The translations under genes were made by a program, and so were the position numbers. From contig NZ_JABMLE010000003.1 of the NCBI RefSeq assembly GCF_013205025.1, positions 1 to 64,000 on the forward strand: a stretch of DNA of 64,000 nucleotides, read 5' to 3'. A model generated the notes under the pieces. That model made no database searches. It saw nothing but the letters and a program-made list of their open reading frames with translations, and was not told where the DNA came from. Positions 1-64,000 of this stretch are shown in pieces (within the stretch, counting starts at the first letter, position 1; every line of letters begins with the position of its first letter). This stretch comes from Rathayibacter sp. VKM Ac-2857 (GTDB lineage Bacteria > Actinomycetota > Actinomycetes > Actinomycetales > Microbacteriaceae).

Positions 1-154
1 TAGTGCACGCTGTTGAGTTCTCAAGAATCGGACACATCCCGCCTCCACACCACAAAAGGTGCTTCACAACGGAAGTGGTCGAAGAAGTTGCTTTAGTCGG
101 AAGACTTCGCTAAGCTGAGGAAGTTGTTCTCTCAGCCGCTGTGGCAACTTGACT
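1..154 (-). promoter_or_regulatory. rRNA operon leader with boxA antiterminator
   Basis: Read on the minus strand, this stretch ends with TTGAGAACTCAACAGCGTGC (about 6-25), the boxA-type antitermination motif that in actinobacteria precedes 16S rRNA. It follows a strong promoter at 155-182, so transcription runs leftwards out of the window, and the 16S gene is expected within a few hundred bases beyond position 1. No credible coding frame is seen here. That an rRNA operon follows is inferred; the motif itself is seen directly. Confidence 0.75.
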
Positions 155-182
155 AACTTAGCACATCCGCAGGCCGTGTCAA
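155..182 (-). promoter_or_regulatory. rRNA operon promoter P2
   Basis: On the minus strand a perfect -35 TTGACA (177-182) is separated by 16 bases from TAAGTT (155-160). Transcription enters the boxA leader directly. Such near-consensus hexamers are uncommon in high-GC actinobacteria except at rRNA and tRNA promoters. Confidence 0.75.
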
Positions 183-436
183 ATCCGGCTTCTTCGCGAT
201 GCCGTTGCGCTCGTAGGCGCTCCGACGTCGCTCGGTTCCGGACCTGAGTCCGTCGCCGGGCGGCGAAGTTGCTGGACCCGAGGGATCCTGCGAAGGCTTT
301 ACATCCGTGCGGCAGACCTGACCCGAAGGACTGTCTTGCCGAGTGGATGGTGCCGAATGAGGCCGGGACGTTGAACCGTGCTCCCTGAGGAGCCCTGTTC
401 TTCCGTTTCCCTGCGGCCTGTGTGGCGACTTGGAAT

Positions 437-465
437 AAGTTACGGCCCGATCCGGGTGCTGTCAA
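437..465 (-). promoter_or_regulatory. rRNA operon promoter P1
   Basis: On the minus strand TTGACA (460-465), a 17-base spacer and TAACTT (437-442) form a second near-consensus promoter about 280 bases upstream of P2 and in the same direction, a typical tandem rRNA promoter arrangement. The stretch 183-436 between the two promoters holds no recognisable gene; it contains a small hairpin (GCTCC/GGAGC) near 380-393. Confidence 0.7.
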
Positions 466-613
466 ACCGGGCCCCCGGAAGTGCTCATCCCGGGCGTGTC
501 GCGTTCGGTCGCCCCCTGGCCCAGGTCTCCTCCCCAGCGCGAGAACGCCCGCACTGTCCACTGATCCCGGGCTGCACCGCGGCGGCCCCGATCCCGCTGA
601 GCACAATGGGCGC

Positions 614-2122
614 ATGCCTTCCCCCGACCAGCCCCAGCTCGATCACCAGCGGTCCGACGCGCCTCCCGTCCTGCACTCGATCGGTGACGCGGTCGCGGCG
701 ATCCTCCGGGCGGCGGCCGACACCCCGCTGCTCCTGGTGGGATTCACCGGCTCCCCCGGCGCCGGCAAGTCGACGATCGCCGAACGGCTGCGCGCGGAAC
801 TGCCCGATGCGCTCGTCCTCCCGCTCGACGGGTACCACCTGCCGCAGCAGCGTCTGCGCGAACTCGGCCGCCGCGAGCGGATGGGCGCCCCGGACACCTT
901 CGACGTCGAAGGCTTCGTCGACGCGCTCCGGCGGATCCGGACAGCGCGTCCGGGCGACACCGTGCGCGTCGCCTCCTTCGACCGCTCGATCGAGGAGCCG
1001 GTTCCGGACTCGCTCGCCCTCCCCGTGGGCGAGCGGACCGTCGTCCTGATCGAGGGCAACTACCTGCTGCTCGAGGACGACGGGTGGGGCGAGGTCGCAG
1101 GCTTCCTGGATCTGACGCTGCACCTGCGGGTCGAGCCGGCGCTCCGTCGGCGGCGACTGGTGGCCCGGCACCTCCGCTTCGGCAAGACCCTCGACGAGGC
1201 GATCGCCTGGACCGACGGTCCCGACGAGCGGAACGCCGAGCGGATCGAGGCGGCCGGAGCGCGGGCCGATGCCGTCCTCGAGGAGTCCACTCCCCGGGCC
1301 TTGCGGGTCCTGCATCTCTCGGACACTCACCTGCTCGCCGACCCCGCGGCCCGGTACAACCGCATCGTCGATCCGCGCGCCGCTCTCGACGCGGTGCTCG
1401 CGGCGCACTCCTCCGTCGCCGATCTCGACGCCGTCGTGGTGTCGGGCGATCTCGCGGACGACGGCGATCCGGAGTCGTACCGGGTACTGCGCACCAGGCT
1501 CGAGGAGTGGTGCGCCGAGCGGGACGCCGAGCTGGTGCTCGCCCTCGGCAATCACGACGACCGCGAGGGCTTCGGTGCGGACGGTCCGTGGAACGCGGAG
1601 GTCGTCGTGCGCGGGACGCGGATCCTGGTGCTCGACTCGTCCGTTCCGGGCGGGGCGTCCTGGGGACTCCTCACCGAGCCGACGCTGGCCTGGCTGCGGA
1701 GCCGAGTGGCCGAAGGGCCGGAAGTCCCGACCGTGGTGGTGCTCCACCACCCGCCGATCGAGGCGGTGACCCCGCTGCACCGGCGGATGGGACTGGCCAA
1801 TCCGCACGACTTCTGGGAGGCGGTCGCCGGGTCGAGCCTCCTCGCGGTGCTCGCCGGGCACTGGCACCACGCCTTCATCGACACGACGCACGCCGCGCCG
1901 GTGGTCGTCGCTCCCGGTGGGGCCAACCGCACCGACGTCCTCGCCGGGCCGGAGCACGAGCGGTCGATCGCCGCGTCGGGAGCCGCGATCGTGGAGATCC
2001 TGCCGACCGGGGTGCGCGTGACGAGCACCGAGATCGACGCTCCGCACCGGGGCACGGAGCTCTTCGACGTCGACGGGGAGGTGCTCGCCGAGTGGCAGCG
2101 GCGCCTCGGCTTCCCCGGCTGA
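614..2122 (+). CDS. Fusion of uridine-kinase-like P-loop kinase and calcineurin-like phosphoesterase
   Basis: A 502-residue protein with two domains. Residues 30-225 form a P-loop kinase of the phosphoribulokinase/uridine kinase type: Walker A GSPGAGKST at 46-54, substrate-loop LDGYHLP at 71-77, IEGNYLLL at 147-154. Residues 229-500 form a calcineurin-like metallophosphoesterase resembling CpdA-type cyclic-nucleotide phosphodiesterases: DTH at 237-239, GD at 278-279, GNHD at 312-315, HH at 378-379 and GHWH at 415-418. The linker is only a few residues (EESTPRA). The frame is open upstream, but the ATG at 614 directly precedes the kinase fold, and upstream sequence is the rRNA promoter region. 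Each domain looks intact. The substrate is unknown; a sugar or nucleoside kinase is most likely. The combination in one chain is unusual. Confidence 0.8.
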   Translation: MPSPDQPQLDHQRSDAPPVLHSIGDAVAAILRAAADTPLLLVGFTGSPGAGKSTIAERLRAELPDALVLPLDGYHLPQQRLRELGRRERMGAPDTFDVEGFVDALRRIRTARPGDTVRVASFDRSIEEPVPDSLALPVGERTVVLIEGNYLLLEDDGWGEVAGFLDLTLHLRVEPALRRRRLVARHLRFGKTLDEAIAWTDGPDERNAERIEAAGARADAVLEESTPRALRVLHLSDTHLLADPAARYNRIVDPRAALDAVLAAHSSVADLDAVVVSGDLADDGDPESYRVLRTRLEEWCAERDAELVLALGNHDDREGFGADGPWNAEVVVRGTRILVLDSSVPGGASWGLLTEPTLAWLRSRVAEGPEVPTVVVLHHPPIEAVTPLHRRMGLANPHDFWEAVAGSSLLAVLAGHWHHAFIDTTHAAPVVVAPGGANRTDVLAGPEHERSIAASGAAIVEILPTGVRVTSTEIDAPHRGTELFDVDGEVLAEWQRRLGFPG

Positions 2123-2283
2123 TGCACCGGTTCGCGAGCCGGCCGGGCTCACTCGGAGGGGGAAGCGGACGGTGCGGGGCCGCATGCGACAGCCCGCACC
2201 GCCCGCTGCTCGGGGGCGCTCGGTCCGAGGGACCGGGCGGAGGTGCGCGGCACCGGGATCAGCCGGCACCGCGCACCAGGGGG

Positions 2284-3783
2284 TCAGGCGTGGATGCCGA
2301 CCTCTTCCGGCGAGACATCCGCACCGGGGGCGGAGGGCTCGAGGGCCTCGGCGACGCGCTGCGACAGCGAGCTGTCCACGTTCGCCCAGTACTGGAGCAC
2401 GCGCTGGCGCAGCTCCGGGCGGGTCACCTTGGAGACGTGACCGGCGATGTTCGCGACCAGTCGCGCCTTCGCGTCGTCGTCGAGGACGTCGCGGTAGAGC
2501 GTGCCGGCCTGGCCGAAGTCGTCGTCCTCGGGGTGCAGGGTCGCCGCGGCCCGCGTGAGCGCACCGTCGGTCTCCCAGCCGGGGCCCTCCGCCGCGCGGG
2601 CGGGGTCGGCGTGCGCGCCTCCGGTCGTGTTGGGCGCGTAGACGGGCAGCTCGGAGCGCTGGAAGTCGAAGCGCATCGCGCCGTCCTTCGAGTACGAGTG
2701 CACCGGCGACTTCGCGGCGTTGACCGGCAGCTGCGCGTGGTTGGTGCCCACGCGGTAGCGGTGCGCATCGGCGTAGCTGAAGATGCGCGCGAGCAGCATC
2801 TTGTCGGGGCTGGCCTCGATCCCGGGCACGAAGTTCGAGGGGGCGAAGGTCGCCTGCTCGATCTGCGCGAAGTAGTTCTCCGGGTTGCGGTCGAGCGTCA
2901 TCGTGCCGACCACGATCAGCGGGTAGTCCGCGTGCGGCCAGACCTTGGTGAGGTCGAACGGGTTGAACCGGTAGGACTCGGCGTCGGCGTACGGCATGAC
3001 CTGGACCGAGAGCGTCCACGAGGGGTGGTCGCCGCGGTCGATCGCGGCGGACAGGTCGCGGATGTGGAAGTCGGCGTCCTCGCCCGCGATCTGGTCGGCC
3101 TGCTCCTGGCTGAGGATCTCGATGCCCTGGTTCGTCTTGAAGTGGTACTTCACCCAGAAGCGCTTGCCGGCGGCGTTGACCCACTGGTAGGTGTGCGAGC
3201 CGAAGCCGTCCATGTGCCGCCACGAGCTCGGCAGGCCGCGGTCGCCCATCAGCCAGGTGACCTGGTGCGCCGACTCGGGCGAGAGGGTCCAGAAGTCCCA
3301 CTGCATGTCGTGGTCGCGCAGGTGCGTGCCGGGCAGGCGCTTCTGCGAGCGGATGAAGTCGGGGAACTTGATGCCGTCGCGGAGGAAGAACACCGGGGTG
3401 TTGTTGCCGACGAGGTCGTAGTTGCCCTCGCTCGTGTAGAACTTCAGCGCGAAGCCGCGCGGGTCGCGCCAGGTGTCGGGCGAGCCCTGCTCGCCGGCGA
3501 CGGTGGAGAAGCGGGCGAGCATCTCGGTCTCGACGCCGGGCTGGAACAGCGCGGCGCGGGTATACGCGCTGACGTCGCCGGTGGTGACGAAGCGGCCGAA
3601 GGCGCCGCCGCCCTTGGCGTGGACGACGCGCTCCGGGATGCGCTCGCGGTTGAACTGCGCGAGCTTCTCGAGGAGGTAGTGGTCGTGGAGCGCGATGGGG
3701 CCGTCGGCTCCGACGCTCAGCGAGTGCTCGTCGCTGGCGACGGGGGCTCCGGCATCGGTCGTCGTGAATCGTTCCTCGGTCAT
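2284..3783 (-). CDS. katA: Monofunctional haem catalase
   Basis: A 499-residue catalase that dismutates hydrogen peroxide to water and oxygen in the cytoplasm. The distal haem-pocket His55 lies in RVVHAKG, Asn128 in NNTPVFF, and the proximal haem-ligand Tyr337 in [12 protein letters not shown]. Length matches the small-subunit (clade 3) catalases. The gene follows the Fur-family regulator with an ATGA overlap, so the two form a translationally coupled operon. Pairing of a Fur homologue with a catalase gene resembles furA-katG of mycobacteria, although here the enzyme is a monofunctional catalase, not a catalase-peroxidase. Confidence 0.96.
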
Positions 3784-4265
3784 GAGTCCTCCTGTCGGCG
3801 GCGGGCGGTCGAGCCCTCCGCGGCGGTGATGGCGGGCGTGGGCCGGGTCTCGGCCTGCGCGAGGCAGTCGGGGCAGGTGCCCCAGAACGTGATGTCGGCC
3901 GTGTCGATGGCGAAGCCGCTCGACGACGACGGGTGCAGGCAGGGCGCCTGGCCGACGACGCAGTCGACGTCGGCGACGGCGCCGCAGCTGCGGCAGACGA
4001 CGTGGTGGTGGTTGTCGCCCACCCGGAGCTCGAAGCGGCGGGCGTGGCCCTCCGGCTCGATGCGGCGGGTGAGGCCGGCCTCGGTGAAGGCGGCGAGGAC
4101 CCCGTACACGGCCTGGGCCGAGGCGTCGGGCAGATCGACGCGCACCCGCGCGAGGATCTGATCGACGTCGGAGTGCGGATGCCCCTCGAGCGCCTGCAGG
4201 ACGGCCCGCCGGGTCGCGGTGGCCTTGAGCCCGGAGGCTCGCAGCCGGTCGTCCGTCATCGTCAT
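3780..4265 (-). CDS. Fur-family transcriptional regulator (peroxide/catalase type)
   Basis: A 161-residue Fur-family repressor. An N-terminal winged helix (residues about 1-80) is followed by a metal-binding dimerisation domain with [13 protein letters not shown] and a C-terminal CPDC pair for structural zinc. The start is the ATG at 4265; a second ATG two codons on is possible. It overlaps katA by four bases, and a near-perfect palindrome lies 19 bases upstream of the start, so autoregulated peroxide-responsive control of the operon is the likely role. Whether it senses iron, manganese or peroxide cannot be told from sequence alone. Confidence 0.9.
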
Positions 4266-4283
4266 GGGGACAAGCGTAGCGAG

Positions 4284-4306
4284 TTGTGTTGAATAGTTCA
4301 AAACAA
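4284..4306 (-). promoter_or_regulatory. Fur-type operator upstream of the regulator-catalase operon
   Basis: A 10-3-10 inverted repeat, TTGTGTTGAA and TTCAAAACAA around TAG, with 9 of 10 positions paired. It is AT-rich in an otherwise GC-rich region and sits just upstream of the Fur-family start codon. This is the expected geometry for a Fur-family autoregulatory box. Confidence 0.75.
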
Positions 4307-4356
4307 CGGCGCGTCGCGGTAGGTGCGCCGGCGCCGGATGCAGGTGCAGGCGGGGC

Positions 4357-4716
4357 GGGTCTCGATACGCCGCTGCGCGGCTACTCGACCAGCATGCGCG
4401 GTGCGCTCGCGACCCTCGCATTCATGCTGATCGAGTAGCGGCCGCAGGCCGCGTATCGAGATCCGCCGGCGTCAGCACGCAGGTCTGCAGACCCGCCCTG
4501 CTGGGCACGGCGGGTCTCGATACGCCGCTTTGCGGCTACTCGACCAGCATGCTTCTCGCTGATGAAGAAGCCCGCGCAGCGGACCGTTCATGCTGATCGA
4601 GTAGCGGCCGCAGGTCGCGTATCGAGATCCGCCCGCGTCAGCACGCAGGTCTGCAGGCCCGCCCTGCTGGGCACGGCGGGTCTCGATACGCCGCTCCGCG
4701 GCTACTCGACCAGCAT
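4357..4716. repeat. Cluster of REPIN-like palindromic elements
   Basis: A lone G-type end lies at 4357-4396, followed by two complete elements at 4423-4551 and 4589-4716 (129 and 128 bp). Each starts CATGCTGATCGAGTAG, carries an inner hairpin (GCGGCCGCAGG type), a core containing GTCTGCAG, and ends CTACTCGACCAGCATG. The two complete copies, including their cores, are nearly identical, so one is probably a recent duplicate of the other. No gene is seen in 4307-4788. Confidence 0.9.
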
Positions 4717-4788
4717 GGTGGCCGCCGATCGAGCAGCCCGCGCAGCGGCCCTTCTCACCGGTGGAGCTGCCCGCGGAGCGGACCGCTC

Positions 4789-6147
4789 CTAGGCGACCGG
4801 GCCCTCGACCAGGGTGACGGTGGCCGACTGGACAGTGCCGGCGGCGGTGGTCCAGGTGAGGGTGACCGACTCGCCGGGCTCGCGCTGGGCCAGGTCCGCG
4901 GAGAGGGCGTCGCCCGAGGTCACGGCCGTACCGTCGACCGCGGTGACGACGTCGCCGGCGGCGAGACCCGCGGCGGCCGCCGGGGTGCCCTCGATGACAC
5001 CGGCGATGAGGGCGCCGGCCGCGGTGCTCGCGCCCGAGACGGCTCCGGAGGCGGTGCCCGCCGTCGCGGTGGACGGCAGCGAGACGCCGAGGAAGGCCGG
5101 GTAGCCGATCGCGACGGTCGCCGTGTCGGCGCCCGCTTCGATCGTCGCGACGATGTCGAGGGCGGTCGAGATCGGGATGGCGAAGCCGGTGATGTCGGCG
5201 GTCCCGCTCGAGGCGGCGGTGTCGATGCCGACGACCTTCCCGGCCGAGTCGACCAGCGGACCGCCGGAGTCGCCGGCGACGATGTCCGCGTCGACCTGGA
5301 TCAGGCCGGTCAGCGTCTCGCCGGTGATGCCGGTCTCGGACTGCGTCGTGATGCTCTGGCCGAGGGCCTCGACCGTGCCGGCCGCGGCGACGAGGTTGCC
5401 GGTGCCCTTCGCGTTGCCGACGGCGGTGACGGCGTCGCCGACCGCGACTCCGGCGGTGTCGAGCGTCGCCGGGGTGAGGCCCGAGGCGTTCTCGAGCTGG
5501 AGCACGGCGATGTCGTTCGTCTTGTCGGTGCCGACGACGCGGGCGGTGTAGCTCTGCCCGGTGGTCTCGACGGTGACGGTGACGCTGGTGGAGCCCTCGA
5601 CGACGTGGTTGTTGGTGAGGATCATGCCGTCGGAGGTGAGGATGACGCCGGTGCCGGCCGAGGTCGCGCCCTCGTAGGTGAGGTCGGAGGTGATCGTGAC
5701 GACGCCGGAGATCTGCGCGGCGCTCGCAGCGACGGCGTCGGTCGCGGTGGACGTCGAGGTGGAGCCGGAGGCGCCCGAGCCCGAGCCGTACCCGTAGGCC
5801 GACCCGCTGCCGTAGCCGTACGCCGACGAGGGCCCGCCCGAGTACGGCAACACGACGATGCCGCCGCCGAAGGAGCCGCGGGAACCGCCGGGGTAGACGG
5901 TCGTGGACGCGGTGCTCGACGAGGCGGACGAGGTCGACTCCGCGCTGCCGGCGATCGAGACGCCGCCCGCGGTGACGCCGATCAGCAGCGCGAGGCCGGC
6001 GCCGCCGGCGATCAGGGCGCGGCGACGACGGCGACGGTCGTCGGTCCGGAGCGCCTGGCGCTCCTCAGCGCCGGTGGGGTCCGTCGTGATGGCGGCGGCG
6101 GCACCGGGCTCGCGCTCGGCGCCGTGGGATTCGGGTGACTCGTTCAT
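4789..6147 (-). CDS. HtrA/DegP-type membrane-anchored serine protease with PDZ domain
   Basis: A 452-residue protein. A cytoplasmic N-terminus (1-43) ends in a basic stretch, followed by one membrane segment (44-66) and a low-complexity Ser/Gly/Tyr linker (about 70-135). The trypsin-like domain has the triad His181 (LTNNHVVEG), Asp212 (TNDIAVL) and Ser294 (AGDSGGPL). A PDZ domain occupies about 353-445. It likely degrades or chaperones misfolded proteins outside the membrane. Start at ATG 6147 is supported by GAGGA eight bases upstream. Two CATAG direct repeats lie about 85-100 bases upstream. Confidence 0.93.
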   Translation of the reverse strand: MNESPESHGAEREPGAAAAITTDPTGAEERQALRTDDRRRRRRALIAGGAGLALLIGVTAGGVSIAGSAESTSSASSSTASTTVYPGGSRGSFGGGIVVLPYSGGPSSAYGYGSGSAYGYGSGSGASGSTSTSTATDAVAASAAQISGVVTITSDLTYEGATSAGTGVILTSDGMILTNNHVVEGSTSVTVTVETTGQSYTARVVGTDKTNDIAVLQLENASGLTPATLDTAGVAVGDAVTAVGNAKGTGNLVAAAGTVEALGQSITTQSETGITGETLTGLIQVDADIVAGDSGGPLVDSAGKVVGIDTAASSGTADITGFAIPISTALDIVATIEAGADTATVAIGYPAFLGVSLPSTATAGTASGAVSGASTAAGALIAGVIEGTPAAAAGLAAGDVVTAVDGTAVTSGDALSADLAQREPGESVTLTWTTAAGTVQSATVTLVEGPVA

Positions 6148-6229
6148 GATGCGTCCTCGTGGCCGGGGCCGCCCCTGACGGCGACCGGAGTCCATTCGAC
6201 GACCTCCCGCCCAGGGCCCGCTGGGTGAT

Positions 6230-6250
6230 GCCTATGCCGATCCTATGAAC
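6230..6250 (-). promoter_or_regulatory. Direct-repeat regulator site upstream of htrA (CATAG, 11-bp spacing)
   Basis: On the minus strand TTCATAGGATC is followed by GGCATAGGCAT; the CATAG cores (6243-6247 and 6232-6236) are exactly 11 bp apart. Direct repeats with one helical turn of spacing are typical of OmpR/PhoB-family response regulators. A three-repeat version lies upstream of the DUF4956 operon at 8343-8369. Confidence 0.55.
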
Positions 6251-6303
6251 GTCGGAATCCCCCTCCGCCCCCCTTGTCCAGCGGATCGGCGCGGGAAGGA
6301 AAT

Positions 6304-6319
6304 AGTTGTGGCTACAACT
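6304..6319 (+). promoter_or_regulatory. Palindromic operator upstream of the VOC dioxygenase
   Basis: AGTTGT (6304-6309) and ACAACT (6314-6319) form a perfect inverted repeat with a 4-base spacer; a further half-like GTTGG follows at 6322-6326. It ends 14 bases before the dioxygenase start, overlapping the likely promoter, as expected for a MarR- or PadR-type repressor site. The regulator is not in the immediate neighbourhood. Confidence 0.55.
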
Positions 6320-6333
6320 GAGTTGGACCTAGC

Positions 6334-7215
6334 ATGACCGGCATGACCACCTCCTCCCCCGACCTGCTCGCCCCCGACACCGTGATGGGGGCGGTCACGC
6401 TGCGCGTCGCCGACCTCGACGGGATGGTCGCCTACTACCGCGACGCCGTCCTGCTCGACCTGCTCTCGCAGGACGGCTCGGTCGCGGTGCTCGGCCGCGG
6501 CGGCGTCCCGGCGGTGATCCTGCAGCACGCCCCCGAGCTGCGGCACGCGGCCCCGCGCAGCGCCGGGCTGTTCCACACCGCGATCCTCTTCGAGTCGGAG
6601 GCGGCGCTCGCCGCCGCCGTGCACAGCGTCGCGACCCGGCACCCCGGCTCCTTCACCGGCAGCTCCGACCACCTGGTGAGCAAGGCGTTCTACTTCGACG
6701 ACCCGGAGCACAACGGCGTCGAGCTCTACTGGGACCGCGACCGCACCCAGTGGTCCTGGACGCACGGCCGGATCGAGATGTCGACGCTCTTCCTCGACCC
6801 GAACGCGTTCCTCCAGGAGCACCTGACCGAGGAGGCCATCGCGCAGCCGCGGCTCGGCGGCGCCTCGGTCGGCCACGTGCACCTCAGCGTGGGCGACGTC
6901 GCGACGGCGAAGGAGTTCTACGTCGACCGGCTCGGCTTCGAGACGACGATCGCCTACGGCGGGCAGGCGCTGTTCGTCTCGGCCGGCGGCTACCACCACC
7001 ACATGGCGATGAACACCTGGAACTCGCTCGGCGCCGGGCGGCGGCAGCTCGCGCTCGGGCTGGGGCAGGTCGAGATCGTGGTGCCGGCGGCGGACGATCT
7101 CGGTGCCCTCGGCGAGCGCCTGCGCAGCGCGAAGGTCGCCACGGCGGACGACGGCCGGACGCTGTCCTTCGAGGACCCGTGGGCGAACACGCTGCGGGTG
7201 ACCGCGGCGGTCTGA
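6334..7215 (+). CDS. VOC-family ring-cleavage dioxygenase (CatE/catechol-2,3-dioxygenase-like)
   Basis: A 293-residue protein with two vicinal-oxygen-chelate modules (about residues 15-135 and 178-290). Metal-ligand-like positions include the early module start, the His in GHVHLSVGD and Glu in NGVELYWDRD; YHHHMAMN is characteristic of CatE-like enzymes. It probably opens a catechol or detoxifies a quinone, as the Bacillus CatE/MhqO group does. ATG at 6343 is an alternative start. A palindromic operator lies immediately upstream, suggesting repression relieved by aromatic compounds; this is inference. Confidence 0.82.
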   Translation: MTGMTTSSPDLLAPDTVMGAVTLRVADLDGMVAYYRDAVLLDLLSQDGSVAVLGRGGVPAVILQHAPELRHAAPRSAGLFHTAILFESEAALAAAVHSVATRHPGSFTGSSDHLVSKAFYFDDPEHNGVELYWDRDRTQWSWTHGRIEMSTLFLDPNAFLQEHLTEEAIAQPRLGGASVGHVHLSVGDVATAKEFYVDRLGFETTIAYGGQALFVSAGGYHHHMAMNTWNSLGAGRRQLALGLGQVEIVVPAADDLGALGERLRSAKVATADDGRTLSFEDPWANTLRVTAAV

Positions 7216-7323
7216 GCGGAGGGTCCTGGAGTCCCGTGATCCCGGGACGGATCGCCGGAAAGCCGGGCGGGTACGATGGGCGCGCGGAGATCCGCACAGC
7301 CCCTCGAGACTCCGGAGAACACG

Positions 7324-7572
7324 GTGCCCACGATCGTCGTTGAAGTCATGCCCAAGGCCGAGCTGCTCGATCCGCAGGGGAAGGCCGTCGCCGGCGCGCT
7401 CTCGCGCCTCGGCCACTCCGCCGTCACGGGCGTGCGGGTGGGCAAGCGCTTCGAGATCACCGTCGACGAGGTGACCGACGAGGTCCGCGCCTCGATCACC
7501 GCGCTCGCCGACGAGATTCTGTCGAACTCGGTCATCGAGGACGTCGTCGGCATCCACTACCCGGAGGTCTGA
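7324..7572 (+). CDS. purS: Phosphoribosylformylglycinamidine synthase subunit PurS
   Basis: An 82-residue PurS, the small dimeric subunit that bridges PurQ and PurL in purine biosynthesis. The sequence [20 protein letters not shown] and the ending [11 protein letters not shown] are typical. Start is GTG at 7324 with GGAG eight bases upstream; an upstream in-frame ATG lies in the leader and is unlikely. A -10-like TACGAT is at 7273-7278. purQ follows after two bases, but purL lies 18.5 kb away. Confidence 0.95.
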
Positions 7573-7574
7573 GC

Positions 7575-8273
7575 ATGCGGATCGGCGTCATCACCTTCCC
7601 CGGCTCGCTCGACGACCGCGACGCCCAGCGCGCGGTCCGCTTCGCCGGCGCGGAGCCCGTCGCCCTCTGGCACGGCGATCACGACCTCGACGGCGTCGAC
7701 GCGATCGTGCTGCCCGGCGGCTTCTCCTACGGCGACTACCTGCGCTGCGGCGCCATCGCCTCGCACTCGCCGATCATGCGCGAGGTGATCGACGCGGCGA
7801 ACGCCGGCACTCCCGTCCTGGGCATCTGCAACGGCTTCCAGATGCTGACCGAGGCGCACCTGCTGCCCGGCGGCCTGATCCGCAACGACGTCGGCTCCTT
7901 CGTCTGCCGCGACCAGCGGCTCGTCGTCGAGAACGCCTCCACCGTCTGGACCAGCGACTTCGAGGCCGGCCAGGAGATCACCATCCCGCTGAAGAACGGC
8001 GAGGGCGGCTACATCGCCTCGGCCGAGACGCTCGCGGAGCTCGAGGGCGAGGGCCGCGTGGTCTTCCGCTACCTCGGCGCGAACCCGAACGGCTCGATGA
8101 ACGACATCGCCGGAGTCGCGAACGCGCGCGGCAACGTCGTCGGCCTGATGCCGCACCCCGAGCACGCGGTCGAGCCGGGCTTCGGCCCGGACACCGCGCT
8201 CGCGATGCGCTCCGGCGTGGACGGGCTCGCGTTCTTCACCTCCGCGGTGCGCGCGCTGGTCGCCACGGCCTGA
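7575..8273 (+). CDS. purQ: Phosphoribosylformylglycinamidine synthase glutaminase subunit PurQ
   Basis: A 232-residue class I glutamine amidotransferase that supplies ammonia to PurL. The nucleophilic Cys is in LGICNGFQ, and the His-Glu pair in [10 protein letters not shown]. The N-terminus [20 protein letters not shown] matches the family start. It is separated from purS by two bases and therefore co-transcribed and probably coupled. Confidence 0.97.
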
Positions 8274-8342
8274 CGCCGCGGGAGCAGTGACGGCGGAAGC
8301 CGGGACCGTCGCGATCGGCGGCGCCCGGATCCGAGTGCGAGG

Positions 8343-8369
8343 CATAGACGCGTCATAGGAAGCGCATAG
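8343..8369 (+). promoter_or_regulatory. Three 11-bp direct repeats (CATAG) upstream of the DUF4956 operon
   Basis: CATAG occurs at 8343-8347, 8354-8358 and 8365-8369, exactly one helical turn apart, about 70 bases before the start of the DUF4956 gene. The repeats read GGCATAGACG, GTCATAGGAA and CGCATAGCGA. The same geometry and core appear upstream of htrA, suggesting one OmpR-family response regulator acts on both. Confidence 0.6.
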
Positions 8370-8438
8370 CGAGCGGCGCGTGAATGAGGGGGCCCACCCG
8401 ACCCCCTCCCCCCTCGGGGCCCGCTCTCTGGAGTCACC

Positions 8439-9056
8439 GTGCTCGCTCTCGCCACCATCGCCGTCGACCTCGCGGCGATCTGCCTGCTCACCTTCGCGAT
8501 CTACTTCCCCCGCCACCGGCGCCGCGACCTCGTCGCCGCGTTCCTCGGCGTCAACGTCGGCGTGCTCGCCGTCTCGCTCGTGCTCGCGTCGAGCACCGTC
8601 GGCGCCGGGCTCGGCCTCGGCCTGTTCGGCGTGCTGTCGATCATCCGGCTCCGCTCGGACGAGATCGAGCAGCACGAGGTGGCCTACTACTTCTCGGCGC
8701 TCGCGATCGGCCTGATCAGCGGCCTCGGCTCCGAGCCGACCCCGCTCACCATCGGGCTGATCGCGCTGATCATCGCGGTCCTCTTCGTCGCCGACCACCC
8801 GCGGCTCTTCCGCCGCACCCGTGCGCAGACGGTGAACCTCGACAGCGCCTTCACCGACGAGGCCGCCCTGTCGGCGCACCTCGAGGCGCTGCTCGGCGGG
8901 CGGGTCCGGCACGTGCAGATCCGCCAGCTCGATCTCGTCAACGACACCACCCTGGTCGACGTCCGCTACGACGCCCCGGAGGCGGTCGCCCGCCGCGGCG
9001 GCCGGCACGACGACCTGGTCACGGTCGCGACGCCGGTCCAGCGGAGCGCGCGATGA
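8439..9056 (+). CDS. DUF4956 family membrane protein
   Basis: A 205-residue protein with about four hydrophobic segments in residues 1-125 and a soluble C-terminal domain of about 75 residues. The segment LFGVLSIIRLRSDEIEQHEV between membrane spans matches the conserved DUF4956 loop. Start is GTG at 8439 with CTGGAG upstream. It overlaps the VTC-domain gene by four bases (ATGA) and heads a three-gene operon. DUF4956 proteins are commonly found next to VTC-domain proteins; the biochemical role is not established. Confidence 0.88.
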   Translation: MLALATIAVDLAAICLLTFAIYFPRHRRRDLVAAFLGVNVGVLAVSLVLASSTVGAGLGLGLFGVLSIIRLRSDEIEQHEVAYYFSALAIGLISGLGSEPTPLTIGLIALIIAVLFVADHPRLFRRTRAQTVNLDSAFTDEAALSAHLEALLGGRVRHVQIRQLDLVNDTTLVDVRYDAPEAVARRGGRHDDLVTVATPVQRSAR

Positions 9057-9874
9057 CCGCCGTGACCGAGCGGCTCGACTCCTTCGCCGCGATCGCGCTG
9101 CCCGAGCTCGTCGAGCGGGCCTCCCTGCTCACCCGGGTCGACCGCAAGTACCTGATCCCGGCCGATGCTCTCGACAGCGTGCTGGCCGCGCTCGACCCGA
9201 GGACGCGCACGCTCGAGATCGACGGACGCCGTCACTTCGACTACGAATCGGTGTACTTCGACACCCCCTCGCTCGAGAGCTACCGGCTCGCGGTGCACGG
9301 GCGGCGGCGGCGCTTCAAGATCCGCACCCGCACCTACCTCGATGCGGGCGAGAGCTACCTCGAGGTGAAGACCCGGGGCGCGCGCAGCAGCACCGTGAAG
9401 GAGCGGATCGGCTACCGCCCCGAGGAGCGCGCCGTGCTCACCGCGGAGGGGCTCGCCTACGTCGACGAGACGCTCGCGGCGACCGGGATCGCGCTCGACT
9501 CCGCGACCCTGGGGCCCGTGCTCTCGACGGAGTACGCGCGCACCACGCTCTTCCTCCCCGGCTCGGCGACCCGGGCCACCATCGACACCCGGCTGCTCTG
9601 GCGCCTGCACGGCCCGGCCGGCCGGACGCTCGAGCGGCCCGCGGTCGTGGTCGTCGAGACCAAGTCGGCGGCGCGCGCCTCCGAGGTGGACCGCGCCCTC
9701 TGGGCGGCCGGCCACCGGCCCACGTCGCTCTCGAAGTACGGGACCGGCATGGCCGCGTTCCGCGCCGACCTCCCCGCGAACAAGTGGAACCGCACCCTGC
9801 ACCGCCACTTCGACCGCATCCCCGCCACCCGCCGCCCCGCCGCCCGCGTCCCCGCCGCCGGCTCCCCCCGTTAG
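9053..9874 (+). CDS. VTC-domain protein (polyphosphate polymerase-like)
   Basis: A 273-residue protein with the VTC domain fold, a triphosphate-tunnel relative of the yeast vacuolar polyphosphate polymerase. Visible features are RVDRKYLIP near residue 22, YFDTP with many basic residues (GRRRRFKIRTRTY), LEVKTRG, VKERIGY and VVVETKS, all charged strands expected to line the tunnel. The C-terminal tail is Arg/Pro-rich. It is translationally coupled to the DUF4956 gene and followed nine bases later by a carbohydrate-binding lipoprotein. Whether it polymerises phosphate in bacteria is unknown. Confidence 0.87.
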   Translation: MTAVTERLDSFAAIALPELVERASLLTRVDRKYLIPADALDSVLAALDPRTRTLEIDGRRHFDYESVYFDTPSLESYRLAVHGRRRRFKIRTRTYLDAGESYLEVKTRGARSSTVKERIGYRPEERAVLTAEGLAYVDETLAATGIALDSATLGPVLSTEYARTTLFLPGSATRATIDTRLLWRLHGPAGRTLERPAVVVVETKSAARASEVDRALWAAGHRPTSLSKYGTGMAAFRADLPANKWNRTLHRHFDRIPATRRPAARVPAAGSPR

Positions 9875-9883
9875 GACACCGTC

Positions 9884-11704
9884 ATGCAGAACCGCACCCG
9901 CACCCTGACCGCCCTCGCCGGCCTCGGCCTCACCGGGGCCCTGCTCGCCGGCTGCAGCGCGGCCGCCGTCGCCGGATCCGCGCTCGGCACCTCGGGCTCC
10001 TCGTCCAGCGCCACCTCCGGCACCACGTCCGGCACCGACTCCGCCGGCACGACCGTGGAGGCCGTCGGCACCGCGCTCGACTCGACCGCCGCGGAGATCC
10101 TGGCCGCGAACCTCGCGGTGCACGCGACCGATCAGGCCGCGGACGCGACCTCGACGGCGATCACGCTGAGCGGCGACTCCGCCACTGTCGACGGAGACGG
10201 CGCGAGCGCCGACGGCTCCACGGTCACCATCACGGACGCCGGCACCTATGTGCTGAGCGGCAGCCTCGCCGACGGGCAGGTCGTCGTCGACACCACCGCG
10301 GAGGGGACGGTGCGGCTCGTGCTCGACGGCGTCGACGTCTCGAGCTCCACCGGGTCCGCGATCACGGTGACCGCCGCCTCCGACGTGGTGGTCGAGCTGG
10401 CCGTCGGCACGACGAACGTGCTGAGCGACACCGCCTCGTACGCCGAGGACGCGGAGTCGAACGCGGCGCTCTACAGCGCGGCCGACCTCACGATCACCGG
10501 CGACGGCGCCCTCGAGGTGCACGGCAACGGCAACGACGGCATCACCGGCAAGGACGGGCTGGTGATCCTCTCGGGCACGATCACCGTCACGGCGGCCGAC
10601 GACGGCATCCGCGGCAAGGACTACCTGGTCGTCGAGGGCGGCACGCTCTCCGTCACCTCGGGCGGCGACGGGCTGACCTCGGACGACGAGGAGGACGCGA
10701 CCGCCGGCTTCGTCTCGATCTCGGGCGGCGACCTCACCGTCGACGCGCAGGGCGACGCCGTCGTCGCGACCACCGACGTCGTGATCACCGGGGGCGTGCT
10801 CGACCTCACCGCGGGCGGCGGGAGCGGCACGCAGCTCGCGGCCGACGCCTCCGCGAAGGGGCTGAAGGCCGGCGTGATCGTCGACCTCGAGGGCGGCGAC
10901 GTCACGATCGACGCCGCGGACGACGCCGTGCACTCCGACAGCTGGGTGCACGCGAGCGCCGGAACGCTCACGCTGGCGAGCGGCGACGACGGGGTGCACG
11001 CCGACACGGCGCTGCTGCTCCACGGCGCGGACGTGGCCGTCACCTCCTCCTACGAGGGGATCGAGAGCGCGGACATCCGGATCTCGGCGGGCGAGGTCTC
11101 GGTCGTCTCGAGCGACGACGGGCTGAACGCGTCCGGCGGGACGGGCACGGACTCCGACGGCGAGTCGACCGGGACGACCACGACAGCGCAGGGACCGGGC
11201 GGCGGGATGGGCGGCGAAGGCGACGACGGCTCCGCGATCACGCTCAGCGGCGGCACGGTCACGATCGACGCCGAGGGCGACGGGTTCGACTCCAACGGCA
11301 GCGCCGTGATCAGCGGCGGCAGCCTGGTCGTGAACGGCCCGGAGGGCAGCGGCAACGGAGCGCTCGACGTGAACGGGACGCTGGTCGTCACCGGCGGCGA
11401 CGTGCTCGCGACCGGGAGCGCCGGGATGGCGGTCTCGCCGGACGCCTCGTCGACCGAGGGCTGGCTGTCGGCCGCACTCGGGTCGACGGTCGCGGCGGGC
11501 AGCGACGTGACGATCACCGCGGCGGACGGCAGCGTCGTCTCGTCCTTCACGACGTCGAAGGCGATCCAGAGCATCGTGCTCGCGAGCGCCGGGGTGACGT
11601 CGGGCGCGACCTACACGGTGAGCGTCGACGGAGCGACCGGCACCACGGTGACGGCGGGCGAGGCGGCGGCGGCCGGGACGGGCGGGGGCGGCGGGCGGCG
11701 CTGA
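9884..11704 (+). CDS. Carbohydrate-binding domain lipoprotein (Cthe_2159/DUF4353-like beta-helix)
   Basis: A 606-residue lipoprotein: signal peptide with lipobox LLAGC (Cys23), a Ser/Thr-rich linker (about 30-60), then a long run of short beta-strand repeats with GDG, DDGI and ADDAV turns, the pattern of the parallel beta-helix family of Cthe_2159, which binds acidic plant polysaccharides. A Gly-rich tail (GTGGGGGRR) ends it. It is the last gene of the DUF4956-VTC operon, a known recurring association. It probably sits on the outer face of the membrane, possibly binding pectin-like or cell-wall polymers. Confidence 0.85.
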   Translation: MQNRTRTLTALAGLGLTGALLAGCSAAAVAGSALGTSGSSSSATSGTTSGTDSAGTTVEAVGTALDSTAAEILAANLAVHATDQAADATSTAITLSGDSATVDGDGASADGSTVTITDAGTYVLSGSLADGQVVVDTTAEGTVRLVLDGVDVSSSTGSAITVTAASDVVVELAVGTTNVLSDTASYAEDAESNAALYSAADLTITGDGALEVHGNGNDGITGKDGLVILSGTITVTAADDGIRGKDYLVVEGGTLSVTSGGDGLTSDDEEDATAGFVSISGGDLTVDAQGDAVVATTDVVITGGVLDLTAGGGSGTQLAADASAKGLKAGVIVDLEGGDVTIDAADDAVHSDSWVHASAGTLTLASGDDGVHADTALLLHGADVAVTSSYEGIESADIRISAGEVSVVSSDDGLNASGGTGTDSDGESTGTTTTAQGPGGGMGGEGDDGSAITLSGGTVTIDAEGDGFDSNGSAVISGGSLVVNGPEGSGNGALDVNGTLVVTGGDVLATGSAGMAVSPDASSTEGWLSAALGSTVAAGSDVTITAADGSVVSSFTTSKAIQSIVLASAGVTSGATYTVSVDGATGTTVTAGEAAAAGTGGGGGRR

Positions 11705-11772
11705 CCGCCGCGCGGCTCGGCCGACGGGAGACGCGCGCTCCGGCGTCGGCTGCACGGCCGCTGACCCTGCGG

Positions 11773-12023
11773 TGGGCGGATCTCGATCAGCCCGCTGCGC
11801 AGCATGCTGGTCGAGTAGCCCCGGAGGGGCGTATCGAGACCCCGCGTGCAGACGGTGGGGGATCTCGATACGCCCGCTGCGCGGGCTACTCGATCAGCAT
11901 GAAATGACGCGGCGCAGCCGTCCGATCAGCAAGGAACGACGCGGCGCAGCCGTCCGATCGGCAGGGAACGACGCGGCGCAGCCGTCCGATCAGCAAGGAA
12001 GGACGCGGCGCAGCCGTCCGATC
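11773..12023. repeat. REPIN-like element plus 32-bp tandem array
   Basis: A degenerate half-element at 11773-11805 is followed by a complete 99-bp short-class element at 11803-11901 (G-type left end, A-type right end). Next come four units containing GACGCGGCGCAGCCGTCCGA at 11906, 11938, 11970 and 12002, exactly 32 bp apart. The array units resemble decayed outer half-elements (TCCGATCAGCA is similar to TCGATCAGCAT). The 3' ends of two convergent genes flank the stretch. Confidence 0.88.
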
Positions 12024-12040
12024 AGGAGGATGCGGAGGGG

Positions 12041-14545
12041 CTACGGGCCCGTCAGCACCTCGGGCTCCGGGGTCATCGAGATGGTGGGGATGGAGGCCGT
12101 GATGACGGTGCCGTCCGAGCGGCGGGTGCCCTCGATGTCGGAGGTGGTCGGCGCGCCGGTCAGGCGCGGGCCCTGGTGGCCGAGGCCGACGCGGACCGGG
12201 TTGCCGGACTCGACGTGCACGCGCTCGCCGCGGACGGTGATCGCCGCGGCGTCGCCGGACTCGACGGTCAGCAGCACCGACTCCTGGGTCACCTCGACCC
12301 GCACCCGCGTGCCGTGCAGCGTGATGCGGAAGGCCAGGCGGTCCCAGTCGTCGGGGAGGCGCGGGTCGAGCGTGATCCGCCCGCCGTGGTCGCGCATCCC
12401 GCCGAAGCCGTAGACCAGGGCGCTCCAGACTCCGCCGGTCGAGGCGACGTGGATGCCGTCGGCCGTGTTGCGGTGCAGGTCGGCGAGGTCGACGAACAGC
12501 GCGGAGAGGAAGTAGTGCCGCGACAGCTCGCTGTAGCCGACCTCGGCCGCGATGATCGACTGCACGACCGCCGAGAGCGTCGAGTCACCGGTGGTCAGCG
12601 CGTCGTAGTACTCGAAGTCGGCGCGCTTCTGCTCCGCCGTGAACTCGTTGCCCTGCAGCAGCAAGGCGAGCACGACGTCCGCCTGCTTGAGCACCTGGAA
12701 GCGGTAGATCACCAGCGGGTGGAAGTGCAGCAGCAGCGGGCGCTTGGTCGCCGGGGTGTTCTCGAGGTCCCACAGCTCCTTCTCGAGGAACGCCGCGTCC
12801 TGCGGGTGGATGCCGGCGCGCGCGTCGAAGGGGATGTGCATCTTGTCGGCCGCGCGGGCCCACTCGATGACCTCGTCCTCGTCCAGCAGCAGCCGGGCGA
12901 CCATCCGCTCGTAGGCCGACGGCTCGACGGCCTTCAGCAGCTCGACGGCGCGGGCGGCCGCGCGCAGGTTCGAACGGGCCATCACGTTCGTGTACAGGTT
13001 GTCGTTGACGACCGTCGTGTACTCGTCCGGCCCGGTGACGCCGTGGATGTGGAAGTGGTCGTCGCCGTTGCTGCGCCAGAAGCCCAGGTCGGCCCACATC
13101 CGCGCGGTCTCGACCAGGATGTCGATCGCGCCGCGGGCGAGGAAGTCGTCGTCGCCGGTCGCGCCCACGTACTGCATCAGCGCATACGAGATGTCGGCGT
13201 CGATGTGGTACTGCGCGGTGCCGGCGGCGTAGTACGCCGACGACTCCTGGCCGTTGATGGTGCGCCAGGGGAAGAGCGCGCCGCGCTGGTTGAGCTCGGC
13301 CGCGCGCGAGCGGGCCGCCTCGAGCATGTTCTGGCGGAAGCGCAGGGCATTCCGCGCCACGAGCGGCGCCGTGTAGCTGAGGAACGGGAGGACGTAGACC
13401 TCGGTGTCCCAGAAGTAGTGGCCGCCGTAGCCGGAGCCCGAGACGCCCTTGGCCGCGACGCCGCCGCCGTCGGTGCGCGCGGTCGACTGCGCGAGCTGGA
13501 AGAGGTTCCACCGGGTGGCCTGCTGGACCGCGGGCTGGCCGTCGATCTGCACGTCGGAGCGGACCCAGAAGTCGTCGAGCCACTCGCGCTGCTTGGTGAA
13601 CTGCTCCTCCACCGGGGTCTCGCGGGCGCGGTCGAGCGTGCGGTCGCAGCGGTCGGCGAGCTCGCGCACGGGGACGCCGCGCGACGTGTGGTAGGTCAGC
13701 GTCTTCACCAGGCGCACCGGCACGCCGGCCTTCGCCTTCACGCGGTAGACGTGCTTGGCGAGGTCGTCGTCGATCTGGGAGGTCTGGTCCCACTCGTTCT
13801 CGGTCTCGAGCACGTGCTCGGCACCGCAGGCGACGGTCATCCGGGAGTTGGTGGTGCGGTAGCCGAGCAGGTAGCGCGTGCCGCTGACCCGCTTGAGCTG
13901 CGGCTGCAGCACCCGGTCCTCGAACGACTCGGCCTTGCGCGGGTCGAAGCCGGCGGCCTCGCTGCCCGAGGGCGCGTGGTACTCGTCGACGCCGTCCTGG
14001 CGGTTGAGGATCTGGCTCGAGATCAGCACGGAGGCGTCGTGGTCGAGCATCTCGACCTCGTAGTCGAGGATCGCGAGGTGGCGGTCGGTGAAGGAGACCA
14101 GGCGGCGCGAGCGGATCAGCACGCGCTTGCCCGAGGGGGTGCGCCACTCCAGCTCGCGGGTGAGCACGCCGTTGGCGAAGTCGAGGCGGCGCGTGTACGC
14201 GAGGACGTCGGCCTCGCTCAGCACGAACGGCTCGTCGTCGACGTAGAGGCGGATGATCTTCGCGTCCGGCACGTTGACGATGGTCTGGCCGACGCGGGCG
14301 AAGCCGAACGCCTCCTCCGCGTGCCGGATGGGCCAGGTCTCGTGGAAGCCGTTGATGAAGGTGCCGTAGGCGTAGCCGTCGCGGCCCTCCTCGACGTTGC
14401 CGCGCAGGCCCAGGTAGCCGTTGCCGGTGGCGAAGAGCGTCTCGGTGCGACCCTGCAGCTCGGTGGCGAACTCGGTCTCGATCAGGGCCCACTCGTCGAC
14501 CGGGAAGCGGTTGCGGTCGAGCGGGTCGGAGGTGATGGGGTTCAT
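12041..14545 (-). CDS. Glycoside hydrolase family 65 disaccharide phosphorylase
   Basis: An 834-residue GH65 enzyme that phosphorolyses an alpha-linked disaccharide (maltose, trehalose or kojibiose) to beta-glucose 1-phosphate and a sugar. The N-terminal beta-sandwich (about 10-300), (alpha/alpha)6 barrel (about 350-740) and small C-terminal domain are present. FWDTEVYVLPFL, HIHGVTGPDEYTTVVNDN (containing the catalytic Glu) and the phosphate-loop region FFLSALFVDL-like STGGVWSALVYGFGG are visible. Start ATG 14545 overlaps the stop of the upstream phosphoglucomutase gene, so its product is passed directly to the next enzyme in the operon. Exact substrate cannot be read from sequence. Confidence 0.93.
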   Translation of the reverse strand: MNPITSDPLDRNRFPVDEWALIETEFATELQGRTETLFATGNGYLGLRGNVEEGRDGYAYGTFINGFHETWPIRHAEEAFGFARVGQTIVNVPDAKIIRLYVDDEPFVLSEADVLAYTRRLDFANGVLTRELEWRTPSGKRVLIRSRRLVSFTDRHLAILDYEVEMLDHDASVLISSQILNRQDGVDEYHAPSGSEAAGFDPRKAESFEDRVLQPQLKRVSGTRYLLGYRTTNSRMTVACGAEHVLETENEWDQTSQIDDDLAKHVYRVKAKAGVPVRLVKTLTYHTSRGVPVRELADRCDRTLDRARETPVEEQFTKQREWLDDFWVRSDVQIDGQPAVQQATRWNLFQLAQSTARTDGGGVAAKGVSGSGYGGHYFWDTEVYVLPFLSYTAPLVARNALRFRQNMLEAARSRAAELNQRGALFPWRTINGQESSAYYAAGTAQYHIDADISYALMQYVGATGDDDFLARGAIDILVETARMWADLGFWRSNGDDHFHIHGVTGPDEYTTVVNDNLYTNVMARSNLRAAARAVELLKAVEPSAYERMVARLLLDEDEVIEWARAADKMHIPFDARAGIHPQDAAFLEKELWDLENTPATKRPLLLHFHPLVIYRFQVLKQADVVLALLLQGNEFTAEQKRADFEYYDALTTGDSTLSAVVQSIIAAEVGYSELSRHYFLSALFVDLADLHRNTADGIHVASTGGVWSALVYGFGGMRDHGGRITLDPRLPDDWDRLAFRITLHGTRVRVEVTQESVLLTVESGDAAAITVRGERVHVESGNPVRVGLGHQGPRLTGAPTTSDIEGTRRSDGTVITASIPTISMTPEPEVLTGP

Positions 14546-15321
14546 GCGGCGTCCTCGGGGGCGGGGGCGGAGGGGAGGAAGGGGAGCAGTTCGGCCAGGT
14601 CGTCGACCACGATGTCGGCGCCGTGCTCGAGCAGGGTGTCGCGGCCGACGCCGCGGTCGACGCCGACGACGAGGCCGAAGGCGCCCGCGCGGCCGGCGGC
14701 GACGCCGGAGTGGGCGTCCTCCACGACGACGCACTCGGCGGCGGTGAGCCCGAGCAGCTGCGCGGCGTGCAGGTAGGTGTCCGGCGCGGGCTTGCCGGCG
14801 ATCGAGTCGCGGGCGGCGAGGAGCCCGTCGACGACGACCTCGAAGCGGTCGCGGATCCCGGCGGCCTCGAGCACCGGCACGCCGTTGCGGGAGGAGGTGA
14901 CGACGGCGACCTCGACGCCCGCGGCGATCGCGGCGTCGACGAGGGCGAGCGAGCCGGGGTACGGGGCGACGCCGTTCTCGGCGAGGGTCTGGTTGAAGGC
15001 GTCGTTCTTGCGGTTGCCGAGCCCGCAGACGGTCTCGAGCGCGGGGTCGTCGCTCGGCGCGCCCTTGGGGAGCGTGATGCCGCGCGAGGCGAGGAGCGCC
15101 CGGACGCCGTCGTAGCGGGGGCGGCCGTCGATGTACCGGAAGTAGTCGGCGTCGGTGTAGCCCCCGGCGATGCCGCGCGACTCGAGGTACGGCGCGAAGA
15201 GACGGGCCCAGGCCTGCATGTGCACGTCGGCGGTGGGGGTGAGCACCCCGTCGAGGTCGAAGAGCAGCGCCTTCGCCCGGCCGAGGGCGGAGGCGTCGGG
15301 GCGCGTCGGTGAAGCAGTCAC
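14542..15321 (-). CDS. Beta-phosphoglucomutase (HAD superfamily)
   Basis: A 259-residue HAD-family hydrolase/mutase. Motif I is LLFDLDGVLTPTA, motif II VVTSSRNG, with Lys in IAGKPAPDTY and motif IV VVEDAHSGVAAG. The cap domain lies between motifs I and II. It probably converts beta-glucose 1-phosphate from the coupled GH65 phosphorylase to glucose 6-phosphate. GTG at 15321 is chosen because AGAGG lies upstream; another GTG at 15348 would add nine residues. The ATGA overlap with the GH65 gene indicates coupling. Confidence 0.88.
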   Translation of the reverse strand: MTASPTRPDASALGRAKALLFDLDGVLTPTADVHMQAWARLFAPYLESRGIAGGYTDADYFRYIDGRPRYDGVRALLASRGITLPKGAPSDDPALETVCGLGNRKNDAFNQTLAENGVAPYPGSLALVDAAIAAGVEVAVVTSSRNGVPVLEAAGIRDRFEVVVDGLLAARDSIAGKPAPDTYLHAAQLLGLTAAECVVVEDAHSGVAAGRAGAFGLVVGVDRGVGRDTLLEHGADIVVDDLAELLPFLPSAPAPEDAA

Positions 15322-15390
15322 AGCGGGGAGGACCTCTGGTCGGGGCACGGGTGCGGTGGGCTCCGCCGTCGACAGGCCGTCCGCGCGGAC

Positions 15391-15438
15391 ACCGGGTATC
15401 GTATACGCCCCCCGGTCGCCGCCTGGAACCGTTTACAC
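15391..15438 (-). promoter_or_regulatory. Putative LacI-type operator and promoter for the phosphorylase operon
   Basis: GGAACCGTTTAC (15425-15436) is an imperfect palindrome around CG, like LacI-family operators. A -10-like TATACG on the minus strand lies at 15401-15406, in the partly palindromic GTATCGTATAC (15397-15407). Both lie 75-115 bases upstream of the mutase start. No LacI-family gene is in the window, so the regulator is unknown. Confidence 0.4.
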
Positions 15439-15657
15439 GTCCGACATCTGCGCGCCGCGGCGGGTCTGCGCAGCGGGTGCGCGCCGGTGGCCGCGGAGTC
15501 GCCTGCCGAACGAAGGCTGCACGACCGGATCCGCGCGTTCACGGGCGATTCCGGGCGCTCGGCCTTCGTTGCGCGGCTCGTCAGGCAGTCTGTCCGGGCG
15601 TTGCGCCCCCGAACCGACGCGGACCGGGCCCCGGCTCGGTTGCGAACCCCGATTCGC

Positions 15658-15692
15658 GTCCACTCGGTCGCGGTGCAGTCCGCGAGTGGACC
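15658..15692 (-). terminator. Candidate hairpin terminator after the siderophore importer operon
   Basis: GTCCACTC with CGCGG on the left pairs with CCGCGAGTGGAC on the right, leaving a short loop, about 95 bases beyond the last importer gene. There is no T-run. The rest of 15439-15784 shows no convincing gene: frames there lack family motifs or good starts. Confidence 0.35.
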
Positions 15693-15784
15693 CGGGATGG
15701 GCGCTGACCGGGCAGCAGGCCCCACTGCGCGTCGACTCGGCGGATCAGCGCCGCGTCAGCTGGGAGGAGACTCGGGCCGGGCGG

Positions 15785-16621
15785 TCAGCCGAGGGGCTGC
15801 AGGTCGGCCTCGTCCGGGCCGGTGGTCAAGCGGTGGCGGCCGAGCGGGAGCATCAGCGGGGTGCCGGAGGTGGGGTCGGTGATGATGCGGCTGTCCAGGC
15901 CGAAGACGGCGCGGACGGTGTCCTCGGTCAGGACCTCGGCGGGGGTGCCGGCGGCGTGCACGGTGCCGCCGGCCAGGGCGACGAGGTGGTCGGAGTAGCG
16001 GGCCGCGAGGTTCAGGTCGTGCAGCACCATCACGACGGTCGTGCCGCGGTTGCGGTTGAGGTCGACGAGCAGGTCGAGCACCTCGACCTGGTGGCTGACG
16101 TCGAGGAAGGTGGTCGGCTCGTCCAGCAGCAGCAGGTCGGTCTCCTGGGCGAGGGCCATCGCGATCCAGACCCGCTGGCGCTGGCCGCCGCTGAGCTCGT
16201 CGACGGCGCGGTCGGCGAGGGCGGCGGTGTCGGTCGCGTCGAGCGCCGTGGCGACGGCCTCGTCGTCGTGCGCGTTCCAGCGGCTGAGGATGCCCTGGTG
16301 CGGGTGGCGGCCGCGGCCGACGAGGTCGGCGACGGTGATCCCCTCCGGAGCGATCGGCGACTGCGGCAGCAGGCCCAGCGTGCGGGCGAGCTGCTTCGCC
16401 GGCGTCCTGTGCACCGCCTTGCCGTCGAGCAGCACGGTGCCGGCGCGCGGGGCCAGCAGTCGCGACATCGAGCGCAGGAGCGTCGACTTGCCGCAGGCGT
16501 TCGCGCCGACGATCGCGGTGATCCGGCCGGGCGGGACGACGAGGTCGAGGCCCTCGACGACGGTCCGGTCGCCGTAGCCCAGGGTGAGCGCGTCGACGGT
16601 GAGGGTGTGCTCGGCGGTCAC
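15785..16621 (-). CDS. Siderophore ABC transporter ATP-binding protein (FepC/FhuC type)
   Basis: A 278-residue ATPase. Walker A is GANACGKST (note N-A-C in place of the usual P/S-G-G), the Q-loop is LLPQSP, the signature LSGGQRQR, Walker B LLLLDEPT and the switch His is in VVMVLHDLN. It powers import of ferric siderophores with the two FecCD permeases upstream. GTG at 16621 overlaps the stop of the preceding permease. It closes a four-gene operon that starts with the binding protein. Confidence 0.95.
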   Translation of the reverse strand: MTAEHTLTVDALTLGYGDRTVVEGLDLVVPPGRITAIVGANACGKSTLLRSMSRLLAPRAGTVLLDGKAVHRTPAKQLARTLGLLPQSPIAPEGITVADLVGRGRHPHQGILSRWNAHDDEAVATALDATDTAALADRAVDELSGGQRQRVWIAMALAQETDLLLLDEPTTFLDVSHQVEVLDLLVDLNRNRGTTVVMVLHDLNLAARYSDHLVALAGGTVHAAGTPAEVLTEDTVRAVFGLDSRIITDPTSGTPLMLPLGRHRLTTGPDEADLQPLG

Positions 16622-17691
16622 AGGGACCCTCCCGATCGGTTGCTGCGGACGATGAGGTAGATCAGGTACGGCGCGCCGAGCACACCGGTGACGACACCGA
16701 CCGGGTAGCGCAGGCCCAGCGCGTACTGCCCGACGAGGTCGGCGACGAGCACGAGCAGCGCGCCGACCAGGGCCGACGGGATCAGCAGCGAGCGGCCGGG
16801 GCCGACCAGCCGGGCGGCGATCGGGCCGGAGAGGAAGGCGACGAACGCGATCGGGCCGGCCGCCGCGGTCGCGAAGGCGATCAGGCCGACCGCGGCGACG
16901 ATGACGACGAGGCGCGTGCGATTCACCCGGATGCCGAGCGCGGAGGCGGTGTCGTCGCCGAGCTGGGTGCCGGAGAGGTCGCGCGAGCGGGCGAGCAGCA
17001 CCGGGGTGAGGACGACGACGGCGATCAGCACCGGGACGACCTCGGCCCAGCGCGCTCCGTTCAGGCTGCCGGTCAGCCAGCGGCTGGCCTCCTGGAAGTC
17101 GAAGGCGGCGGCGCGGGAGAGCACGTAGGCGGTGACGCTGTCGAGCATCGCCGCGACGCCGATCCCGATCAGGATCAGCCGGGTGCCCGCCACTCCGCTG
17201 CGGTAGGAGAGCGCGTAGACGACGAGTGCGACCAGGAGGCCGGCCGAGATCGCGAGGACCGAGACCTGCGTCGCTCCGAGCGAGAGCGTGACGATGGCGA
17301 AGGCTGCGGCGGCGCTCGCCCCGGCGCTGATGCCGATGATGTCGGGGCTGGCCAGCGGATTGCGGAGCATGGTCTGGAAGCTGACGCCGCCGAGGCCGAA
17401 GCAGAGGCCGACGAGCAGGCCGAGGATCGCGCGCGGCAGGCGCAGGCGCCCGACCGTGAAGGAGGCTCCGGGGACCTGCTCGCCGAGGATCACCCGGACG
17501 ACCTCGGACGGCGAGTAGATCGTCTGCCCGACGATCAGCGAGACGGCGAAGACGACGACGAGCAGCGCCACGAGCACGGCGACGACGGCGCGGCGACGGC
17601 GACCGCGACGGCGGCGGCCGGCCGCGACGGCGAGCGCGGTGGCGGAGGGCGCGGCGGCGCGGGCGGCCGGGCGGGACTGCACGGCGGTCAC
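16618..17691 (-). CDS. FecCD-family siderophore permease (second subunit)
   Basis: A 357-residue permease with about ten membrane spans after a strongly basic N-terminus ([10 protein letters not shown]). Family motifs include RLPRAILGLLVG, MLRNPLASPDIIGISAGA and GPIAFVAFLSG. It probably forms a heterodimer with the adjacent permease. GTG at 17691 overlaps the stop of that gene by four bases (GTGA), and its own end overlaps the ATPase start, so the whole set is translationally coupled. Confidence 0.94.
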   Translation of the reverse strand: MTAVQSRPAARAAAPSATALAVAAGRRRRGRRRRAVVAVLVALLVVVFAVSLIVGQTIYSPSEVVRVILGEQVPGASFTVGRLRLPRAILGLLVGLCFGLGGVSFQTMLRNPLASPDIIGISAGASAAAAFAIVTLSLGATQVSVLAISAGLLVALVVYALSYRSGVAGTRLILIGIGVAAMLDSVTAYVLSRAAAFDFQEASRWLTGSLNGARWAEVVPVLIAVVVLTPVLLARSRDLSGTQLGDDTASALGIRVNRTRLVVIVAAVGLIAFATAAAGPIAFVAFLSGPIAARLVGPGRSLLIPSALVGALLVLVADLVGQYALGLRYPVGVVTGVLGAPYLIYLIVRSNRSGGSL

Positions 17692-18743
17692 AGCTCGCGC
17701 ACCTTCTGCCGGCGGACGATCGCGATGAAGACGGGAGCGCCGATCAGCGCGGTGATGATGCCGACGTCGATCTCGCTCGGGCGCGCGACGATCCGGCCGA
17801 CGACGTCCGCGCCGATCAGCAGGACCGCTCCGGCGACCGCGGAGAAGGGGAGCAGCCAGCGGTGGTCGACCCCGACGATGAGGCGGCAGGCGTGCGGGAC
17901 GACCAGGCCGACGAAGCCGATCGGCCCAGTGACCGCGGTGGTCGCTCCGCAGAGGACGACGGCGCCGAGGGCCGCCGCGCCGCGGGCGAGGGCCACGCGC
18001 TCGCCGAGGCCGGCCGCCAGCTCGTCGCCGAGGGCCAGGGTGTTGAGGCTCTTCGCCGAGAGCACGCAGAGCGCGAGTCCGACGGCGAGGAAGGGCAGGA
18101 CCTGGCCGATGCTCGTGAAAGTGCCGCCGCCGACTCCGCCGATCTGCCAGGAGCGGATGCCGCCGGAGAGGTCGGCGCGCGGCAGGACGATCGCGCTGAT
18201 CACCGAGACGAGCGCGGCCGAGGTGGCGGCGCCGGCGAGTGCGAGCTTGAGCGGCGTCGCTCCCCCGCGGCCGAGCGAGCCGACGACGTAGACGAAGACG
18301 GCGGCGACGGCCGCGCCGCCGATCGCGACCCAGATGAAGCCGGTCGCGGTGGAGAGGCCGAAGAAGACGATGCCGGTGACGACCGCGAGCGAGGCGCCGG
18401 TGTTGACGCCGAGGATCCCGGGGTCGGCCAGCGGATTGCGGGTGACGCCCTGCATCAGGACGCCGGCCACCCCGAGCGCGGCGCCGGCGATCGCGGCGAG
18501 GACCGTGCGCGGGAGGCGCTTGGCGACCGCGGCCTGCGCGAAGCCGTCGGTCGAGCCGCCGAGCGCGGCGACCACGTCGCTCCACACCACGTCGCGCGAG
18601 CCGATCAGCACCGAGAGCACGCCGACCCCGGCCAGCACCAGGAGCGAGACGAGCAGCCACAGGGCGCGCAGACGCCTCGGGCGCCGCACGGCGGCGACAC
18701 CCGAGGCGGGAGGTGCGGTGAGGGTCACGCGATCGGAGCTCAC
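17688..18743 (-). CDS. FecCD-family siderophore permease (first subunit)
   Basis: A 351-residue permease. Motifs: RLPRTVLAAIAGAALGVAG, MQGVTRNPLADPGILGVNTG and GPIGFVGLVVPHACRLIVG, the last being the coupling-helix region that contacts the ATPase. Start GTG at 18743 lies 19 bases after the binding protein stop. It is the first permease of the coupled siderophore import operon. Confidence 0.95.
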   Translation of the reverse strand: MSSDRVTLTAPPASGVAAVRRPRRLRALWLLVSLLVLAGVGVLSVLIGSRDVVWSDVVAALGGSTDGFAQAAVAKRLPRTVLAAIAGAALGVAGVLMQGVTRNPLADPGILGVNTGASLAVVTGIVFFGLSTATGFIWVAIGGAAVAAVFVYVVGSLGRGGATPLKLALAGAATSAALVSVISAIVLPRADLSGGIRSWQIGGVGGGTFTSIGQVLPFLAVGLALCVLSAKSLNTLALGDELAAGLGERVALARGAAALGAVVLCGATTAVTGPIGFVGLVVPHACRLIVGVDHRWLLPFSAVAGAVLLIGADVVGRIVARPSEIDVGIITALIGAPVFIAIVRRQKVREL

Positions 18744-18762
18744 GCAGTCAGGCGGGAGTGGA

Positions 18763-19782
18763 TCACTCCGCCTTGTCCGCGGCCTCGGCCAGCATGGCGA
18801 GGTAGTCGTCGAGCACGTACGAGATCGACAGCGGGGTCGGGTTCGCGGCGGTGCCGAGCGGGGTGGAGGGGAGGCGGACGATGGCGTCGTTCGCGACGGC
18901 CGGGATCTGCGAGAGCAGCGGGTCGGCCTTGAGAGTGTTCACGAGCTCGTCGTCGCCGTAGGTCACGATGACGTCGACGTCGTTGAACGCGTCGGCCTGC
19001 TCGGCGCTCTGGGTGAGCGAGAACGCGTCGGTGGTGGCCGAGGCGGTCGCGATGCTCTCCGGCGTGGTCAGGCCGAGGTCCTCGAAGAAGGCCGGGCGGG
19101 TGTCGTGCGTCGTGTAGAAGCTGACCTGGCTGAGGTCGGTCGGGTCGACGTGGGTGAGGAACATCGCCGAGGCGCCGGCGAGCTGCGGGTGCGCGGCGAC
19201 CTTCTCCTCGATCTCGGTCTCGAGCTCGCCGATCAGCGCGGCGCCCTCGTCGGCCATGCCCATCGCCTCGCTGTTGAAGGTGATGGTGTCGCGCCAGGAG
19301 GTGCCCCAGGCGGTCTCGGGGTAGGCGACGACGGGCGCGATCTCGGTCAGCGTGTCGTAGTCCTCCTGCGTGAGGCCGGAGTAGGCGGCGAGGATCACGT
19401 CGGGCTGGGTGTCGGCCACGGCCTCGAAGTCGATGCCGTCGGTCTCGTCGAAGAGGACGGGGGTCTCGCCGCCGAGCTCCTCGAGCTTCTCGGACACCCA
19501 GGGGAGGAGTCCGTCGCCGTCGTCGTCGCCGAAGTTCGCGGCGGCCATGCCGACCGGGACGACGCCGAGCGCGAGCGGGACCTCGTGGTTGGCCCAGTTG
19601 ACGGTCGCGACGCGCTCCGGCTGCGACTCGATGGTCGTGGTGCCGAGCGCGTGCTCGATGGTGATCGGCTCGAAGCCGGAGTCGGCGGTGTCGGAGCCGG
19701 CCGCGGCGGACGAGCAGCCGGCGAGGCCGACGGTGAGCAGGGCGGTCGCGACGAGCGCGAGCGGCTTGGTGGCGCGGGGCAT
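18763..19782 (-). CDS. Iron-siderophore ABC transporter substrate-binding lipoprotein
   Basis: A 339-residue class III binding protein. The signal peptide ends in lipobox GLAGC (Cys23). The fold is seen in IESQPERVATVNWANHEVPLALG, QPDVILAAYSGLT and DVDVIVTYGDDELV. It captures ferric siderophore outside the membrane and hands it to the permeases encoded downstream. Start ATG 19782 has AAGGGAA upstream; an upstream in-frame ATG would abolish the signal peptide context. A DtxR/IdeR-type box lies about 60 bases upstream. Confidence 0.94.
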   Translation of the reverse strand: MPRATKPLALVATALLTVGLAGCSSAAAGSDTADSGFEPITIEHALGTTTIESQPERVATVNWANHEVPLALGVVPVGMAAANFGDDDGDGLLPWVSEKLEELGGETPVLFDETDGIDFEAVADTQPDVILAAYSGLTQEDYDTLTEIAPVVAYPETAWGTSWRDTITFNSEAMGMADEGAALIGELETEIEEKVAAHPQLAGASAMFLTHVDPTDLSQVSFYTTHDTRPAFFEDLGLTTPESIATASATTDAFSLTQSAEQADAFNDVDVIVTYGDDELVNTLKADPLLSQIPAVANDAIVRLPSTPLGTAANPTPLSISYVLDDYLAMLAEAADKAE

Positions 19783-19839
19783 TGTTCCCTTTCGGAAGGC
19801 TGTGGTCGTGGCGCGCATCAGGCGGTGGACGCCGAGCAC

Positions 19840-19858
19840 TAAGGACAGCCTAACCAAA
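19840..19858 (-). promoter_or_regulatory. DtxR/IdeR-type iron box
   Basis: On the minus strand TTTGGTTAGGCTGTCCTTA matches the actinobacterial iron-box consensus TTAGGTTAGGCTAACCTAA at 15 of 19 positions. It is 58-76 bases upstream of the siderophore binding-protein start and probably overlaps its promoter, giving iron-dependent repression of the whole importer operon. Confidence 0.8.
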
Positions 19859-19902
19859 GAATGTGCAGGTTCTCAGCCGGAAAGGGCCGGGGCGTCCCTA
19901 CC

Positions 19903-20430
19903 TCAGGCGGTGACGAGCTTCTCCACAGTGCGGAGGTTGCGGGTCGTCGTGGTCGAGCGGAAGACGGCGCGGGCCAGGATCTTCGCGGCCGGAGTGTCGG
20001 TGGAGGAGCCCTTCGGGCAGCGCCAGTAGAGAACGCCGTCGCCGCGGGCGAGCAGCTCGACGGCCGGGTCGGTCGCGCCGATCGCGGACTCGGCCGCGTC
20101 GAGGGCGGCGGGGTCGGAGCCGAAGACGACGTAGGGGTGCGCGGTCTCGTCGATGCGCTCGAACGGGTAGGCGGCGGCCGCCGCGGCGAGCGCCTCCTGC
20201 GTGACGAGGACGATCCAGGCGTCGTAGCCGAAGCGCTCGCCGAGGGCCGCCTCGAGCGCGGGCTTCAGCTCGGCGGGGTCGCGGTCGGAGTCGAAGGCGG
20301 CGTTGCCACTGGCGAGCACGGTGCGGACGGCCGTGCCGCCGACGCTCTCGACAGTGGCGGCGAGGTCCGCGCTGCGGACGGTGCGGCCGTTGACGTTCAC
20401 TCCGCGGAGGAGGGCGACGAGGCGGGTCAT
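19903..20430 (-). CDS. DUF1697 family protein
   Basis: A 175-residue protein with the diagnostic DUF1697 opening LVALLRGVNVNGRTVRSADL, then VRTVLASGNAAF and the C-terminal FRSTTTTRNLRTVEKL. It is the right length for the family. DUF1697 proteins are small cytoplasmic proteins of unknown biochemical function, widespread in actinobacteria. It is divergent from the next gene with 23 bases between starts. Confidence 0.93.
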   Translation of the reverse strand: MTRLVALLRGVNVNGRTVRSADLAATVESVGGTAVRTVLASGNAAFDSDRDPAELKPALEAALGERFGYDAWIVLVTQEALAAAAAAYPFERIDETAHPYVVFGSDPAALDAAESAIGATDPAVELLARGDGVLYWRCPKGSSTDTPAAKILARAVFRSTTTTRNLRTVEKLVTA

Positions 20431-20453
20431 GCCGCCGACGGTAGCGTGGCGGG

Positions 20454-21206
20454 ATGGCGCGCGGTGGACGGATCTTCGGGGGCGATGCGGCGCGGGCGGG
20501 CTCGGACACGCTGGAGGCGGCGATCCTCCGGGCGAGCACCCGCGGGCCCGGCGCGCGGACCCGGGCGGAGATCGTGCCGCCGTCGGGTCGGCACCTCGTG
20601 CTGCCCTCGACGTCGGGGACGATCCTCGCCGTCGACGTCGACGCGCTGGTGGCGCTCGCCGCCTCGGAGGATCTGCTGATCGCGCTGGAGCGGCGGCCCG
20701 GGGACTTCGCCGTGGCGGCGACTCCGCTGCTCTCGTGGTGGTCGGCCGACGAGACGGTGCCGGACGAGGAGACGGAGCGACGGCTCGACGCGCGCGCGCT
20801 CGCCGCGGTCGTGCTCGGGCCGGGTCCCGGGGCGGATGTCGAGTCGCGGCTGCGCGGGCTCGTCGCGCGCGGGGACGTGGACGGGCTCGCCGCGGCGCTC
20901 GCGCTGCTGGCCCGGGTGCCGGATCCGCCGGCGGCGTTCCAGGACGCGGCGGGGTTCTGGCGGGTGATGGTGCCGGAGGCGCCGTTCGAGCGGCGGCTGC
21001 TGCTGGCGCCGGCGGTGGAGGCTCCGGCCGAGCGGGTGCTCCTGCTGCTGCGCGACTGCGGCTTCACCGCGACGCTGCCGCGGCGGCGCGCGGTGATCGC
21101 GGCGGCCTGCGCGCGGGTCGTGGCGGCGGCGCCGGACCCGGCCGCGCTCGCCGGGCTGGCGGAGGCCGTCGACGACGCGCTGGAGAAGCGCTGGCGCGCG
21201 CTCTGA
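20454..21206 (+). CDS. Soluble protein resembling the C-terminal domain of DUF2254
   Basis: A 250-residue protein with no membrane segment. Residues 25-110 (RAEIVPPSGRHLVLPSTSGT, VDVDALVALAASEDLLIALE, RRPGDFAVAATPLLSWW) resemble the soluble region that follows the membrane part of DUF2254 proteins, including the barrel-like PGDFVxxGTPL pattern. The usual N-terminal membrane half is absent. The rest is Ala/Arg-rich helix. It may be a stand-alone descendant or decayed remnant. Coding is supported by codon bias; function unknown. Confidence 0.6.
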   Translation: MARGGRIFGGDAARAGSDTLEAAILRASTRGPGARTRAEIVPPSGRHLVLPSTSGTILAVDVDALVALAASEDLLIALERRPGDFAVAATPLLSWWSADETVPDEETERRLDARALAAVVLGPGPGADVESRLRGLVARGDVDGLAAALALLARVPDPPAAFQDAAGFWRVMVPEAPFERRLLLAPAVEAPAERVLLLLRDCGFTATLPRRRAVIAAACARVVAAAPDPAALAGLAEAVDDALEKRWRAL

Positions 21207-21285
21207 CCCACCTCGGGCACGTACCCAGCGACCGCCGCTCCTACCCCCGCAGCACCCGCGCAGGCCGGGTGCCTAAGCTGGACGG

Positions 21286-22569
21286 ATGTCCCTTCCCGGT
21301 CTCGAATTCCGTCGCTTCCCCGCCGCCCTGACCGCCGAGGGCGTGCCCGACGCCGCCACGGCCGCCTGGGGCACCGCGATCAACGCGGGCTTCCACGAGA
21401 AGGAGTACACGCCGGAGCAGTGGCGCGACTGGGCCGAGCACATGGTCGCCGACCAGCGCGAGCTGACCGCGGTGCACGACTCCGCCTCCCCCGAGGGCAT
21501 CGACGGCGAGTCCGTCCCGGTCGCCACCTACGCCGCGTTCCCCGGGTCGCTGCAGGTCGGCCGCGGGCGCGAGCTCGCCGCGCACCTCGTCTCGCAGGTC
21601 ACCGTGCGCGCCACGCACCGCCGCCGCGGGATCCTCCGCGCCATGATCACCGACGACCTGCGCCTGGCCCGCGAATCGGGCGCCGCGGTCGCCGTGCTCA
21701 CCGCGAGTGAGGCCTCGATCTACCGCCGGTTCGGCTTCGGCCGCTCGGCGTTCACCCGCTCGATCCGCGTCGACACCGGCCCGCGCTTCGCCCTGCAGGT
21801 CGAGCCGGCCGGCCGCGTCGAGGTCGTCGCGACGACCTGGCTGCAGTCGCGGGTGGAGGAGGTCTTCCGCGCCTTCCACGCGCGCACCCCCGGCTCGCTG
21901 ACCCGGCAGTCGCGCTACGCGGCGAACGCCGTCGGCACCGAGCCCGGCGAGACCGCTCCGGGCCGCGCCGTCCGCTCGGCCGTGCACCTCGACGCCGACG
22001 GACAGCTCGACGGCTACGTCACCTACAAGGCCGTCGGGCCGGACGAGGACGATCGCACCCTCGAGGTCGTCGACCTGGTGGCCGCGACCTCCGACGCCTA
22101 CCTCGGGCTCTGGGGCTTCCTCGGCGCCGTCGACCTCGCCTCGACCGTCACCTGGGACATGGCGCCCCTCGACGACCCGCTGACCTGGGCGCTGCGCGAC
22201 GCGCGCGTCGTCTCGGTGACCACCGTCTCCGACCTCATCTGGACCCGCGTGCTCGACGTGGCGGCGGCGTTCGGCGCACGACCCTGGACGAGCGACGGCA
22301 CCCTGGTGCTCGCGGTCCGCGACGAGCTCGGGCTCGTCGACGGCACCTACCGGATCACGGTCGAGGGCGGCGAGGGCCGGGTGGAGCGCAGCGACGACGC
22401 GCCGACCCTGTCGCTCGACGTCGCCGACCTCGGCACACTGCTGCTCGGCTCCGCCCGCCCGTCCACGCTGGCGCGGGCCGGCGCGGTGACGCTGGCGGAG
22501 GCGGACCACGAGAGCGTCGACCGCTTCTTCGCGCCGATCGCGGCGCCGTACTGCATCTCGTTCTTCTAG
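21286..22569 (+). CDS. Eis-like GNAT N-acetyltransferase
   Basis: A 427-residue protein with the Eis layout: N-terminal GNAT domain with acetyl-CoA motif VTVRATHRRRGILRAM, a second degenerate GNAT domain, and a C-terminal sterol-carrier-like domain ending in a free Phe carboxylate (CISFF) that in Eis acts in catalysis. EASIYRRFGFG contains the expected Tyr. Eis acetylates aminoglycosides and some host proteins in mycobacteria; the substrate here is unknown. The start ATG follows a short gap after the DUF2254-like gene. Confidence 0.9.
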   Translation: MSLPGLEFRRFPAALTAEGVPDAATAAWGTAINAGFHEKEYTPEQWRDWAEHMVADQRELTAVHDSASPEGIDGESVPVATYAAFPGSLQVGRGRELAAHLVSQVTVRATHRRRGILRAMITDDLRLARESGAAVAVLTASEASIYRRFGFGRSAFTRSIRVDTGPRFALQVEPAGRVEVVATTWLQSRVEEVFRAFHARTPGSLTRQSRYAANAVGTEPGETAPGRAVRSAVHLDADGQLDGYVTYKAVGPDEDDRTLEVVDLVAATSDAYLGLWGFLGAVDLASTVTWDMAPLDDPLTWALRDARVVSVTTVSDLIWTRVLDVAAAFGARPWTSDGTLVLAVRDELGLVDGTYRITVEGGEGRVERSDDAPTLSLDVADLGTLLLGSARPSTLARAGAVTLAEADHESVDRFFAPIAAPYCISFF

Positions 22570-22610
22570 ATCGCGCGAGAGCCCTCGGAGGAGGCGCGTC
22601 TTCGGGGAAT

Positions 22611-23113
22611 CATGCTGATCGAGTAGCCCGCGCAGCGGGCGTATCGAGATCCACCAGCGCCGGAACGGGAGCCTGCAGACCCGCCCTTCTGGAGCCGGCG
22701 GGTCTCGATACGCCCCTGCGGGGCTACTCGACCAGCATGACCGCGGGCGTCTCCTCCAAGTAGATCCACCACCGCCAGAACAGGAGCCTGGAGACCCGGC
22801 CTCCTGAAGTCGGCGGGTCTCGATACGCCCCTGCGGGGCTACTCGACCAGCATGGCTGCGGGCGTCTCCTCCAAGAAGATCCGCACATCATGCTGATCGA
22901 GTAGCCCGCGGAGCGGGCGTATCGAGATCCACCACCGCCACAACAGGAGTCTGCAGGCCCCCTTCTGCGGACCGTGGGTCTCGATACGCCCCCTGCGGGG
23001 CTACTCGACCAGCATGTCGCGGCCCAGCCGCGTCCTCTCGACCAGCATGGCGCGGCACAGCCGCGTCCTTTCGACCTGCATGTCGCGGCCCAGCCGCGTC
23101 CTTTCGACCAGCA
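22611..23113. repeat. Three REPIN-like elements and a 33-bp tandem array
   Basis: Complete 129- and 128-bp elements lie at 22611-22739 and 22889-23016, both A-type left and G-type right. Between them, 22736-22854 has a normal core and right end but its left arm is replaced by GCGGGCGTCTCCTCCAAGTA, an alternative end seen also near 22855-22880, 31063 and 61170. From 23014 three 33-bp units (ATGTCGCGGCCCAGCCGCGT core) follow at 23014, 23047 and 23080. No gene is seen between 22570 and 23200. Confidence 0.9.
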
Positions 23114-23200
23114 GGCAGCGCCCGCGACTCGCAGGCTCCTCCGGGCGTCCCCGCATGCGGCGTCGGTCATGCTGGAGGACCCGACCGCGAGGAGTTCCGC

Positions 23201-24382
23201 ATGGGCGCATCCGTGATCGTCGACGCCATCGTCGTGCTGAGCCTCATCGGAGCGCTCGTCGACGGCCTCCGCCGCGGCTTCCTCCGCACGCTCGGCGGCC
23301 TGGCGGGCGTCGTCGCCGGCGCGATCGCCGCCTCCTTCGCCGTCCCCGCCGTCTCGGCGTGGGCGGCCGGCAGCGAGTGGCGCCTGCTCGCCGTGATCGG
23401 CACCGCCGTGCTGTCGCTCGGCCTCGGCTACGCGCTCGGCGCGACCATCGGCGCGGTCTTCGGCCGTGGCGCCGACAAGGTGAAGCTCGGCCTCCTCGAC
23501 CGCCTGGCCGGTGGCGTCGCCGGCGTCGCCATCACCGGCCTGGTCTGGATCGCCGTCACCTCCGCCGTGTCGCTGCTCGGCGTCCCGCTGGTCACCACCT
23601 CCGTCGCGGGCTCCACCGTCATCCGCACCATCGACGACCTGACGCCGGACCCGGTCCGCGGCTTCCTCGCGCAGCTGCAGTCGACCGTCGTCGACGAGGG
23701 CACCTCCTGGGTCGTCGAGGCCCTCGACGCCCCGACCGAGGCGCCGGTCATCCCCAGCGTCGCGACCGACGACCCCGAGGTCGCGACCGCCACCGACTCG
23801 GTCGTGCGCGTCTCCGGCACCGCCTGGGCCTGCGACGTCGGGGTCACCGGCAGCGGCTTCGTCGTCTCGGACGACCGGGTGATCACCAACGCGCACGTGG
23901 TGGCCGGAGTCTCGGAGCCCGTGGTGGAGGCGCCGAACGAGCCGCCGCGCACCGGCCGCGTCGTCTACCTCGACGCCGCCGCCGACCTCGCGGTCATCGC
24001 CGTCGACGGGCTCTCCGCCGCACCGCTCGCCCTCGACGACGCGGTCGTGGCCGGCGACGACGGCGTGGTGGCGGGCTACCCGTTCGGCGGCCCGCTGACC
24101 CTCGGCGCGGCGCAGATCTCCTCCGACGCCACCGTCTCGCTGATGGTCGACGGCGCGCCGACCTCGCGCGAGGTGCTGACGCTCGCGGCCCTCGTGAACC
24201 AGGGCAACTCCGGCGGACCGCTCCTCTCCCTCGACGGCACCGTCTCGGGCGTGGTCTTCGGCAAGGCCGCCTCGGTCGCCAACGTGGGCTACGCGATCCC
24301 GCTCTCGGTGCTCGGCCCGGTGGCCGCCGAGGCGCCGGCGCTGACCGCGACCGTCGATTCCGGGCCCTGCCGCTCCGCCTGA
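23201..24382 (+). CDS. MarP-like membrane serine protease (CvpA/colicin V production domain plus trypsin domain)
   Basis: A 393-residue protein. Four hydrophobic segments in residues 3-140 form a CvpA-like membrane domain, followed by an extracytoplasmic chymotrypsin-fold protease with His (VITNAHVVAG), Asp (AADLAVIAV) and Ser (NQGNSGGPLL). Layout and length match mycobacterial MarP, an acid-resistance protease that processes cell-wall hydrolases. No PDZ domain. ATG at 23201 has GAGGAG seven bases upstream. Confidence 0.92.
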   Translation: MGASVIVDAIVVLSLIGALVDGLRRGFLRTLGGLAGVVAGAIAASFAVPAVSAWAAGSEWRLLAVIGTAVLSLGLGYALGATIGAVFGRGADKVKLGLLDRLAGGVAGVAITGLVWIAVTSAVSLLGVPLVTTSVAGSTVIRTIDDLTPDPVRGFLAQLQSTVVDEGTSWVVEALDAPTEAPVIPSVATDDPEVATATDSVVRVSGTAWACDVGVTGSGFVVSDDRVITNAHVVAGVSEPVVEAPNEPPRTGRVVYLDAAADLAVIAVDGLSAAPLALDDAVVAGDDGVVAGYPFGGPLTLGAAQISSDATVSLMVDGAPTSREVLTLAALVNQGNSGGPLLSLDGTVSGVVFGKAASVANVGYAIPLSVLGPVAAEAPALTATVDSGPCRSA

Positions 24383-24396
24383 GCACGAGCTTCCGC

Positions 24397-24467
24397 GCAC
24401 GACATCAGCTGAGAAGGGGGTCCCTCCCCCCACAGCGGAGGCACCCTCTTCTCAACTCATGTTGTGC
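24397..24467. terminator. Long inverted repeat between convergent genes
   Basis: Two 25-base arms (24397-24421 and 24443-24467) pair at about 20 of 25 positions, built on GAGAAG/CTTCTC and GCAC/GTGC segments. It fits exactly between the convergent MarP and glycosyltransferase stops and probably acts as a bidirectional terminator. Confidence 0.65.
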
Positions 24468-24479
24468 AGCGCACCCCGG

Positions 24480-25952
24480 TCACTCGGCCGGCAGCGGCCC
24501 GTCGGTGAGCACCAGTCGCAGCTCGTCCAGCTGCACCACGGTCGGATCGGTCGCCAGGTACGCCACGACCCGCGGGTCCAGCGGGAAGCGCGCCGACTCC
24601 TCGATCGCGATCGCGACGACGCCCTCCGAGGAAGGATCGGTCGTGAACCGATCGCCGATGTAGGGCACGTAGACCCCCGACGACATCCCCTGCACCAGCA
24701 CCAGCCCGCCGTCGAGCCCGCGCTCGTGCAGCACGCCCGCCACCCGCGCGATCCCGGTCGCCCGCTCCTGAGCGATGCCGACCGAGGTCGCCGCCGCGAT
24801 CACCAGCGAGGTCGCCAGCAGCACGACGCCGACCGGCCGCGCGATCCGCCACGGCAGAACGAGCCCGTCGCGCAGCGCCTCGGCGATCCCCACTCCGGCC
24901 AGCACGCAGAGCAGCCACGCCCACGCCACGTAGTAGTGCGGCAGCGCGACCGCGCTGATCAGGAGGTGGAAGACCAGCAGGAGCAGCGTCGCGCCCGCCA
25001 GGTAGAGCACCAGAAGCAGCCGCCGCGGCGCGAGCAGCGCCAGCAGCCCGCCGAGCACGAGCACGGCGAGCGCCGCCGGACCGACGCCCGACAGCATGAA
25101 CCAGAGGTTCGCCCACCACGGCGGGAAGCGGTACGGGGCTCCCGCGACGTCGATCATGTGCCCGCTCGCGTTGTGCTCGCTCTGGAAGTCGAGCAGGTAG
25201 CGGATCGCCTCGACCGGGTGCACCGGCAGGTAGGCGAGCACGGCGGTCACCAGGAAGGCGAGCGCGAAGGCGGCGAAGCCCCGGAGCGCCCGGCGGCGGT
25301 CGCGGATCATCAGCAGCGGCAGGAGGAAGACCGGCGCGAGCACGAGCGTCGTCAGCTTCGAGGTGACGGACAGCGCGAAGAGGAGGCCGGCGAACCCGAT
25401 CAACCAGCCGCCCCGCTCCCCCGCCGCCCCGCGCCGCGCCCAGGCCCAGGCGGCGGCCATCGCGGCGACCGCGAAGAGCACCATGAACGGCTCGAGGAGC
25501 GCGAGCCGGTCGATCCGGGTGCCGCCGGTCGCCGTCGTCCGCGGGAAGAGGAGGAACAGCCCGGCCGGGATCAGCGCCAGGACGGTGCCGAGCTCGCGCT
25601 TCAGCCAGAACCACAGGATCACGCCGGTGAGGAGGGTCACCGTGCCGGCCGCGATCCGCCCGGCGAGCAGTCCCTCGCCGAGCACGACCTGCGCGAGTCC
25701 GATCAGGTACTTCGCGGTCGGCGGGTGCTCGAGGTTGGGCGTCATGTCGCCGTGCAGGTAGCTCCAGCCGGCGGAGAGGTAGACGGGCTCGTCCGAGGAG
25801 ATGTTCGCCGCGCCGAGGTTGCCGAAGCACTGGTAGAGCGCCCAGAGCAGGGTCGCGAGGACGGCCGCGGTCTTCGCCGTGCCGATCCCGCGCGCCGTGC
25901 TGACGGCTCGCGCTGCGCCCGTTCCCCGTTCCGTGCCGATCCCCCGCTCCAC
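24480..25952 (-). CDS. GT39/PMT-like membrane glycosyltransferase
   Basis: A 490-residue protein with about eleven membrane spans. NISSDEPVYLSAG carries the acidic pair placed where ArnT/PMT-family enzymes have their catalytic Asp-Glu after the first span; NLEHPPTAKYLIG matches the conserved EHPP loop. It likely transfers a sugar or mannose from a polyprenyl-phosphate donor to protein or glycan at the outer face. The GTG start at 25952 gives a somewhat extended basic N-terminus; an internal start is possible. It is divergent from purL. Confidence 0.8.
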   Translation of the reverse strand: MERGIGTERGTGAARAVSTARGIGTAKTAAVLATLLWALYQCFGNLGAANISSDEPVYLSAGWSYLHGDMTPNLEHPPTAKYLIGLAQVVLGEGLLAGRIAAGTVTLLTGVILWFWLKRELGTVLALIPAGLFLLFPRTTATGGTRIDRLALLEPFMVLFAVAAMAAAWAWARRGAAGERGGWLIGFAGLLFALSVTSKLTTLVLAPVFLLPLLMIRDRRRALRGFAAFALAFLVTAVLAYLPVHPVEAIRYLLDFQSEHNASGHMIDVAGAPYRFPPWWANLWFMLSGVGPAALAVLVLGGLLALLAPRRLLLVLYLAGATLLLLVFHLLISAVALPHYYVAWAWLLCVLAGVGIAEALRDGLVLPWRIARPVGVVLLATSLVIAAATSVGIAQERATGIARVAGVLHERGLDGGLVLVQGMSSGVYVPYIGDRFTTDPSSEGVVAIAIEESARFPLDPRVVAYLATDPTVVQLDELRLVLTDGPLPAE

Positions 25953-26077
25953 CCGGCCGATCCTAGGCGGTGCCCGGACGACGGGCGGGTCGGCCCGGAG
26001 GGCGCCCCCGAGGCGCGAGCGCCCGCCCCGGTAGGATCGTCGCGCATCCCCACCCTCTCTCCTGGAGCCTCCAGCAC

Positions 26078-28387
26078 ATGGCAGACAGCCGCACCGCAGA
26101 CGCCCGCATCGCCGTTCCCGACACCACCGCGAACGCGGCGGCCACTCCCGAGAAGGAGCAGCCCTACGCGGCGCTCGGGCTGAAGCCCGACGAGTACGCG
26201 AGCATCCGCGAGATCCTCGGCCGGCGCCCCACGAGCGGCGAGCTGGCGATGTACTCGGTGATGTGGAGCGAGCACTGCTCCTACAAGTCGTCGAAGATGT
26301 ACCTCCGCCAGTTCGGGCAGAAGGTCTCGCCCGCCATGAAGAAGAACCTCATGGTCGGCATGGGCGAGAACGCCGGCGTCGTCGACGTGGGCGAGGGCTG
26401 GGCCATCACCTTCAAGATCGAGAGCCACAACCACCCCAGCTACATCGAGCCGTTCCAGGGCGCTGCCACCGGCGTCGGCGGCATCGTCCGCGACATCATC
26501 TCGATGGGCGCCCGCCCCGTCGCCGTGATGGACGCGCTGCGCTTCGGCGACATCGACGACCCGGACACCGCGCGCGTCGTGCACGGCGTGGTCGCCGGCA
26601 TCTCCTTCTACGCCAACTGCCTCGGCCTGCCGAACATCGGCGGCGAGACCTACTTCGACTCCGTCTACCAGGGCAACCCGCTCGTCAACGCGCTCGCGGT
26701 CGGCGTCCTCCGCCACGAGGACCTGCACCTCGCCAACGCCCGCGGCGTGGGCAACAAGGTCGTGCTGTTCGGCGCGCGCACCGGCGGCGACGGCATCGGC
26801 GGCGCGTCGATCCTCGCCTCCGACAGCTTCGCCGACGGCGGCCCGACCAAGCGCCCGGCCGTGCAGGTCGGCGACCCCTTCGCCGAGAAGGTGCTCATCG
26901 AGTGCTGCCTCGAGCTGTTCCGCGACGACCTGGTCGAGGGCATCCAGGACCTCGGCGCCGCCGGCATCTCCTGCGCCACCTCCGAGCTCGCCTCGAACGG
27001 CGACGGCGGCATGTTCATCGAGCTCGACTCGGTGCTGCTGCGCGACCCCTCGCTGACGGCCGAGGAGATCCTGATGTCGGAGTCGCAGGAGCGGATGATG
27101 GCGGTCGTCCGCCCCGAGAAGCTCGACGCGTTCCTCGAGGTCGTGCGCAAGTGGGACGTCGAGACCAGCGTGCTCGGCGAGGTCACCGACTCCGGCCGCC
27201 TCATCATCAACTGGCACGGCGAGGAGATAGTGAACGTCGACCCGCGCACCGTCGCCGTCGACGGCCCGGTCTACGAGCGCCCGATCGCCTACCCCGCCTG
27301 GCTCGACGCCCTGCAGGCCGACTCCTCCTCGCGACTGCCGCGCTCGACCGAGGGCGACGCCCTCCGCGCCGAGACCCTCGCGCTGCTCGGCTCGGCGAAC
27401 CTCGCCGACAAGAGCTGGATCACCTCGCAGTACGACCGCTACGTGCTCGGCAACACCGCGCTGAGCTACCCCGACGACGGCGGCATGATCCGCGTCGACG
27501 AGGAGTCCGGACTGGGCTTCGCCGTCGCCACCGACGCCAACGGCCGCTGGTGCCAGCTCGACCCCGCGCAGGGCGCGCGTCTCGCGCTCGCCGAGGCGTT
27601 CCGCAACGTCGCCGTCACCGGAGCGACGCCCGTCGCCGTCTCGGACTGCCTGAACTTCGGCAGCCCCGAGAACCCCGAGGTGATGTGGCAGTTCCGCGAG
27701 GCGGTCGGCGCCCTCGCCGACGCGTGCCTCGAGCTCGAGATCCCCGTCACCGGCGGCAACGTCTCGTTCTACAACCAGACCGGCGACGTGCCGATCTTCC
27801 CGACGCCCGTCGTCGGCGTCCTCGGCGTGATCGACGACGTCGCGCGCCGTATCCCCTCCGGCTGGCAGGACGAGGGCGACAACGTCTACCTGCTCGGCGT
27901 CACCCGCGACGAGCTCGACGGCTCCGCGTGGGCCGGGACCGTGCACGACCACCTCGGCGGCCGTCCTCCGCAACTCGACCTCGCGGCCGAGAAGGCGCTG
28001 GCCGAGCTCATCGCGGCCGGCTCGACCGAGTCGCTGATCGCCTCCGCGCACGACCTCGCCGACGGCGGCCTCGTCGTCGCGCTGGCCGAGTCCGCGCTGC
28101 GGTTCGGCGTGGGCGTGCGGATCTGGCTGGACGAGCTGATGGAGCGCGACGGCGTCGATGCGACCGCCGCCCTCTTCTCGGAGTCGACCGGCCGCGTGCT
28201 CGTCTCGGTGCCGCGCGAGGACGACGTGAAGTTCCGCGGCCTGTGCGAGGGCCGGGGCTACCCGGTGCTCCGGATCGGCGTCACCGACGCCGAGTCGCCC
28301 GTCGTCGAGGTCCAGGGCCTCTTCACCGTGCCGCTCGAGGAGCTGCGCGCCGTGAACGGCGCCGTGCTGCCCTCCCGCTTCGCCTGA
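26078..28387 (+). CDS. purL: Phosphoribosylformylglycinamidine synthase subunit PurL
   Basis: A 769-residue small-type PurL, which needs PurS and PurQ partners. The N-terminal [16 protein letters not shown], the glycine-rich [20 protein letters not shown] nucleotide region, the linker [16 protein letters not shown] and the second-half [11 protein letters not shown] are diagnostic. It converts FGAR to FGAM in purine synthesis. Start ATG 26078 is preceded by CTGGAG; a -10-like TAGGAT is near 26032-26037. Its partners purS-purQ lie 18.5 kb upstream on the same strand. Confidence 0.97.
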
Positions 28388-28419
28388 GGGGCGCTCTCCG
28401 GAGCCCGCCCCACTCTCCA

Positions 28420-29035
28420 AAAGTTGCGGTAGTCGCACCCGACTACCGCAACTTTCGAGGACTCGACGCGCGCGTTCACCCGCGCCCCACGGCCGGGCCC
28501 GCGCGCGTCCGCAGGGCCCGCACCACTCTCCAGAAGTTGCGGTAATCGCACGCCGCTACCGCAACTTCGGAGGAGTCGCCCGCACCGTCCTCCGGCCTAA
28601 CCGTCTCCTCTGCGCGAGTCTCCAAAAGTTGCGGTAGTCGCGCTCGACTACCGCAACTTCCGAGGAGTGGCCCGCACCGCCCGCCGGCGCACCCGGCCGA
28701 GTCTCTAAAAGTTGCGGTAGTCGCGCTCGACTACCGCAACTTTCGAGGACTCGGTTCGCGCATTCGCCGGCGGCCCGCGGGGCCCCGCGGCAGGGCCCGC
28801 GCGCGTCCGCAGAGCCCGCACCAGTCTCCAGAAGTTGCGGTAGTCGCGCTCCACTACCACGACTTTGGAGGAGTCGCCCGTGTCGAGCTCGTCCGCATGA
28901 GTCTCCAGAAGTTGCGGTAGTCGCGCTCGACTACTGCAACTTTCGAGGAGTGGAGCGGGTGCACCGCCGTGGGCGCCCTCGAGTCCGCTGAGGTGGTCGG
29001 ACTCAGTGGTCGAGTACGACAACTCTAGAGGAGTG
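28420..29035. repeat. Array of six hairpins (AAAGTTGCGGTAGTCG family)
   Basis: Six inverted repeats share arms AAAGTTGCGGTAGTCG and CGACTACCGCAACTTT with a 4-base loop. They sit at 28420-28455 (perfect 16-bp arms), 28533-28568, 28626-28660, 28708-28743 (perfect), 28831-28866 and 28909-28942, with starts 78-123 bp apart; a decayed seventh lies near 29004-29035. Each is followed by CGAGGAG or similar. Parts of the spacers are also repeated (after copies 1 and 4). No gene is seen in 28388-29083. These are distinct from the REPIN-like family. Confidence 0.92.
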
Positions 29036-29083
29036 GGCAAAGCCCGGGTTCCGGGATTACGGAATGTTTGCAATAGTGGAGGC

Positions 29084-29614
29084 ATGACCTCCGAACGTGA
29101 TCTCGCCGTCGAGCTCGACGAGCTGCGGGAGCGGCTCGAGCGGCTCGAGGGGGCCGCGCTCGTCGCGACGCCCGGCAGTATCGCGGCCGACCCGGCGCAC
29201 GACGATCCGTTCTGGGCGCTCAGCGCGCTCAAGGAGCGGCTGCCCGCGCCCGGCGGGGTCGTCTTCGCGGGTGCCGTCGCCACTCCGGCCGGACCGGTCG
29301 AGTGGCAGTACGGCCTCAGCACCGACGCGTTCTTCGAGCGCGACTGGGGCTCGAGCCCGGGCCCGGCGGCGCTGGCCGCACTGGGCAGCCCGGTGCGCCT
29401 GCGCTTCCTCCAGGCCGTGGCGGGCGGAGTCGAGACGGTGGCGCAGCTCGCCGAGAGCGAGGGCGCCGGCACGACCGGCCAGATCTACCACCACGTCAAC
29501 CAGCTGGTCGCGGCGGGCTGGCTCGAGGCGCGCGGGCGCGGCCGATACGGCATCCCGCCCGCGCGCCTCGTTCCCCTGCTGACGATCCTGCTCGCCGCCG
29601 GAGGTCCCCGATGA
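29084..29614 (+). CDS. Winged-helix (ArsR-like) transcriptional regulator
   Basis: A 176-residue protein. A short coiled coil (LAVELDELRERLERLEGAAL) is followed by a winged-helix domain at about 105-170: ALAALGSPVRLRFLQAVAGG, VETVAQLAESEGAGTTGQIY with HHVNQLVAAGWLEARGRGRY as recognition helix and wing. It ends with an ATGA overlap onto the serine hydrolase gene, which it probably controls. GGAGG is only one base from the ATG, so translation might instead be leaderless. Confidence 0.85.
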   Translation: MTSERDLAVELDELRERLERLEGAALVATPGSIAADPAHDDPFWALSALKERLPAPGGVVFAGAVATPAGPVEWQYGLSTDAFFERDWGSSPGPAALAALGSPVRLRFLQAVAGGVETVAQLAESEGAGTTGQIYHHVNQLVAAGWLEARGRGRYGIPPARLVPLLTILLAAGGPR

Positions 29615-30693
29615 GAACCCGCACCCGCCTGATCGCCGCCGCCGCGGCCGTCGCCGTGCTCGCAAGCGGCGTGCTGCTGCGCCCGCATGCGCCCCGCCTC
29701 TCGGCCGAGCGCACCGGCGACGCCGCGATCGCGCAGTGGCTGTCCGAGCGAGCCGACGGCACCCGCGACCGGCTGGTCGCCGCGGTGGTCACCCCGGACG
29801 GCGTCCGCTTCGCCGGTCTCGGCGCCGACGCGAGCTCCGAGGTCGAGATCGGCTCGGTGACCAAGACGATGACCGCACTGCTCCTCGCGCAGAGCGCCGA
29901 CGCGGGGACGGTCGCCCTCGACGACCGGGCCGGCGACCACGCCGAGCTGGGCGGCTTCGACGGCACGCTGGAGGAGCTGGCGAGTCACCGCTCCGGGCTC
30001 CCGCGACTCTCCTCGGCCCCGCTCGATCTGGCGGCGACGCTCGTCGCGCAGCTGCGCGGCGTCGATCCGTACGCCACGTTCTCGCCTGAGGACGTCCTGC
30101 GCCAGGCGGCGAGCGCCGGTGGCGGCGGGGCGGAGGAGGTCGCGTACTCCAACCTCGGCGTCGCCGTGCTGGGGCAGACCGTCGCCCGCGCGGAGGGAGC
30201 CGACTACGCCGACCTGGTCCGCGAGCGGATCTTCGCGCCGCTCGGGATGACCGGCAGCTCGGTCCCCGTCTCGGCGGACGCCCTCGCGCCGGACGCGCCC
30301 ACGGGCCACTCCGAGAGCGGCCGTGCGGTCGGTCCGTGGACGCTCGAGGGCTACGCGCCGGCGGGAGGCGTCCGCTCGACCGCCGAGGACATGGCGCGGT
30401 ACGCGAGCGCCCTGCTCATCGACGACCCGGCGCTCGGCGTCCCGGCCGCGACCGTCCTCGGTCCCCGCTTCGACGCCGGCGACGGCGACCACATCGGTCT
30501 CGCCTGGTTCACCTCCCCGGCGGCCGACGGCGGAGAGACGACCTGGCACAACGGCGGCACCGCCGGCTACGCGACCAAGCTCGCGATGGATCGGGAGCGC
30601 GGCGTCGCCGTCTTCGTCAACTCGAGCACTGCGACCTCGGTCGACCGGCTCGGCCTCGACCTGCTCGCCCACGTCTTGGAGGAGGAGGCATGA
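29611..30693 (+). CDS. Beta-lactamase-fold serine hydrolase, secreted or membrane-anchored
   Basis: A 360-residue class C beta-lactamase/PBP4*-like protein. A hydrophobic N-terminal segment (residues 8-23) acts as a signal or anchor. Catalytic motifs are SVTK (S-x-x-K), YSN (Y-x-N) and HNGGT in place of KTG, as usual in esterase/D-aminopeptidase relatives. It is coupled on both sides: ATGA overlaps with the regulator before and the membrane protein after. Substrate unknown; peptidoglycan or D-amino peptide hydrolysis is plausible. Confidence 0.9.
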   Translation: MRTRTRLIAAAAAVAVLASGVLLRPHAPRLSAERTGDAAIAQWLSERADGTRDRLVAAVVTPDGVRFAGLGADASSEVEIGSVTKTMTALLLAQSADAGTVALDDRAGDHAELGGFDGTLEELASHRSGLPRLSSAPLDLAATLVAQLRGVDPYATFSPEDVLRQAASAGGGGAEEVAYSNLGVAVLGQTVARAEGADYADLVRERIFAPLGMTGSSVPVSADALAPDAPTGHSESGRAVGPWTLEGYAPAGGVRSTAEDMARYASALLIDDPALGVPAATVLGPRFDAGDGDHIGLAWFTSPAADGGETTWHNGGTAGYATKLAMDRERGVAVFVNSSTATSVDRLGLDLLAHVLEEEA

Positions 30694-31055
30694 TCCTCGC
30701 GACGCTGATCGCCCTCGCCGTGACGGTCTTCACCGTCGGCCGCTTCGCGCTCGGGAGCATCCCCTGGCGCCGGACCGCGAAGCACCTGGACAGCGACCGC
30801 CTGCGCGTGCTCACCCGCGGCGTCGAATCGGCGCTCGTGCTGCTGCTGGCGCGGGTGCTCGCCGATTGGACGCTCGTCACCCTCGTGCCGTGGTTCGCCC
30901 TCGTGGCGCTGGCGGCGGCCGGGACGTTCGGAGCCGTGGTGCGCTGGCCCGCCCTCCCCTGGCTCGAGGACCCGGCGAAGCGCCGCGCCCGGACCACCGG
31001 CTTCGCTGCGACCGTGGCGCTCTCGGCCCTCTTCGTCGGCGTGATCGGGCTCTGA
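30690..31055 (+). CDS. Small membrane protein of unknown function
   Basis: A 121-residue protein with three to four predicted membrane segments (about 2-22, 43-60, 62-82 and 102-120) and basic loops between. No family recognised. It begins with ATGA overlapping the stop of the serine hydrolase gene and GGAGGAGG just upstream, so it is the third cistron of the regulator-hydrolase operon. It may assist or anchor the hydrolase; this is only inferred from linkage. Confidence 0.75.
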   Translation: MILATLIALAVTVFTVGRFALGSIPWRRTAKHLDSDRLRVLTRGVESALVLLLARVLADWTLVTLVPWFALVALAAAGTFGAVVRWPALPWLEDPAKRRARTTGFAATVALSALFVGVIGL

Positions 31056-31062
31056 CCACGCA

Positions 31063-31355
31063 GGATCCACTGGGAAGAGACGCCCGCCTGCATGCTGGTC
31101 GAGTAGCCCCGCAGGGGCGTATCGAGACCCGCCGTCCTCAGCAGGGCGGGTCAGCAGCCTCAGGTTCTGACGGTGGGGGATCTCGATACGCCCGCTCCGC
31201 GGGCTACTCGATCAGCACGAGGCTCCCCTGCTGGTCGAGTAGCCCCGCAGGGGCGTATCGAGACCCACCACCCTCAACAGGGCGGGACTGCAGACCCGAC
31301 TCCCGGTGACGCGGGATCTCGATACGCCCTCTGCGAGGGCTACTCGATCAGCATG
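31063..31355. repeat. Two REPIN-like elements with an alternative-end fragment
   Basis: Complete elements lie at 31091-31218 and 31226-31355 (128 and 130 bp), both G-type left and A-type right, the reverse orientation of those at 22.6 kb. Immediately before, 31063-31090 carries the alternative end segment (CTGGGAAGAGACGCCCGC). Degenerate half-elements continue to about 31410. Confidence 0.88.
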
Positions 31356-31416
31356 GGCCGGCGGGCGCGTTGATCGGCATGCACGGCGGCTGCTCGATCG
31401 GTGGGGAGCGCCGCGC

Positions 31417-32004
31417 TCAGCCGGCCTGCACCGGCAGCGGCTCCGGCTCGGCGTTGTCGAGGACGCGGCCGTTCTGGTCGCCGACGGTCAGCACCGTCGA
31501 CGGGCTGAGGTTGAGGGTGTCGCCGCCGTAGAGGCTGCTCAGGGTGACGCCGTCGCGGCGCACGGAGTTGAGCGCGTCGAGGTAGTCGGGACTCACGCAG
31601 AAGCGGTCGGCGATCAGCGCCGGGTTGTCGCCGGCGGCGACCACGTACGCGGCGGGCGTCCCATCGGTCGCGGTGCGCGCCGTCCCCGCCGCTCCCTCGC
31701 GGGTCCCGCCGTCGCGCACGACCTCGAGGTCGACGTCGCCGATCGAGCCGGCGGTGCCGAGGGGGGAGATCACGCACTCCTCGGTCGCGCCGACGGGCAC
31801 CGGGGCGAGCGTGACACTCGGCACCGGGCGCGGACCGGCCGACACCGCCTCGGCGCTGGGGGCGCTCGCGGCCGTCGCGGAGCTCGCCGCTCCGGAGTCC
31901 GCGGTCGGCGCCGCGTCGGGAACGTCCGCCGCCGACGTGCAGCCGGCGAGCAGGAGGGTGCTCGCGAGCACGATCACGATGCGCTGAGTCGTCTTCGATG
32001 CCAC
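31417..32004 (-). CDS. LysM-domain lipoprotein
   Basis: A 195-residue lipoprotein: signal peptide with lipobox LLAGC (Cys22), an Ala/Ser-rich linker, and a C-terminal LysM-like domain (AAYVVAAGDNPALIADRFCV, LDALNSVRR, LYGGDTLNL). LysM domains bind peptidoglycan, so the protein is likely attached to both membrane and wall. The domain carries Cys residues (CVISPL, RFCVS) that could form a disulphide. Divergent from the aldo/keto reductase with 100 bases between. Confidence 0.85.
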   Translation of the reverse strand: MASKTTQRIVIVLASTLLLAGCTSAADVPDAAPTADSGAASSATAASAPSAEAVSAGPRPVPSVTLAPVPVGATEECVISPLGTAGSIGDVDLEVVRDGGTREGAAGTARTATDGTPAAYVVAAGDNPALIADRFCVSPDYLDALNSVRRDGVTLSSLYGGDTLNLSPSTVLTVGDQNGRVLDNAEPEPLPVQAG

Positions 32005-32104
32005 TCCCAGACTCTAACCCGCACGGCGATTAACCTCCTCCCCCGCTGAATCCCATCGCCGACGCCTGTTGGACAGCGCGCCCGCGGAGGCGTCAACTGG
32101 AGAC

Positions 32105-33112
32105 ATGCAGTACACGAATCTCGGCCGCACCGGTCTGTCCGTCTCCCGCGCCGTCCTGGGCACCATGAACTTCGGCCCGGAGACGAGCGAGCCCGACTCG
32201 TTCGCGATCATGGACCGCGCCCACGAGCTCGGCGTCAACTTCTTCGACACCGCGAACGTCTACGGCGGCGAGGGCGGACGCGGCGCGACGGAGGAGATCG
32301 TCGGCCGCTGGTTCGCCCGGGGCGGCGAGCGCCGCGAACGCACGGTCCTCGCGACCAAGCTCTACGGCGACATGGAGCAGCACGCCGCGCCCGGCGCCGA
32401 GCGCGGCCGCGACTCCTGGCCCAACGGCGGGCGCCTCTCCGCCCTGAACATCCGCCGCGCGCTCGACGACAGCCTGCGCCGCCTGCAGACCGACCACATC
32501 GACCTGTACCAGTTCCACCACGTCGACCGGACGACGCCCTGGGACGAGATCTGGCAGGCGATGGAGGTCGCCGTGCAGCAGGGCAAGGTCCTCTACGTCG
32601 GCTCGAGCAACTTCGCCGGCTGGCACATCGCCCAGGCACAGGAGGCGGCGCGCGACCGCCGCTTCACCGGCCTCTCCTCCGAGCAGTCCATCTACAACCT
32701 GCTCGTGCGCGACATCGAGCGCGAGGTCCTGCCCGCCGCGCAGCACTACGGGCTCGGCGTCATCCCCTGGTCGCCGCTGCAGGGCGGACTGCTCGGCGGC
32801 GTGATCGAGAAGACGGAGTCGGGCAGCCGTCGCGCCTCCGCCCGCTCGCTCGAGGCGATCGAGAAGAACCGCCCTGCGCTGGAGCAGTACGAGGCCTTCG
32901 CCCGCGAGCGCGGCATCGCGCCGGGTGAGCTCGCGCTCGCCTGGCTGCTGCACCAGCCGGGCGTCACCGGTCCGATCACCGGCCCGCGCACCATGGAGCA
33001 GCTCGAGAGCGCCGTCGCGGCCGTCGACATCGCGCTCGAGCCGGCCGACCTGGCCCGCCTCGACGAGATCTTCCCCGGCCACCGCACGGCGCCGGAGGAC
33101 TACGCCTGGTGA
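32105..33112 (+). CDS. Aldo/keto reductase
   Basis: A 335-residue AKR-family NADPH oxidoreductase. The catalytic set is visible: Asp and Tyr in FFDTANVYGG, Lys in VLATKLYG, and His in YQFHHVD. The NADPH-binding C-terminal half ends with GPITGPRTMEQLESAVAAVD. ATG 32105 is preceded by CTGGAGAC; an upstream in-frame ATG at 32069 has no ribosome site. Substrate unknown. Another AKR gene lies just downstream, beyond the repeat cluster. Confidence 0.92.
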   Translation: MQYTNLGRTGLSVSRAVLGTMNFGPETSEPDSFAIMDRAHELGVNFFDTANVYGGEGGRGATEEIVGRWFARGGERRERTVLATKLYGDMEQHAAPGAERGRDSWPNGGRLSALNIRRALDDSLRRLQTDHIDLYQFHHVDRTTPWDEIWQAMEVAVQQGKVLYVGSSNFAGWHIAQAQEAARDRRFTGLSSEQSIYNLLVRDIEREVLPAAQHYGLGVIPWSPLQGGLLGGVIEKTESGSRRASARSLEAIEKNRPALEQYEAFARERGIAPGELALAWLLHQPGVTGPITGPRTMEQLESAVAAVDIALEPADLARLDEIFPGHRTAPEDYAW

Positions 33113-33151
33113 GCGGCCTGCCCCGCTGATCGAGCGGGGCGCTCCCCCGTT

Positions 33152-33388
33152 CATGCTGATCGAGCAGCTCGCGCAGCGGGCGCATCCCATGCTGATCGAA
33201 TAGCCCGCGCAGCAGGCGCATTTCATGCTGATCGAGTAGCCCGCGCGCCGTGTGCATTTCATGCTGATCGAGTAGCCCGCGCAGCGGGCGTCTCGAGATC
33301 CACCACCGCCGGAAGACGAGTCCGCAGACCCGTCCTGCTGGTGACGGTGGGTCTCGATACGCCCCTGCGGGGCTACTCGACCAGCATG
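33152..33388. repeat. 36-bp tandem half-element array ending in a REPIN-like element
   Basis: Half-elements beginning CATGCTGATCGA start at 33152, 33188, 33224 and 33260, exactly 36 bp apart. The last is the left end of a complete 129-bp element (33260-33388, A-left, G-right). Inner stems vary between units. The array sits between two co-directional aldo/keto reductase genes. Confidence 0.9.
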
Positions 33389-33432
33389 ACGATCTCCCCT
33401 CCCATGACACCCCCTACTCGGAAAGAGAACCC

Positions 33433-34290
33433 ATGAAGCAGCGCAGCATCGGCGACATCAGCGTCGGCAGCATCGGACTCGGCGGCATGCCGATGTCGAT
33501 CGAGGGCCGCCCCGACCGCGAGCGGTCGATCGCCACCATCCACGCCGCCCTCGACGCCGGCGTCACCCTCATCGACACGGCGGACGCCTACCACCAGGGC
33601 GGCGACGCCGACCTCGGCCACAACGAGCTGCTCATCGCCGAGGCGCTCCGCGGCTACGGCGGCGACACCTCCGGGGTGCTCGTCGCCACCAAGGGCGGGC
33701 ACCTCCGCCCCGAGCCGGGCGTCTGGACGCAGGACGGCCGCCCCGAGTACCTGAAGGAGGCGGCCCGCGCCTCCGCGCAGCGCCTCGGCGTCGACGCGAT
33801 CGGCCTCTACCAGTACCACCGCCCCGACCCCGAGGTGCCCTACGCCGACTCGATCGGCGCGCTCGCCGAGCTGCTCGACGAGGGAGTGATCCTCCGCGCC
33901 GGCATCTCGAACGCCGACCCGGACCAGATCCGCGAGGCGCACGGGATCCTCGGCGACCGCCTGGTCTCGGTGCAGAACCAGTTCTCGCCGAAGTTCCGCT
34001 CCAGCGAGCCGGAGCTCGAGCTCTGCGCCGAGCTGGGCCTCGCCTTCCTGCCATGGAGCCCGCTGGGCGGCATCACCTCGGCCGCCGAGCTGGGCACGTC
34101 GTTCGCGGCGTTCGCCACCGTCGCCGAGGCGCACGACGTGTCGCCGCAGGTCGTCTGCCTGGCCTGGGAGCTGGCGAAGTCGCCGACCGTCATCCCGATC
34201 CCCGGCTCCTCGCGCCCCGAGAGCATCCGCGACTCGGCGACGGCGGCCGACCTCGAGCTGACCCCGGAGGAGCTCGCCTCGCTCGACTGA
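33433..34290 (+). CDS. Aldo/keto reductase
   Basis: A 285-residue AKR. Catalytic residues in LIDTADAYHQGG, VATKGG and YQYHRPD; NADPH site in IPIPGSSRPESIRDS. It is shorter than the neighbouring AKR and only distantly related to it, closer to the YdbC-like group. RBS GGAAAGAG precedes ATG 33433. Substrate unknown. Confidence 0.92.
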   Translation: MKQRSIGDISVGSIGLGGMPMSIEGRPDRERSIATIHAALDAGVTLIDTADAYHQGGDADLGHNELLIAEALRGYGGDTSGVLVATKGGHLRPEPGVWTQDGRPEYLKEAARASAQRLGVDAIGLYQYHRPDPEVPYADSIGALAELLDEGVILRAGISNADPDQIREAHGILGDRLVSVQNQFSPKFRSSEPELELCAELGLAFLPWSPLGGITSAAELGTSFAAFATVAEAHDVSPQVVCLAWELAKSPTVIPIPGSSRPESIRDSATAADLELTPEELASLD

Positions 34291-34300
34291 GCGATCGCCT

Positions 34301-34534
34301 CATGCTGGTCGAGTAGCGCGCAGCGCGTATCGAGACCCACGCTCCGCACGACGGTGGATCTCGATACGCCCTCTCCGAGGGCTACTCGATCAACATGCAG
34401 GACCCGCTCCGCGAGTTTCCTCGATCAGCAGGCGGCCCATGCTGGTCGAGTAGCGCGCAGCGCGTACCGAGACCCACCCACCGGACGACGGCGGATCTCG
34501 GTACGCCCTCTCCGAGGGCTACTCGATCAGCATG
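34301..34534. repeat. Two short-class REPIN-like elements
   Basis: Complete short elements at 34301-34396 (96 bp) and 34438-34534 (97 bp), both G-left and A-right, lacking the GTCTGCAG core. They are near copies of each other with an inner stem of the GCGCGCAGCGCG type on the left and CCCTCTCCGAGGG on the right. Degenerate half-elements lie between and after them. Confidence 0.88.
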
Positions 34535-34593
34535 AAAGGGCCGGCTCCGCGGGCTGATCGATCAGCACGAACGGGCCCCGCGCGGGCCGTCGA

Positions 34594-35472
34594 TCAGCGG
34601 GCGGAGGCGCCCGGCAGCGCCGCGACGAAGGCGCGCGCCGCGGCCGTCGGCCGCTCCGGGAGGGCGACCATGGTGCGCCAGACCAGCAGCGGGTCCTCCA
34701 GCGGCACCGCGCGCAGGCCGCCCGGCCGCTTCTCGGCGAAGTGGGCCGGCACGACGGCCACGCCCATGCCGTACTCGACGAGGTCGAGCAGGGTGTGCAC
34801 GTCGTTCACCTCGAGCTCCACCTCGAACGCCAGGCCGTGCGCGGCGAACGCCTGGGCCGCGAGGTGGCTCGCGCCCCAGTGCTCCTGCAGGCCGACGATC
34901 GTCTGCCCCTCCAGGTCCGGGATCCGGCACACCGGCCGGTCGGCGAGCGGATGCTCCGGATGCGCGAGCACCGCGAAGCCCTCGCTCGCGAGCGGCCGCG
35001 TGACCACTCCGGCCGGCACCGCGCCGATGTCGGCGACCAGCGCGAGATCGAGCCGCCCACTGCCCACCGCGTCGAGCAGCGTGCCCGAGCCGTCGTGGGT
35101 CAGCCGCAGCCCGACGCCCGGGTGCTGCTCGCGGAAGGTCGCGAGCTCGCGCGGCAGATGCACGCCGCCGAGGCACTCCTCGGTGCCGACCGCGAGGCTG
35201 CCCCGCAGCACGCCCTGCACCGCCAGCACCGCGTCGCGGGCGGCGAGCGCGCTGGCGACCGACTGCTCCGACTCCGCCAGCATCGCCCGGCCGGCCGGCG
35301 TCAGCTCGACCCGGCGGGTGCTCCGCGTGAACAGCGGGCTGCCCAGCTCGCTCTCGAGCGCGCGGATCGACGCGGAGAGGCCCGACTGCGAGATCTGCAG
35401 GGCGCTCGCCGCGCGGGTGAAGTGCTGCTCCTTCGCGACGGCGAGGAAGTGTTCGAGCTGGCGCAGTTCCAT
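34594..35472 (-). CDS. LysR-family transcriptional regulator
   Basis: A 292-residue LTTR. The N-terminal helix-turn-helix is MELRQLEHFLAVAKEQHFTR followed by AASALQISQSGLSASIRALE; residues about 90-290 form the periplasmic-binding-like effector domain. ATG 35472 has GAGGA seven bases upstream; an in-frame GTG/ATG ten codons earlier is less likely. No divergent partner gene: upstream lies TetR in the same direction, so the target is unclear. Confidence 0.92.
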   Translation of the reverse strand: MELRQLEHFLAVAKEQHFTRAASALQISQSGLSASIRALESELGSPLFTRSTRRVELTPAGRAMLAESEQSVASALAARDAVLAVQGVLRGSLAVGTEECLGGVHLPRELATFREQHPGVGLRLTHDGSGTLLDAVGSGRLDLALVADIGAVPAGVVTRPLASEGFAVLAHPEHPLADRPVCRIPDLEGQTIVGLQEHWGASHLAAQAFAAHGLAFEVELEVNDVHTLLDLVEYGMGVAVVPAHFAEKRPGGLRAVPLEDPLLVWRTMVALPERPTAAARAFVAALPGASAR

Positions 35473-35521
35473 GGGTCCATCCTCGTCGCGCACGGGCACC
35501 ACCGGGACCGGTTGCGCCGCA

Positions 35522-35590
35522 GCGGATCAGCACCGGGCCGATCAGCGCACCCGGATCAGCGCACCCGGCTCAGCGCACCCGGCTCAGCGG
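35522..35590. repeat. Short tandem repeat (about 15 bp)
   Basis: Four to five copies of a 15-bp unit built on GATCAGCGCACCCG or GCTCAGCGCACCCG fill the gap between the LysR start and TetR stop. It looks like local slippage expansion; no regulatory role is evident. Confidence 0.8.
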
Positions 35591-35598
35591 CTCGACGC

Positions 35599-36243
35599 TC
35601 AGCGCTCGGTCGAGATCGCCAGTACCACGTCGGTGAGCGTCGCCCGGAGCCGCTCGAGCGCGGCCTCCTCCGAGTCGCCCTCGAGGATCGACGTCTTCAC
35701 CGCGTCGTCGTAGCTCGCGATCAGCAGGCGGACGGCCGTGGTCGGCGCCAGCGAGAAGTCGCGCTGCACCTGCTGCAGCGCCCCCCGCACGATGTCCACC
35801 AGCGTCGCGTCGAAGCCGGACCGGAAGGCGCTGTACTGCGGCGCGATCGCCGCATCGCGCAGCGCCAGCAGCTCGAACTCGGACTGCACGACGCACCAGC
35901 GCCGGCTGTCGGTGAACGGCCCCTGCAGGAAGTCGAGGATGACGACCGCGAGCGTCTCGGGCGTCAGCGGCTCGTCGGACTCCGCGATCTTCGGGATCGT
36001 CCGCCCCATCTGCTCGACCAGACCGTCCAGGCGGGCGCCGTTCTCCCGCTGCATCAGCGCGAAGAACAGCTCCTCCTTCGAGGAGAAGTTGGAGTAGAAG
36101 GCCCCGCGGCTGAAGCCGGCGCGCTCGCAGATCTGCTCCACCGAGGCCGAGTGCACCCCCGTCTCGGCGAAGACGTCATACGCGGCGTCGAGGAGCCGCT
36201 CGCGGGTCCGGCCCCGGCGGGAGGTCTCGACGGAGTCGGTCAT
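35599..36243 (-). CDS. TetR-family transcriptional regulator
   Basis: A 214-residue TetR repressor. The DNA-binding domain is RERLLDAAYDVFAETGVHSA, VEQICERAGFSRGAFYSNFS and SKEELFFAL; the remainder is the helical ligand domain. It is divergent from the MMPL transporter gene with 186 bases between starts, and three evenly spaced palindromes lie in that gap, so it very likely represses both itself and the transporter operon. Confidence 0.93.
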   Translation of the reverse strand: MTDSVETSRRGRTRERLLDAAYDVFAETGVHSASVEQICERAGFSRGAFYSNFSSKEELFFALMQRENGARLDGLVEQMGRTIPKIAESDEPLTPETLAVVILDFLQGPFTDSRRWCVVQSEFELLALRDAAIAPQYSAFRSGFDATLVDIVRGALQQVQRDFSLAPTTAVRLLIASYDDAVKTSILEGDSEEAALERLRATLTDVVLAISTER

Positions 36244-36290
36244 CCTGAGTCCTTCCCGGGCGGGCGTCGGCGGTGTTGAGATACATCACT

Positions 36291-36335
36291 GTATCGGATA
36301 CATTCGCGTATCGGATACGTTCGTGTATCGAGGAC
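36291..36335. promoter_or_regulatory. Three phased operators between tetR and the MMPL operon
   Basis: GTATCGGATAC, a perfect 5-1-5 palindrome, lies at 36291-36301 and 36308-36318; a degenerate third copy GTATCGAGGAC is at 36325-36335. The repeats are exactly 17 bp apart with conserved TTCG spacers. They sit about 50 bases upstream of the tetR start and about 95 upstream of the transporter start, as expected for the divergent TetR's binding sites. Confidence 0.8.
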
Positions 36336-36429
36336 GTCCGCGCCGTGAGCGCGTTCGCGCCGCCCGCACGACAGCGCTTCCGAGCACAGAGTCGTGTCCC
36401 TTTCCGCTCCCCGTCGTCAGGAGACACGC

Positions 36430-39273
36430 GTGTCGTCGATGCTCTACCGACTCGGCCGCTGGGTGTTCCGCGCCCACCGGCTGGTCGCCGTCCTCTGGCT
36501 CGCCGTCGTCGTCCTCGCGGGCGGTGGCGCGCTGCTGCTCAACCAGGGCACGGACAACACCTTCTCCATCCCCGGCACCCAGTCGCAGACCGCGCTGGAC
36601 CAGCTCGAGCGCACCTTCCCCCAGGTCAGCGGCACGTCGGCGCGCTACGTCGTCGTCGCGCCCGACGGCGGCAGCGTCGAGGACGCGGACATCAGCGGCC
36701 CGGTCGGCGAGGCGGTCACCGCGCTCGAGGGGATCGACGGCGTCGCCGCGGTCACCGACCCCTACTCCGACACCGTCGAGGGCACGATCTCCGAGGCCGG
36801 CAACGCGCTGGTCATCACCACGCAGATGGACGGCTCCGCCACCACGACCTCCGAGGCGTCGCGGGACGCGCTCCAGGCCGAGGCCACCACCCTCCAGGAC
36901 GCGCTCCCCGCGGGCGCCGTGGTCTCGCTCGGCGGCGACCTCTTCTCCCAGAGCCTGCCCGGCGTCACCGTCACCGAGGGGATCGGCCTCCTCGTGGCGC
37001 TGGTCGTCCTGGTGCTCACCTTCGGCTCGTTCCTCGCCGCCGGCATGCCGCTGGTGACCGCGCTGCTCGGCGTCGCGCTCTCGATGTCCGCGATCTTCAT
37101 CGCGACCCGCTTCGCCTCGATCTCCTCCACCACGCCGCTGCTGGCGCTGATGCTCGGCCTCGCCGTCGGCATCGACTACGCGCTCTTCATCATCAGCCGG
37201 CACCAGGACCAGCTGAAGCAGGGCATGGCGCCGGAGGAGTCGGCCGCCCGCGCGACCGCGACCGCCGGCTCCGCGGTCGTCTTCGCCGGCCTGACCGTCA
37301 TCATCGCGCTGGCCGGCCTGTCGGTCGCGGGCATCCCGTTCCTCACCACGATGGGCATCGCGGCGGCGGGCGGAGTCGCGATCGCCGTGGTCATCGCGCT
37401 CACGCTCACCCCCGCGCTGCTCGGCTTCGCCGGCGAGCGCCTGCGGCCGAAGGAACGGAAGGCCAAGAAGGCCGCGGCGAAGCAGGCCGCCGCGAACTCC
37501 GGCGCCGAGAAGGCCGCAGCCGTCGGCGCCCACGCCGACCCCGACGCCGCCGAGGACGCCTCCGCCCCCTCCCCCGGCTCGCACGTGCACGCCGAGGTCC
37601 CGCGCGGCTTCTTCCGCGGCTGGGTCCGCGTCGTCACCCGCTTCCCGATCCTCACGATCATCGCCGTCGTCGGGGTGCTCGGCATGGCGTCGATCCCGGC
37701 GCTCAGCCTCCGCCTCGCGCTGCCCGACGCCGGCTACCAGGCCGAGGGCACCCCCGCGCGCGACACCTACGACCTCCTCGCCGAGAACTTCGGCCCCGGC
37801 TACAACGGCCCGCTCATCGTCACCGGCACGATCATCGGCTCGACCGACCCGCTCGGCCTGATGGCCGACCTCAAGACCGAGATCGAGGGCCTGGACGGCG
37901 TCGCCTCCGTGCCGCTCGCCACCCCGAACGAGACCGCCGACACCGGGATCATCCAGGTGATCCCCGAGGGCGGGCCGGACTCCGAGGCCACCAAGGCGCT
38001 CGTCGCCGAGATCCGCGACAAGCACGACTACTTCGAGGAGACCTACGGGGTCGACCTCGCGGTCACCGGCCAGACCGCGGTCGGCATCGACATCTCCGAC
38101 ACCCTGGCGAACGCGCTGCTGCCGTTCGGCCTGCTGGTCGTCGGGCTCTCGCTGGTGCTGCTGACGATGGTCTTCCGCTCGCTCTGGGTGCCGCTCAAGG
38201 CGACGCTCGGCTACCTGCTCTCGGTCGGCGCGTCCTTCGGCGCCGTCGCCGCGGTCTTCGAGTGGGGCTGGTTCGCCGACGCCCTGCACGTGGACAAGAC
38301 CGGCCCGATCATCAGCTTCATGCCGATCATCCTGATGGGCGTGCTCTTCGGGCTGGCGATGGACTACGAGGTGTTCCTCGTCTCGCGGATGCGCGAGGAC
38401 TACGTGCACGGCCGGCCGGCCCGCGCGGCGGTCGAGTCGGGCTTCGTCGGCTCGGCGAAGGTCGTCACCGCGGCCGCGATCATCATGTTCTCCGTCTTCG
38501 CGGCGTTCGTGCCGGAGGGCGACACCAACATCAAGCCGATCGCGCTCGGTCTGGCGGTGGGCGTGTTCGTCGACGCCTTCATCGTCCGGATGACGCTCGT
38601 GCCCGCGGTGCTGCACCTCCTCGGCGACCGCGCCTGGCACATGCCGCGCTGGCTCGACCGGGTGCTCCCCTCCTTCGACGTGGAGGGCGAGGGCCTGACC
38701 AAGGAGCTCGCGCTCGCCGACTGGCCCGAGCCCGGCGCCACCGACGCGGTCGCGGCCGAGGGGCTGTGCCTCGACGGTCCCGACGGCCCGGTCTACCGCG
38801 ACGTCGACGTGCGGGTGCCCGCGGGCGGCGCGCTGGTCGTCCACGGCCCGCACCGCTCGGGCCGCACCGCGCTGCTGCTGACGATCGCGGGGCGCCTCAC
38901 CCCCGACGCCGGCCGGCTCAAGGTCGACGGTCTCGTCGTGCCGATCCGCTCCTCCGCGGTCCGCGGTCGCGTCGGCCTCGTCCGGCTCGCCGGCGCGAGC
39001 GATCCGGTGGCCGAGGTGCGCGCGGCGCTCGAGACGGCCCCGCCGCTGCTCGTGCTCGACGACCTCGACACCGTCACCGACCCGCAGCTCCGCGACGGGA
39101 TCCGCGCCGAGCTCGACCGGGCCCGCGCGAAGGCCGCGCAGAAGCAGCACGCCTTCACGGTGATCGCCTCCTCCGTCGACGCGGACGCGCTCGACGACCT
39201 CCTCCCCTCCGATCGCGGCCAGCTCGCGGTCTCCCCCGCGGCCGAGCGCCGCGCTATCGCGAAGGTCGGCTGA
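36430..39273 (+). CDS. MMPL-family transporter with C-terminal degenerate ABC-ATPase-like domain
   Basis: A 947-residue protein. Two six-helix MMPL/RND repeats (helices about 10-35 and 170-340; 395-420 and 550-740) flank two extracytoplasmic loops; a charged Ala/Lys insert follows the first set. The C-terminal 170 residues look like a shortened ABC ATPase: GPHRSGRTAL as Walker A near 811-820 and PPLLVLDDLD as Walker B near 872-881, but the LSGGQ signature and helical subdomain are missing. GTG 36430 has AGGAGA upstream; a GTG at 36394 and an ATG at 36439 are alternatives. It likely exports a lipid or drug, with the adjacent YhgE/Pip protein. Confidence 0.87.
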   Translation: MSSMLYRLGRWVFRAHRLVAVLWLAVVVLAGGGALLLNQGTDNTFSIPGTQSQTALDQLERTFPQVSGTSARYVVVAPDGGSVEDADISGPVGEAVTALEGIDGVAAVTDPYSDTVEGTISEAGNALVITTQMDGSATTTSEASRDALQAEATTLQDALPAGAVVSLGGDLFSQSLPGVTVTEGIGLLVALVVLVLTFGSFLAAGMPLVTALLGVALSMSAIFIATRFASISSTTPLLALMLGLAVGIDYALFIISRHQDQLKQGMAPEESAARATATAGSAVVFAGLTVIIALAGLSVAGIPFLTTMGIAAAGGVAIAVVIALTLTPALLGFAGERLRPKERKAKKAAAKQAAANSGAEKAAAVGAHADPDAAEDASAPSPGSHVHAEVPRGFFRGWVRVVTRFPILTIIAVVGVLGMASIPALSLRLALPDAGYQAEGTPARDTYDLLAENFGPGYNGPLIVTGTIIGSTDPLGLMADLKTEIEGLDGVASVPLATPNETADTGIIQVIPEGGPDSEATKALVAEIRDKHDYFEETYGVDLAVTGQTAVGIDISDTLANALLPFGLLVVGLSLVLLTMVFRSLWVPLKATLGYLLSVGASFGAVAAVFEWGWFADALHVDKTGPIISFMPIILMGVLFGLAMDYEVFLVSRMREDYVHGRPARAAVESGFVGSAKVVTAAAIIMFSVFAAFVPEGDTNIKPIALGLAVGVFVDAFIVRMTLVPAVLHLLGDRAWHMPRWLDRVLPSFDVEGEGLTKELALADWPEPGATDAVAAEGLCLDGPDGPVYRDVDVRVPAGGALVVHGPHRSGRTALLLTIAGRLTPDAGRLKVDGLVVPIRSSAVRGRVGLVRLAGASDPVAEVRAALETAPPLLVLDDLDTVTDPQLRDGIRAELDRARAKAAQKQHAFTVIASSVDADALDDLLPSDRGQLAVSPAAERRAIAKVG

Positions 39274-39276
39274 CAG

Positions 39277-41589
39277 ATGGCTCTCTTCTCCCTCGAACGC
39301 CCCCGCGGCGTCAAGAAGGTGTCCTGGGTGACCCTCCTCGGCATCGTCCTGGTCCCCCTCGTCATCGGCGGCCTGCTCGTCTGGGCGCTCTGGAACCCGA
39401 CCGAGCGCCTGGACACCATCACGGCGGCGGTCGTGAACGAGGACACCCCGGTCGAGATCAACGGGCAGACCGTGCCGCTCGGGCGCCAGCTCGCGGCCGG
39501 GCTCGTGACCGGAGGCGAGACCAGCGACTCGGCGACTCCCGCGCCGTCCTCGTCCGCCACGCCGTCCGCGTCCGCCGCGCCGTCCGCGTCGGCCACGCCG
39601 TCCGCGTCCGCCACGCCCTCCGCCTCGGCCTCTCCCGCGGCGAACGTCTCGGGCTCCGACTCGACCGGCAACTTCACCTGGGTCCTCACCGACAAGGACG
39701 ACGCCGCGAAGGGCCTCGCCGACGGCAGCTACGCGACCGTCGTCACGATCCCGTCCTCGTTCTCCGCCGCCGCGACCTCCTACTCCGGAGACGCCGCCGC
39801 CGCGACCAAGGCCACGATCGACATCGCGACGAGCGAGAAGGCGAAGCTCGTCGACGACGCCATCTCGGCGACCGTCACGAGCACGGCGACCGCGCTGCTG
39901 AACACCCAGCTCACCACCGCGTACCTCGAGAACGTCTACGTCGGCTTCAACACCCTGAACGAGCAGATCGGCCAGGCCGCCGAGGGCGCGGGCACCCTCG
40001 CGGACGGAGCCGACGAGCTCGGCACCGGCGCCTCGACCCTCGCGGACGGCACCAGCACGCTCGCGGACGGCATCGACGACCTCGCGACCGGCGCCTCCGG
40101 ACTCTCCGACGGAGTGGCGCAGCTCGGCACCGGCGCGTCGTCGCTGGCGGACGGCGTCGCCCAGGTGGGCACCGGTGCGTCGGACCTGTCGGGCGGCGTC
40201 TCGCAGCTCGCGACCGGCGCGCAGCAGTCGGCCGACGGAGCGACGCAGCTCGCCACCGGCGCGGGCTCGCTCGCGGACGGGCTCGACGGTCTCGCCGCCG
40301 GAGTGTCGACGCTCGGCGGCACCGCAGCGACCGCCTCCGGTCTCGCCGCGCAGTCGGCGACCACCACGGGCACCTCGCTCGGGACCATCGCCGCCCTCGC
40401 CCAGTCCTGCGCCGCGACGGACCCCGTCTGCGCGGCCATCCTCGCGGAAGCCGGCAGCCAGCTCGACACCACGAACCAGGCCGGCGCGCTCTACCAGGCC
40501 GGTGCGACCGCGCAGTACGCCGCAGGCATCTCCGCCGGCATCAACGACGGGGCGAACGGGCAGCCGTCCCTCGTCGCGGGGACCGCGCAGTCGGCCGCCG
40601 GTGCGCGCGGGCTCGCCGACGGCGCCGGCTCGCTCGCGGGCGGCCTCAGCCAGCTCTCGACCGGAGCCGCCACCGCAGCCGGTGGAGCGTCCCAGCTCGC
40701 CACCGGAGCGACCTCCGCCGCCGACGGCGCCAGCCAGCTCGCGACCGGAGCGACCTCGGCCGCCGACGGCGCTGTGCAGCTCTCGACGGGTGCCTCCTCC
40801 GCGGCCGACGGCGCCCGGCAGCTCGCCGACGGCGCGGGCGGCGTCTCGGACGGGGCCCTCCAGCTCGCCGACGGCACCCGCTCGCTCGCCACCGGGCTCG
40901 ACGCGGCCGTGGCCCAGCTGCCGACCTACAGCGAGTCGGAGTCGAAGAACCTCGCCGACGTCGTCGCCGACCCGGTCGAGAACTCGAGCAGTACCACCGA
41001 TCTCTTCGGAGCGTCGAGCGTGCCGTTCTTCGCGACGATCGCGCTCTGGCTCGGCGCCCTCGCGACCTTCCTCGTGCTCGCCGCGTTCTCGCACCGCGCA
41101 CTCTCGTCGACCCGCTCCTCCGCGGCGCTGGCGCTGTCGTCGTACGTGCCGGCCCTCGTGATCGGACTCGTGCAGGGCCTCGCCGTCGCGATCGTGATGA
41201 GCGCGGTCGCGAGCCTGGACCTGGTGACCTGGTTCGGCTTCGCCGCGCTGGCGATGCTCGCGGGAGCGTCCTTCGCCGCCGTGAACCAGGGCCTGGTCGC
41301 CCTGCTCGGCGGGCTCGGCCGCTTCGTCTCGATGGTCGCCGCGGTGATCGGCCTCGGCGCCGGCATCATCTCGACCGTCCCGGGCGTCTTCGACGACGCC
41401 CTCGGCTTCCTGCCGCTCTCCGCCGCGCAGAACGCGCTCGCGGGCGTCATCGAGGGCACCGGAGGCGTCGCGGCCGCGGTCGTCGGCCTGCTGATCTGGC
41501 TGCTCTTCGGCCTCCTGCTGACGGTCGCCGCCATCGCCCGCCGCCGCGTCACCTCGGTCCGAGCCCTGACCCGCCCCGTCGAGGCGTAG
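39277..41589 (+). CDS. YhgE/Pip-family membrane protein with long heptad-like repeats
   Basis: A 770-residue protein. A first membrane span (about 18-40) is followed by an extracytoplasmic region with a Pro/Ser/Ala low-complexity insert (about 88-127), then a very long series of seven-residue-like units with xxLADG/xxLATG patterns (about 235-540), and five C-terminal spans (about 580-760). This is the YhgE/Pip architecture, related to ESX and phage-infection proteins and ABC-2 permeases. It starts three bases after the MMPL stop, forming a two-gene TetR-controlled operon. Confidence 0.9.
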   Translation: MALFSLERPRGVKKVSWVTLLGIVLVPLVIGGLLVWALWNPTERLDTITAAVVNEDTPVEINGQTVPLGRQLAAGLVTGGETSDSATPAPSSSATPSASAAPSASATPSASATPSASASPAANVSGSDSTGNFTWVLTDKDDAAKGLADGSYATVVTIPSSFSAAATSYSGDAAAATKATIDIATSEKAKLVDDAISATVTSTATALLNTQLTTAYLENVYVGFNTLNEQIGQAAEGAGTLADGADELGTGASTLADGTSTLADGIDDLATGASGLSDGVAQLGTGASSLADGVAQVGTGASDLSGGVSQLATGAQQSADGATQLATGAGSLADGLDGLAAGVSTLGGTAATASGLAAQSATTTGTSLGTIAALAQSCAATDPVCAAILAEAGSQLDTTNQAGALYQAGATAQYAAGISAGINDGANGQPSLVAGTAQSAAGARGLADGAGSLAGGLSQLSTGAATAAGGASQLATGATSAADGASQLATGATSAADGAVQLSTGASSAADGARQLADGAGGVSDGALQLADGTRSLATGLDAAVAQLPTYSESESKNLADVVADPVENSSSTTDLFGASSVPFFATIALWLGALATFLVLAAFSHRALSSTRSSAALALSSYVPALVIGLVQGLAVAIVMSAVASLDLVTWFGFAALAMLAGASFAAVNQGLVALLGGLGRFVSMVAAVIGLGAGIISTVPGVFDDALGFLPLSAAQNALAGVIEGTGGVAAAVVGLLIWLLFGLLLTVAAIARRRVTSVRALTRPVEA

Positions 41590-41599
41590 CCCCTCCCCT

Positions 41600-41662
41600 C
41601 CGCGAGATGCCACTTGTGCACGCGACACGCCGTGTCGAGCGTGCACAAGTGGCATCTCGCGG
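41600..41662. terminator. Perfect long palindrome, GAGATGCCACTT family, copy 1
   Basis: Two perfect 24-base arms (41600-41623 and 41639-41662), CCGCGAGATGCCACTTGTGC and its complement plus four bases, enclose a 15-base loop that itself contains GACAC/GTGTC. It lies 11 bases after the YhgE stop and probably terminates the operon. Related copies are at 47490-47548 and 58712-58774. Confidence 0.8.
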
Positions 41663-41714
41663 AAGGGGGTCAGGACGTCCAGGCGGTCAGCTGCCGCCCC
41701 GCGAGGCGAGGGCA

Positions 41715-42093
41715 GGATCTCGATACGCGCGCTGCGCGCGCTCCTCGATCAGCATGAAGGAGGCTCGCTCGGTGAGCGGCCGCCCACCCCGTCGGGCGGT
41801 CGCCCTCCCATGCTGGTCGAGTAGCCGCCGCAGGCGGCCCCATGCTGGTCGAGTAGCCGCCGCAGGCGGCCCCATGCTGGTCGAGTAGCCCCGCAGGGGC
41901 GTATCGAGACCCGCCGTCCTCAGCAGGCCCGGTCTGCAGACTTCACTTCTGACGCTCGTGGATCTCGATACGCCCGCTGCGCGGGCTACTCGATCAGCAT
42001 GAAGGCGCAGGCGCCCCCATGCCGACCGAACAACCGCCGCAGGCGCCCGCCATGCTGGTCGAGTAGCCGCCGCAGGCGGCGTATCGAGACCCC
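41715..42093. repeat. REPIN-like elements with 32-bp tandem half-elements
   Basis: A lone A-type right end (41715-41756) precedes half-elements CATGCTGGTCGAGTAGCCGC at 41809, 41841 and 41873, exactly 32 bp apart. The unit at 41873 is the left end of a complete 129-bp element ending at 42001 (G-left, A-right). A lone G-type left end is at 42051-42093. No gene lies between 41663 and 42107. Confidence 0.9.
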
Positions 42094-42107
42094 ACCCGCC
42101 GCGAGCC

Positions 42108-42434
42108 TCAGTCCGCCGCGCCGCTCGCGATCTGCTCGTGGTGGTGGATGACCTCGGCGACGATGAAGCCGAGGAACTTCTCCGCGAAGGCCGGGTCGAG
42201 GTGCGCGTCCTCCGCCAGTGCCCGCAGCCGCGAGATCTGGCGCGACTCGCGCTCGAGGTCGGCGGGCGGCAGGCCGTGCGCCGCCTTCAGACGCCCGACC
42301 TTCTGGGTGAACTTGAAGCGCTCGGCGAGCAGGTGGATCAGCGCCGCATCGATGTTGTCGATGCTCTGACGGATCTGCTCGAGCTCGGCCAGCGCCTCGG
42401 CGTCCGACCCCTCGCGCGACGGTTCCTCGATCAT
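42108..42434 (-). CDS. Chorismate mutase (AroQ type)
   Basis: A 108-residue all-helical chorismate mutase that rearranges chorismate to prephenate for Phe/Tyr synthesis. Features: IRQSIDNIDAALIHLLAERF, KFTQKVGRLKAAHGLPPADL and REISRLRALA-like RESRQISRLR. Length fits a monofunctional cytoplasmic enzyme. ATG 42434 is preceded by GGAGGC with only one base of spacing, so the ribosome site is unusually close; the family start agrees with this ATG. Confidence 0.92.
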   Translation of the reverse strand: MIEEPSREGSDAEALAELEQIRQSIDNIDAALIHLLAERFKFTQKVGRLKAAHGLPPADLERESRQISRLRALAEDAHLDPAFAEKFLGFIVAEVIHHHEQIASGAAD

Positions 42435-42482
42435 GCCTCCGACCCTAACGGACCGGCACCGGACGACCCGCGGCGGCACGAC

Positions 42483-42516
42483 GAAGGCCCCCACCCGTCA
42501 CCGGGGAGGGGCCTTC
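42483..42516 (-). terminator. Hairpin terminator after ohr
   Basis: GAAGGCCCC (42483-42491) pairs with GGGGCCTTC (42508-42516), a strong 9-bp stem with a 16-base loop, 15 bases beyond the ohr stop on the minus strand. It separates ohr from the chorismate mutase gene. Confidence 0.8.
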
Positions 42517-42530
42517 GAGAAGAGGGAGCG

Positions 42531-42950
42531 TCAGTCGACGATGTTGAGGACGACGTCCACGTTGCCGCGGGTCGCGTTCGAGTACGGGCACATCGTGTGC
42601 GCCTTCTCGGCGACGGCGTGCGCGTCCTCCGAGCTCGCCTTGGGGACGTGGATGTCCAGCTCGACCGCGAGGCCGAAGCCGCCGTCGTCGTTCTTGCCGA
42701 TCGAGACGCTCGCCGACACCTGCGCATCGGTGGTGTCGATCGAGAGCGCCTTGCCGGAGCCGTGCAGTGCGCTCAGGAAGCAGGCCGCGAAGCCGGCGGC
42801 GAAGAGCTGCTCCGGGTTCGTGCCCTCGCCGGAGCCGCCGAGCTCCTGGGGCGGGCGGGTGTCGAGATCGAGTCGGTCGTCCTCGGTGCGGACGTGGCCG
42901 TCGCGTCCTCCACCGGAGGCGTGGGCGATGGCGGTGTAGAGAGCATCCAT
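42531..42950 (-). CDS. Organic hydroperoxide resistance protein (OsmC/Ohr family)
   Basis: A 139-residue peroxiredoxin-like thiol peroxidase. The two redox Cys are in FAACFLSAL and TMCPYSNATRGN, both diagnostic for Ohr. It reduces organic hydroperoxides in the cytoplasm. ATG 42950 is preceded by GGAGGG; an ATG at 43001 would add 17 residues without a good site. A clear terminator follows. No OhrR-type regulator gene is adjacent. Confidence 0.94.
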   Translation of the reverse strand: MDALYTAIAHASGGGRDGHVRTEDDRLDLDTRPPQELGGSGEGTNPEQLFAAGFAACFLSALHGSGKALSIDTTDAQVSASVSIGKNDDGGFGLAVELDIHVPKASSEDAHAVAEKAHTMCPYSNATRGNVDVVLNIVD

Positions 42951-43174
42951 CCCTCCATCACACCACTGCGCGGCCGGGAGCGGGGTGAGCGTCGGATGCA
43001 CGTCCTCCCGACATCACCGCCGCCGCCGGCGGGTGCGCCCCGGGAATCGCCTCCGAACCGCCCGGTCCGGCCGTCAACCCCCTCGCGACTCCGCGCCGAC
43101 AGGTGTGGCCTGAAGTCACGCATCCGGCGAGCGCCGGAGAACCACCGGCCTCAGCGCCGGCAGAAGGAGGAAGC

Positions 43175-44350
43175 ATGCGCGCACTCACGTGGCAGGGCGT
43201 CGAGAAGGTCTCGGTCGAGACGGTTCCCGATCCCCGCATCCAGCAGCCGACGGACGCCATCGTCCGGATCACCTCGACGGCCATCTGCGGCTCCGACCTG
43301 CACCTGTACCGTCTGCTCGGCCCGTACCTCGACAAGGGCGACATCCTCGGCCACGAGCCGATGGGCATCGTCGAGGAGGTCGGCGCGGGCATCACGAAGC
43401 TCAAGGTCGGCGACCGCGTCGTCGTCCCGTTCAACATCTCCTGCGGCGAGTGCTTCATGTGCCGCCGCGGCCTGCAGTCGCAGTGCGAGACCACCCAGGT
43501 GACGGAGTACGGCTCCGGTGCCTCGCTCTTCGGCTACACGAAGATGTACGGCCAGGTGCCCGGCGGCCAGGCGGAGTTCCTCCGCGTGCCGCTCGCCGAC
43601 TACAACACCGTCGTCGTCGGCACCGACCTGCCGGACGAGAACTACCTCTTCCTCAGCGACATCGTGCCGACGGCCTGGCAGGGCGTCGAGTACGCGAACG
43701 TGCCGGACGGCGGCTCGCTCGTCGTCTTCGGCCTCGGCCCGGTCGGCCAGTTCGCCGCTCGCATCGGCGCGCACAAGGGCTACCGCGTGCTCGCGGTCGA
43801 CCCGGTCGCCGAGCGCCGCGCGATGGCCGCTCGCCACGGGATCGAGGTCTTCGACTTCACCGACGACATCAACGACCAGCTGCGCGACCTCACCGACGGC
43901 CGTGGCCCCGACTCCGTCGTCGACGCGGTCGGCATGGAGGCGCACGGCTCGCCGATGGGCTCGTTCGCCCAGACGGTCGCCGGGCTGCTGCCCGACCCGA
44001 TCGCTCGGAAGGCGATGGACACGGTCGGAGTCGACCGGCTCGCCGCGGTCGTCTCCTCGCTCGACCTGGTGCGCCGCGGCGGCACCGTCTCGCTGAGCGG
44101 CGTCTACGGCGGCGAGGCCGACCCGCTGCCGCTGAAGTCGATGTTCGACAAGCAGATCACCCTGACGATGGGCCAGTGCAATGTGAAGCGCTGGATCGAC
44201 GAGCTGCTGCCGCTGGTCGAAAACTCGAGCGACCCGCTCGGCGTCAACGACCTCGTCACCCACCGCGCCCCGCTCGAGGACGCCCCCGGCCTCTACGAGA
44301 CGTTCCAGAAGAAGGAGGACGGCTGCATCAAGGTCGTCCTGCAGCCGTAG
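43175..44350 (+). CDS. Zinc-dependent alcohol dehydrogenase (formaldehyde dehydrogenase-like)
   Basis: A 391-residue MDR-family enzyme. Catalytic zinc ligands: Cys in AICGSDLH and His-Glu in GHEPMG. The structural zinc loop is CGECFMCRRGLQSQC. The NAD-binding Rossmann motif is VVFGLGPVGQFAAR. It resembles the FdhA/COG1063 group that oxidises formaldehyde or similar alcohols. ATG 43175 follows AAGGAGGAAGC. Divergent from ohr, with 224 bases between starts and no other gene there. Confidence 0.93.
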   Translation: MRALTWQGVEKVSVETVPDPRIQQPTDAIVRITSTAICGSDLHLYRLLGPYLDKGDILGHEPMGIVEEVGAGITKLKVGDRVVVPFNISCGECFMCRRGLQSQCETTQVTEYGSGASLFGYTKMYGQVPGGQAEFLRVPLADYNTVVVGTDLPDENYLFLSDIVPTAWQGVEYANVPDGGSLVVFGLGPVGQFAARIGAHKGYRVLAVDPVAERRAMAARHGIEVFDFTDDINDQLRDLTDGRGPDSVVDAVGMEAHGSPMGSFAQTVAGLLPDPIARKAMDTVGVDRLAAVVSSLDLVRRGGTVSLSGVYGGEADPLPLKSMFDKQITLTMGQCNVKRWIDELLPLVENSSDPLGVNDLVTHRAPLEDAPGLYETFQKKEDGCIKVVLQP

Positions 44351-44362
44351 CGGGCGACGCCT

Positions 44363-44674
44363 CATGCTGATCGAGTAGCCGCGGCACGCGGCGTATCGAG
44401 ATCCACCGTCTGCAGGCGTGGGGTCTCGATACGCGCCTGGCGGCGCTACTCGACCAGCATGGAGCGCACGTGCCGATGCGCCGGCTTGGGGCGCACGTGC
44501 CGATGCGCCGACATGGAGCGCATGTGCCGTGCTGCACGCATGGGGCGCACGTGCCGGTGCGCGCGTGGTGCCGACCCATGCTGATCGAGTAGCCGCGGCA
44601 CGCGGCGTATCGAGATCCACCGTCTGCAGGGGTGGCTCTCGATACGCGCCTGGCGGCGCTACTCGACCAGCATG
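44363..44674. repeat. Two short-class REPIN-like elements flanking a 27-bp tandem array
   Basis: Complete short elements (99 and 98 bp, A-left, G-right) lie at 44363-44461 and 44577-44674 and are nearly identical. Between them are four units of about 27 bp with the core GCGCACGTGCCGATGCGCC, starting near 44458, 44486, 44512 and 44539. The whole is a tandem duplication with an internal array. Inner stems use GCCGCGGCACGCGGC and GCGCCTGGCGGCGC. Confidence 0.88.
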
Positions 44675-44714
44675 GGCGCGGCGTCCCGAGATCCATCCAC
44701 CCGGACACGACGAA

Positions 44715-44740
44715 GGCGGCGTCCCCGAGGGGGCGCCGCC
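44715..44740 (-). terminator. Hairpin terminator after the CsbD gene
   Basis: GGCGGCGTCCCC and GGGGGCGCCGCC form a strong stem with a two-base loop, 22 bases beyond the CsbD stop on the minus strand. Confidence 0.75.
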
Positions 44741-44761
44741 TGAGTCGTGATGCGGGAAGAC

Positions 44762-44932
44762 CTACTTGAAGACGTCCTTGATGTCCTCGCCGGTCTTCTT
44801 CGCGGAGGCCGAGGCCTGGTCCTTCTGGCCCTCGGCCTTCAGGCTGTCGTCGTTCTTGTGGTCGCCCAGGGCTTCCTTCGCCTTGCCGGCGATGTCCTGA
44901 GCGGCGTTCTTGATCTTGTCATCGAGCCCCAT
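44762..44932 (-). CDS. CsbD family stress protein
   Basis: A 56-residue protein: MGLDDKIKNAAQDIAGKAKE followed by ALGDHKNDDSLKAEGQKDQA and ending in VFK. This is the CsbD pattern (charged, helical, with KNxAxxxxGKxKExxG). CsbD genes are general-stress genes in Firmicutes and actinobacteria; molecular role unclear. GAAGGAGG lies seven bases upstream of the ATG, and a terminator follows. The gene is too short to stand out by length but the family match is clear. Confidence 0.93.
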   Translation of the reverse strand: MGLDDKIKNAAQDIAGKAKEALGDHKNDDSLKAEGQKDQASASAKKTGEDIKDVFK

Positions 44933-45076
44933 AGCGGTGCCTCCTTCGTGATCGTCGTGCGCTGAACTGTCACCCGAAGGTAGGAGTGCTTTCTGCTCGT
45001 CGGCTGGGAGCGGGAAGGGGCTTGCCCGGGCGATCGCCGAGATGCCACGATCATCGGTTGCCCGCGCCCGACCGGC

Positions 45077-45295
45077 TCACATGACGGGCGTCGCGGTGTC
45101 CGACGGGGCGGTCTGCGTCGGCTCCATCGTGGGCGTGCGGGTCGAGCCGTCGTCGGCGCTGGTCGGCACGGCGCTCCCCGACTGGTTCGGGGTCTGCGCG
45201 TCGCCCGTGCAGCCGGCGAGCAGGCCGATGGTCAGGGCGGAGGCGCCGAGCGCGCCGAGGACGCGCACGGTGCGGGACGGACGGATGCTGAGCAT
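45077..45295 (-). CDS. Small lipoprotein of unknown function
   Basis: A 72-residue lipoprotein with signal peptide ending in lipobox LLAGC (Cys30) and a short mature part rich in Thr, Pro and Ser with no fold recognised. ATG 45295 is supported by GGAAAGG upstream. It might be a spacer-like surface lipoprotein. It is divergent from the DUF3618 operon, with 278 bases between; no further gene is seen in that gap. Confidence 0.7.
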   Translation of the reverse strand: MLSIRPSRTVRVLGALGASALTIGLLAGCTGDAQTPNQSGSAVPTSADDGSTRTPTMEPTQTAPSDTATPVM

Positions 45296-45573
45296 GGGGT
45301 GCCTTTCCGGAAGCGGAGACGGGGCGGTCGCGCCCCCATCCCCTTCGACGCTAGGCAGGGCTCCTCGCCGGCGAGAAGGGCTTGACGCGCCGGTCCACCG
45401 GATCCGGAGCCCACGTCCAGGAAGCACCGCATCGGCGTCAGAGCACGGTTGCGCGGGATCGTACGCCCTCACGCCTTCTGTCCGCTACGCCCTATCTCGG
45501 TGCGCGGCGCACTGCCCAGACTGGCGACGCCGGCACGCAGACCACCACACCTCGACCCTGGAAGGGACAGACG

Positions 45574-46455
45574 ATGTCGAACATCGATCCCGCTTCACCT
45601 CCGTTCGGAGACGGTGCGGCGAACGCCCGAACCGCCGACCCCTCGTACGACAGCACCTACGACGCACCGCTCACCTCCGAGCCGTACTCGTCGGACACGA
45701 CGACCACCGACACCAGCTCCGGCGCGCACAGCGTCGGCGGCGGCACCTCGGGCAGCGTCTCGGACGCCGCCGGCTCCGCCAAGGAGAAGGCCGCCGAGAC
45801 CGCGGGCGCTGCCAAGGAGCAGGCCGGCGCCGTCGCCGGCGACGCCAAGCAGGCCGCGACCGACGTGCTCGCCACCGGCAAGGAGGAGGCCGCCAACGTC
45901 GCCCAGGAGGCGAAGGTGCAGGTCAAGGACCTCCTCGACCAGAGCCGCACTCAGCTCACCGAGCAGGCCCACGCCCAGAAGGAGAACGCCGCCAAGGGCG
46001 CTCGCGCCTTCAGCGACGACCTGACCGCACTCGCGAACGGCGAGGGCGGCGAGGGCAACGCCGCCGCGAAACTCGTCTCGCAGGCCGCCGAGCGCGCCCA
46101 GGGCGTCGCGTCGTGGCTCGAGAGCCGCGACCCGTCCGAGCTGCTCGACGACGTCCGCTCGTTCGCGCGCCGCCGCCCGGGAGCCTTCATCCTGATCGCC
46201 GCCGCCACCGGCCTGGTCGCCGGGCGCCTCGTGCGCGCACTGACCGCCGAGGCGAAGGACGAGAAGACCGCGACCGCGGACACCTCCGGACCCGAGTTCG
46301 CCGCTCCCGCCGCCGCCGACTACTCCGGCGGCGCGACCACGACGACCTCGTTCGACGAGCGCGGCGATTTCGCGCCGACCGAGCCCGTCGCGGACCCGCT
46401 GAGCACGCCGATCACGCCGGGCTACGACGGCTTCCCGAACGGGACCCGGCCGTGA
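45574..46455 (+). CDS. Helical membrane-associated protein with apolipophorin/LEA-like repeats
   Basis: A 293-residue protein. An N-terminal disordered region (1-60) leads into Ala/Lys/Glu-rich helical repeats (AKEKAAETAGAAKEQAGAVA, residues about 70-145) resembling LEA/YtxH-type stress proteins, a conserved helix before RSFARRRPGAFILIAAATGL with one membrane span (about 206-224), and an acidic tail. ATG 45574 has GGAAGGGA upstream. GTGA overlap with the next gene shows coupling. The trio looks like an envelope stress operon; function is not established. Confidence 0.8.
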   Translation: MSNIDPASPPFGDGAANARTADPSYDSTYDAPLTSEPYSSDTTTTDTSSGAHSVGGGTSGSVSDAAGSAKEKAAETAGAAKEQAGAVAGDAKQAATDVLATGKEEAANVAQEAKVQVKDLLDQSRTQLTEQAHAQKENAAKGARAFSDDLTALANGEGGEGNAAAKLVSQAAERAQGVASWLESRDPSELLDDVRSFARRRPGAFILIAAATGLVAGRLVRALTAEAKDEKTATADTSGPEFAAPAAADYSGGATTTTSFDERGDFAPTEPVADPLSTPITPGYDGFPNGTRP

Positions 46456-46892
46456 CCGATCCGCTGGGCGCGCATCGCGCCGCCGCAGAGCCGACGCCCG
46501 GAGAGCGCGCGGGCTCGACCTCCCTGGGCGATCTGCTCGGCGAGGTCTCCCGCGACCTCTCGACGCTGATCCGCCAGGAGATGGCGCTCGCGAAGGCCGA
46601 GATCAAGGAGTCGGCCGGCAAGGCCGGGAAGGGCGCCGGACTCCTCGGCGGCGCGGGCTACGCGGCGCTGATGGCCGTGCTCTTCCTCTCGATCGCCCTC
46701 TGGTGGGCGCTCGGAACGCTGGTCGGCAACGGCTGGTCGGGCGTGATCGTCGCGGTGATCTGGGGCATCATCGCCGCGATCCTGTTCGCGGTCGGCCGCA
46801 AGAGCCTCAAGCAGGTCGACGGAGCGCCCGAGACGGTCGACTCCCTCAAGCAGATTCCCGAAACCCTCAAGCCGAACGGGGCAGGACGATGA
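46452..46892 (+). CDS. Phage-holin-family III/DUF1469 membrane protein
   Basis: A 146-residue protein: an amphipathic N-terminal helix (SLGDLLGEVSRDLSTLIRQE, MALAKAEIKESAGKAGKG) and two membrane spans (about 64-85 and 92-112). This is the Actinobacterial DUF1469/YqjE pattern; the holin label is historical and no lytic role is implied. Start GTG 46452 overlaps the previous stop and its own stop overlaps the DUF3618 start. Confidence 0.9.
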   Translation: MTDPLGAHRAAAEPTPGERAGSTSLGDLLGEVSRDLSTLIRQEMALAKAEIKESAGKAGKGAGLLGGAGYAALMAVLFLSIALWWALGTLVGNGWSGVIVAVIWGIIAAILFAVGRKSLKQVDGAPETVDSLKQIPETLKPNGAGR

Positions 46893-47473
46893 CGTACGAC
46901 GCAGGACAGAGCAAGACTCCGGAGGAGATCCGGGCCGACATCGAGCGCACGCGGCTCGAGCTCGGCGGTGACGTGGACGCGCTGGCCGAGAAGGTCAGCC
47001 CGAGCGCGATCGTCGACCGGCAGACCGACAAGGTCAAGGCGGCCGTGGGCTCCGTCCGCGACCGGGTGATGGGCTCGGCGCACGACGCCGGCGACTCGCT
47101 CTCCGGCACGGCCGGCTCGGTGAAGAGCAAGGCGAACGGCAACCCGTTCGCGGTGGGCCTGATGGCCTTCGGCGCCGGGCTCCTGGTCGCCTCGCTCATC
47201 CCGGCCTCGAGCGCCGAGAAGGACGCGGCCGGCAAGGTCAAGGAGCAGGCGCAGCCCGTCGTCGACTCCGTGACCGGTGCCGCGAAGGACGTCGCGAACG
47301 AGCTCCGCGAGCCCGCTCAGCAGGCCTTCGCCTCGGTGAAGGACACCGCGACCGACGCCGCGCAGAACGTCAAGGAGGCGGGTGGATCCGCCGCCGACGA
47401 CGTGAAGGACTCCGCCCGCGAGGCCAAGCACGCGGTGCAGGAGAATGTGACGCAGGACAGCGACCGCTCGTAA
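46889..47473 (+). CDS. DUF3618 domain protein
   Basis: A 194-residue protein. The DUF3618 signature is at the N-terminus: TPEEIRADIERTRLELGGDV then DALAEKVSP. One membrane span (about 91-108, GLMAFGAGLLVASLIP) separates it from a C-terminal helical stretch with LEA-like repeats (AQQAFASVKDTATDAAQNVK). ATGA overlap with the DUF1469 gene. The DUF1469-DUF3618 pair is common in actinobacteria. Confidence 0.92.
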   Translation: MTYDAGQSKTPEEIRADIERTRLELGGDVDALAEKVSPSAIVDRQTDKVKAAVGSVRDRVMGSAHDAGDSLSGTAGSVKSKANGNPFAVGLMAFGAGLLVASLIPASSAEKDAAGKVKEQAQPVVDSVTGAAKDVANELREPAQQAFASVKDTATDAAQNVKEAGGSAADDVKDSAREAKHAVQENVTQDSDRS

Positions 47474-47489
47474 CTCCCCTCTCCCCTCC

Positions 47490-47548
47490 GCGAGATGCCA
47501 CTTGTGTACGCCTTTCACGGCGTGTCGCGTACACAAGTGGCATCTCGC
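47490..47548. terminator. Perfect long palindrome, GAGATGCCACTT family, copy 2
   Basis: Perfect 22-base arms (47490-47511 and 47527-47548), GCGAGATGCCACTTGTGTAC plus two, with a 15-base loop containing ACGGCGTGTC. It lies 16 bases after the DUF3618 stop and shares the stem outer half and part of the loop with the copy at 41600. Likely terminator of the stress operon. Confidence 0.8.
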
Positions 47549-47603
47549 TGTCTGGGACGGGGCGCGCGGGAATAGGGGGCGGCTCACGGGGCTTCTGGGT
47601 CGT

Positions 47604-48620
47604 ATGCGATCCATCGTCTACTCCCGCTCCGGTTCCTCCTCCGTCCTCTCGCTCGTCGACCGCGAGGCCGGCACGCCCGGCGCCGGCGAGGTGCGCGTGC
47701 GCGTCCTCGTCTCCGGCGTCAATCCGACCGACTGGAAGGCGCGCGCCGGCGGCGAGCCGCCGTTCGCCGAGGTCGTGCCGAACCAGGACGGCTCCGGCGT
47801 GATCGACGCGGTCGGCGAGGGTGTCGAGGGGCTCGCGGTCGGCGACCGCGTCTGGTTCTACCTCGCGGCGCACCAGCGGCCGACCGGCTCCGCGCAGGAG
47901 TCGACCGTCCTCGCCGCCGAGCACGTCGTGCGCCTGCCCGAGGGTGTCGACGCCGAGCTCGGAGCGAGCCTCGGCGTGCCCGCGATGACCGCGCACCGCG
48001 CCCTCACCGTGCACGAGGAGGGGCCCGCACGCCTGGCTCCCGGTGCGCTCGTCGGCCGCACCGTCCTGGTGCAGGGCGGCGCAGGAGCGGTCGGCCACGC
48101 CGCCATCCAGCTCGCCGTCTGGGCCGGAGCGACCGTCATCGCCACGGTGAGCAGCGACGCGAAGGCGCGGCTCGCGACGGCCGCCGGTGCGCAGCACGTC
48201 CTGCAGTACCCGGACGAGGAGCTCGCGGCGAAGATCCTGGAGATCGCGCCCGACGGCGTCCAGCAGATCGTCGAGGTCGCGCCGACGCAGAACGCCGCGC
48301 TCGACGTCGAGGTGCTCGCGAACCACGGCAGCATCGGCTACTACGCGAACAACAACGGCGACGACTTCTCGATCCCGATCGTGCCGAGCTTCGCCAAGAA
48401 CGCCCGCTGGCAGGGCCTGCTGCTCTACACCGTCGGCGAGGCGCCGCTCCAGGCGGCGGCCGAGGACATCACCGCGGCCCTGCGCGACGGCGCGCTCCCC
48501 GTCGGTGAGCCGGCCGGCCTGCCGCTGACCTGGTTCCCGCTCGAGGAGACCGCCGCCGCCCACGACGCCGTCGAGAGCGGCGTGACGGGCAAGGTGCTGA
48601 TCCGCGTCGCCGCGGAGTAG
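47604..48620 (+). CDS. NADPH:quinone oxidoreductase-like (zinc-free MDR family)
   Basis: A 338-residue zeta-crystallin-type enzyme. VLVSGVNPTDWKARAG is the family N-terminal motif and TVLVQGGAGAVGHAAIQLA the NADPH-binding Rossmann loop; zinc-ligand Cys residues are absent. It reduces quinones or enones in the cytoplasm. ATG 47604 is chosen by family alignment; the open frame extends upstream into the palindrome. Substrate unknown. Confidence 0.92.
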   Translation: MRSIVYSRSGSSSVLSLVDREAGTPGAGEVRVRVLVSGVNPTDWKARAGGEPPFAEVVPNQDGSGVIDAVGEGVEGLAVGDRVWFYLAAHQRPTGSAQESTVLAAEHVVRLPEGVDAELGASLGVPAMTAHRALTVHEEGPARLAPGALVGRTVLVQGGAGAVGHAAIQLAVWAGATVIATVSSDAKARLATAAGAQHVLQYPDEELAAKILEIAPDGVQQIVEVAPTQNAALDVEVLANHGSIGYYANNNGDDFSIPIVPSFAKNARWQGLLLYTVGEAPLQAAAEDITAALRDGALPVGEPAGLPLTWFPLEETAAAHDAVESGVTGKVLIRVAAE

Positions 48621-48621
48621 G

Positions 48622-48980
48622 CATGCTGATCGAGTAGCCCGCGGAGCGGGCGCATCGAGATCCGCCGTCGTTCGGTGGGCGGGTCTCGATACGCGCTGCG
48701 CGCTACTCGACCAGCATGGAGGGCGCCCGGTTCATGCTGATCGAGTAGCCCTCGCAGAGGGCGTATCGAGATCCACCACCGCCGGAACGCGAGTCTGCAG
48801 ACCCGCCGTGCTGACGATGGCGGGTCTCGATACGCCGCTGCGCGGCTACTCGACCAGCATGGAATGCGCATGCCCGTCTCTGCGGTGCAGCGCGCCCGTG
48901 CCCGTCCTAGCTGCTCGCGCCGCAGGGTCGGTTGCATGCTGATCGAGTAGCCCTCGCAGAGGGCGTATCGAGATCCGCGG
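48622..48980. repeat. Two REPIN-like elements and a lone end
   Basis: Complete elements at 48622-48718 (97 bp, short class) and 48733-48861 (129 bp, long class), both A-left, G-right, with different inner stems. A lone A-type end is at 48935-48980 and abuts the stop of the next gene. Both length classes side by side show they are variants of one family. Confidence 0.9.
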
Positions 48981-49997
48981 TCAGCCGCGCAGCGGCGGCG
49001 AGCCCGCGACCGTAGCGCGGTCGGCGAGGCCGTCGAGCAGCTCGCGGAGGGCCTCCTCGGCGGTCGTCGTCGGCTCCCAGCCGAGGACGGTGCGCGCCTT
49101 CTCCGTCGACATGACGGGGGTGTTCGTCGCGATGTCGAGCCAGCCCGCGTCGGTGCGCTGCAGCCGGAGCCGCCAGGTCGCCGACACGATCGAGCGGAGC
49201 AGCCCCGCCGGCACCGTGACGAGCCGCGCGCCGACGGCGTCCGCGATCCGCTGCGGCGTGAGCACCGGCTCCGCGGCGACGTTGAAGGCCCCGCCGGCCC
49301 GGCGGTCGAGGGCGCGCCAGAACGCGTCCGCGACGTCGTCCGCATGCACGCCCTGGAAGATCAGCGTCCGCGGCAGCGGCAGGATCGGCGGCCGCACCGC
49401 CCGCAGCCAGCGCGTCGGGTACCGCGGCCCGGCGAAGAGCCCCGCGATCTCGGTCGCCGCGCCGCGCTGGAAGACCAGCCCCGGGCGCAGCCGGGTGAGC
49501 ACCACCTCCGGATGCTCCGCCTCGAAGGCGTCCATCGCCCGCTCGTTCGCCGCCTTGTGCCGGCTGTAGGTCGAGGTGTGCAGCCCGCCGGTGGGCCAGC
49601 TCTCGTCCACGCGCAGGCTCTTCGGCGCCGCACTGTAGGCGCCGACGGACGACGCCACGGCGACCTGGCCCACTCCGCTCGCCGCCGCGGCCGCCAGCAC
49701 CGCCGCGGTGCCGCCGACGTCGACCAGGCGCTGGAACGGCTCGTCGTGGCTCGGCTGCAGCGCCCAGGCCAGGTGCACGACCGCGTCCACGCCGGTGAAC
49801 GCCTCGCGCAGCTGCCGGCCCGCATCGCTGGACGCCACATCCACCTCGTGCCAGCGCACGTCGCGGTACTCGTCCGCGCCCGGCCGCGGCTCGCGCCGGG
49901 CGATCCCGACGATCTCCTCCACCGACGCCTCCCGCCGGAGGCGCCTCAGCAGGGCCGTGCCCAGGTTGCCCGTCGCTCCGACGATCGCGATCCGCAT
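48981..49997 (-). CDS. NAD-dependent epimerase/dehydratase family protein
   Basis: A 338-residue extended SDR. The cofactor loop is GATGNLG at residues 7-13; the catalytic Tyr and Lys are in YSRHK. Later parts (FQGVHADDVADAFWRAL) match nucleoside-sugar epimerase-like proteins. ATG 49997 has GGAGGGAC upstream. Substrate unknown; may be a sugar-nucleotide or other ketone reductase. Confidence 0.92.
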   Translation of the reverse strand: MRIAIVGATGNLGTALLRRLRREASVEEIVGIARREPRPGADEYRDVRWHEVDVASSDAGRQLREAFTGVDAVVHLAWALQPSHDEPFQRLVDVGGTAAVLAAAAASGVGQVAVASSVGAYSAAPKSLRVDESWPTGGLHTSTYSRHKAANERAMDAFEAEHPEVVLTRLRPGLVFQRGAATEIAGLFAGPRYPTRWLRAVRPPILPLPRTLIFQGVHADDVADAFWRALDRRAGGAFNVAAEPVLTPQRIADAVGARLVTVPAGLLRSIVSATWRLRLQRTDAGWLDIATNTPVMSTEKARTVLGWEPTTTAEEALRELLDGLADRATVAGSPPLRG

Positions 49998-50179
49998 GAT
50001 GTCCCTCCGCGGGCGGCGTCCGCCGTCCTGCTCCCACGCTAGGCACCGCCTCCCCGCCCGTGCAGCCGCTTGACACTCCTCGCCCGCCCGACCGCCGCGC
50101 CCGCCCGACCGCCTAGCCCACTCGACCGGCGCCGCGCACCCCCGCGCGCTCCGGCACCCGCCTGCCTAGCCTGGGAGGC

Positions 50180-50995
50180 ATGCCCCGCCCCTCGCCCGTC
50201 GTCCGCCACCGGATCGACGGGATCGAGCTGCGGACCCTCGCGACCGGGCCCGCCGACGCCGAGCGCACCTTCGTCCTGATCCACGGCATCGGGATGTCGC
50301 ACCACACGTTCTCGACCCTCGCCGTCGCCCTCCGCGCGCACGGCCGCGTCGTCGCGGTCGACCTCGCCGGCTTCGGCGCGAACACCGCGCCCCGCCGCCG
50401 CGTCGGCCTCGCCGACCACGCCCGCCTCGTCGAGAGAGCACTGACGGAGCGCGGCGTCACCCGGGCGGTCGTCGTCGGCCACTCGATGGGCAGCCAGGTC
50501 GTCGTCGAGCTCGCCGCTCGCGCACCCCGCCTCGTCGCGGGCGGGGTCCTGATCGGCCCGGTCGTCGATCCGCAGCGCCCCGGCGCCGTCCGGCAGGGCC
50601 TCGCCCTCGCCCGCGACTGCCTGGGCGAGCCGCTCGCCGTCGACGCGCTGCTCTTCGCCGACTACGTCCGCGGCGGTCTCGGCTGGTACCTGCGCCAGCT
50701 GCCCGAGATGCTGCACTACCCGATCCAGCGGCGGCTGGCCGCGGTGACCCGGCCCGTGCTCGTCGTGCGCGGCTGGGACGACCCGATCGCCACCCGCGAC
50801 TGGTGCGAGCGCCTCCTCGAGCACGCCGCCGACGGCCGCCTCCTCGAGTTCGCCGGCTCCCGCCACGTCGTCCCCCGCACGCAGCCGGAGGCGCTCGCGC
50901 TCGCCCTGGCCTCCTTCGCCGCCGACATCGCCCCCGTGCCCCCGGCCGCCCCCGACACCGACCCGGCCGCCGCGCCCGCCCCGGTGCCCGCATGA
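50180..50995 (+). CDS. Alpha/beta hydrolase
   Basis: A 271-residue alpha/beta hydrolase. The oxyanion HG is in LIHGIGMSHHT; the nucleophile Ser is in VGHSMGSQV, Asp in RGWDDPI and His in AGSRHVVPRTQP. The C-terminal tail is Pro/Ala-rich. It is coupled to the next hydrolase gene by an ATGA overlap, so the pair probably acts on related esters or lipids. Substrate unknown. Confidence 0.92.
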   Translation: MPRPSPVVRHRIDGIELRTLATGPADAERTFVLIHGIGMSHHTFSTLAVALRAHGRVVAVDLAGFGANTAPRRRVGLADHARLVERALTERGVTRAVVVGHSMGSQVVVELAARAPRLVAGGVLIGPVVDPQRPGAVRQGLALARDCLGEPLAVDALLFADYVRGGLGWYLRQLPEMLHYPIQRRLAAVTRPVLVVRGWDDPIATRDWCERLLEHAADGRLLEFAGSRHVVPRTQPEALALALASFAADIAPVPPAAPDTDPAAAPAPVPA

Positions 50996-51681
50996 CGCAC
51001 CTCGTCCGCGACGCCGTCTGGTGGATCCGCGACTACGCCTACGCCGTCGCCTGGCAGGTCCGCGCCTTCGTCTCGCGCCGAGCCGCCGACGACTACCTCG
51101 ACGGCACGCTGCACCCGATCGTGGTGCTGCCCGGCATCTGGGAGACCTGGGCCTTCCTCCGCCCGATCATCGACCCGCTGCACCGCCGCGGCCACCCGAT
51201 GCACGTGCTCACCAGCCTCGGCTGGAACGGCCGCCCGGTCGCCCGCACCGCGGAGGACGTGGCCGCCTATCTCGCCGAGCACGAGCTGCGCGACGTCGTG
51301 ATCGTCGCGCACAGCAAGGGCGGCCTGATCGGCAAGTACGTGATGACCGAGCTCGACCCCGACGGCCGCGTCGACCGGATGGTCGCGGTCGCCACTCCCT
51401 TCGGCGGCTCGCGCTACGCGCCGTACCTGCTGCTGAAGAGCCTCCGCTCGTTCTCGCCCCGCGACGCGACGACCCTCCTGCTCTCGAGCCGCGCGGGCGC
51501 GAACGCGCGGATCACCTCGGTCTTCGGCCTGTTCGATCCGCACATCCCCGAGGGCAGCATGCTCGAGGGCGCGGTGAACGTGCGGATCGAGACCGGCGGC
51601 CACTTCCGGATCCTCAGCGACCCGGAGACGCTCGCCGCGGTCGTCGCGGCGGTGGACGCCCCTACTCGGCCGGCGGAGTGA
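50992..51681 (+). CDS. Lipase-like alpha/beta hydrolase
   Basis: A 229-residue alpha/beta hydrolase with an extended oxyanion region VVLPGIWETW, nucleophile elbow IVAHSKGGLIG and TPFGGSRYAPY, as in triacylglycerol lipase-like proteins (PGAP1/LipA type). His is in GGHFRIL. No signal peptide is evident, although a WWIRDYAYAVAWQ segment near the start could be membrane-associating. Start overlaps the stop of the previous hydrolase. Its 3' end overlaps that of the convergent lipoprotein gene by 20 bases. Confidence 0.85.
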   Translation: MTHLVRDAVWWIRDYAYAVAWQVRAFVSRRAADDYLDGTLHPIVVLPGIWETWAFLRPIIDPLHRRGHPMHVLTSLGWNGRPVARTAEDVAAYLAEHELRDVVIVAHSKGGLIGKYVMTELDPDGRVDRMVAVATPFGGSRYAPYLLLKSLRSFSPRDATTLLLSSRAGANARITSVFGLFDPHIPEGSMLEGAVNVRIETGGHFRILSDPETLAAVVAAVDAPTRPAE

Positions 51682-52117
51682 TCGTCTCGGCGTCGGCCGG
51701 GCAGTCGATCGGCGCCACTCCCCCGCCGTCCGCGTCGTCGACCACGGCGCCGGATGGGGCGAACGGCGCACGGAAGCAGTAGGCCTCCGGCAGGTCGGCC
51801 ACGTCCGGGAAGGACGCCGCGTCGACCGGCGTGCGGAACGACAGCGCCCCGAACTCGCCGCCCTCGCTCAGGGCGTCGTACGACTCGATCCCGATCAGGT
51901 CCACGCCCTCGGCGGCCTGGTCGCTCGCGAGCCGCGCGTAGCCGAAGGCGTCGTCCTGCGGGCCGGCGAGCGAGGAGACGAGCGCGAGCACGCGGTCGCG
52001 CGACTCCTCGCGGGCCGCCACGTCGCTCGTGACCGTCACCTCGGCCGCGGGAGCGGTGCAGCCCGCGAGCGCGAGCACCGCCAGGGTCGCGGCGATCGTC
52101 AGAGACGGGGAGATCAT
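51662..52117 (-). CDS. Lipoprotein of unknown function
   Basis: A 151-residue lipoprotein: signal peptide with lipobox LALAGC (Cys20). The mature domain has two Cys residues near the C-terminus (AYCFRAPF and IDCPAD) that may form a disulphide. No family recognised. ATG 52117 is chosen because it gives a normal signal peptide; a GTG at 52165 would add 16 residues. The last 20 bases overlap the convergent lipase-like gene. Confidence 0.78.
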   Translation of the reverse strand: MISPSLTIAATLAVLALAGCTAPAAEVTVTSDVAAREESRDRVLALVSSLAGPQDDAFGYARLASDQAAEGVDLIGIESYDALSEGGEFGALSFRTPVDAASFPDVADLPEAYCFRAPFAPSGAVVDDADGGGVAPIDCPADAETITPPAE

Positions 52118-52250
52118 CGATGTCGGAGAGAACGTCTGGGCCGGTCGAGTCCGCGTCAGCTTCACGCGACCGACCCTAGCCGCGTAGCAACTGCTCCGCA
52201 CTGCGCGGAAGCCCCTCGGCGGTGAGGGCGGCGGAGCGGACGATGGAGTG

Positions 52251-53057
52251 ATGAGCTCACCGACCAGCACAGCCTCCCGCCGCTCCGGCCCCACCGAGCT
52301 GCTCCTCGTGCGCCACGGCGAGAGCGTCGCCAACATCGCCGCGAGCGCCGCCGAGGCGGAGGGCGCCCTCGACATCGCCGTCGACCGGCGCGATCCGGAC
52401 GTGGAGCTGTCCCCGGCCGGCCGCGAGCAGGCCCGCGCCCTCGGCCGCTGGCTCGCCGACGGCAACGCCCCCGTCGCCGCCTGGTCCTCGCCGTACCTCC
52501 GCGCGTCCTCGACCGCGCAGCTCGCCTTCGAGGAGGCGGGACTCGACCTCGCGCCGCGCCTCGACGAGCGGCTCCGCGACCGCGACCTCGGCATCGCCGA
52601 CCGCCTGACCACCGCGGGCTTCCGCGCGCGCTTCCCCGAGGAGGCGGCGCGGCGCGACTGGCTCGGCAAGTTCTACTACCGGCCGCCGGGCGGCGAGTCC
52701 TGGACCGACCTCGCGCAGCGCGTGCGCTCGTTCCTCGACCACCTCGACGTCGTCGCACCGGCCGGGCCGGTCGCGCTCTTCTGCCACGACGCCGTCGTCC
52801 TGGTCATCCGCTCCGTCTGCGAGGGCCTGACCGAGCGCGAGCTGCTCGACATCGGCCGGGCGACCCCGGTCGCGAACGCCTCCGTCACCCGGCTCGTCCG
52901 CGACGGCGGCGACTGGACGCTCGAGCGCTTCAACGAGACCGCGCATCTCGAGGAGTCGAGCGCGCCGGTCACCAGCCACGACACCGGCGAGGACACCCCC
53001 GTCGACGCCGCCGTCGACAGCGCCGAGGACGACCCGCGAGGAAGGACCGACTCATGA
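52251..53057 (+). CDS. Histidine phosphatase family protein
   Basis: A 268-residue phosphoglycerate-mutase-like phosphatase. The catalytic RHG motif is LLVRHGES; the second His is in ALFCHDAVV; Glu in LRDRDLGI-region and Arg in SSPYLRASSTAQLA are the other active-site residues. The last 40 residues are acidic and disordered. The ATG at 52251 follows a GTG in frame at 52248. It overlaps the dehydratase gene by four bases. Confidence 0.9.
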   Translation: MSSPTSTASRRSGPTELLLVRHGESVANIAASAAEAEGALDIAVDRRDPDVELSPAGREQARALGRWLADGNAPVAAWSSPYLRASSTAQLAFEEAGLDLAPRLDERLRDRDLGIADRLTTAGFRARFPEEAARRDWLGKFYYRPPGGESWTDLAQRVRSFLDHLDVVAPAGPVALFCHDAVVLVIRSVCEGLTERELLDIGRATPVANASVTRLVRDGGDWTLERFNETAHLEESSAPVTSHDTGEDTPVDAAVDSAEDDPRGRTDS

Positions 53058-53941
53058 GCGAGACCAGGCACAGGAGCGAGACCACGCACAGGAGTGCCGT
53101 CGTCGACCGCGCCCTGCTCGAACGGCGCTGGCCGCTGCCCGACCCCGCGAGCTCGAAGCACGCCCGCGGCGACGTGGTCGTGGTCGGCGGCGCCCGCAAG
53201 ACGCCCGGAGCGGCGATCCTCGCCGGGATCGCGGCCCTCCGGGTCGGCGCCGGGCGGATCACCCTCTGCGTCGCCGAGTCCGTCGCCGCCGCGACCGCCG
53301 TAGCACTGCCCGAGTGCGGCGTCGTGCCGCTGGAGGAGACGCGCGGCGGCTCCATCTCGGGTCGTGGACTCTCCGCACTCGAGGGAGAGCTGGGCAGCGC
53401 CGACGTCGCGCTGGTCGGCCCCGGGCTCGACGACCCGAAGGCGACCACCGCGACACTGCGCGCCCTGGCGCCCCTGCTCGCCGACGTCCCCGCCGTCCAT
53501 CTCGACGCCTTCCCGCTCGGCGTGCTGCCCGGGCAGCGCCGCGTCGCCCGCGCGCTCGCCGGCCGCCTGCTGCTGACGCCCAACACGGAGGAGGCGGCGC
53601 GGCTGCTCGGCTCCGAGGTGGACGACGTCGAGGCCGCCGCCCTCGCGATCGCCCAGCGCTACGGGGCGGTCGTCAGCCTCTTCAACGTCATCGCGGCACC
53701 CGACGGCGACGCCGTCCGCATCGAGGGCGAGCACCCCGGCCTCGCGACGGCGGGCAGCGGCGACGTCCTCGCCGGCGCGACGGCGGGGCTCCGCGCGCGC
53801 GGGATCGACCCGCAGGGCGCGGCGGCCTGGGGCGCCTTCCTGCACACCGAGGCCGACTCGGTCCTGGTGCGGAGGATCGGGCCGGCCGGCTACCTCGCGC
53901 GCGAGATCCCGGGCGAGTTCCCGGCGCTGCTCCGGGGCTGA
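53054..53941 (+). CDS. ADP-dependent NAD(P)H-hydrate dehydratase (NnrD domain only)
   Basis: A 295-residue ribokinase-like enzyme that repairs hydrated NAD(P)H using ADP. Motifs: VVVVGGARKTPGAAILAG, LLTPNTEEAARLLG and the active-site TAGSGDVLAGATAGLRARG. The epimerase (NnrE) domain often fused to it is absent. The first 15 residues have two ETxHRS repeats of no clear role. ATGA overlap couples it to the phosphatase gene. Confidence 0.93.
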   Translation: MSETRHRSETTHRSAVVDRALLERRWPLPDPASSKHARGDVVVVGGARKTPGAAILAGIAALRVGAGRITLCVAESVAAATAVALPECGVVPLEETRGGSISGRGLSALEGELGSADVALVGPGLDDPKATTATLRALAPLLADVPAVHLDAFPLGVLPGQRRVARALAGRLLLTPNTEEAARLLGSEVDDVEAAALAIAQRYGAVVSLFNVIAAPDGDAVRIEGEHPGLATAGSGDVLAGATAGLRARGIDPQGAAAWGAFLHTEADSVLVRRIGPAGYLAREIPGEFPALLRG

Positions 53942-54022
53942 CGCGGGGGCCGTCCGGGAGGGCGGCTCAGAAGGTGCGGCTCAGGACGCGCCTGTCAGGA
54001 TCCGCGGCTCGATCGGCGGGAG

Positions 54023-54229
54023 TCACTGGGCGACGTCCGCGACCGAGAACGCCACTCCCGGCGTGATCAGGATCGACGTCTCGCGGGGCTGGCCCTCGCC
54101 CTGGTTGACGGTCAGCCAGCGGGACGCGGTGCCGTCGAGCGCCTGCTCGACGCTCGCGCGGACGTCCGCCGCCGTCGTGTCGTGCAGGCTGTACGGGGTA
54201 CCGCCGTAGATCAGCTCGACGCGCTTCAC
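54023..54229 (-). CDS. Small protein of unknown function, coupled to the DUF7882 gene
   Basis: A 68-residue protein. Start GTG 54229 overlaps the stop of the DUF7882 gene by four bases. It has an ELIYGG-YSLHDTTAADVRAS opening and a TVNQGEGQPRETSILITPGV segment. I recall similar small proteins in Microbacteriaceae but know no function. Its coupling to DUF7882 suggests they act together. Confidence 0.72.
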   Translation of the reverse strand: MKRVELIYGGTPYSLHDTTAADVRASVEQALDGTASRWLTVNQGEGQPRETSILITPGVAFSVADVAQ

Positions 54230-54555
54230 AGCAGGCCCTCCTCGGTCTGGCGAGCTCCGCCGTGCGGCTCCTCGCTGATGCGCAGACCGTGCGCGCTGTG
54301 CGAATCGGCCAGCAGCTGGCGGATCCAGTCGGGGTTGATCGCCGGGGCGCGACCGCCGTGGTACTTGAAGCGCAGCGGGATCGCCGGGTGCAGCCAGATC
54401 GACGTCCGTCCGTCACCGACCGACTGCGAGTCCTTCCACGAGAGGTAGAAGGACTCGTTGCGCGACAGCTTCGATCCGATGACGATCTGCAGATGAGCGA
54501 GCAGGCGGTCGTCGAAGTCGGCTTCGAGGGTGGAATCGTAGATCAATCGGCCCAT
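54226..54555 (-). CDS. DUF7882 family protein (formerly mislabelled ATP-dependent DNA ligase)
   Basis: A 109-residue protein. Conserved features are MGRLIYDSTLEADFDDRLLA, HLQIVIGSKLSRNESFYLSW, GRTSIWLHPAIPLRFKYHGG and RAP-INPDWIRQLL, typical of the Microbacteriaceae-restricted family now called DUF7882. Earlier annotations called it DNA ligase, but it has no nucleotidyltransferase motif. Function unknown. It is coupled to a 68-residue gene downstream. Confidence 0.88.
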   Translation of the reverse strand: MGRLIYDSTLEADFDDRLLAHLQIVIGSKLSRNESFYLSWKDSQSVGDGRTSIWLHPAIPLRFKYHGGRAPAINPDWIRQLLADSHSAHGLRISEEPHGGARQTEEGLL

Positions 54556-54580
54556 GAGGGCGGTCTCCGTTCACAGTGCA

Positions 54581-54607
54581 GTCCGGCCGGCGGGGGCACG
54601 GCCGGAC
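54581..54607 (-). terminator. Hairpin between two small genes of unknown function
   Basis: GTCCGGCCG (54581-54589) and CGGCCGGAC (54599-54607) pair perfectly with a 9-base loop in the 88-base gap between the two minus-strand genes. It may terminate or attenuate transcription into the DUF7882 gene. Confidence 0.4.
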
Positions 54608-54643
54608 GGTACAGGGCGATTCTATCCGCCCCTGGGGATTCGC

Positions 54644-55009
54644 TCAGAGGCGATCGTCGTCGGAGTCGAAGCTCGGGATCTCGAGATCGGACAGCTGCGG
54701 GGCGGAGGAGCCGCCCTCCTCCGTCAGCGGCTGGGACACGCCGAGCCGCGCGGCCTCGTTCGTGAGCCTCTCCACGAGGGCGGTGTCCACGATCTCCTCG
54801 CCGCCGTCGTCCTCGGTCTCCGAGAAGAGCTGGCTGGCCGGACCGATCAGCAGGGTCGCCCGGCCGAGCTCACCGGACGAGCGCCGGATCGGGATGTCGA
54901 CCGACATCGCGCCCTTGCGCAGCGCGAGGGCCTCGGCGTAGCCGACGAGCGAGTGCGCGATCCGGCTGCCGGTGAGCACCGAGCTGCCGGCGTAGTGGAT
55001 GCGTTCCAT
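54644..55009 (-). CDS. Hypothetical protein linked to DUF7882
   Basis: A 121-residue protein starting MERIHYAGSSVLTGSRIAHS with an LLIGPASQL segment and an acidic C-terminus. Similar proteins recur in Microbacteriaceae next to DUF7882-type genes, as far as I recall; no function is known. It is followed by a hairpin and then by the DUF7882 gene in the same direction. It lies 16 bases after an acetyltransferase gene. Confidence 0.75.
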   Translation of the reverse strand: MERIHYAGSSVLTGSRIAHSLVGYAEALALRKGAMSVDIPIRRSSGELGRATLLIGPASQLFSETEDDGGEEIVDTALVERLTNEAARLGVSQPLTEEGGSSAPQLSDLEIPSFDSDDDRL

Positions 55010-55025
55010 GCGTCCTTCCTACCGC

Positions 55026-55694
55026 TCAGCGCCCGATCGGAGCATCCGGGTTGCGCGGCGGGACCGGGCTTGATAGCGCCTCGATCCTCCGCTCGAGCCC
55101 CTCGCGGACCGCCGGCCACTCCTCGACCAGGATCGAGTGCACCGCCGTGTCGCGCCAGGAGCCGTCGGCCCGCCGCTGGTCGTGCCGCAGCACGCCCTCG
55201 AAGACCGCGCCGAGGCGGAGGATCGCCGCGCGGGAGCGCGCGTTCGCCGCGTCGGCCTGCAGCTTCACCCGGGAGAAGCCGCTGTCGAAGGCCAGGCCGA
55301 GCAGGAGGAGCTTGGTCTCGGGGTTCACGGCCGTGCCCCAGACCTCGGGGGCGTAGGCGGTCCAGCCGAGGTGCGCCGCCTCGCGCCGCTCGTCGAAGTC
55401 GGTCAGCGAGGAGGTGCCGACGACCCGGCCGTCGACGAGCACGGCGGAGGGGTTCCCCGTCCCCCACGGGTAGTAGCGGCGGGCGAAGGCGCGGAACTCC
55501 TCCGGGCCGGCGGGCAGGCCCGAGGGCCCGCCGCCGTAGCCCGCGGCGAACACCTCGGGGCGGCCGATCGCGGCGCGGAGCGGCTCCAGGTGCTCCTCGG
55601 TGAGCGGCTCGAGGACGACGAGCCGGCCGGTGAGCACGGCGGGGGCCGGGCGGACGGCGCGGCCGGGACGATCGGGCGAGGCGGGGCTGCTCAT
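55026..55694 (-). CDS. GNAT family N-acetyltransferase (RimJ/RimL type)
   Basis: A 222-residue GNAT protein: LTGRLVVLEPLTEEHLEPLR opening, VVGTSSLTDFDERREAAHLG, YAPEVWGTAVNPETKLLLLG and RVKLQADAANARSRAAILRL, the typical RimJ/L acetyl-CoA region. It likely acetylates an N-terminus or small molecule. ATG 55694 is chosen by the family start; the open frame runs further upstream over the divergent gene. Substrate unknown. Confidence 0.88.
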   Translation of the reverse strand: MSSPASPDRPGRAVRPAPAVLTGRLVVLEPLTEEHLEPLRAAIGRPEVFAAGYGGGPSGLPAGPEEFRAFARRYYPWGTGNPSAVLVDGRVVGTSSLTDFDERREAAHLGWTAYAPEVWGTAVNPETKLLLLGLAFDSGFSRVKLQADAANARSRAAILRLGAVFEGVLRHDQRRADGSWRDTAVHSILVEEWPAVREGLERRIEALSSPVPPRNPDAPIGR

Positions 55695-55758
55695 CCGGCC
55701 AGTCTGGGGGTCATCGGCGCCGGTCGGGGAGTCCAGGACGCGTGCCAGCATGAGGTCC

Positions 55759-56367
55759 ATGGACAGCTCCGCGATGTTCGCCGCCTCGGCCGGCGCCCTG
55801 CTCCGCCTCGTCGAGCGGATCGGGGACGAGCAGTGGACGCTGCCGGGCCTCGGCGTCTGGGACGTCCGCGGCCTGACCGGCCACGCCTCGCGCGCGATCA
55901 CGACGGTCGAGACCTACCTGCTCGCCGAGGAGCCGCCCGCCGCCACCGTGCCCGACGCGCTCGGCTACTACGCGGCCCTGGCCGGCGGGCGGGCCGACCC
56001 GGCGGCCGTGGCGCGGCGGGGTGTCGAGACGGGCGCGCTGCTCGGCGAGCATCCGGCCGAGGTGATCGCGGCGTCGCTGCGGCGTGCCCTCGCGCTGCTC
56101 GATCAGCAGCCGCCCGGGCGCCTCGTCGCGATCGGCGAGCACGCCCTGGCCCTGGACGAGTATCTGCGGACGCGCGTGCTCGAGCTGGTCGTGCACACGC
56201 TCGACCTGTCCCGGGCGACGGGCCTCGCGCACGAGATCCCGCCCGAGGCGGTCGAGGCCTGCTCCGCGATGGCGGGGGCGCTCGCCGCTCGGGCGGGACG
56301 GGGTGAGGAGCTGCTGCTCGCGCTGAGCGGGCGGGAGCGCCTCGCGGAGGGCTTCTCGGTGGTGTGA
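55759..56367 (+). CDS. Maleylpyruvate isomerase N-terminal-fold (mycothiol-dependent) family protein
   Basis: A 202-residue DinB-like helical protein. Residues 1-140 match the mycothiol maleylpyruvate isomerase N-terminal fold: LLRLVERIGDEQWTLPGLGV, WDVRGLTGHASRAI with the metal-binding His, and LELVVHTLDLSRA with a second His. These proteins use mycothiol as cofactor or act as thiol transferases. ATG 55750 is an alternative start three codons upstream. Confidence 0.82.
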   Translation: MDSSAMFAASAGALLRLVERIGDEQWTLPGLGVWDVRGLTGHASRAITTVETYLLAEEPPAATVPDALGYYAALAGGRADPAAVARRGVETGALLGEHPAEVIAASLRRALALLDQQPPGRLVAIGEHALALDEYLRTRVLELVVHTLDLSRATGLAHEIPPEAVEACSAMAGALAARAGRGEELLLALSGRERLAEGFSVV

Positions 56368-56440
56368 ACAGTTCGGTGGTGTGAGCGGTTCGATGGTCTG
56401 AGCCGCTTCGGTGGTGCGGGCGGTTCGGTGCTGGGAGCAG
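56366..56440. repeat. Short degenerate tandem repeat
   Basis: Four to five copies of a 17-19 base unit built on GAGCGGTTCGGTGGT separate the stops of two convergent genes. It looks like local expansion of one unit; no terminator-like stem is evident. Confidence 0.65.
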
Positions 56441-56453
56441 CCGGGCCGGGTGC

Positions 56454-57866
56454 TCACGCCACGGCGAGCGCCTCCACCGGCGACACCCGGGTCGCGCGGC
56501 GGGCCGGCAGGAGCGCCGAGACCGCGGTGAGGACGATGCTCACCGCGAGGACGGCGATCAGGATCCCGACCGGGATCGTCGGCGGCACCAGTCCGATGCC
56601 CGGCAGCGAGCCGAAGATCGCGACGGCGCCGGCCCAGCCGTAGAAGGCGCCGAGCACGAGGCCCAGGACCGCCGCGGCGATCACCATCTGGGCCGCCTCG
56701 ACGACGACCATCCAGCGCACCTGGACGCCCGTGAAGCCGAGCGCCCGGAGCAGCCCCAGCTCGCGGCGGCGCTGCAGCACGCTCAGCGAGAGCGTGTTGA
56801 CCATGCCGACGGCCGCGAGCAGCACCGAGAAGCCGAGCAGCACGCTCATGATCGCCGTGCTGACCGCGACGAACTGGTCGAGCGCCGCGAAGATCTCCGG
56901 GCTCATCTCGCTCGAGGCGCGCATGATCGAGGAGAAGGTCGCGGCGGCCACCGCGAACATCGTGACGAGCGTCACTCCGATCACGAGGCCGATGACGGCG
57001 CGCGCGCTCCTGGCGGGATTGCGGGTGGCGTTCGCCGAGGCGAGGCGGGCGACGGGACCGCCGCCGAAGGCCCGGCCGACCAGCGCGATCAGCGGCGGGA
57101 GCAGCACGGGAGCGCCGAGGACGACCCCGGTGAAGGAAAGCATCCCGCCGGCGAGCCCGATCAGGACGCCGAGCGGACTGACGAGCCCGACGACGACGCC
57201 GATCAGCAGGAGCAGGACGCCGACCACGAGCAGGACGACCGCCAGGACGTTCCGGCCGGTCCGCCCGCGGAGCTCGTCGTAGCGCGGCTCGGCGGCCGAG
57301 CCGGCGGCCTGCGAGGGTGCGACCGCGAGCACGCGCCGTGACCCGGCCCAGGAGGCGACGACGGTCGACACGATCACGGCGAGCGCCGGCAGCAGCAGCC
57401 CGGGGGACGCGAGCGGCACGGCGATGCGCGTGAAGGTCCCGGTGCTGAAGGCGATCTCGGCGCCCACGGCCACCAGGACGACGGCGGCGACGAGGCCGAG
57501 GGCCGCGCCGATCAGCCCCTGCACGAGGCCGGTGCGCACCACCTCCGCGCGGAGCGAGCGGCCGGAGGCGCCCAGCAGGCGCAGCAGCGCGATCTCGCGG
57601 GTGCGGCCGGCGATCACCGTCGACACCGCGTTGGAGGTGACGATCGCGCCGACGAACACGGCGATGCCGAAGAAGACGCCGCCGACCACGCCCAGCGTCG
57701 TCGCGGCCTGCGCGATGCCGTCGAGACCGGCGGCGTCGAACGCCGCGACGAGGTCGGCGATGACCATCACCAGGACCCCGCCGAACGCGGCGGAGAGCGC
57801 GGCGACCGTGATGATCGCGCCGCCGCCCTGACCGGAGGCGGCCCGCAGGCCCGTGCGGGCGCTCAC
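56454..57866 (-). CDS. ABC transporter permease with FtsX-like domains
   Basis: A 470-residue permease with about eight membrane spans and two FtsX-like regions: REIALLRLLGASGRSLRAEV near residue 90 and RRRELGLLRALGFTGVQVRW near 388, the motif that touches the ATPase. Short extracytoplasmic loops suggest an exporter or lipoprotein/antimicrobial-peptide release type (MacB/BceB-like). It overlaps the ATPase gene by four bases. Confidence 0.92.
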   Translation of the reverse strand: MSARTGLRAASGQGGGAIITVAALSAAFGGVLVMVIADLVAAFDAAGLDGIAQAATTLGVVGGVFFGIAVFVGAIVTSNAVSTVIAGRTREIALLRLLGASGRSLRAEVVRTGLVQGLIGAALGLVAAVVLVAVGAEIAFSTGTFTRIAVPLASPGLLLPALAVIVSTVVASWAGSRRVLAVAPSQAAGSAAEPRYDELRGRTGRNVLAVVLLVVGVLLLLIGVVVGLVSPLGVLIGLAGGMLSFTGVVLGAPVLLPPLIALVGRAFGGGPVARLASANATRNPARSARAVIGLVIGVTLVTMFAVAAATFSSIMRASSEMSPEIFAALDQFVAVSTAIMSVLLGFSVLLAAVGMVNTLSLSVLQRRRELGLLRALGFTGVQVRWMVVVEAAQMVIAAAVLGLVLGAFYGWAGAVAIFGSLPGIGLVPPTIPVGILIAVLAVSIVLTAVSALLPARRATRVSPVEALAVA

Positions 57867-58615
57867 GACGCTCCCTCCATCGAGAGCATCGCGCGCGAGA
57901 TCTCCTCGGCGCTCATCCCACGGCGGTCGTCGACGACGGCTCCGTCGCGGAGGAAGACGATGCGGTCGGCGAAGGCCGCCGCGATCGGGTCGTGGGTGAC
58001 CATCGCGATCGACTGGCCGTACTCGCGGGTCGAGGCGCGGAGGAGGCTGAGCACCTCGCGGCCGGTGCGGGAGTCGAGGTTGCCGGTGGGCTCGTCGGCG
58101 AAGATCAGCTGCGGGCGGGTGGCCAGGGCGCGGGCGATGGCGACGCGCTGCTGCTGGCCGCCGGAGAGCTCGTGCGGGCGGTGGGTGAGGCGCTCGCGGA
58201 GGCCGAGCGACTCGATCAGGCGGGCGATCCAGTCCTCCTCCTCGGCCGTCACGCGGCGGCCGTCGAGCTCGAACGGGAGGCGGATGTTGCCGCGCACGTC
58301 GAGGGTCGGGACGAGGTTGAAGGCCTGGAAGACGAAGCCGACGCTGCGCCGGCGGAGCACGGTGAGCTCGGCGTCGCCCATCGCGGTGATCTCGACGTCG
58401 CCGAGGAAGACGCGGCCGGCCGAGGCGGTGTCGAGGCCGGCGAGCACGTGCATCAGCGTCGACTTGCCGGAGCCGCTGGGGCCCATCACCGCGGTGAACT
58501 CGCCGCGCTCGATCGAGAGGGTGACGTCGTCGAGGGCGACGACGGGCGGCGTGCTGCCGTAGAGCTTGCGCACGCCCTCGACGCGCGCCACGACGGAGGA
58601 GGTCTGGTTCTGCAT
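57863..58615 (-). CDS. ABC transporter ATP-binding protein (MacB/LolD type)
   Basis: A 250-residue ATPase. Walker A GPSGSGKST, Q-loop FVFQAFNL, signature LSGGQQQRVAIARAL, Walker B LIFADEPTGNLD and switch VTHDP. It pairs with the FtsX-like permease encoded immediately downstream. LolD/MacB-type ATPases drive mechanotransmission rather than channel transport. No regulator gene is adjacent. Confidence 0.95.
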   Translation of the reverse strand: MQNQTSSVVARVEGVRKLYGSTPPVVALDDVTLSIERGEFTAVMGPSGSGKSTLMHVLAGLDTASAGRVFLGDVEITAMGDAELTVLRRRSVGFVFQAFNLVPTLDVRGNIRLPFELDGRRVTAEEEDWIARLIESLGLRERLTHRPHELSGGQQQRVAIARALATRPQLIFADEPTGNLDSRTGREVLSLLRASTREYGQSIAMVTHDPIAAAFADRIVFLRDGAVVDDRRGMSAEEISRAMLSMEGAS

Positions 58616-58711
58616 GTCTCCGACGCTACGGAGCCGCCTCTGTCGCGGGCGTCGCCCCGGATGGCCCCCGCCGTCATCCTCCCGGGCGACCCGCCCTGGT
58701 CCCTCCGACCC

Positions 58712-58774
58712 CCGCGAGATGCCACTTATGAGCAGGATCCTCGGCGTGTCGTGCTCATACGTGGCATCTCGCGG
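58712..58774. terminator. Long palindrome, GAGATGCCACTT family, copy 3
   Basis: Arms of 23 bases (58712-58734 and 58752-58774) pair with one mismatch; the outer 14 bases CCGCGAGATGCCAC match copies at 41600 and 47490 while the inner part (TATGAGCA) differs but stays paired. Loop contains CGGCGTGTC as in copy 2. It lies in the 188-base gap between the ABC exporter start and the next gene's stop. Confidence 0.75.
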
Positions 58775-58803
58775 CGGGGATCAGCACGGGGGTGGGGGGC
58801 GGG

Positions 58804-59403
58804 TCAGGGGCGGAGGCCTGCCCGGCGGAGGGTGAGGGCGGCGAGGGCGGCCGTGGCGGCGGGGTCGCCGGCGCGCCAGGCGGGGACGGCCTGCGGGTGG
58901 GCGGCGAGGATCTCGCGCGGGGGCGCCTGGGTCAGGGCGCGGAGGGCCAGCAGCTCGGCGCCGCCGGGGGTCGCGCCGAGCGCGCGCAGCTCGGCGGAGC
59001 GGCGGGCGAAGCGCAGGCGCGGGCGGAGCCAGACCACGGCGAGCAGGAGCAGCGGCAGCCCGCCGACCGCGAGGCCGGCCACGATCGCCAGGGCGCTCGC
59101 GAGCTGCTGCTGGTCGCGGCCGGCCGCGGCGAGCACCGCGCCGGCTCCGCTGGCCTCGTCGAACGGCGCGCGCACGGCGTCGCCGAGCAGCGGGATGCCG
59201 CCGAGCGTCGAGCCGGCGTCGCTCATGGTCGACCCGAAGCCGCTGCCGGCGCTCTCGAGGCGGCGGCCGATCTCGGCGAGGCCCGCGATGAGCGAGCCGA
59301 CGGCGATCCCGGCCGCGATCGCGATCACCGCGACGGCGAGCGCGAGGGCGTCGGCCGTGATCTGGCGGGCGCGGACGGCGGGGAGGTCGGCGTAGATCTG
59401 CAC
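58804..59403 (-). CDS. Membrane protein of unknown function
   Basis: A 199-residue protein with an N-terminal span (about 20-40), a Gly/Ser-rich loop, a second span (about 104-124) and a basic cytoplasmic tail with AELRALGATPGGAELLALRA and a PAWRAGDPAATAALAALTLR ending. Similar actinobacterial proteins are annotated only as hypothetical. It follows purA in the same direction, 66 bases on. Confidence 0.78.
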   Translation of the reverse strand: MQIYADLPAVRARQITADALALAVAVIAIAAGIAVGSLIAGLAEIGRRLESAGSGFGSTMSDAGSTLGGIPLLGDAVRAPFDEASGAGAVLAAAGRDQQQLASALAIVAGLAVGGLPLLLLAVVWLRPRLRFARRSAELRALGATPGGAELLALRALTQAPPREILAAHPQAVPAWRAGDPAATAALAALTLRRAGLRP

Positions 59404-59469
59404 CAGCCGATCATCCCCCGCCGTAGCCGTCGTGCGCGTCGGTGCCGAAGCGGGTCGATCCCGAGCGCC

Positions 59470-60756
59470 TCAGTCGAGGAGGTCGTGCAGGACGACGACC
59501 TGCTCGCGCTCCGGTCCGACGCCGATCGCGGAGAAGCGGGCGCCGCTCATCGCCTCGAGGGCGCGGACGTAGTCCTGCGCGGCCTGCGGCAGGTCGGCGA
59601 ACTCGCGGCAGCCGGTGATGTCCTCCTGCCAGCCGGGGAACTCCTCGTAGATCGGCTTCGCGTGGTGGAAGTCGCTCTGCGAGACGGGGACCTCGTCGTG
59701 GCGCACGCCGTCGACCTCGTAGGCGACGCAGACCGGGATGGTCTCCAGGCCCGAGAGCACGTCGAGCTTGGTGAGCACGAAGTCGGTGACGCCGTTGATC
59801 CGCGCGGAGTAGCGGGCGATCGGGGCGTCGTACCAGCCGCAGCGGCGCGGGCGGCCGGTGGTGGTGCCGAACTCGAAGCCCTGCTTGCGCAGGTACTCGC
59901 CCCACTCGTCGAACAGCTCGGTCGGGAACGGGCCGGCGCCGACGCGGGTCGTGTACGCCTTGATGACGGCGATGACGCGCTCGATGCGGTTGGGCGCCAC
60001 TCCGGAGCCGGTGGCCGCGCCGCCCGAGGTCGCGTTGGAGGAGGTGACGAACGGGTAGGTGCCGTGGTCGACGTCGAGCATCGTGGCCTGGCCGGCCTCG
60101 AAGAGCACGGTCTTGCCGGCGTCGAGCGCCCGGGCGAGGACGAGCGAGGTGTCCGCGACCATCGGGCGCAGGCGCTCGGTGTACTGCAGCAGGTCCTCCA
60201 TGACCTGCTCGACCAGGATCGCGCGGCGGTTGTAGACCTTCACCAGCAGGTGGTTCTTCTGGTCGAGGGCGCCCTCGATCTTCTGCCGGAGGATGTTCTC
60301 GTCGAAGAGATCCTGGATCCGGATGCCGACGCGGTTGATCTTGTCGGCGTAGGCCGGGCCGATGCCGCGCCCGGTGGTGCCGATCTGGCGCTTGCCGAGG
60401 AACCGCTCCGTCACCTTGTCGAGGGTGCGGTGGTAGCTGGTGATGACGTGCGCGTTGGCGCTGACCAGGAGCTTCGAGACGTCCACGCCGCGGGCGCTGA
60501 GCGCCTCGAGCTCGTGGAAGAGCACCTCGATGTCGACGACGACGCCGTTCGCGATGACGGGGACGACGCCCGGCGTCAGGATGCCCGAGGGCAGCAGGTG
60601 CAGCGCGTACTTCTCGTCGCCGACGACGACGGTGTGGCCGGCGTTGTTGCCGCCGTTGAACTTCACGACGTAGTCGACGCGGCTGCCGAGCAGGTCGGTC
60701 GCGCGTCCCTTGCCCTCGTCGCCCCACTGGGCGCCGGTGATGACGATTGCTGGCAT
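59470..60756 (-). CDS. purA: Adenylosuccinate synthetase
   Basis: A 428-residue enzyme that joins IMP and aspartate using GTP, the first step to AMP. Motifs: [12 protein letters not shown] (Arg where most have Lys), [11 protein letters not shown] with catalytic His, [13 protein letters not shown], and [13 protein letters not shown]. The full-length family size. It lies 33 kb from purL, so the purine genes are scattered. No riboswitch is recognised upstream. Confidence 0.97.
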
Positions 60757-60855
60757 GGCGTGTCCTTCGCTGTGCGAAACGGCAGTACCCGGAGACGCCG
60801 GGTGCGGGGCCGGCCGTGCAACGGAGGAGTCGCGACAGGGCGACCAGCCCGAGCC

Positions 60856-60861
60856 AGTTTA
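60856..60861 (-). promoter_or_regulatory. Candidate -10 element of purA
   Basis: TAAACT on the minus strand, about 100 bases upstream of the purA start, is the only AT-rich hexamer in the GC-rich gap. A clear -35 is not visible. Confidence 0.4.
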
Positions 60862-60952
60862 CGGGAGGGCCGCCGCCACTCCCCCGATCACTCCGGGCCC
60901 TCCGCCGCTACGACCCGCAGCACCCGGTCGGCGAGCGCACCGAGGCAGGAAG

Positions 60953-61339
60953 CATGCTGGTCGAGTAGCCCCGCAGGGGCGTATCGAGACCCACCGTCAC
61001 CAGCAGGACGGGTCTGCAGACTCAGCGTCCTGACGGTGGGGCATCTCGATACGCCCGCTGCGCGGGCTACTCGATCAGCATGACTTTACCCATACGCATG
61101 AGGTGCTCTTTCCTACGAGACCCACCCTCATCCACAGGGCGGGTCTGCAGACTCGTCCTTCTGACGCCGGTGGATCTACTTGGAAGAGACGCCCGCAGAC
61201 ATGTTGGTCGAGTAGCCCCGTAGGGGCGTATCGAGACCCCCCACCGCATGAACGGCGGCCTCTTCCCCGCCCTGCGCTGGCGCCGAAGGCGCCCCCCTCC
61301 GCTCGATACGCCCGCTCCGCGGGCTACTCGATCAGCATG
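60953..61339. repeat. Two REPIN-like elements and an alternative-end fragment
   Basis: A complete 130-bp element (60953-61082, G-left, A-right) is followed by a separate core with GTCTGCAG and the alternative end TCTACTTGGAAGAGACGCCC (about 61171-61190), then a 140-bp element at 61200-61339 (G-left, A-right) with an unusual middle. No gene lies between 60757 and 61464. Confidence 0.88.
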
Positions 61340-61464
61340 GACGTCCCGACACCGACGCCGAGTGCAGAGCCGAGCGATGCTCTCGAACCCGTAACGACGC
61401 GTTCACACGTGGCGCATAGATTCGAACCCGTTCACACTCCACCGATCACGCGAACAGGAAACCG

Positions 61465-63513
61465 ATGCGCACACTCCGCGCCGCAAGCCTCCTCGCCGTC
61501 GTCGCGCTCGGGGCGGCCACCGCCGCTCCCCTCGCGAGCGCGGCCCCTCTCGACGACGGCGTCGAGCTCACCCTGGTGTCGACGACCGACACTCACGGGC
61601 ACGTCTACAACTGGGACTACTTCGCGAACGCTCCCTACGAGGGCGAGGACACGCTCGGCCTCACCCGCGTCGCGACCGAGGTCGACCGCCTCCGCGCCGA
61701 GAAGGGCGACGACTCCGTCCTCGTCTTCGACAACGGCGACGCGATCCAGGGCACGCCCCTCACCTACTACTACGGCCTCGGCGACGGCGCCGCGGGCGTC
61801 CTCTCGGGCGAGACGACGCACCCGATGGCCACCGCGTTCAACACCATCGGCTACGACGCGCAGGTCGTCGGCAACCACGAGTTCAACTACGGCCTCGACA
61901 TGCTCAGCGCCTACGAGGGCGATCTGAACGCCCCGCTGCTCGGCGCGAACGTCGTCGACGTCGCCACCGGCGAGCCGTACCAGGAGCCGTACACGGTGAT
62001 CGAGCGCGAGATCGACGGCGAGACCGTGCGGGTCGGCGTGCTCGGCCTGGTCACCCCGGGCGTCCGCGTCTGGGACAAGCAGTACGTCGACGGCGTGCTC
62101 GAGTTCCGCGACATGGTCGAGACCGCGAAGGAGTGGGTCCCGAAGGTCCAGGCGGAGGCCGACGTGGTCGTCGTCCTCGCGCACACCGGCCAGGGCACCG
62201 TCCCCGACGCCGAGTACGACCCGGCCGACCTCAACGAGGACGTCGTCAACAACATCGCGACGCAGGTCCCCGGCATCGACGTGGTCGTCGCCGGTCACAG
62301 CCACCAGGACGTCCCCGAGACGCTCTACACGAACGTCGCCGGCGAGCAGGTCCTCGTCACCCAGCCGTACTTCTGGGCGCAGGGGCTCACCGAGGTGACC
62401 CTGAACCTGGTGAAGGACGCCGCGGGCGACCTGCAGGTCGACTGGACCGAGGGCAGCGCTCCCGTCGTCACGCCGGTCTACGCGCGCGACATCGCCGAGG
62501 AGTCGACCGCCGTGGTCGACGCCCTCGCCGAGCAGCACGCGACCACGATCGAGTACGTGAACACCCCCGTCGCGGAGTCGCTCGAGGAGCTCTCGGCCGA
62601 GACCTCGCGCTACGAGGACACCCCGATCATCGACTTCATCAACAACGTCCAGGCGGAGACGGTCGACGCCGCGCTCGAGGGCACGGAGTGGGCCGACGTC
62701 CCGGTCATCTCGCAGGCGTCGCCGTTCTCGCGCACCGCGGTCTTCCCGAAGGGGCAGGTCACCATCCGCGACATCGCCGGCCTCTACATCTACGAGAACA
62801 CCCTCCGGGGCGTCGAGATGACGGGCGCGGAGGTGCGCGCGTACCTCGAGTACTCCGCCCGCTACTTCAACCAGGTCGCCCCGGGCGCTCCGTTCGACCC
62901 GGCCACGGGCACCAACGCGATCACCGCGGACCGCCCCACGGGCATCCCGGACTACAACTACGACGCGCTCTCGGGCCTCGACTACGTCATCGACATCTCG
63001 CAGCCGGCCGGCTCGCGGATCCGCGGCCTGACGCAACTCGACGGCACCCCCGTCGCCGACGACGACCGCTTCGTGATGGCCGTCAACAACTACCGGCAGA
63101 GCGGGGGCGGGGCCTACCCGGCCGTCGCCGCGGCTCCCCTCGTCTACGACGAGCGGCTCGAGATCCGGCAGCTGCTGATCGACTGGGCGAGCGCGCGCGG
63201 CGTGATCGACCAGGCAGACTTCTCCGACGAGAACTGGTCGCTGACGTCGGTCGCGGCCGAGGTCCCGGCCGAGCCCGGCACGCCCGGCACGCCCGCGCCC
63301 GGAACGCCCGAGCCGACCGAGCAGCCGACGGCCACTCCGGTGCCCCTGCCCTCCGCCACGCCCGTCCCCGTCGCCGGGGGCTCGCACTCCGGACCGCTCG
63401 CGAACACGGGCGTCGACGCGGCCTCCTTCGCGGGAGGCGCGGCCCTGCTGCTGCTCGCCGGCCTCGCGCTGACGGTGCTGCGCCGCCGCCGCTCCGCGCA
63501 GCACTCGGAGTAG
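61465..63513 (+). CDS. Cell-wall-anchored 5'-nucleotidase/2',3'-cyclic phosphodiesterase family protein
   Basis: A 682-residue secreted metallophosphoesterase. A signal peptide ends at LASA (residue 26). The metal site is TTDTHGH (Asp42, His44), NGD (Asp92) and GNHE (Asn137, His138), with AGHSHQD; the C-terminal substrate domain (about 360-580) has the UshA-type NYRQSGGGAYP. A Pro/Thr-rich spacer (595-640) leads to LANTG (645-649), a membrane span and RRRR tail: an LAxTG sortase signal of the class E type. It likely scavenges phosphate or nucleosides at the surface. Confidence 0.92.
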   Translation: MRTLRAASLLAVVALGAATAAPLASAAPLDDGVELTLVSTTDTHGHVYNWDYFANAPYEGEDTLGLTRVATEVDRLRAEKGDDSVLVFDNGDAIQGTPLTYYYGLGDGAAGVLSGETTHPMATAFNTIGYDAQVVGNHEFNYGLDMLSAYEGDLNAPLLGANVVDVATGEPYQEPYTVIEREIDGETVRVGVLGLVTPGVRVWDKQYVDGVLEFRDMVETAKEWVPKVQAEADVVVVLAHTGQGTVPDAEYDPADLNEDVVNNIATQVPGIDVVVAGHSHQDVPETLYTNVAGEQVLVTQPYFWAQGLTEVTLNLVKDAAGDLQVDWTEGSAPVVTPVYARDIAEESTAVVDALAEQHATTIEYVNTPVAESLEELSAETSRYEDTPIIDFINNVQAETVDAALEGTEWADVPVISQASPFSRTAVFPKGQVTIRDIAGLYIYENTLRGVEMTGAEVRAYLEYSARYFNQVAPGAPFDPATGTNAITADRPTGIPDYNYDALSGLDYVIDISQPAGSRIRGLTQLDGTPVADDDRFVMAVNNYRQSGGGAYPAVAAAPLVYDERLEIRQLLIDWASARGVIDQADFSDENWSLTSVAAEVPAEPGTPGTPAPGTPEPTEQPTATPVPLPSATPVPVAGGSHSGPLANTGVDAASFAGGAALLLLAGLALTVLRRRRSAQHSE

Positions 63514-63534
63514 CACGCACCACCCGCACGACTC

Positions 63535-63570
63535 GACGGCGCCGCTCTCACTCCCGAGGGCGGCGCCGTC
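63535..63570. terminator. Bidirectional hairpin terminator
   Basis: GACGGCGCCG (63535-63544) and CGGCGCCGTC (63561-63570) pair perfectly with a 16-base loop, between the stops of two convergent genes. The right arm overlaps the final codons of the DoxX gene. Confidence 0.75.
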
Positions 63571-63964
63571 TCGCGTTCCAGGCGGCGAGCACGCCCGTGG
63601 ACCACAGCGCCCAGAGCACGAGCAGCGGCTGGAAGACCAGCCGGATCGCCCGGGCCGCGTCGGTCTCGAGGCCGAAGGCCGGGGTCCGGGTGACGAGCTG
63701 CGAGACGTTGCCCGGGAACACCGCGACGAAGAACGCGGCGACGACGATCCCCACCAGCACCCGCCGGCGCCGGACCAGCAGCAGCGCGAGCCCGAGCGCG
63801 ATCTCGACGACACCGGACGCCAGGACGACGAAGTCCGCATCGAACGGCAGCCACGGCGGCACCTGCGCCTGGAAGGACTGCCGGGCGAAGGTGAGGTGCC
63901 CCGTCCCCGCGAGCACGAGCACGAGGCCCAGGAGGACGCGGGCGATCGTGCGCGGGAGGCTCAT
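63548..63964 (-). CDS. DoxX-family membrane protein
   Basis: A 138-residue protein with four membrane spans: about 7-25, 45-63, 66-85 and 108-128. LVLAGTGHLTFARQSFQAQV and VVEIALGLALL match DoxX-like proteins, small quinone-associated or redox-linked membrane proteins whose role is poorly defined. The ATG start at 63964 leaves 36 bases to the window's end. Confidence 0.85.
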   Translation of the reverse strand: MSLPRTIARVLLGLVLVLAGTGHLTFARQSFQAQVPPWLPFDADFVVLASGVVEIALGLALLLVRRRRVLVGIVVAAFFVAVFPGNVSQLVTRTPAFGLETDAARAIRLVFQPLLVLWALWSTGVLAAWNARRRRPRE

Positions 63965-64000
63965 CGCCCCAGTCTGCGCCAGCGGTTCCCGCGCTCCGGC

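Follow-up and report, generated by a model that had tools for sequence, protein, structure and literature searches.

Bacterial chromosomes very commonly carry REPs and REPINs, repeats whose known partner is the Y1 transposase RAYT. The elements described below resemble the REPINs of Pseudomonas fluorescens SBW25 in several respects set out in the sections of that study drawn on here (Bertels and Rainey 2011, PMC3116915): inverted REP doublets that form hairpins and lie outside genes are the replicative unit, they occur in tandem clusters with singlets as remnants, and repeat families are matched to separate enzyme genes adjoining REPIN clusters. The enzyme is different, as the SBW25 repeats have a Y1 (HUH) RAYT as partner, whereas no Y1 gene was found here and relatives carry a GIY-YIG nuclease. 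Further parallels exist to the REP families surveyed by Di Nocera 2013 (PMC3733652), in the portions of the survey considered: GTAG stands ahead of the stem in copies of our stretch as in GTAG REPs, heterodimers are preferred as in most families, and some sister repeats carry a post-stem CGTC (GGTTGAGGAGGTTGCGCAGCAACCGTCTCGAAACC) like the CGTC REPs, a large class reported to have no associated transposase genes. The words actinobacteria and Nocardioides are absent from the main text of this survey, and the portions considered contain no link between a nuclease and the repeats. The GTAG-tagged hairpin and the putative discrimination of one strand are shared with REP/BIME elements of E. coli and others that use TnpA-REP, an HUH single-strand nuclease (PMC8266576, in part), from which our elements differ in stem, tail and partner.

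REPIN-like doublets in Rathayibacter

The 64-kb stretch of Rathayibacter sp. VKM Ac-2857 analyzed here (the window) was predicted to contain 17 REPIN-like copies, all of which were confirmed at the positions given, with one shifted by 1 base (31227, noted as 31226). Ten belong to a long class, located at 4423..4551 (+ strand, A end left, spacer 49), 4589..4717 (+), 22611..22739 (+), 22889..23016 (+, spacer 47), 31091..31219 (-), 31227..31355 (-), 33260..33388 (+), 41873..42001 (-), 48733..48861 (+), and 60953..61082 (-, spacer 50). Six form a short class at 11803..11901 (-, spacer 19), 34301..34397 (-), 34438..34534 (-), 44363..44461 (+, spacer 18), 44577..44674 (+, spacer 17), and 48622..48718 (+), and one copy at 61200..61339 (-, spacer 60) has an altered 3' arm in its A repeat. 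Lengths including four bases per end are 97-99, 128-130, and 140 bp, and CATG is present at both ends of 15/17 copies. Besides these doublets, the window harbors five unpaired REPs, three of G-type (4358..4392, -; 22816..22850, -; 42055..42091, +) and two of A-type (41716..41752, -; 48939..48975, +). The word CTGRTCGAG occurs 58 times compared with 3.05 expected, a count reached by 0/100 shuffles. An Rfam search of the window yielded 0 matches, and PHROGs and PADLOC searches gave nothing informative.

Spacer lengths were determined for 64 doublets in a 464-kb sample comprising the window and 20 stretches of 20 kb (~10% of the genome, unbiased as to ends). Values of 17-19 bp (13 doublets), 46-52 bp (40, mostly 49), 59-60 bp (5), 44 bp (4), and 36 bp (2) were found. 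The original prediction of a discrete length distribution thus holds, with three main classes instead of two; the 140-bp copy, initially set aside as an exception, belongs to the third class (5/64), in which the A repeat carries a replaced 3' arm. Nor is the GTCTGCAG core restricted to long copies as proposed, being present in 7/10 long and 2/6 short copies of the window and in 26/40 and 2/13, respectively, of the sample.

Each copy consists of two inverted hairpins, the stems of which are maintained by compensatory changes, and a doublet hairpin is predicted in single-stranded DNA with z-scores from -6.8 to -10.4 (9 folds, 5 copies). In nearly all copies shown, the stem has GTAG at its 5' foot, a tag presupposed by the exact pattern used genome-wide. 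REPs of the window lineage carry a CGTA tag and therefore fall outside the CGTC REPs. Terminal CATG is present at both ends of 49/64 doublets in the sample and could represent a 4-bp target duplication, which together with the terminal inverted repeats would suit ordinary MITEs derived from a DDE insertion sequence whose terminal repeat is CATGCTGRTCGAGTAG. However, no target-site duplication was detected past CATG in the 64 doublets (observed mean 0.45, shuffled 0.34, sd 0.09), each end is a conserved hairpin in itself, and the tetranucleotide at the ends is variable in relatives, where its two copies may be complementary rather than duplicated (CTCG left and CGAG right in genome G340). We regard a MITE origin as very improbable.

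The pairing of one A end with one G end, predicted for every copy, was found in 17/17 copies of the window, and like-ended copies are also rare beyond it, with 62/64 A/G, two G/G, and no A/A doublets in the 464-kb sample. A wider set, biased because loci L051-L120 of relatives were retrieved with the A-to-G pattern, contains 193/197 unlike doublets, three G/G, and one A/A. Identical inner loops were found in 0/64 doublets; since only 0.11 are expected under random pairing of A and G loops, the unlike halves may reflect pure descent. The further proposal that the two ends are recognized differently found no support here. In another genus, judged by eye, nearly all among the repeats listed have GGTC...GACC at both ends, and their doublet halves differ in the inner stems instead. 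From these sequences, unlike halves seem to be general and the A/G difference a marker of one lineage, which may be inherited from a single founder. Both strands were folded for four copies, and in all four the fold of the G-first strand, with a G.T pair, is more stable than that of the A-first strand, with an A.C mismatch.

Exact single repeats number 996 in the 4.61-Mb genome, compared with 0 for the reversed pattern; across 15 congeners the count runs from 0 to 996, VKM Ac-2857 having the most. According to a crude home-made codon-usage gene finder, REPINs occupy 18/61 convergent, 14/171 tandem, and 4/66 divergent gaps, an enrichment in convergent intervals, and 0/64 lie inside predicted genes. 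Inverted doublets, hairpins, intergenic placement, and very high copy number support the REPIN-like label. The positional bias would also be expected of elements useful to the host as bidirectional terminators or 3'-end protectors, which selection would keep while local duplication and recombination raised their number, with the nuclease link being secondary. Local duplication is indicated by a tandem array of three truncated A-end units that each terminate in CATG, upstream of the 33260 REPIN (33156..33263, +), and by a tandem pair of truncated G-end units of 32 bp each preceding the 41873 REPIN (41813..41876, +). Yet purging of harmful insertions yields the same bias, and both the 0 to 996 copies among congeners and the presence or absence of an element at a shared intergenic site (33260..33388, lacking in 4/8 related genomes compared) fit a mobile element, leaving this explanation with a slim chance.

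Transposase and nuclease genes

RAYT, suggested as the enzyme moving the elements, had no PF01797 candidate in the genome of VKM Ac-2857. Over the cut-off, PF01797 was found in 0/22 congeners and other REP-bearing genomes, this one included (two weak matches, E 0.1 and 1), and in 1/150 genomes of the Microbacteriaceae, while positive controls in E. coli and others were detected. With no Y1_Tnp over the cut-off in these 22 genomes despite working controls, RAYT was rejected as partner. A RAYT since lost from the family, or missed in it, could still account for doublets that look like REPINs and for GTAG before the stem, a tag that marks REPs linked to RAYT (Di Nocera 2013, PMC3733652, in the parts considered). 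These searches speak against it, as does the lack of GTAG in sister repeats beside related nucleases, which are tagged GAG, CAG, GTG, or CTTG, the GAG-tagged ones having CGTC after the stem (GGTTGAGGAGGTTGCGCAGCAACCGTCTCGAAACC). This reading is mostly refuted, and we give it hardly any weight.

The suggested search for a Y1 or RAYT-like gene bounded by such ends succeeded in relatives, but the gene encodes a GIY-YIG nuclease. As potential autonomous copies, repeats that lack a close partner but face each other over >250 bp were inspected; among 102 sequences there are five such pairs, of which four contain genes of ordinary appearance and one the nuclease, and among the genes between facing ends GIY-YIG alone is tightly bounded by them. 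The nuclease, a single-domain protein of ~100 aa (PF01541, E=3.2e-15, 56.6 bits), is encoded within or beside REP clusters of relatives. In Rathayibacter sp. VKM Ac-2856, for instance, its ORF has an A-REP on one side and a G-REP on the other. The catalytic Tyr, Arg, and Glu of the nuclease are retained, with Y15, G17, R25, H29, and E62 invariant in 12/12 sequences and Y5 in 11/12. Pairwise dN/dS is about 0.05-0.22 in 9/10 pairs, showing purifying selection; the value of 0.8 for the L204-L205 pair is probably distorted by an indel, as the script used is gap-free. In size, single-domain organization, and catalytic residues the protein resembles UPF0213/YazA-type GIY-YIG proteins (PDB 1ZG2, 1YWL), but in the two Bacillaceae loci examined yazA has housekeeping genes as neighbors and no repeats at its flanks. 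GIY-YIG homing enzymes, by contrast, typically contain extra C-terminal modules (Dunin-Horkawicz 2006, PMC1564403, in the sections consulted).

Nuclease homologs flanked by GAGTAG-type REPs occur in two families, in 11 genomes altogether, and the stems of these REPs vary by genome; in G239, 12 REPs surround the nuclease gene, with 28 present genome-wide by exact pattern. Within the genus, the gene and its REPs occupy at least three sites, two of which lie some 20 kb from each other. At one site, G447 is empty, with 16 bp, and G444 has 52 bp that include a fragment of a repeat end. Only 5/12 REP-bearing genomes of the genus have a nuclease match, that of G450 adjoining a different repeat family. 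The 8-contig assembly of VKM Ac-2857 gave 0 nuclease matches by BLAST and a single PF01541 match, a 681-aa frame taken as UvrC, and an Abi_2 gene lies at a site occupied by the nuclease gene in two relatives. The copies of the window are thus orphaned, served by a recently lost gene, or served by a gene missing from the assembly.

That VKM Ac-2857 and six further REP-bearing congeners have no nuclease match would be expected if the gene were a passenger of homing type, cutting or landing in REP arrays as safe sites, while the REPs spread otherwise. The same is true of the insertion-like L181 locus, where the nuclease gene lies within a REPIN spacer and both REPs are intact, and of the cleavage of uninterrupted targets only by homing enzymes, as stated in the part of Dunin-Horkawicz 2006 (PMC1564403) considered. 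A passenger, however, requires a second, unseen enzyme.

Pairing of repeat types with nuclease lineages

Sharing of sequence between the two flanks was analyzed at 68 of 71 nuclease loci, three being skipped for short flanks; L203, L254, and L284 were dropped from the test as repeats of L200, L185, and L261. The word shared by the flanks beats every shuffle at 59/68 loci and fails to do so at 9/68, compared with 1/18 control regions 30 kb away (18/20 usable). An 18-bp word common to both flanks is found at 52/68 loci and missing at 16/68, with 0/18 for the regions 30 kb away, 0/12 for uvrC-type loci (large frames taken as UvrC), and 4/358 for genes of the REP-rich genome of the window. Among plasmid-borne GIY-YIG loci (10 retrieved of 15 matches), both Methylobacterium loci (2/2) beat all shuffles, sharing 15 and 21 bp, of which the 21-bp word alone reaches 18 bp; at the remaining 8/10 loci the flank word was not above all shuffles, and a further search for Methylobacterium records returned none additional.

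Repeat tags, assigned at all but 12/71 loci, are the same for a nuclease and its nearest counterpart in another genome in 47/58 cases (shuffled mean 10.2, maximum 20), compared with 2/25 pairs of paralogs from the same genome. On the nuclease tree, which omits 2/71 sequences of <70 aa and counts 'no tag' as one label, 21 tag changes contrast with a shuffled mean of 45, and 0/200 shuffles were as low. Repeat type therefore tracks the nuclease lineage and not the host genome. A repeat-specific passenger could also pair cognately, so cognate pairing as such is compatible with a passenger. Matched types across many lineages, and paralogs each in their own repeat cluster, nevertheless look more like partner and substrate, and we consider the passenger unlikely, albeit the best of the alternatives to such a partnership.

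A candidate repeat-nuclease system

Our favored interpretation, which we hold to be somewhat probable as a whole, is that the copies are non-autonomous REPIN-like elements, made of two unlike facing REPs and a spacer of set length, and that they form a cognate system with the small single-domain GIY-YIG endonuclease of relatives, evolving as matched pairs in the manner of RAYT and REP. Searches of open-access papers, preprints excluded, found none joining GIY-YIG nucleases to these repeats. In the proposed scheme, the nuclease would move the repeats: it would bind the folded repeat and cut at or near the element ends (CATG|CTG in the window lineage), and repair of the cut would copy the REPIN into a new place. 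To our knowledge, GIY-YIG nucleases have no strand-transfer activity; insertion would therefore need host repair. The A/G polarity would make the strands of the folded element differ and could orient the enzyme; simple descent from one founder is an alternative source of this polarity.

More tentatively, and with slightly less confidence than even chances would warrant, GIY-YIG nucleases could constitute a second, independent class of REP partners beside HUH RAYTs. A widespread superfamily of actinomycete repeats, possibly with alphaproteobacterial and CGTC-tagged REPs, would then be moved or maintained by single-domain enzymes that each recognize their own repeat, and the length classes and unlike ends of the window would reflect both a variety of nuclease lineages and a discrimination of strands by the folded element.

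If true, REP populations of genomes that have no RAYT would be explained by a nuclease with a fold quite unlike that of RAYT and closely matched to its repeat, which would provide a testable enzyme for them. It would also suggest that pairs of repeat and enzyme arose more than once, hinting at an unrecognized route by which repeats spread.

Anatomy of the doublets

All 17 REPIN-like copies predicted for the window are present, one of them displaced by 1 base. They share the layout CTGATCGAGTAG(hairpin)CGTATCGAGATCC, or a close variant, followed by a spacer and the inverse of CTGGTCGAGTAG(hairpin)CGTATCGAGACC, and CATG flanks both ends in 15 of the 17. An A half is joined to a G half in every window copy, and the predicted polarity extends further: in a 464-kb sample of the own genome (the window and 20 other stretches; 162 repeats), 62 of 64 doublets are A/G, two are G/G and none is A/A. 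The complete assembly (4.61 Mb, 8 contigs) contains 996 exact single repeats, compared with 0 matches to the reversed repeat pattern. A-to-G orientation is uneven, with 5 forward and 16 reverse in stretches from C1:1-820,000 and 9 forward and 0 reverse in the first three stretches of contig C2, counts that are inflated by tandem copies. Window positions 36394-41586 encode an MMPL-type transporter (959 aa) and, after it, an ABC-2-type membrane protein (770 aa), with no relation to the repeats.

The stem of each repeat is maintained by compensatory change: 97.7% of stem cells are paired in A repeats (29 distinct; two-sided changes at 5/6 pairs) and 95.3% in G repeats (17 distinct; 2/5 pairs), while control frames shifted by 1-3 bases pair to 71% at most. 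Within its own repeat, the polarity base could form G-C in 84 cases, A-T in 67 and G-T in two, with other combinations in nine (n = 162). The entire doublet is also predicted to fold into a single hairpin, in which this base would be mismatched (A.C) when the A-first strand folds and paired (G.T) when the G-first strand does. The predicted G-first fold is the more stable in all four copies tested on both strands (G-first/A-first: -56.4/-51.7, -46.3/-42.0, -54.8/-53.6 and -51.6/-47.4 kcal/mol). REPINs, REPtrons and heterodimeric REPs have been described before (PMC3116915 and PMC3733652), and heterodimers are favoured in most REP families according to Di Nocera 2013 (PMC3733652). Unlike halves look like a general feature, because facing repeats in genus g2 differ in their stems, as judged by eye, despite carrying GGTC...GACC in nearly all repeats among those listed. 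For the own genome, descent from a single founder would suffice as explanation.

Of the two length classes originally predicted, the discreteness of the spacers stands, but they occupy three ranges (17-19, 46-52 and 59-60 bp), and a few lie at 36 or 44 bp. The 140-bp copy, previously taken as an exception, belongs to the third class (5/64 doublets), and GTCTGCAG, proposed to lie in the core of the long class, fails as its marker, occurring in 26/40 long and 2/13 short copies of the 464-kb sample.

Genomic position and truncated units

REPINs occupy 18/61 convergent, 14/171 tandem and 4/66 divergent gaps (convergent versus divergent, Fisher p 0.0007), and none lies inside a predicted gene. The intergenic site of the 33260 copy carries a REPIN in four of eight relatives compared and none in the other four. 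Among relatives the terminal CATG varies (CTTG, CTCG, CGAG), and no target duplication beyond CATG was found in the 464-kb sample. Just outside full elements, at window 33156-33263 and 41813-41876 and in the own-genome stretches L045 (6116-6146) and L050 (18923-18953, 19252-19282), lie tandem truncated end units, which look like products of hairpin-induced template switching. They consist of the initial 14-28 bp of the repeat and the adjoining flank as far as the next CATG, with a period of ~30 bp and breakpoints near GCAGGG of the hairpin loop. The right flank of several copies runs into ...GCGTCTCTT, then mostly CCAAGTAGATCC and REPIN spacer (nine places, some of another sort: window 61192 and stretches L034, L040, L043, L045, L048, L049 and L050); these flanks are apparently truncated REPINs with a replaced 5' half.

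A GIY-YIG nuclease as candidate partner

Among the matches listed for the named genome collection, the element pattern occurs in Rathayibacter and one Agromyces. Repeat counts range from 0 to 996 across 15 congeners, and the exact repeat is found in 8/296 genomes of the class, the own genome included. Mobilization by a RAYT, as first proposed, is not supported: PF01797 yielded 0 in the own genome, 1/150 in the family and 0/22 over the cut-off among congeners and other REP-bearing genomes (two weak matches, E 0.145 and 1.04), in searches that detected controls such as E. coli. CGTC repeats are reported to lack associated transposase genes in Di Nocera 2013 (PMC3733652).

A search for genes between two facing, otherwise unpaired repeats did return the expected gene enclosed by A and G ends, at locus L063, but it encodes a small GIY-YIG nuclease (PF01541; nearest solved structures 1ZG2 and 1YWL) and not a RAYT. 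A homologue is present in 16/31 genomes searched, and in 11 of these (four Rathayibacter, two of genus g2, two of g3 and three of family f33, perhaps Nocardioides) the gene lies within or adjoins GAGTAG-type repeat clusters. The repeat stems near the nuclease vary by genome and resemble that genome's own repeats where listed (e.g., G239, G204, G219); G117 and G265 have no exact match to the stricter repeat pattern. The link is clearest in G239, with at least 28 exact repeats in 3.6 Mb and 12 repeats around the nuclease gene, of which two carry a single mismatch.

In the Rathayibacter pairs G408/G446 and G340/G447 the gene lies at different sites ~20 kb apart, and a further copy at another place in G447 is frameshifted. 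The site used in G408/G446 is an empty 16 bp in G447, holds 52 bp including a repeat-end fragment in G444, and carries repeats without the nuclease gene in G340 and G448. In the own genome it holds an Abi_2 gene (PF07751, E=1e-45; L239, contig C3 ~720.9-722.0 kb), which adjoins an ABC transporter gene at this variable intergenic site. The own assembly has no such nuclease gene despite having the most repeats (996), and just 5/12 REP-bearing congeners have a match. The nuclease may be a passenger or have a homing role, since GIY-YIG enzymes are not known to perform strand transfer.

Short-class spacers (19 bp) characterize the doublets beside the nuclease gene in G408, and long-class spacers (48-50 bp, counted from coordinates) those in G340 and G447; G446, on the same nuclease branch as G408, has no tight doublet adjoining its gene. 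The enzymes of the two pairs form separate branches, 82-83% identical. That the short and long classes are traces of two nuclease lineages is only a suggestion, because one genome is compared with two.

Putative cognate nucleases and repeats

A profile of 12 nucleases, with conserved catalytic Tyr, Arg and Glu columns, gave 54 matches in 33 of the 59 genomes searched from the genus to which G156 belongs. The longest word common to the 700 bp on either side of the gene exceeded all 40 shuffles at 59 of 68 testable loci (71 located) and failed to do so at nine, compared with 1/18 regions 30 kb away and 0/12 uvrC-type loci. A fixed 18-bp rule selected 52/68 nuclease loci, 0/18 and 0/12 of these controls, and 4/358 genes of the own, REP-rich genome. 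Many nuclease-side repeats can be assigned to a superfamily of the form GGTYGAG-tag-stem-CGARACC, in which the tag is TAG, GAG, CAG, GTG, CTTG/CCTG or another. In other phyla, 2/10 plasmid GIY-YIG loci were positive in the flank test, one barely; both are Methylobacterium megaplasmid genes (L321, L322; one frameshifted), and the repeats on either side of them contain CCTCATCCTGAGGTG and CCTCGAAGG. These parts resemble the GAGGTGC...GCCTCGAA core of GTG-tag repeats in f33 genus g51. At L186 (G450) and L201 (G187), the repeats on either side of the GIY-YIG genes are GGTTGAGCCTGCCGAAA and TGGGTTCCTGAGCCTGCCGAAGGG, members of a family that in translated form (PEPVEG, SLSKG) is common in bacterial proteins. 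Among the matches listed from the open-access literature without preprints, judged by their listing or by title and opening of the abstract, no paper linking GIY-YIG enzymes to REPs was found; prior description is possible because the search was limited to these sources.

The nucleases evolve under purifying selection, with dN 0.02-0.14 versus dS 0.23-0.97 in 9/10 pairs. On the nuclease tree (69 rows, few columns, rough supports, 'no tag' treated as a label) the tag changes 21 times versus a shuffled mean of 45, and 0/200 shuffles were as low. A nuclease's closest counterpart in a different genome carries an identical tag in 47/58 cases (shuffled mean 10.2, maximum 20), or 41/50 within f33 g51 (shuffled 8.6), and same-genome paralogues have a common tag in only 2 of 25 pairs. 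This sharing of tags across genomes, and their difference among paralogues, argues from sequence comparison that the repeat type follows the enzyme rather than the host.
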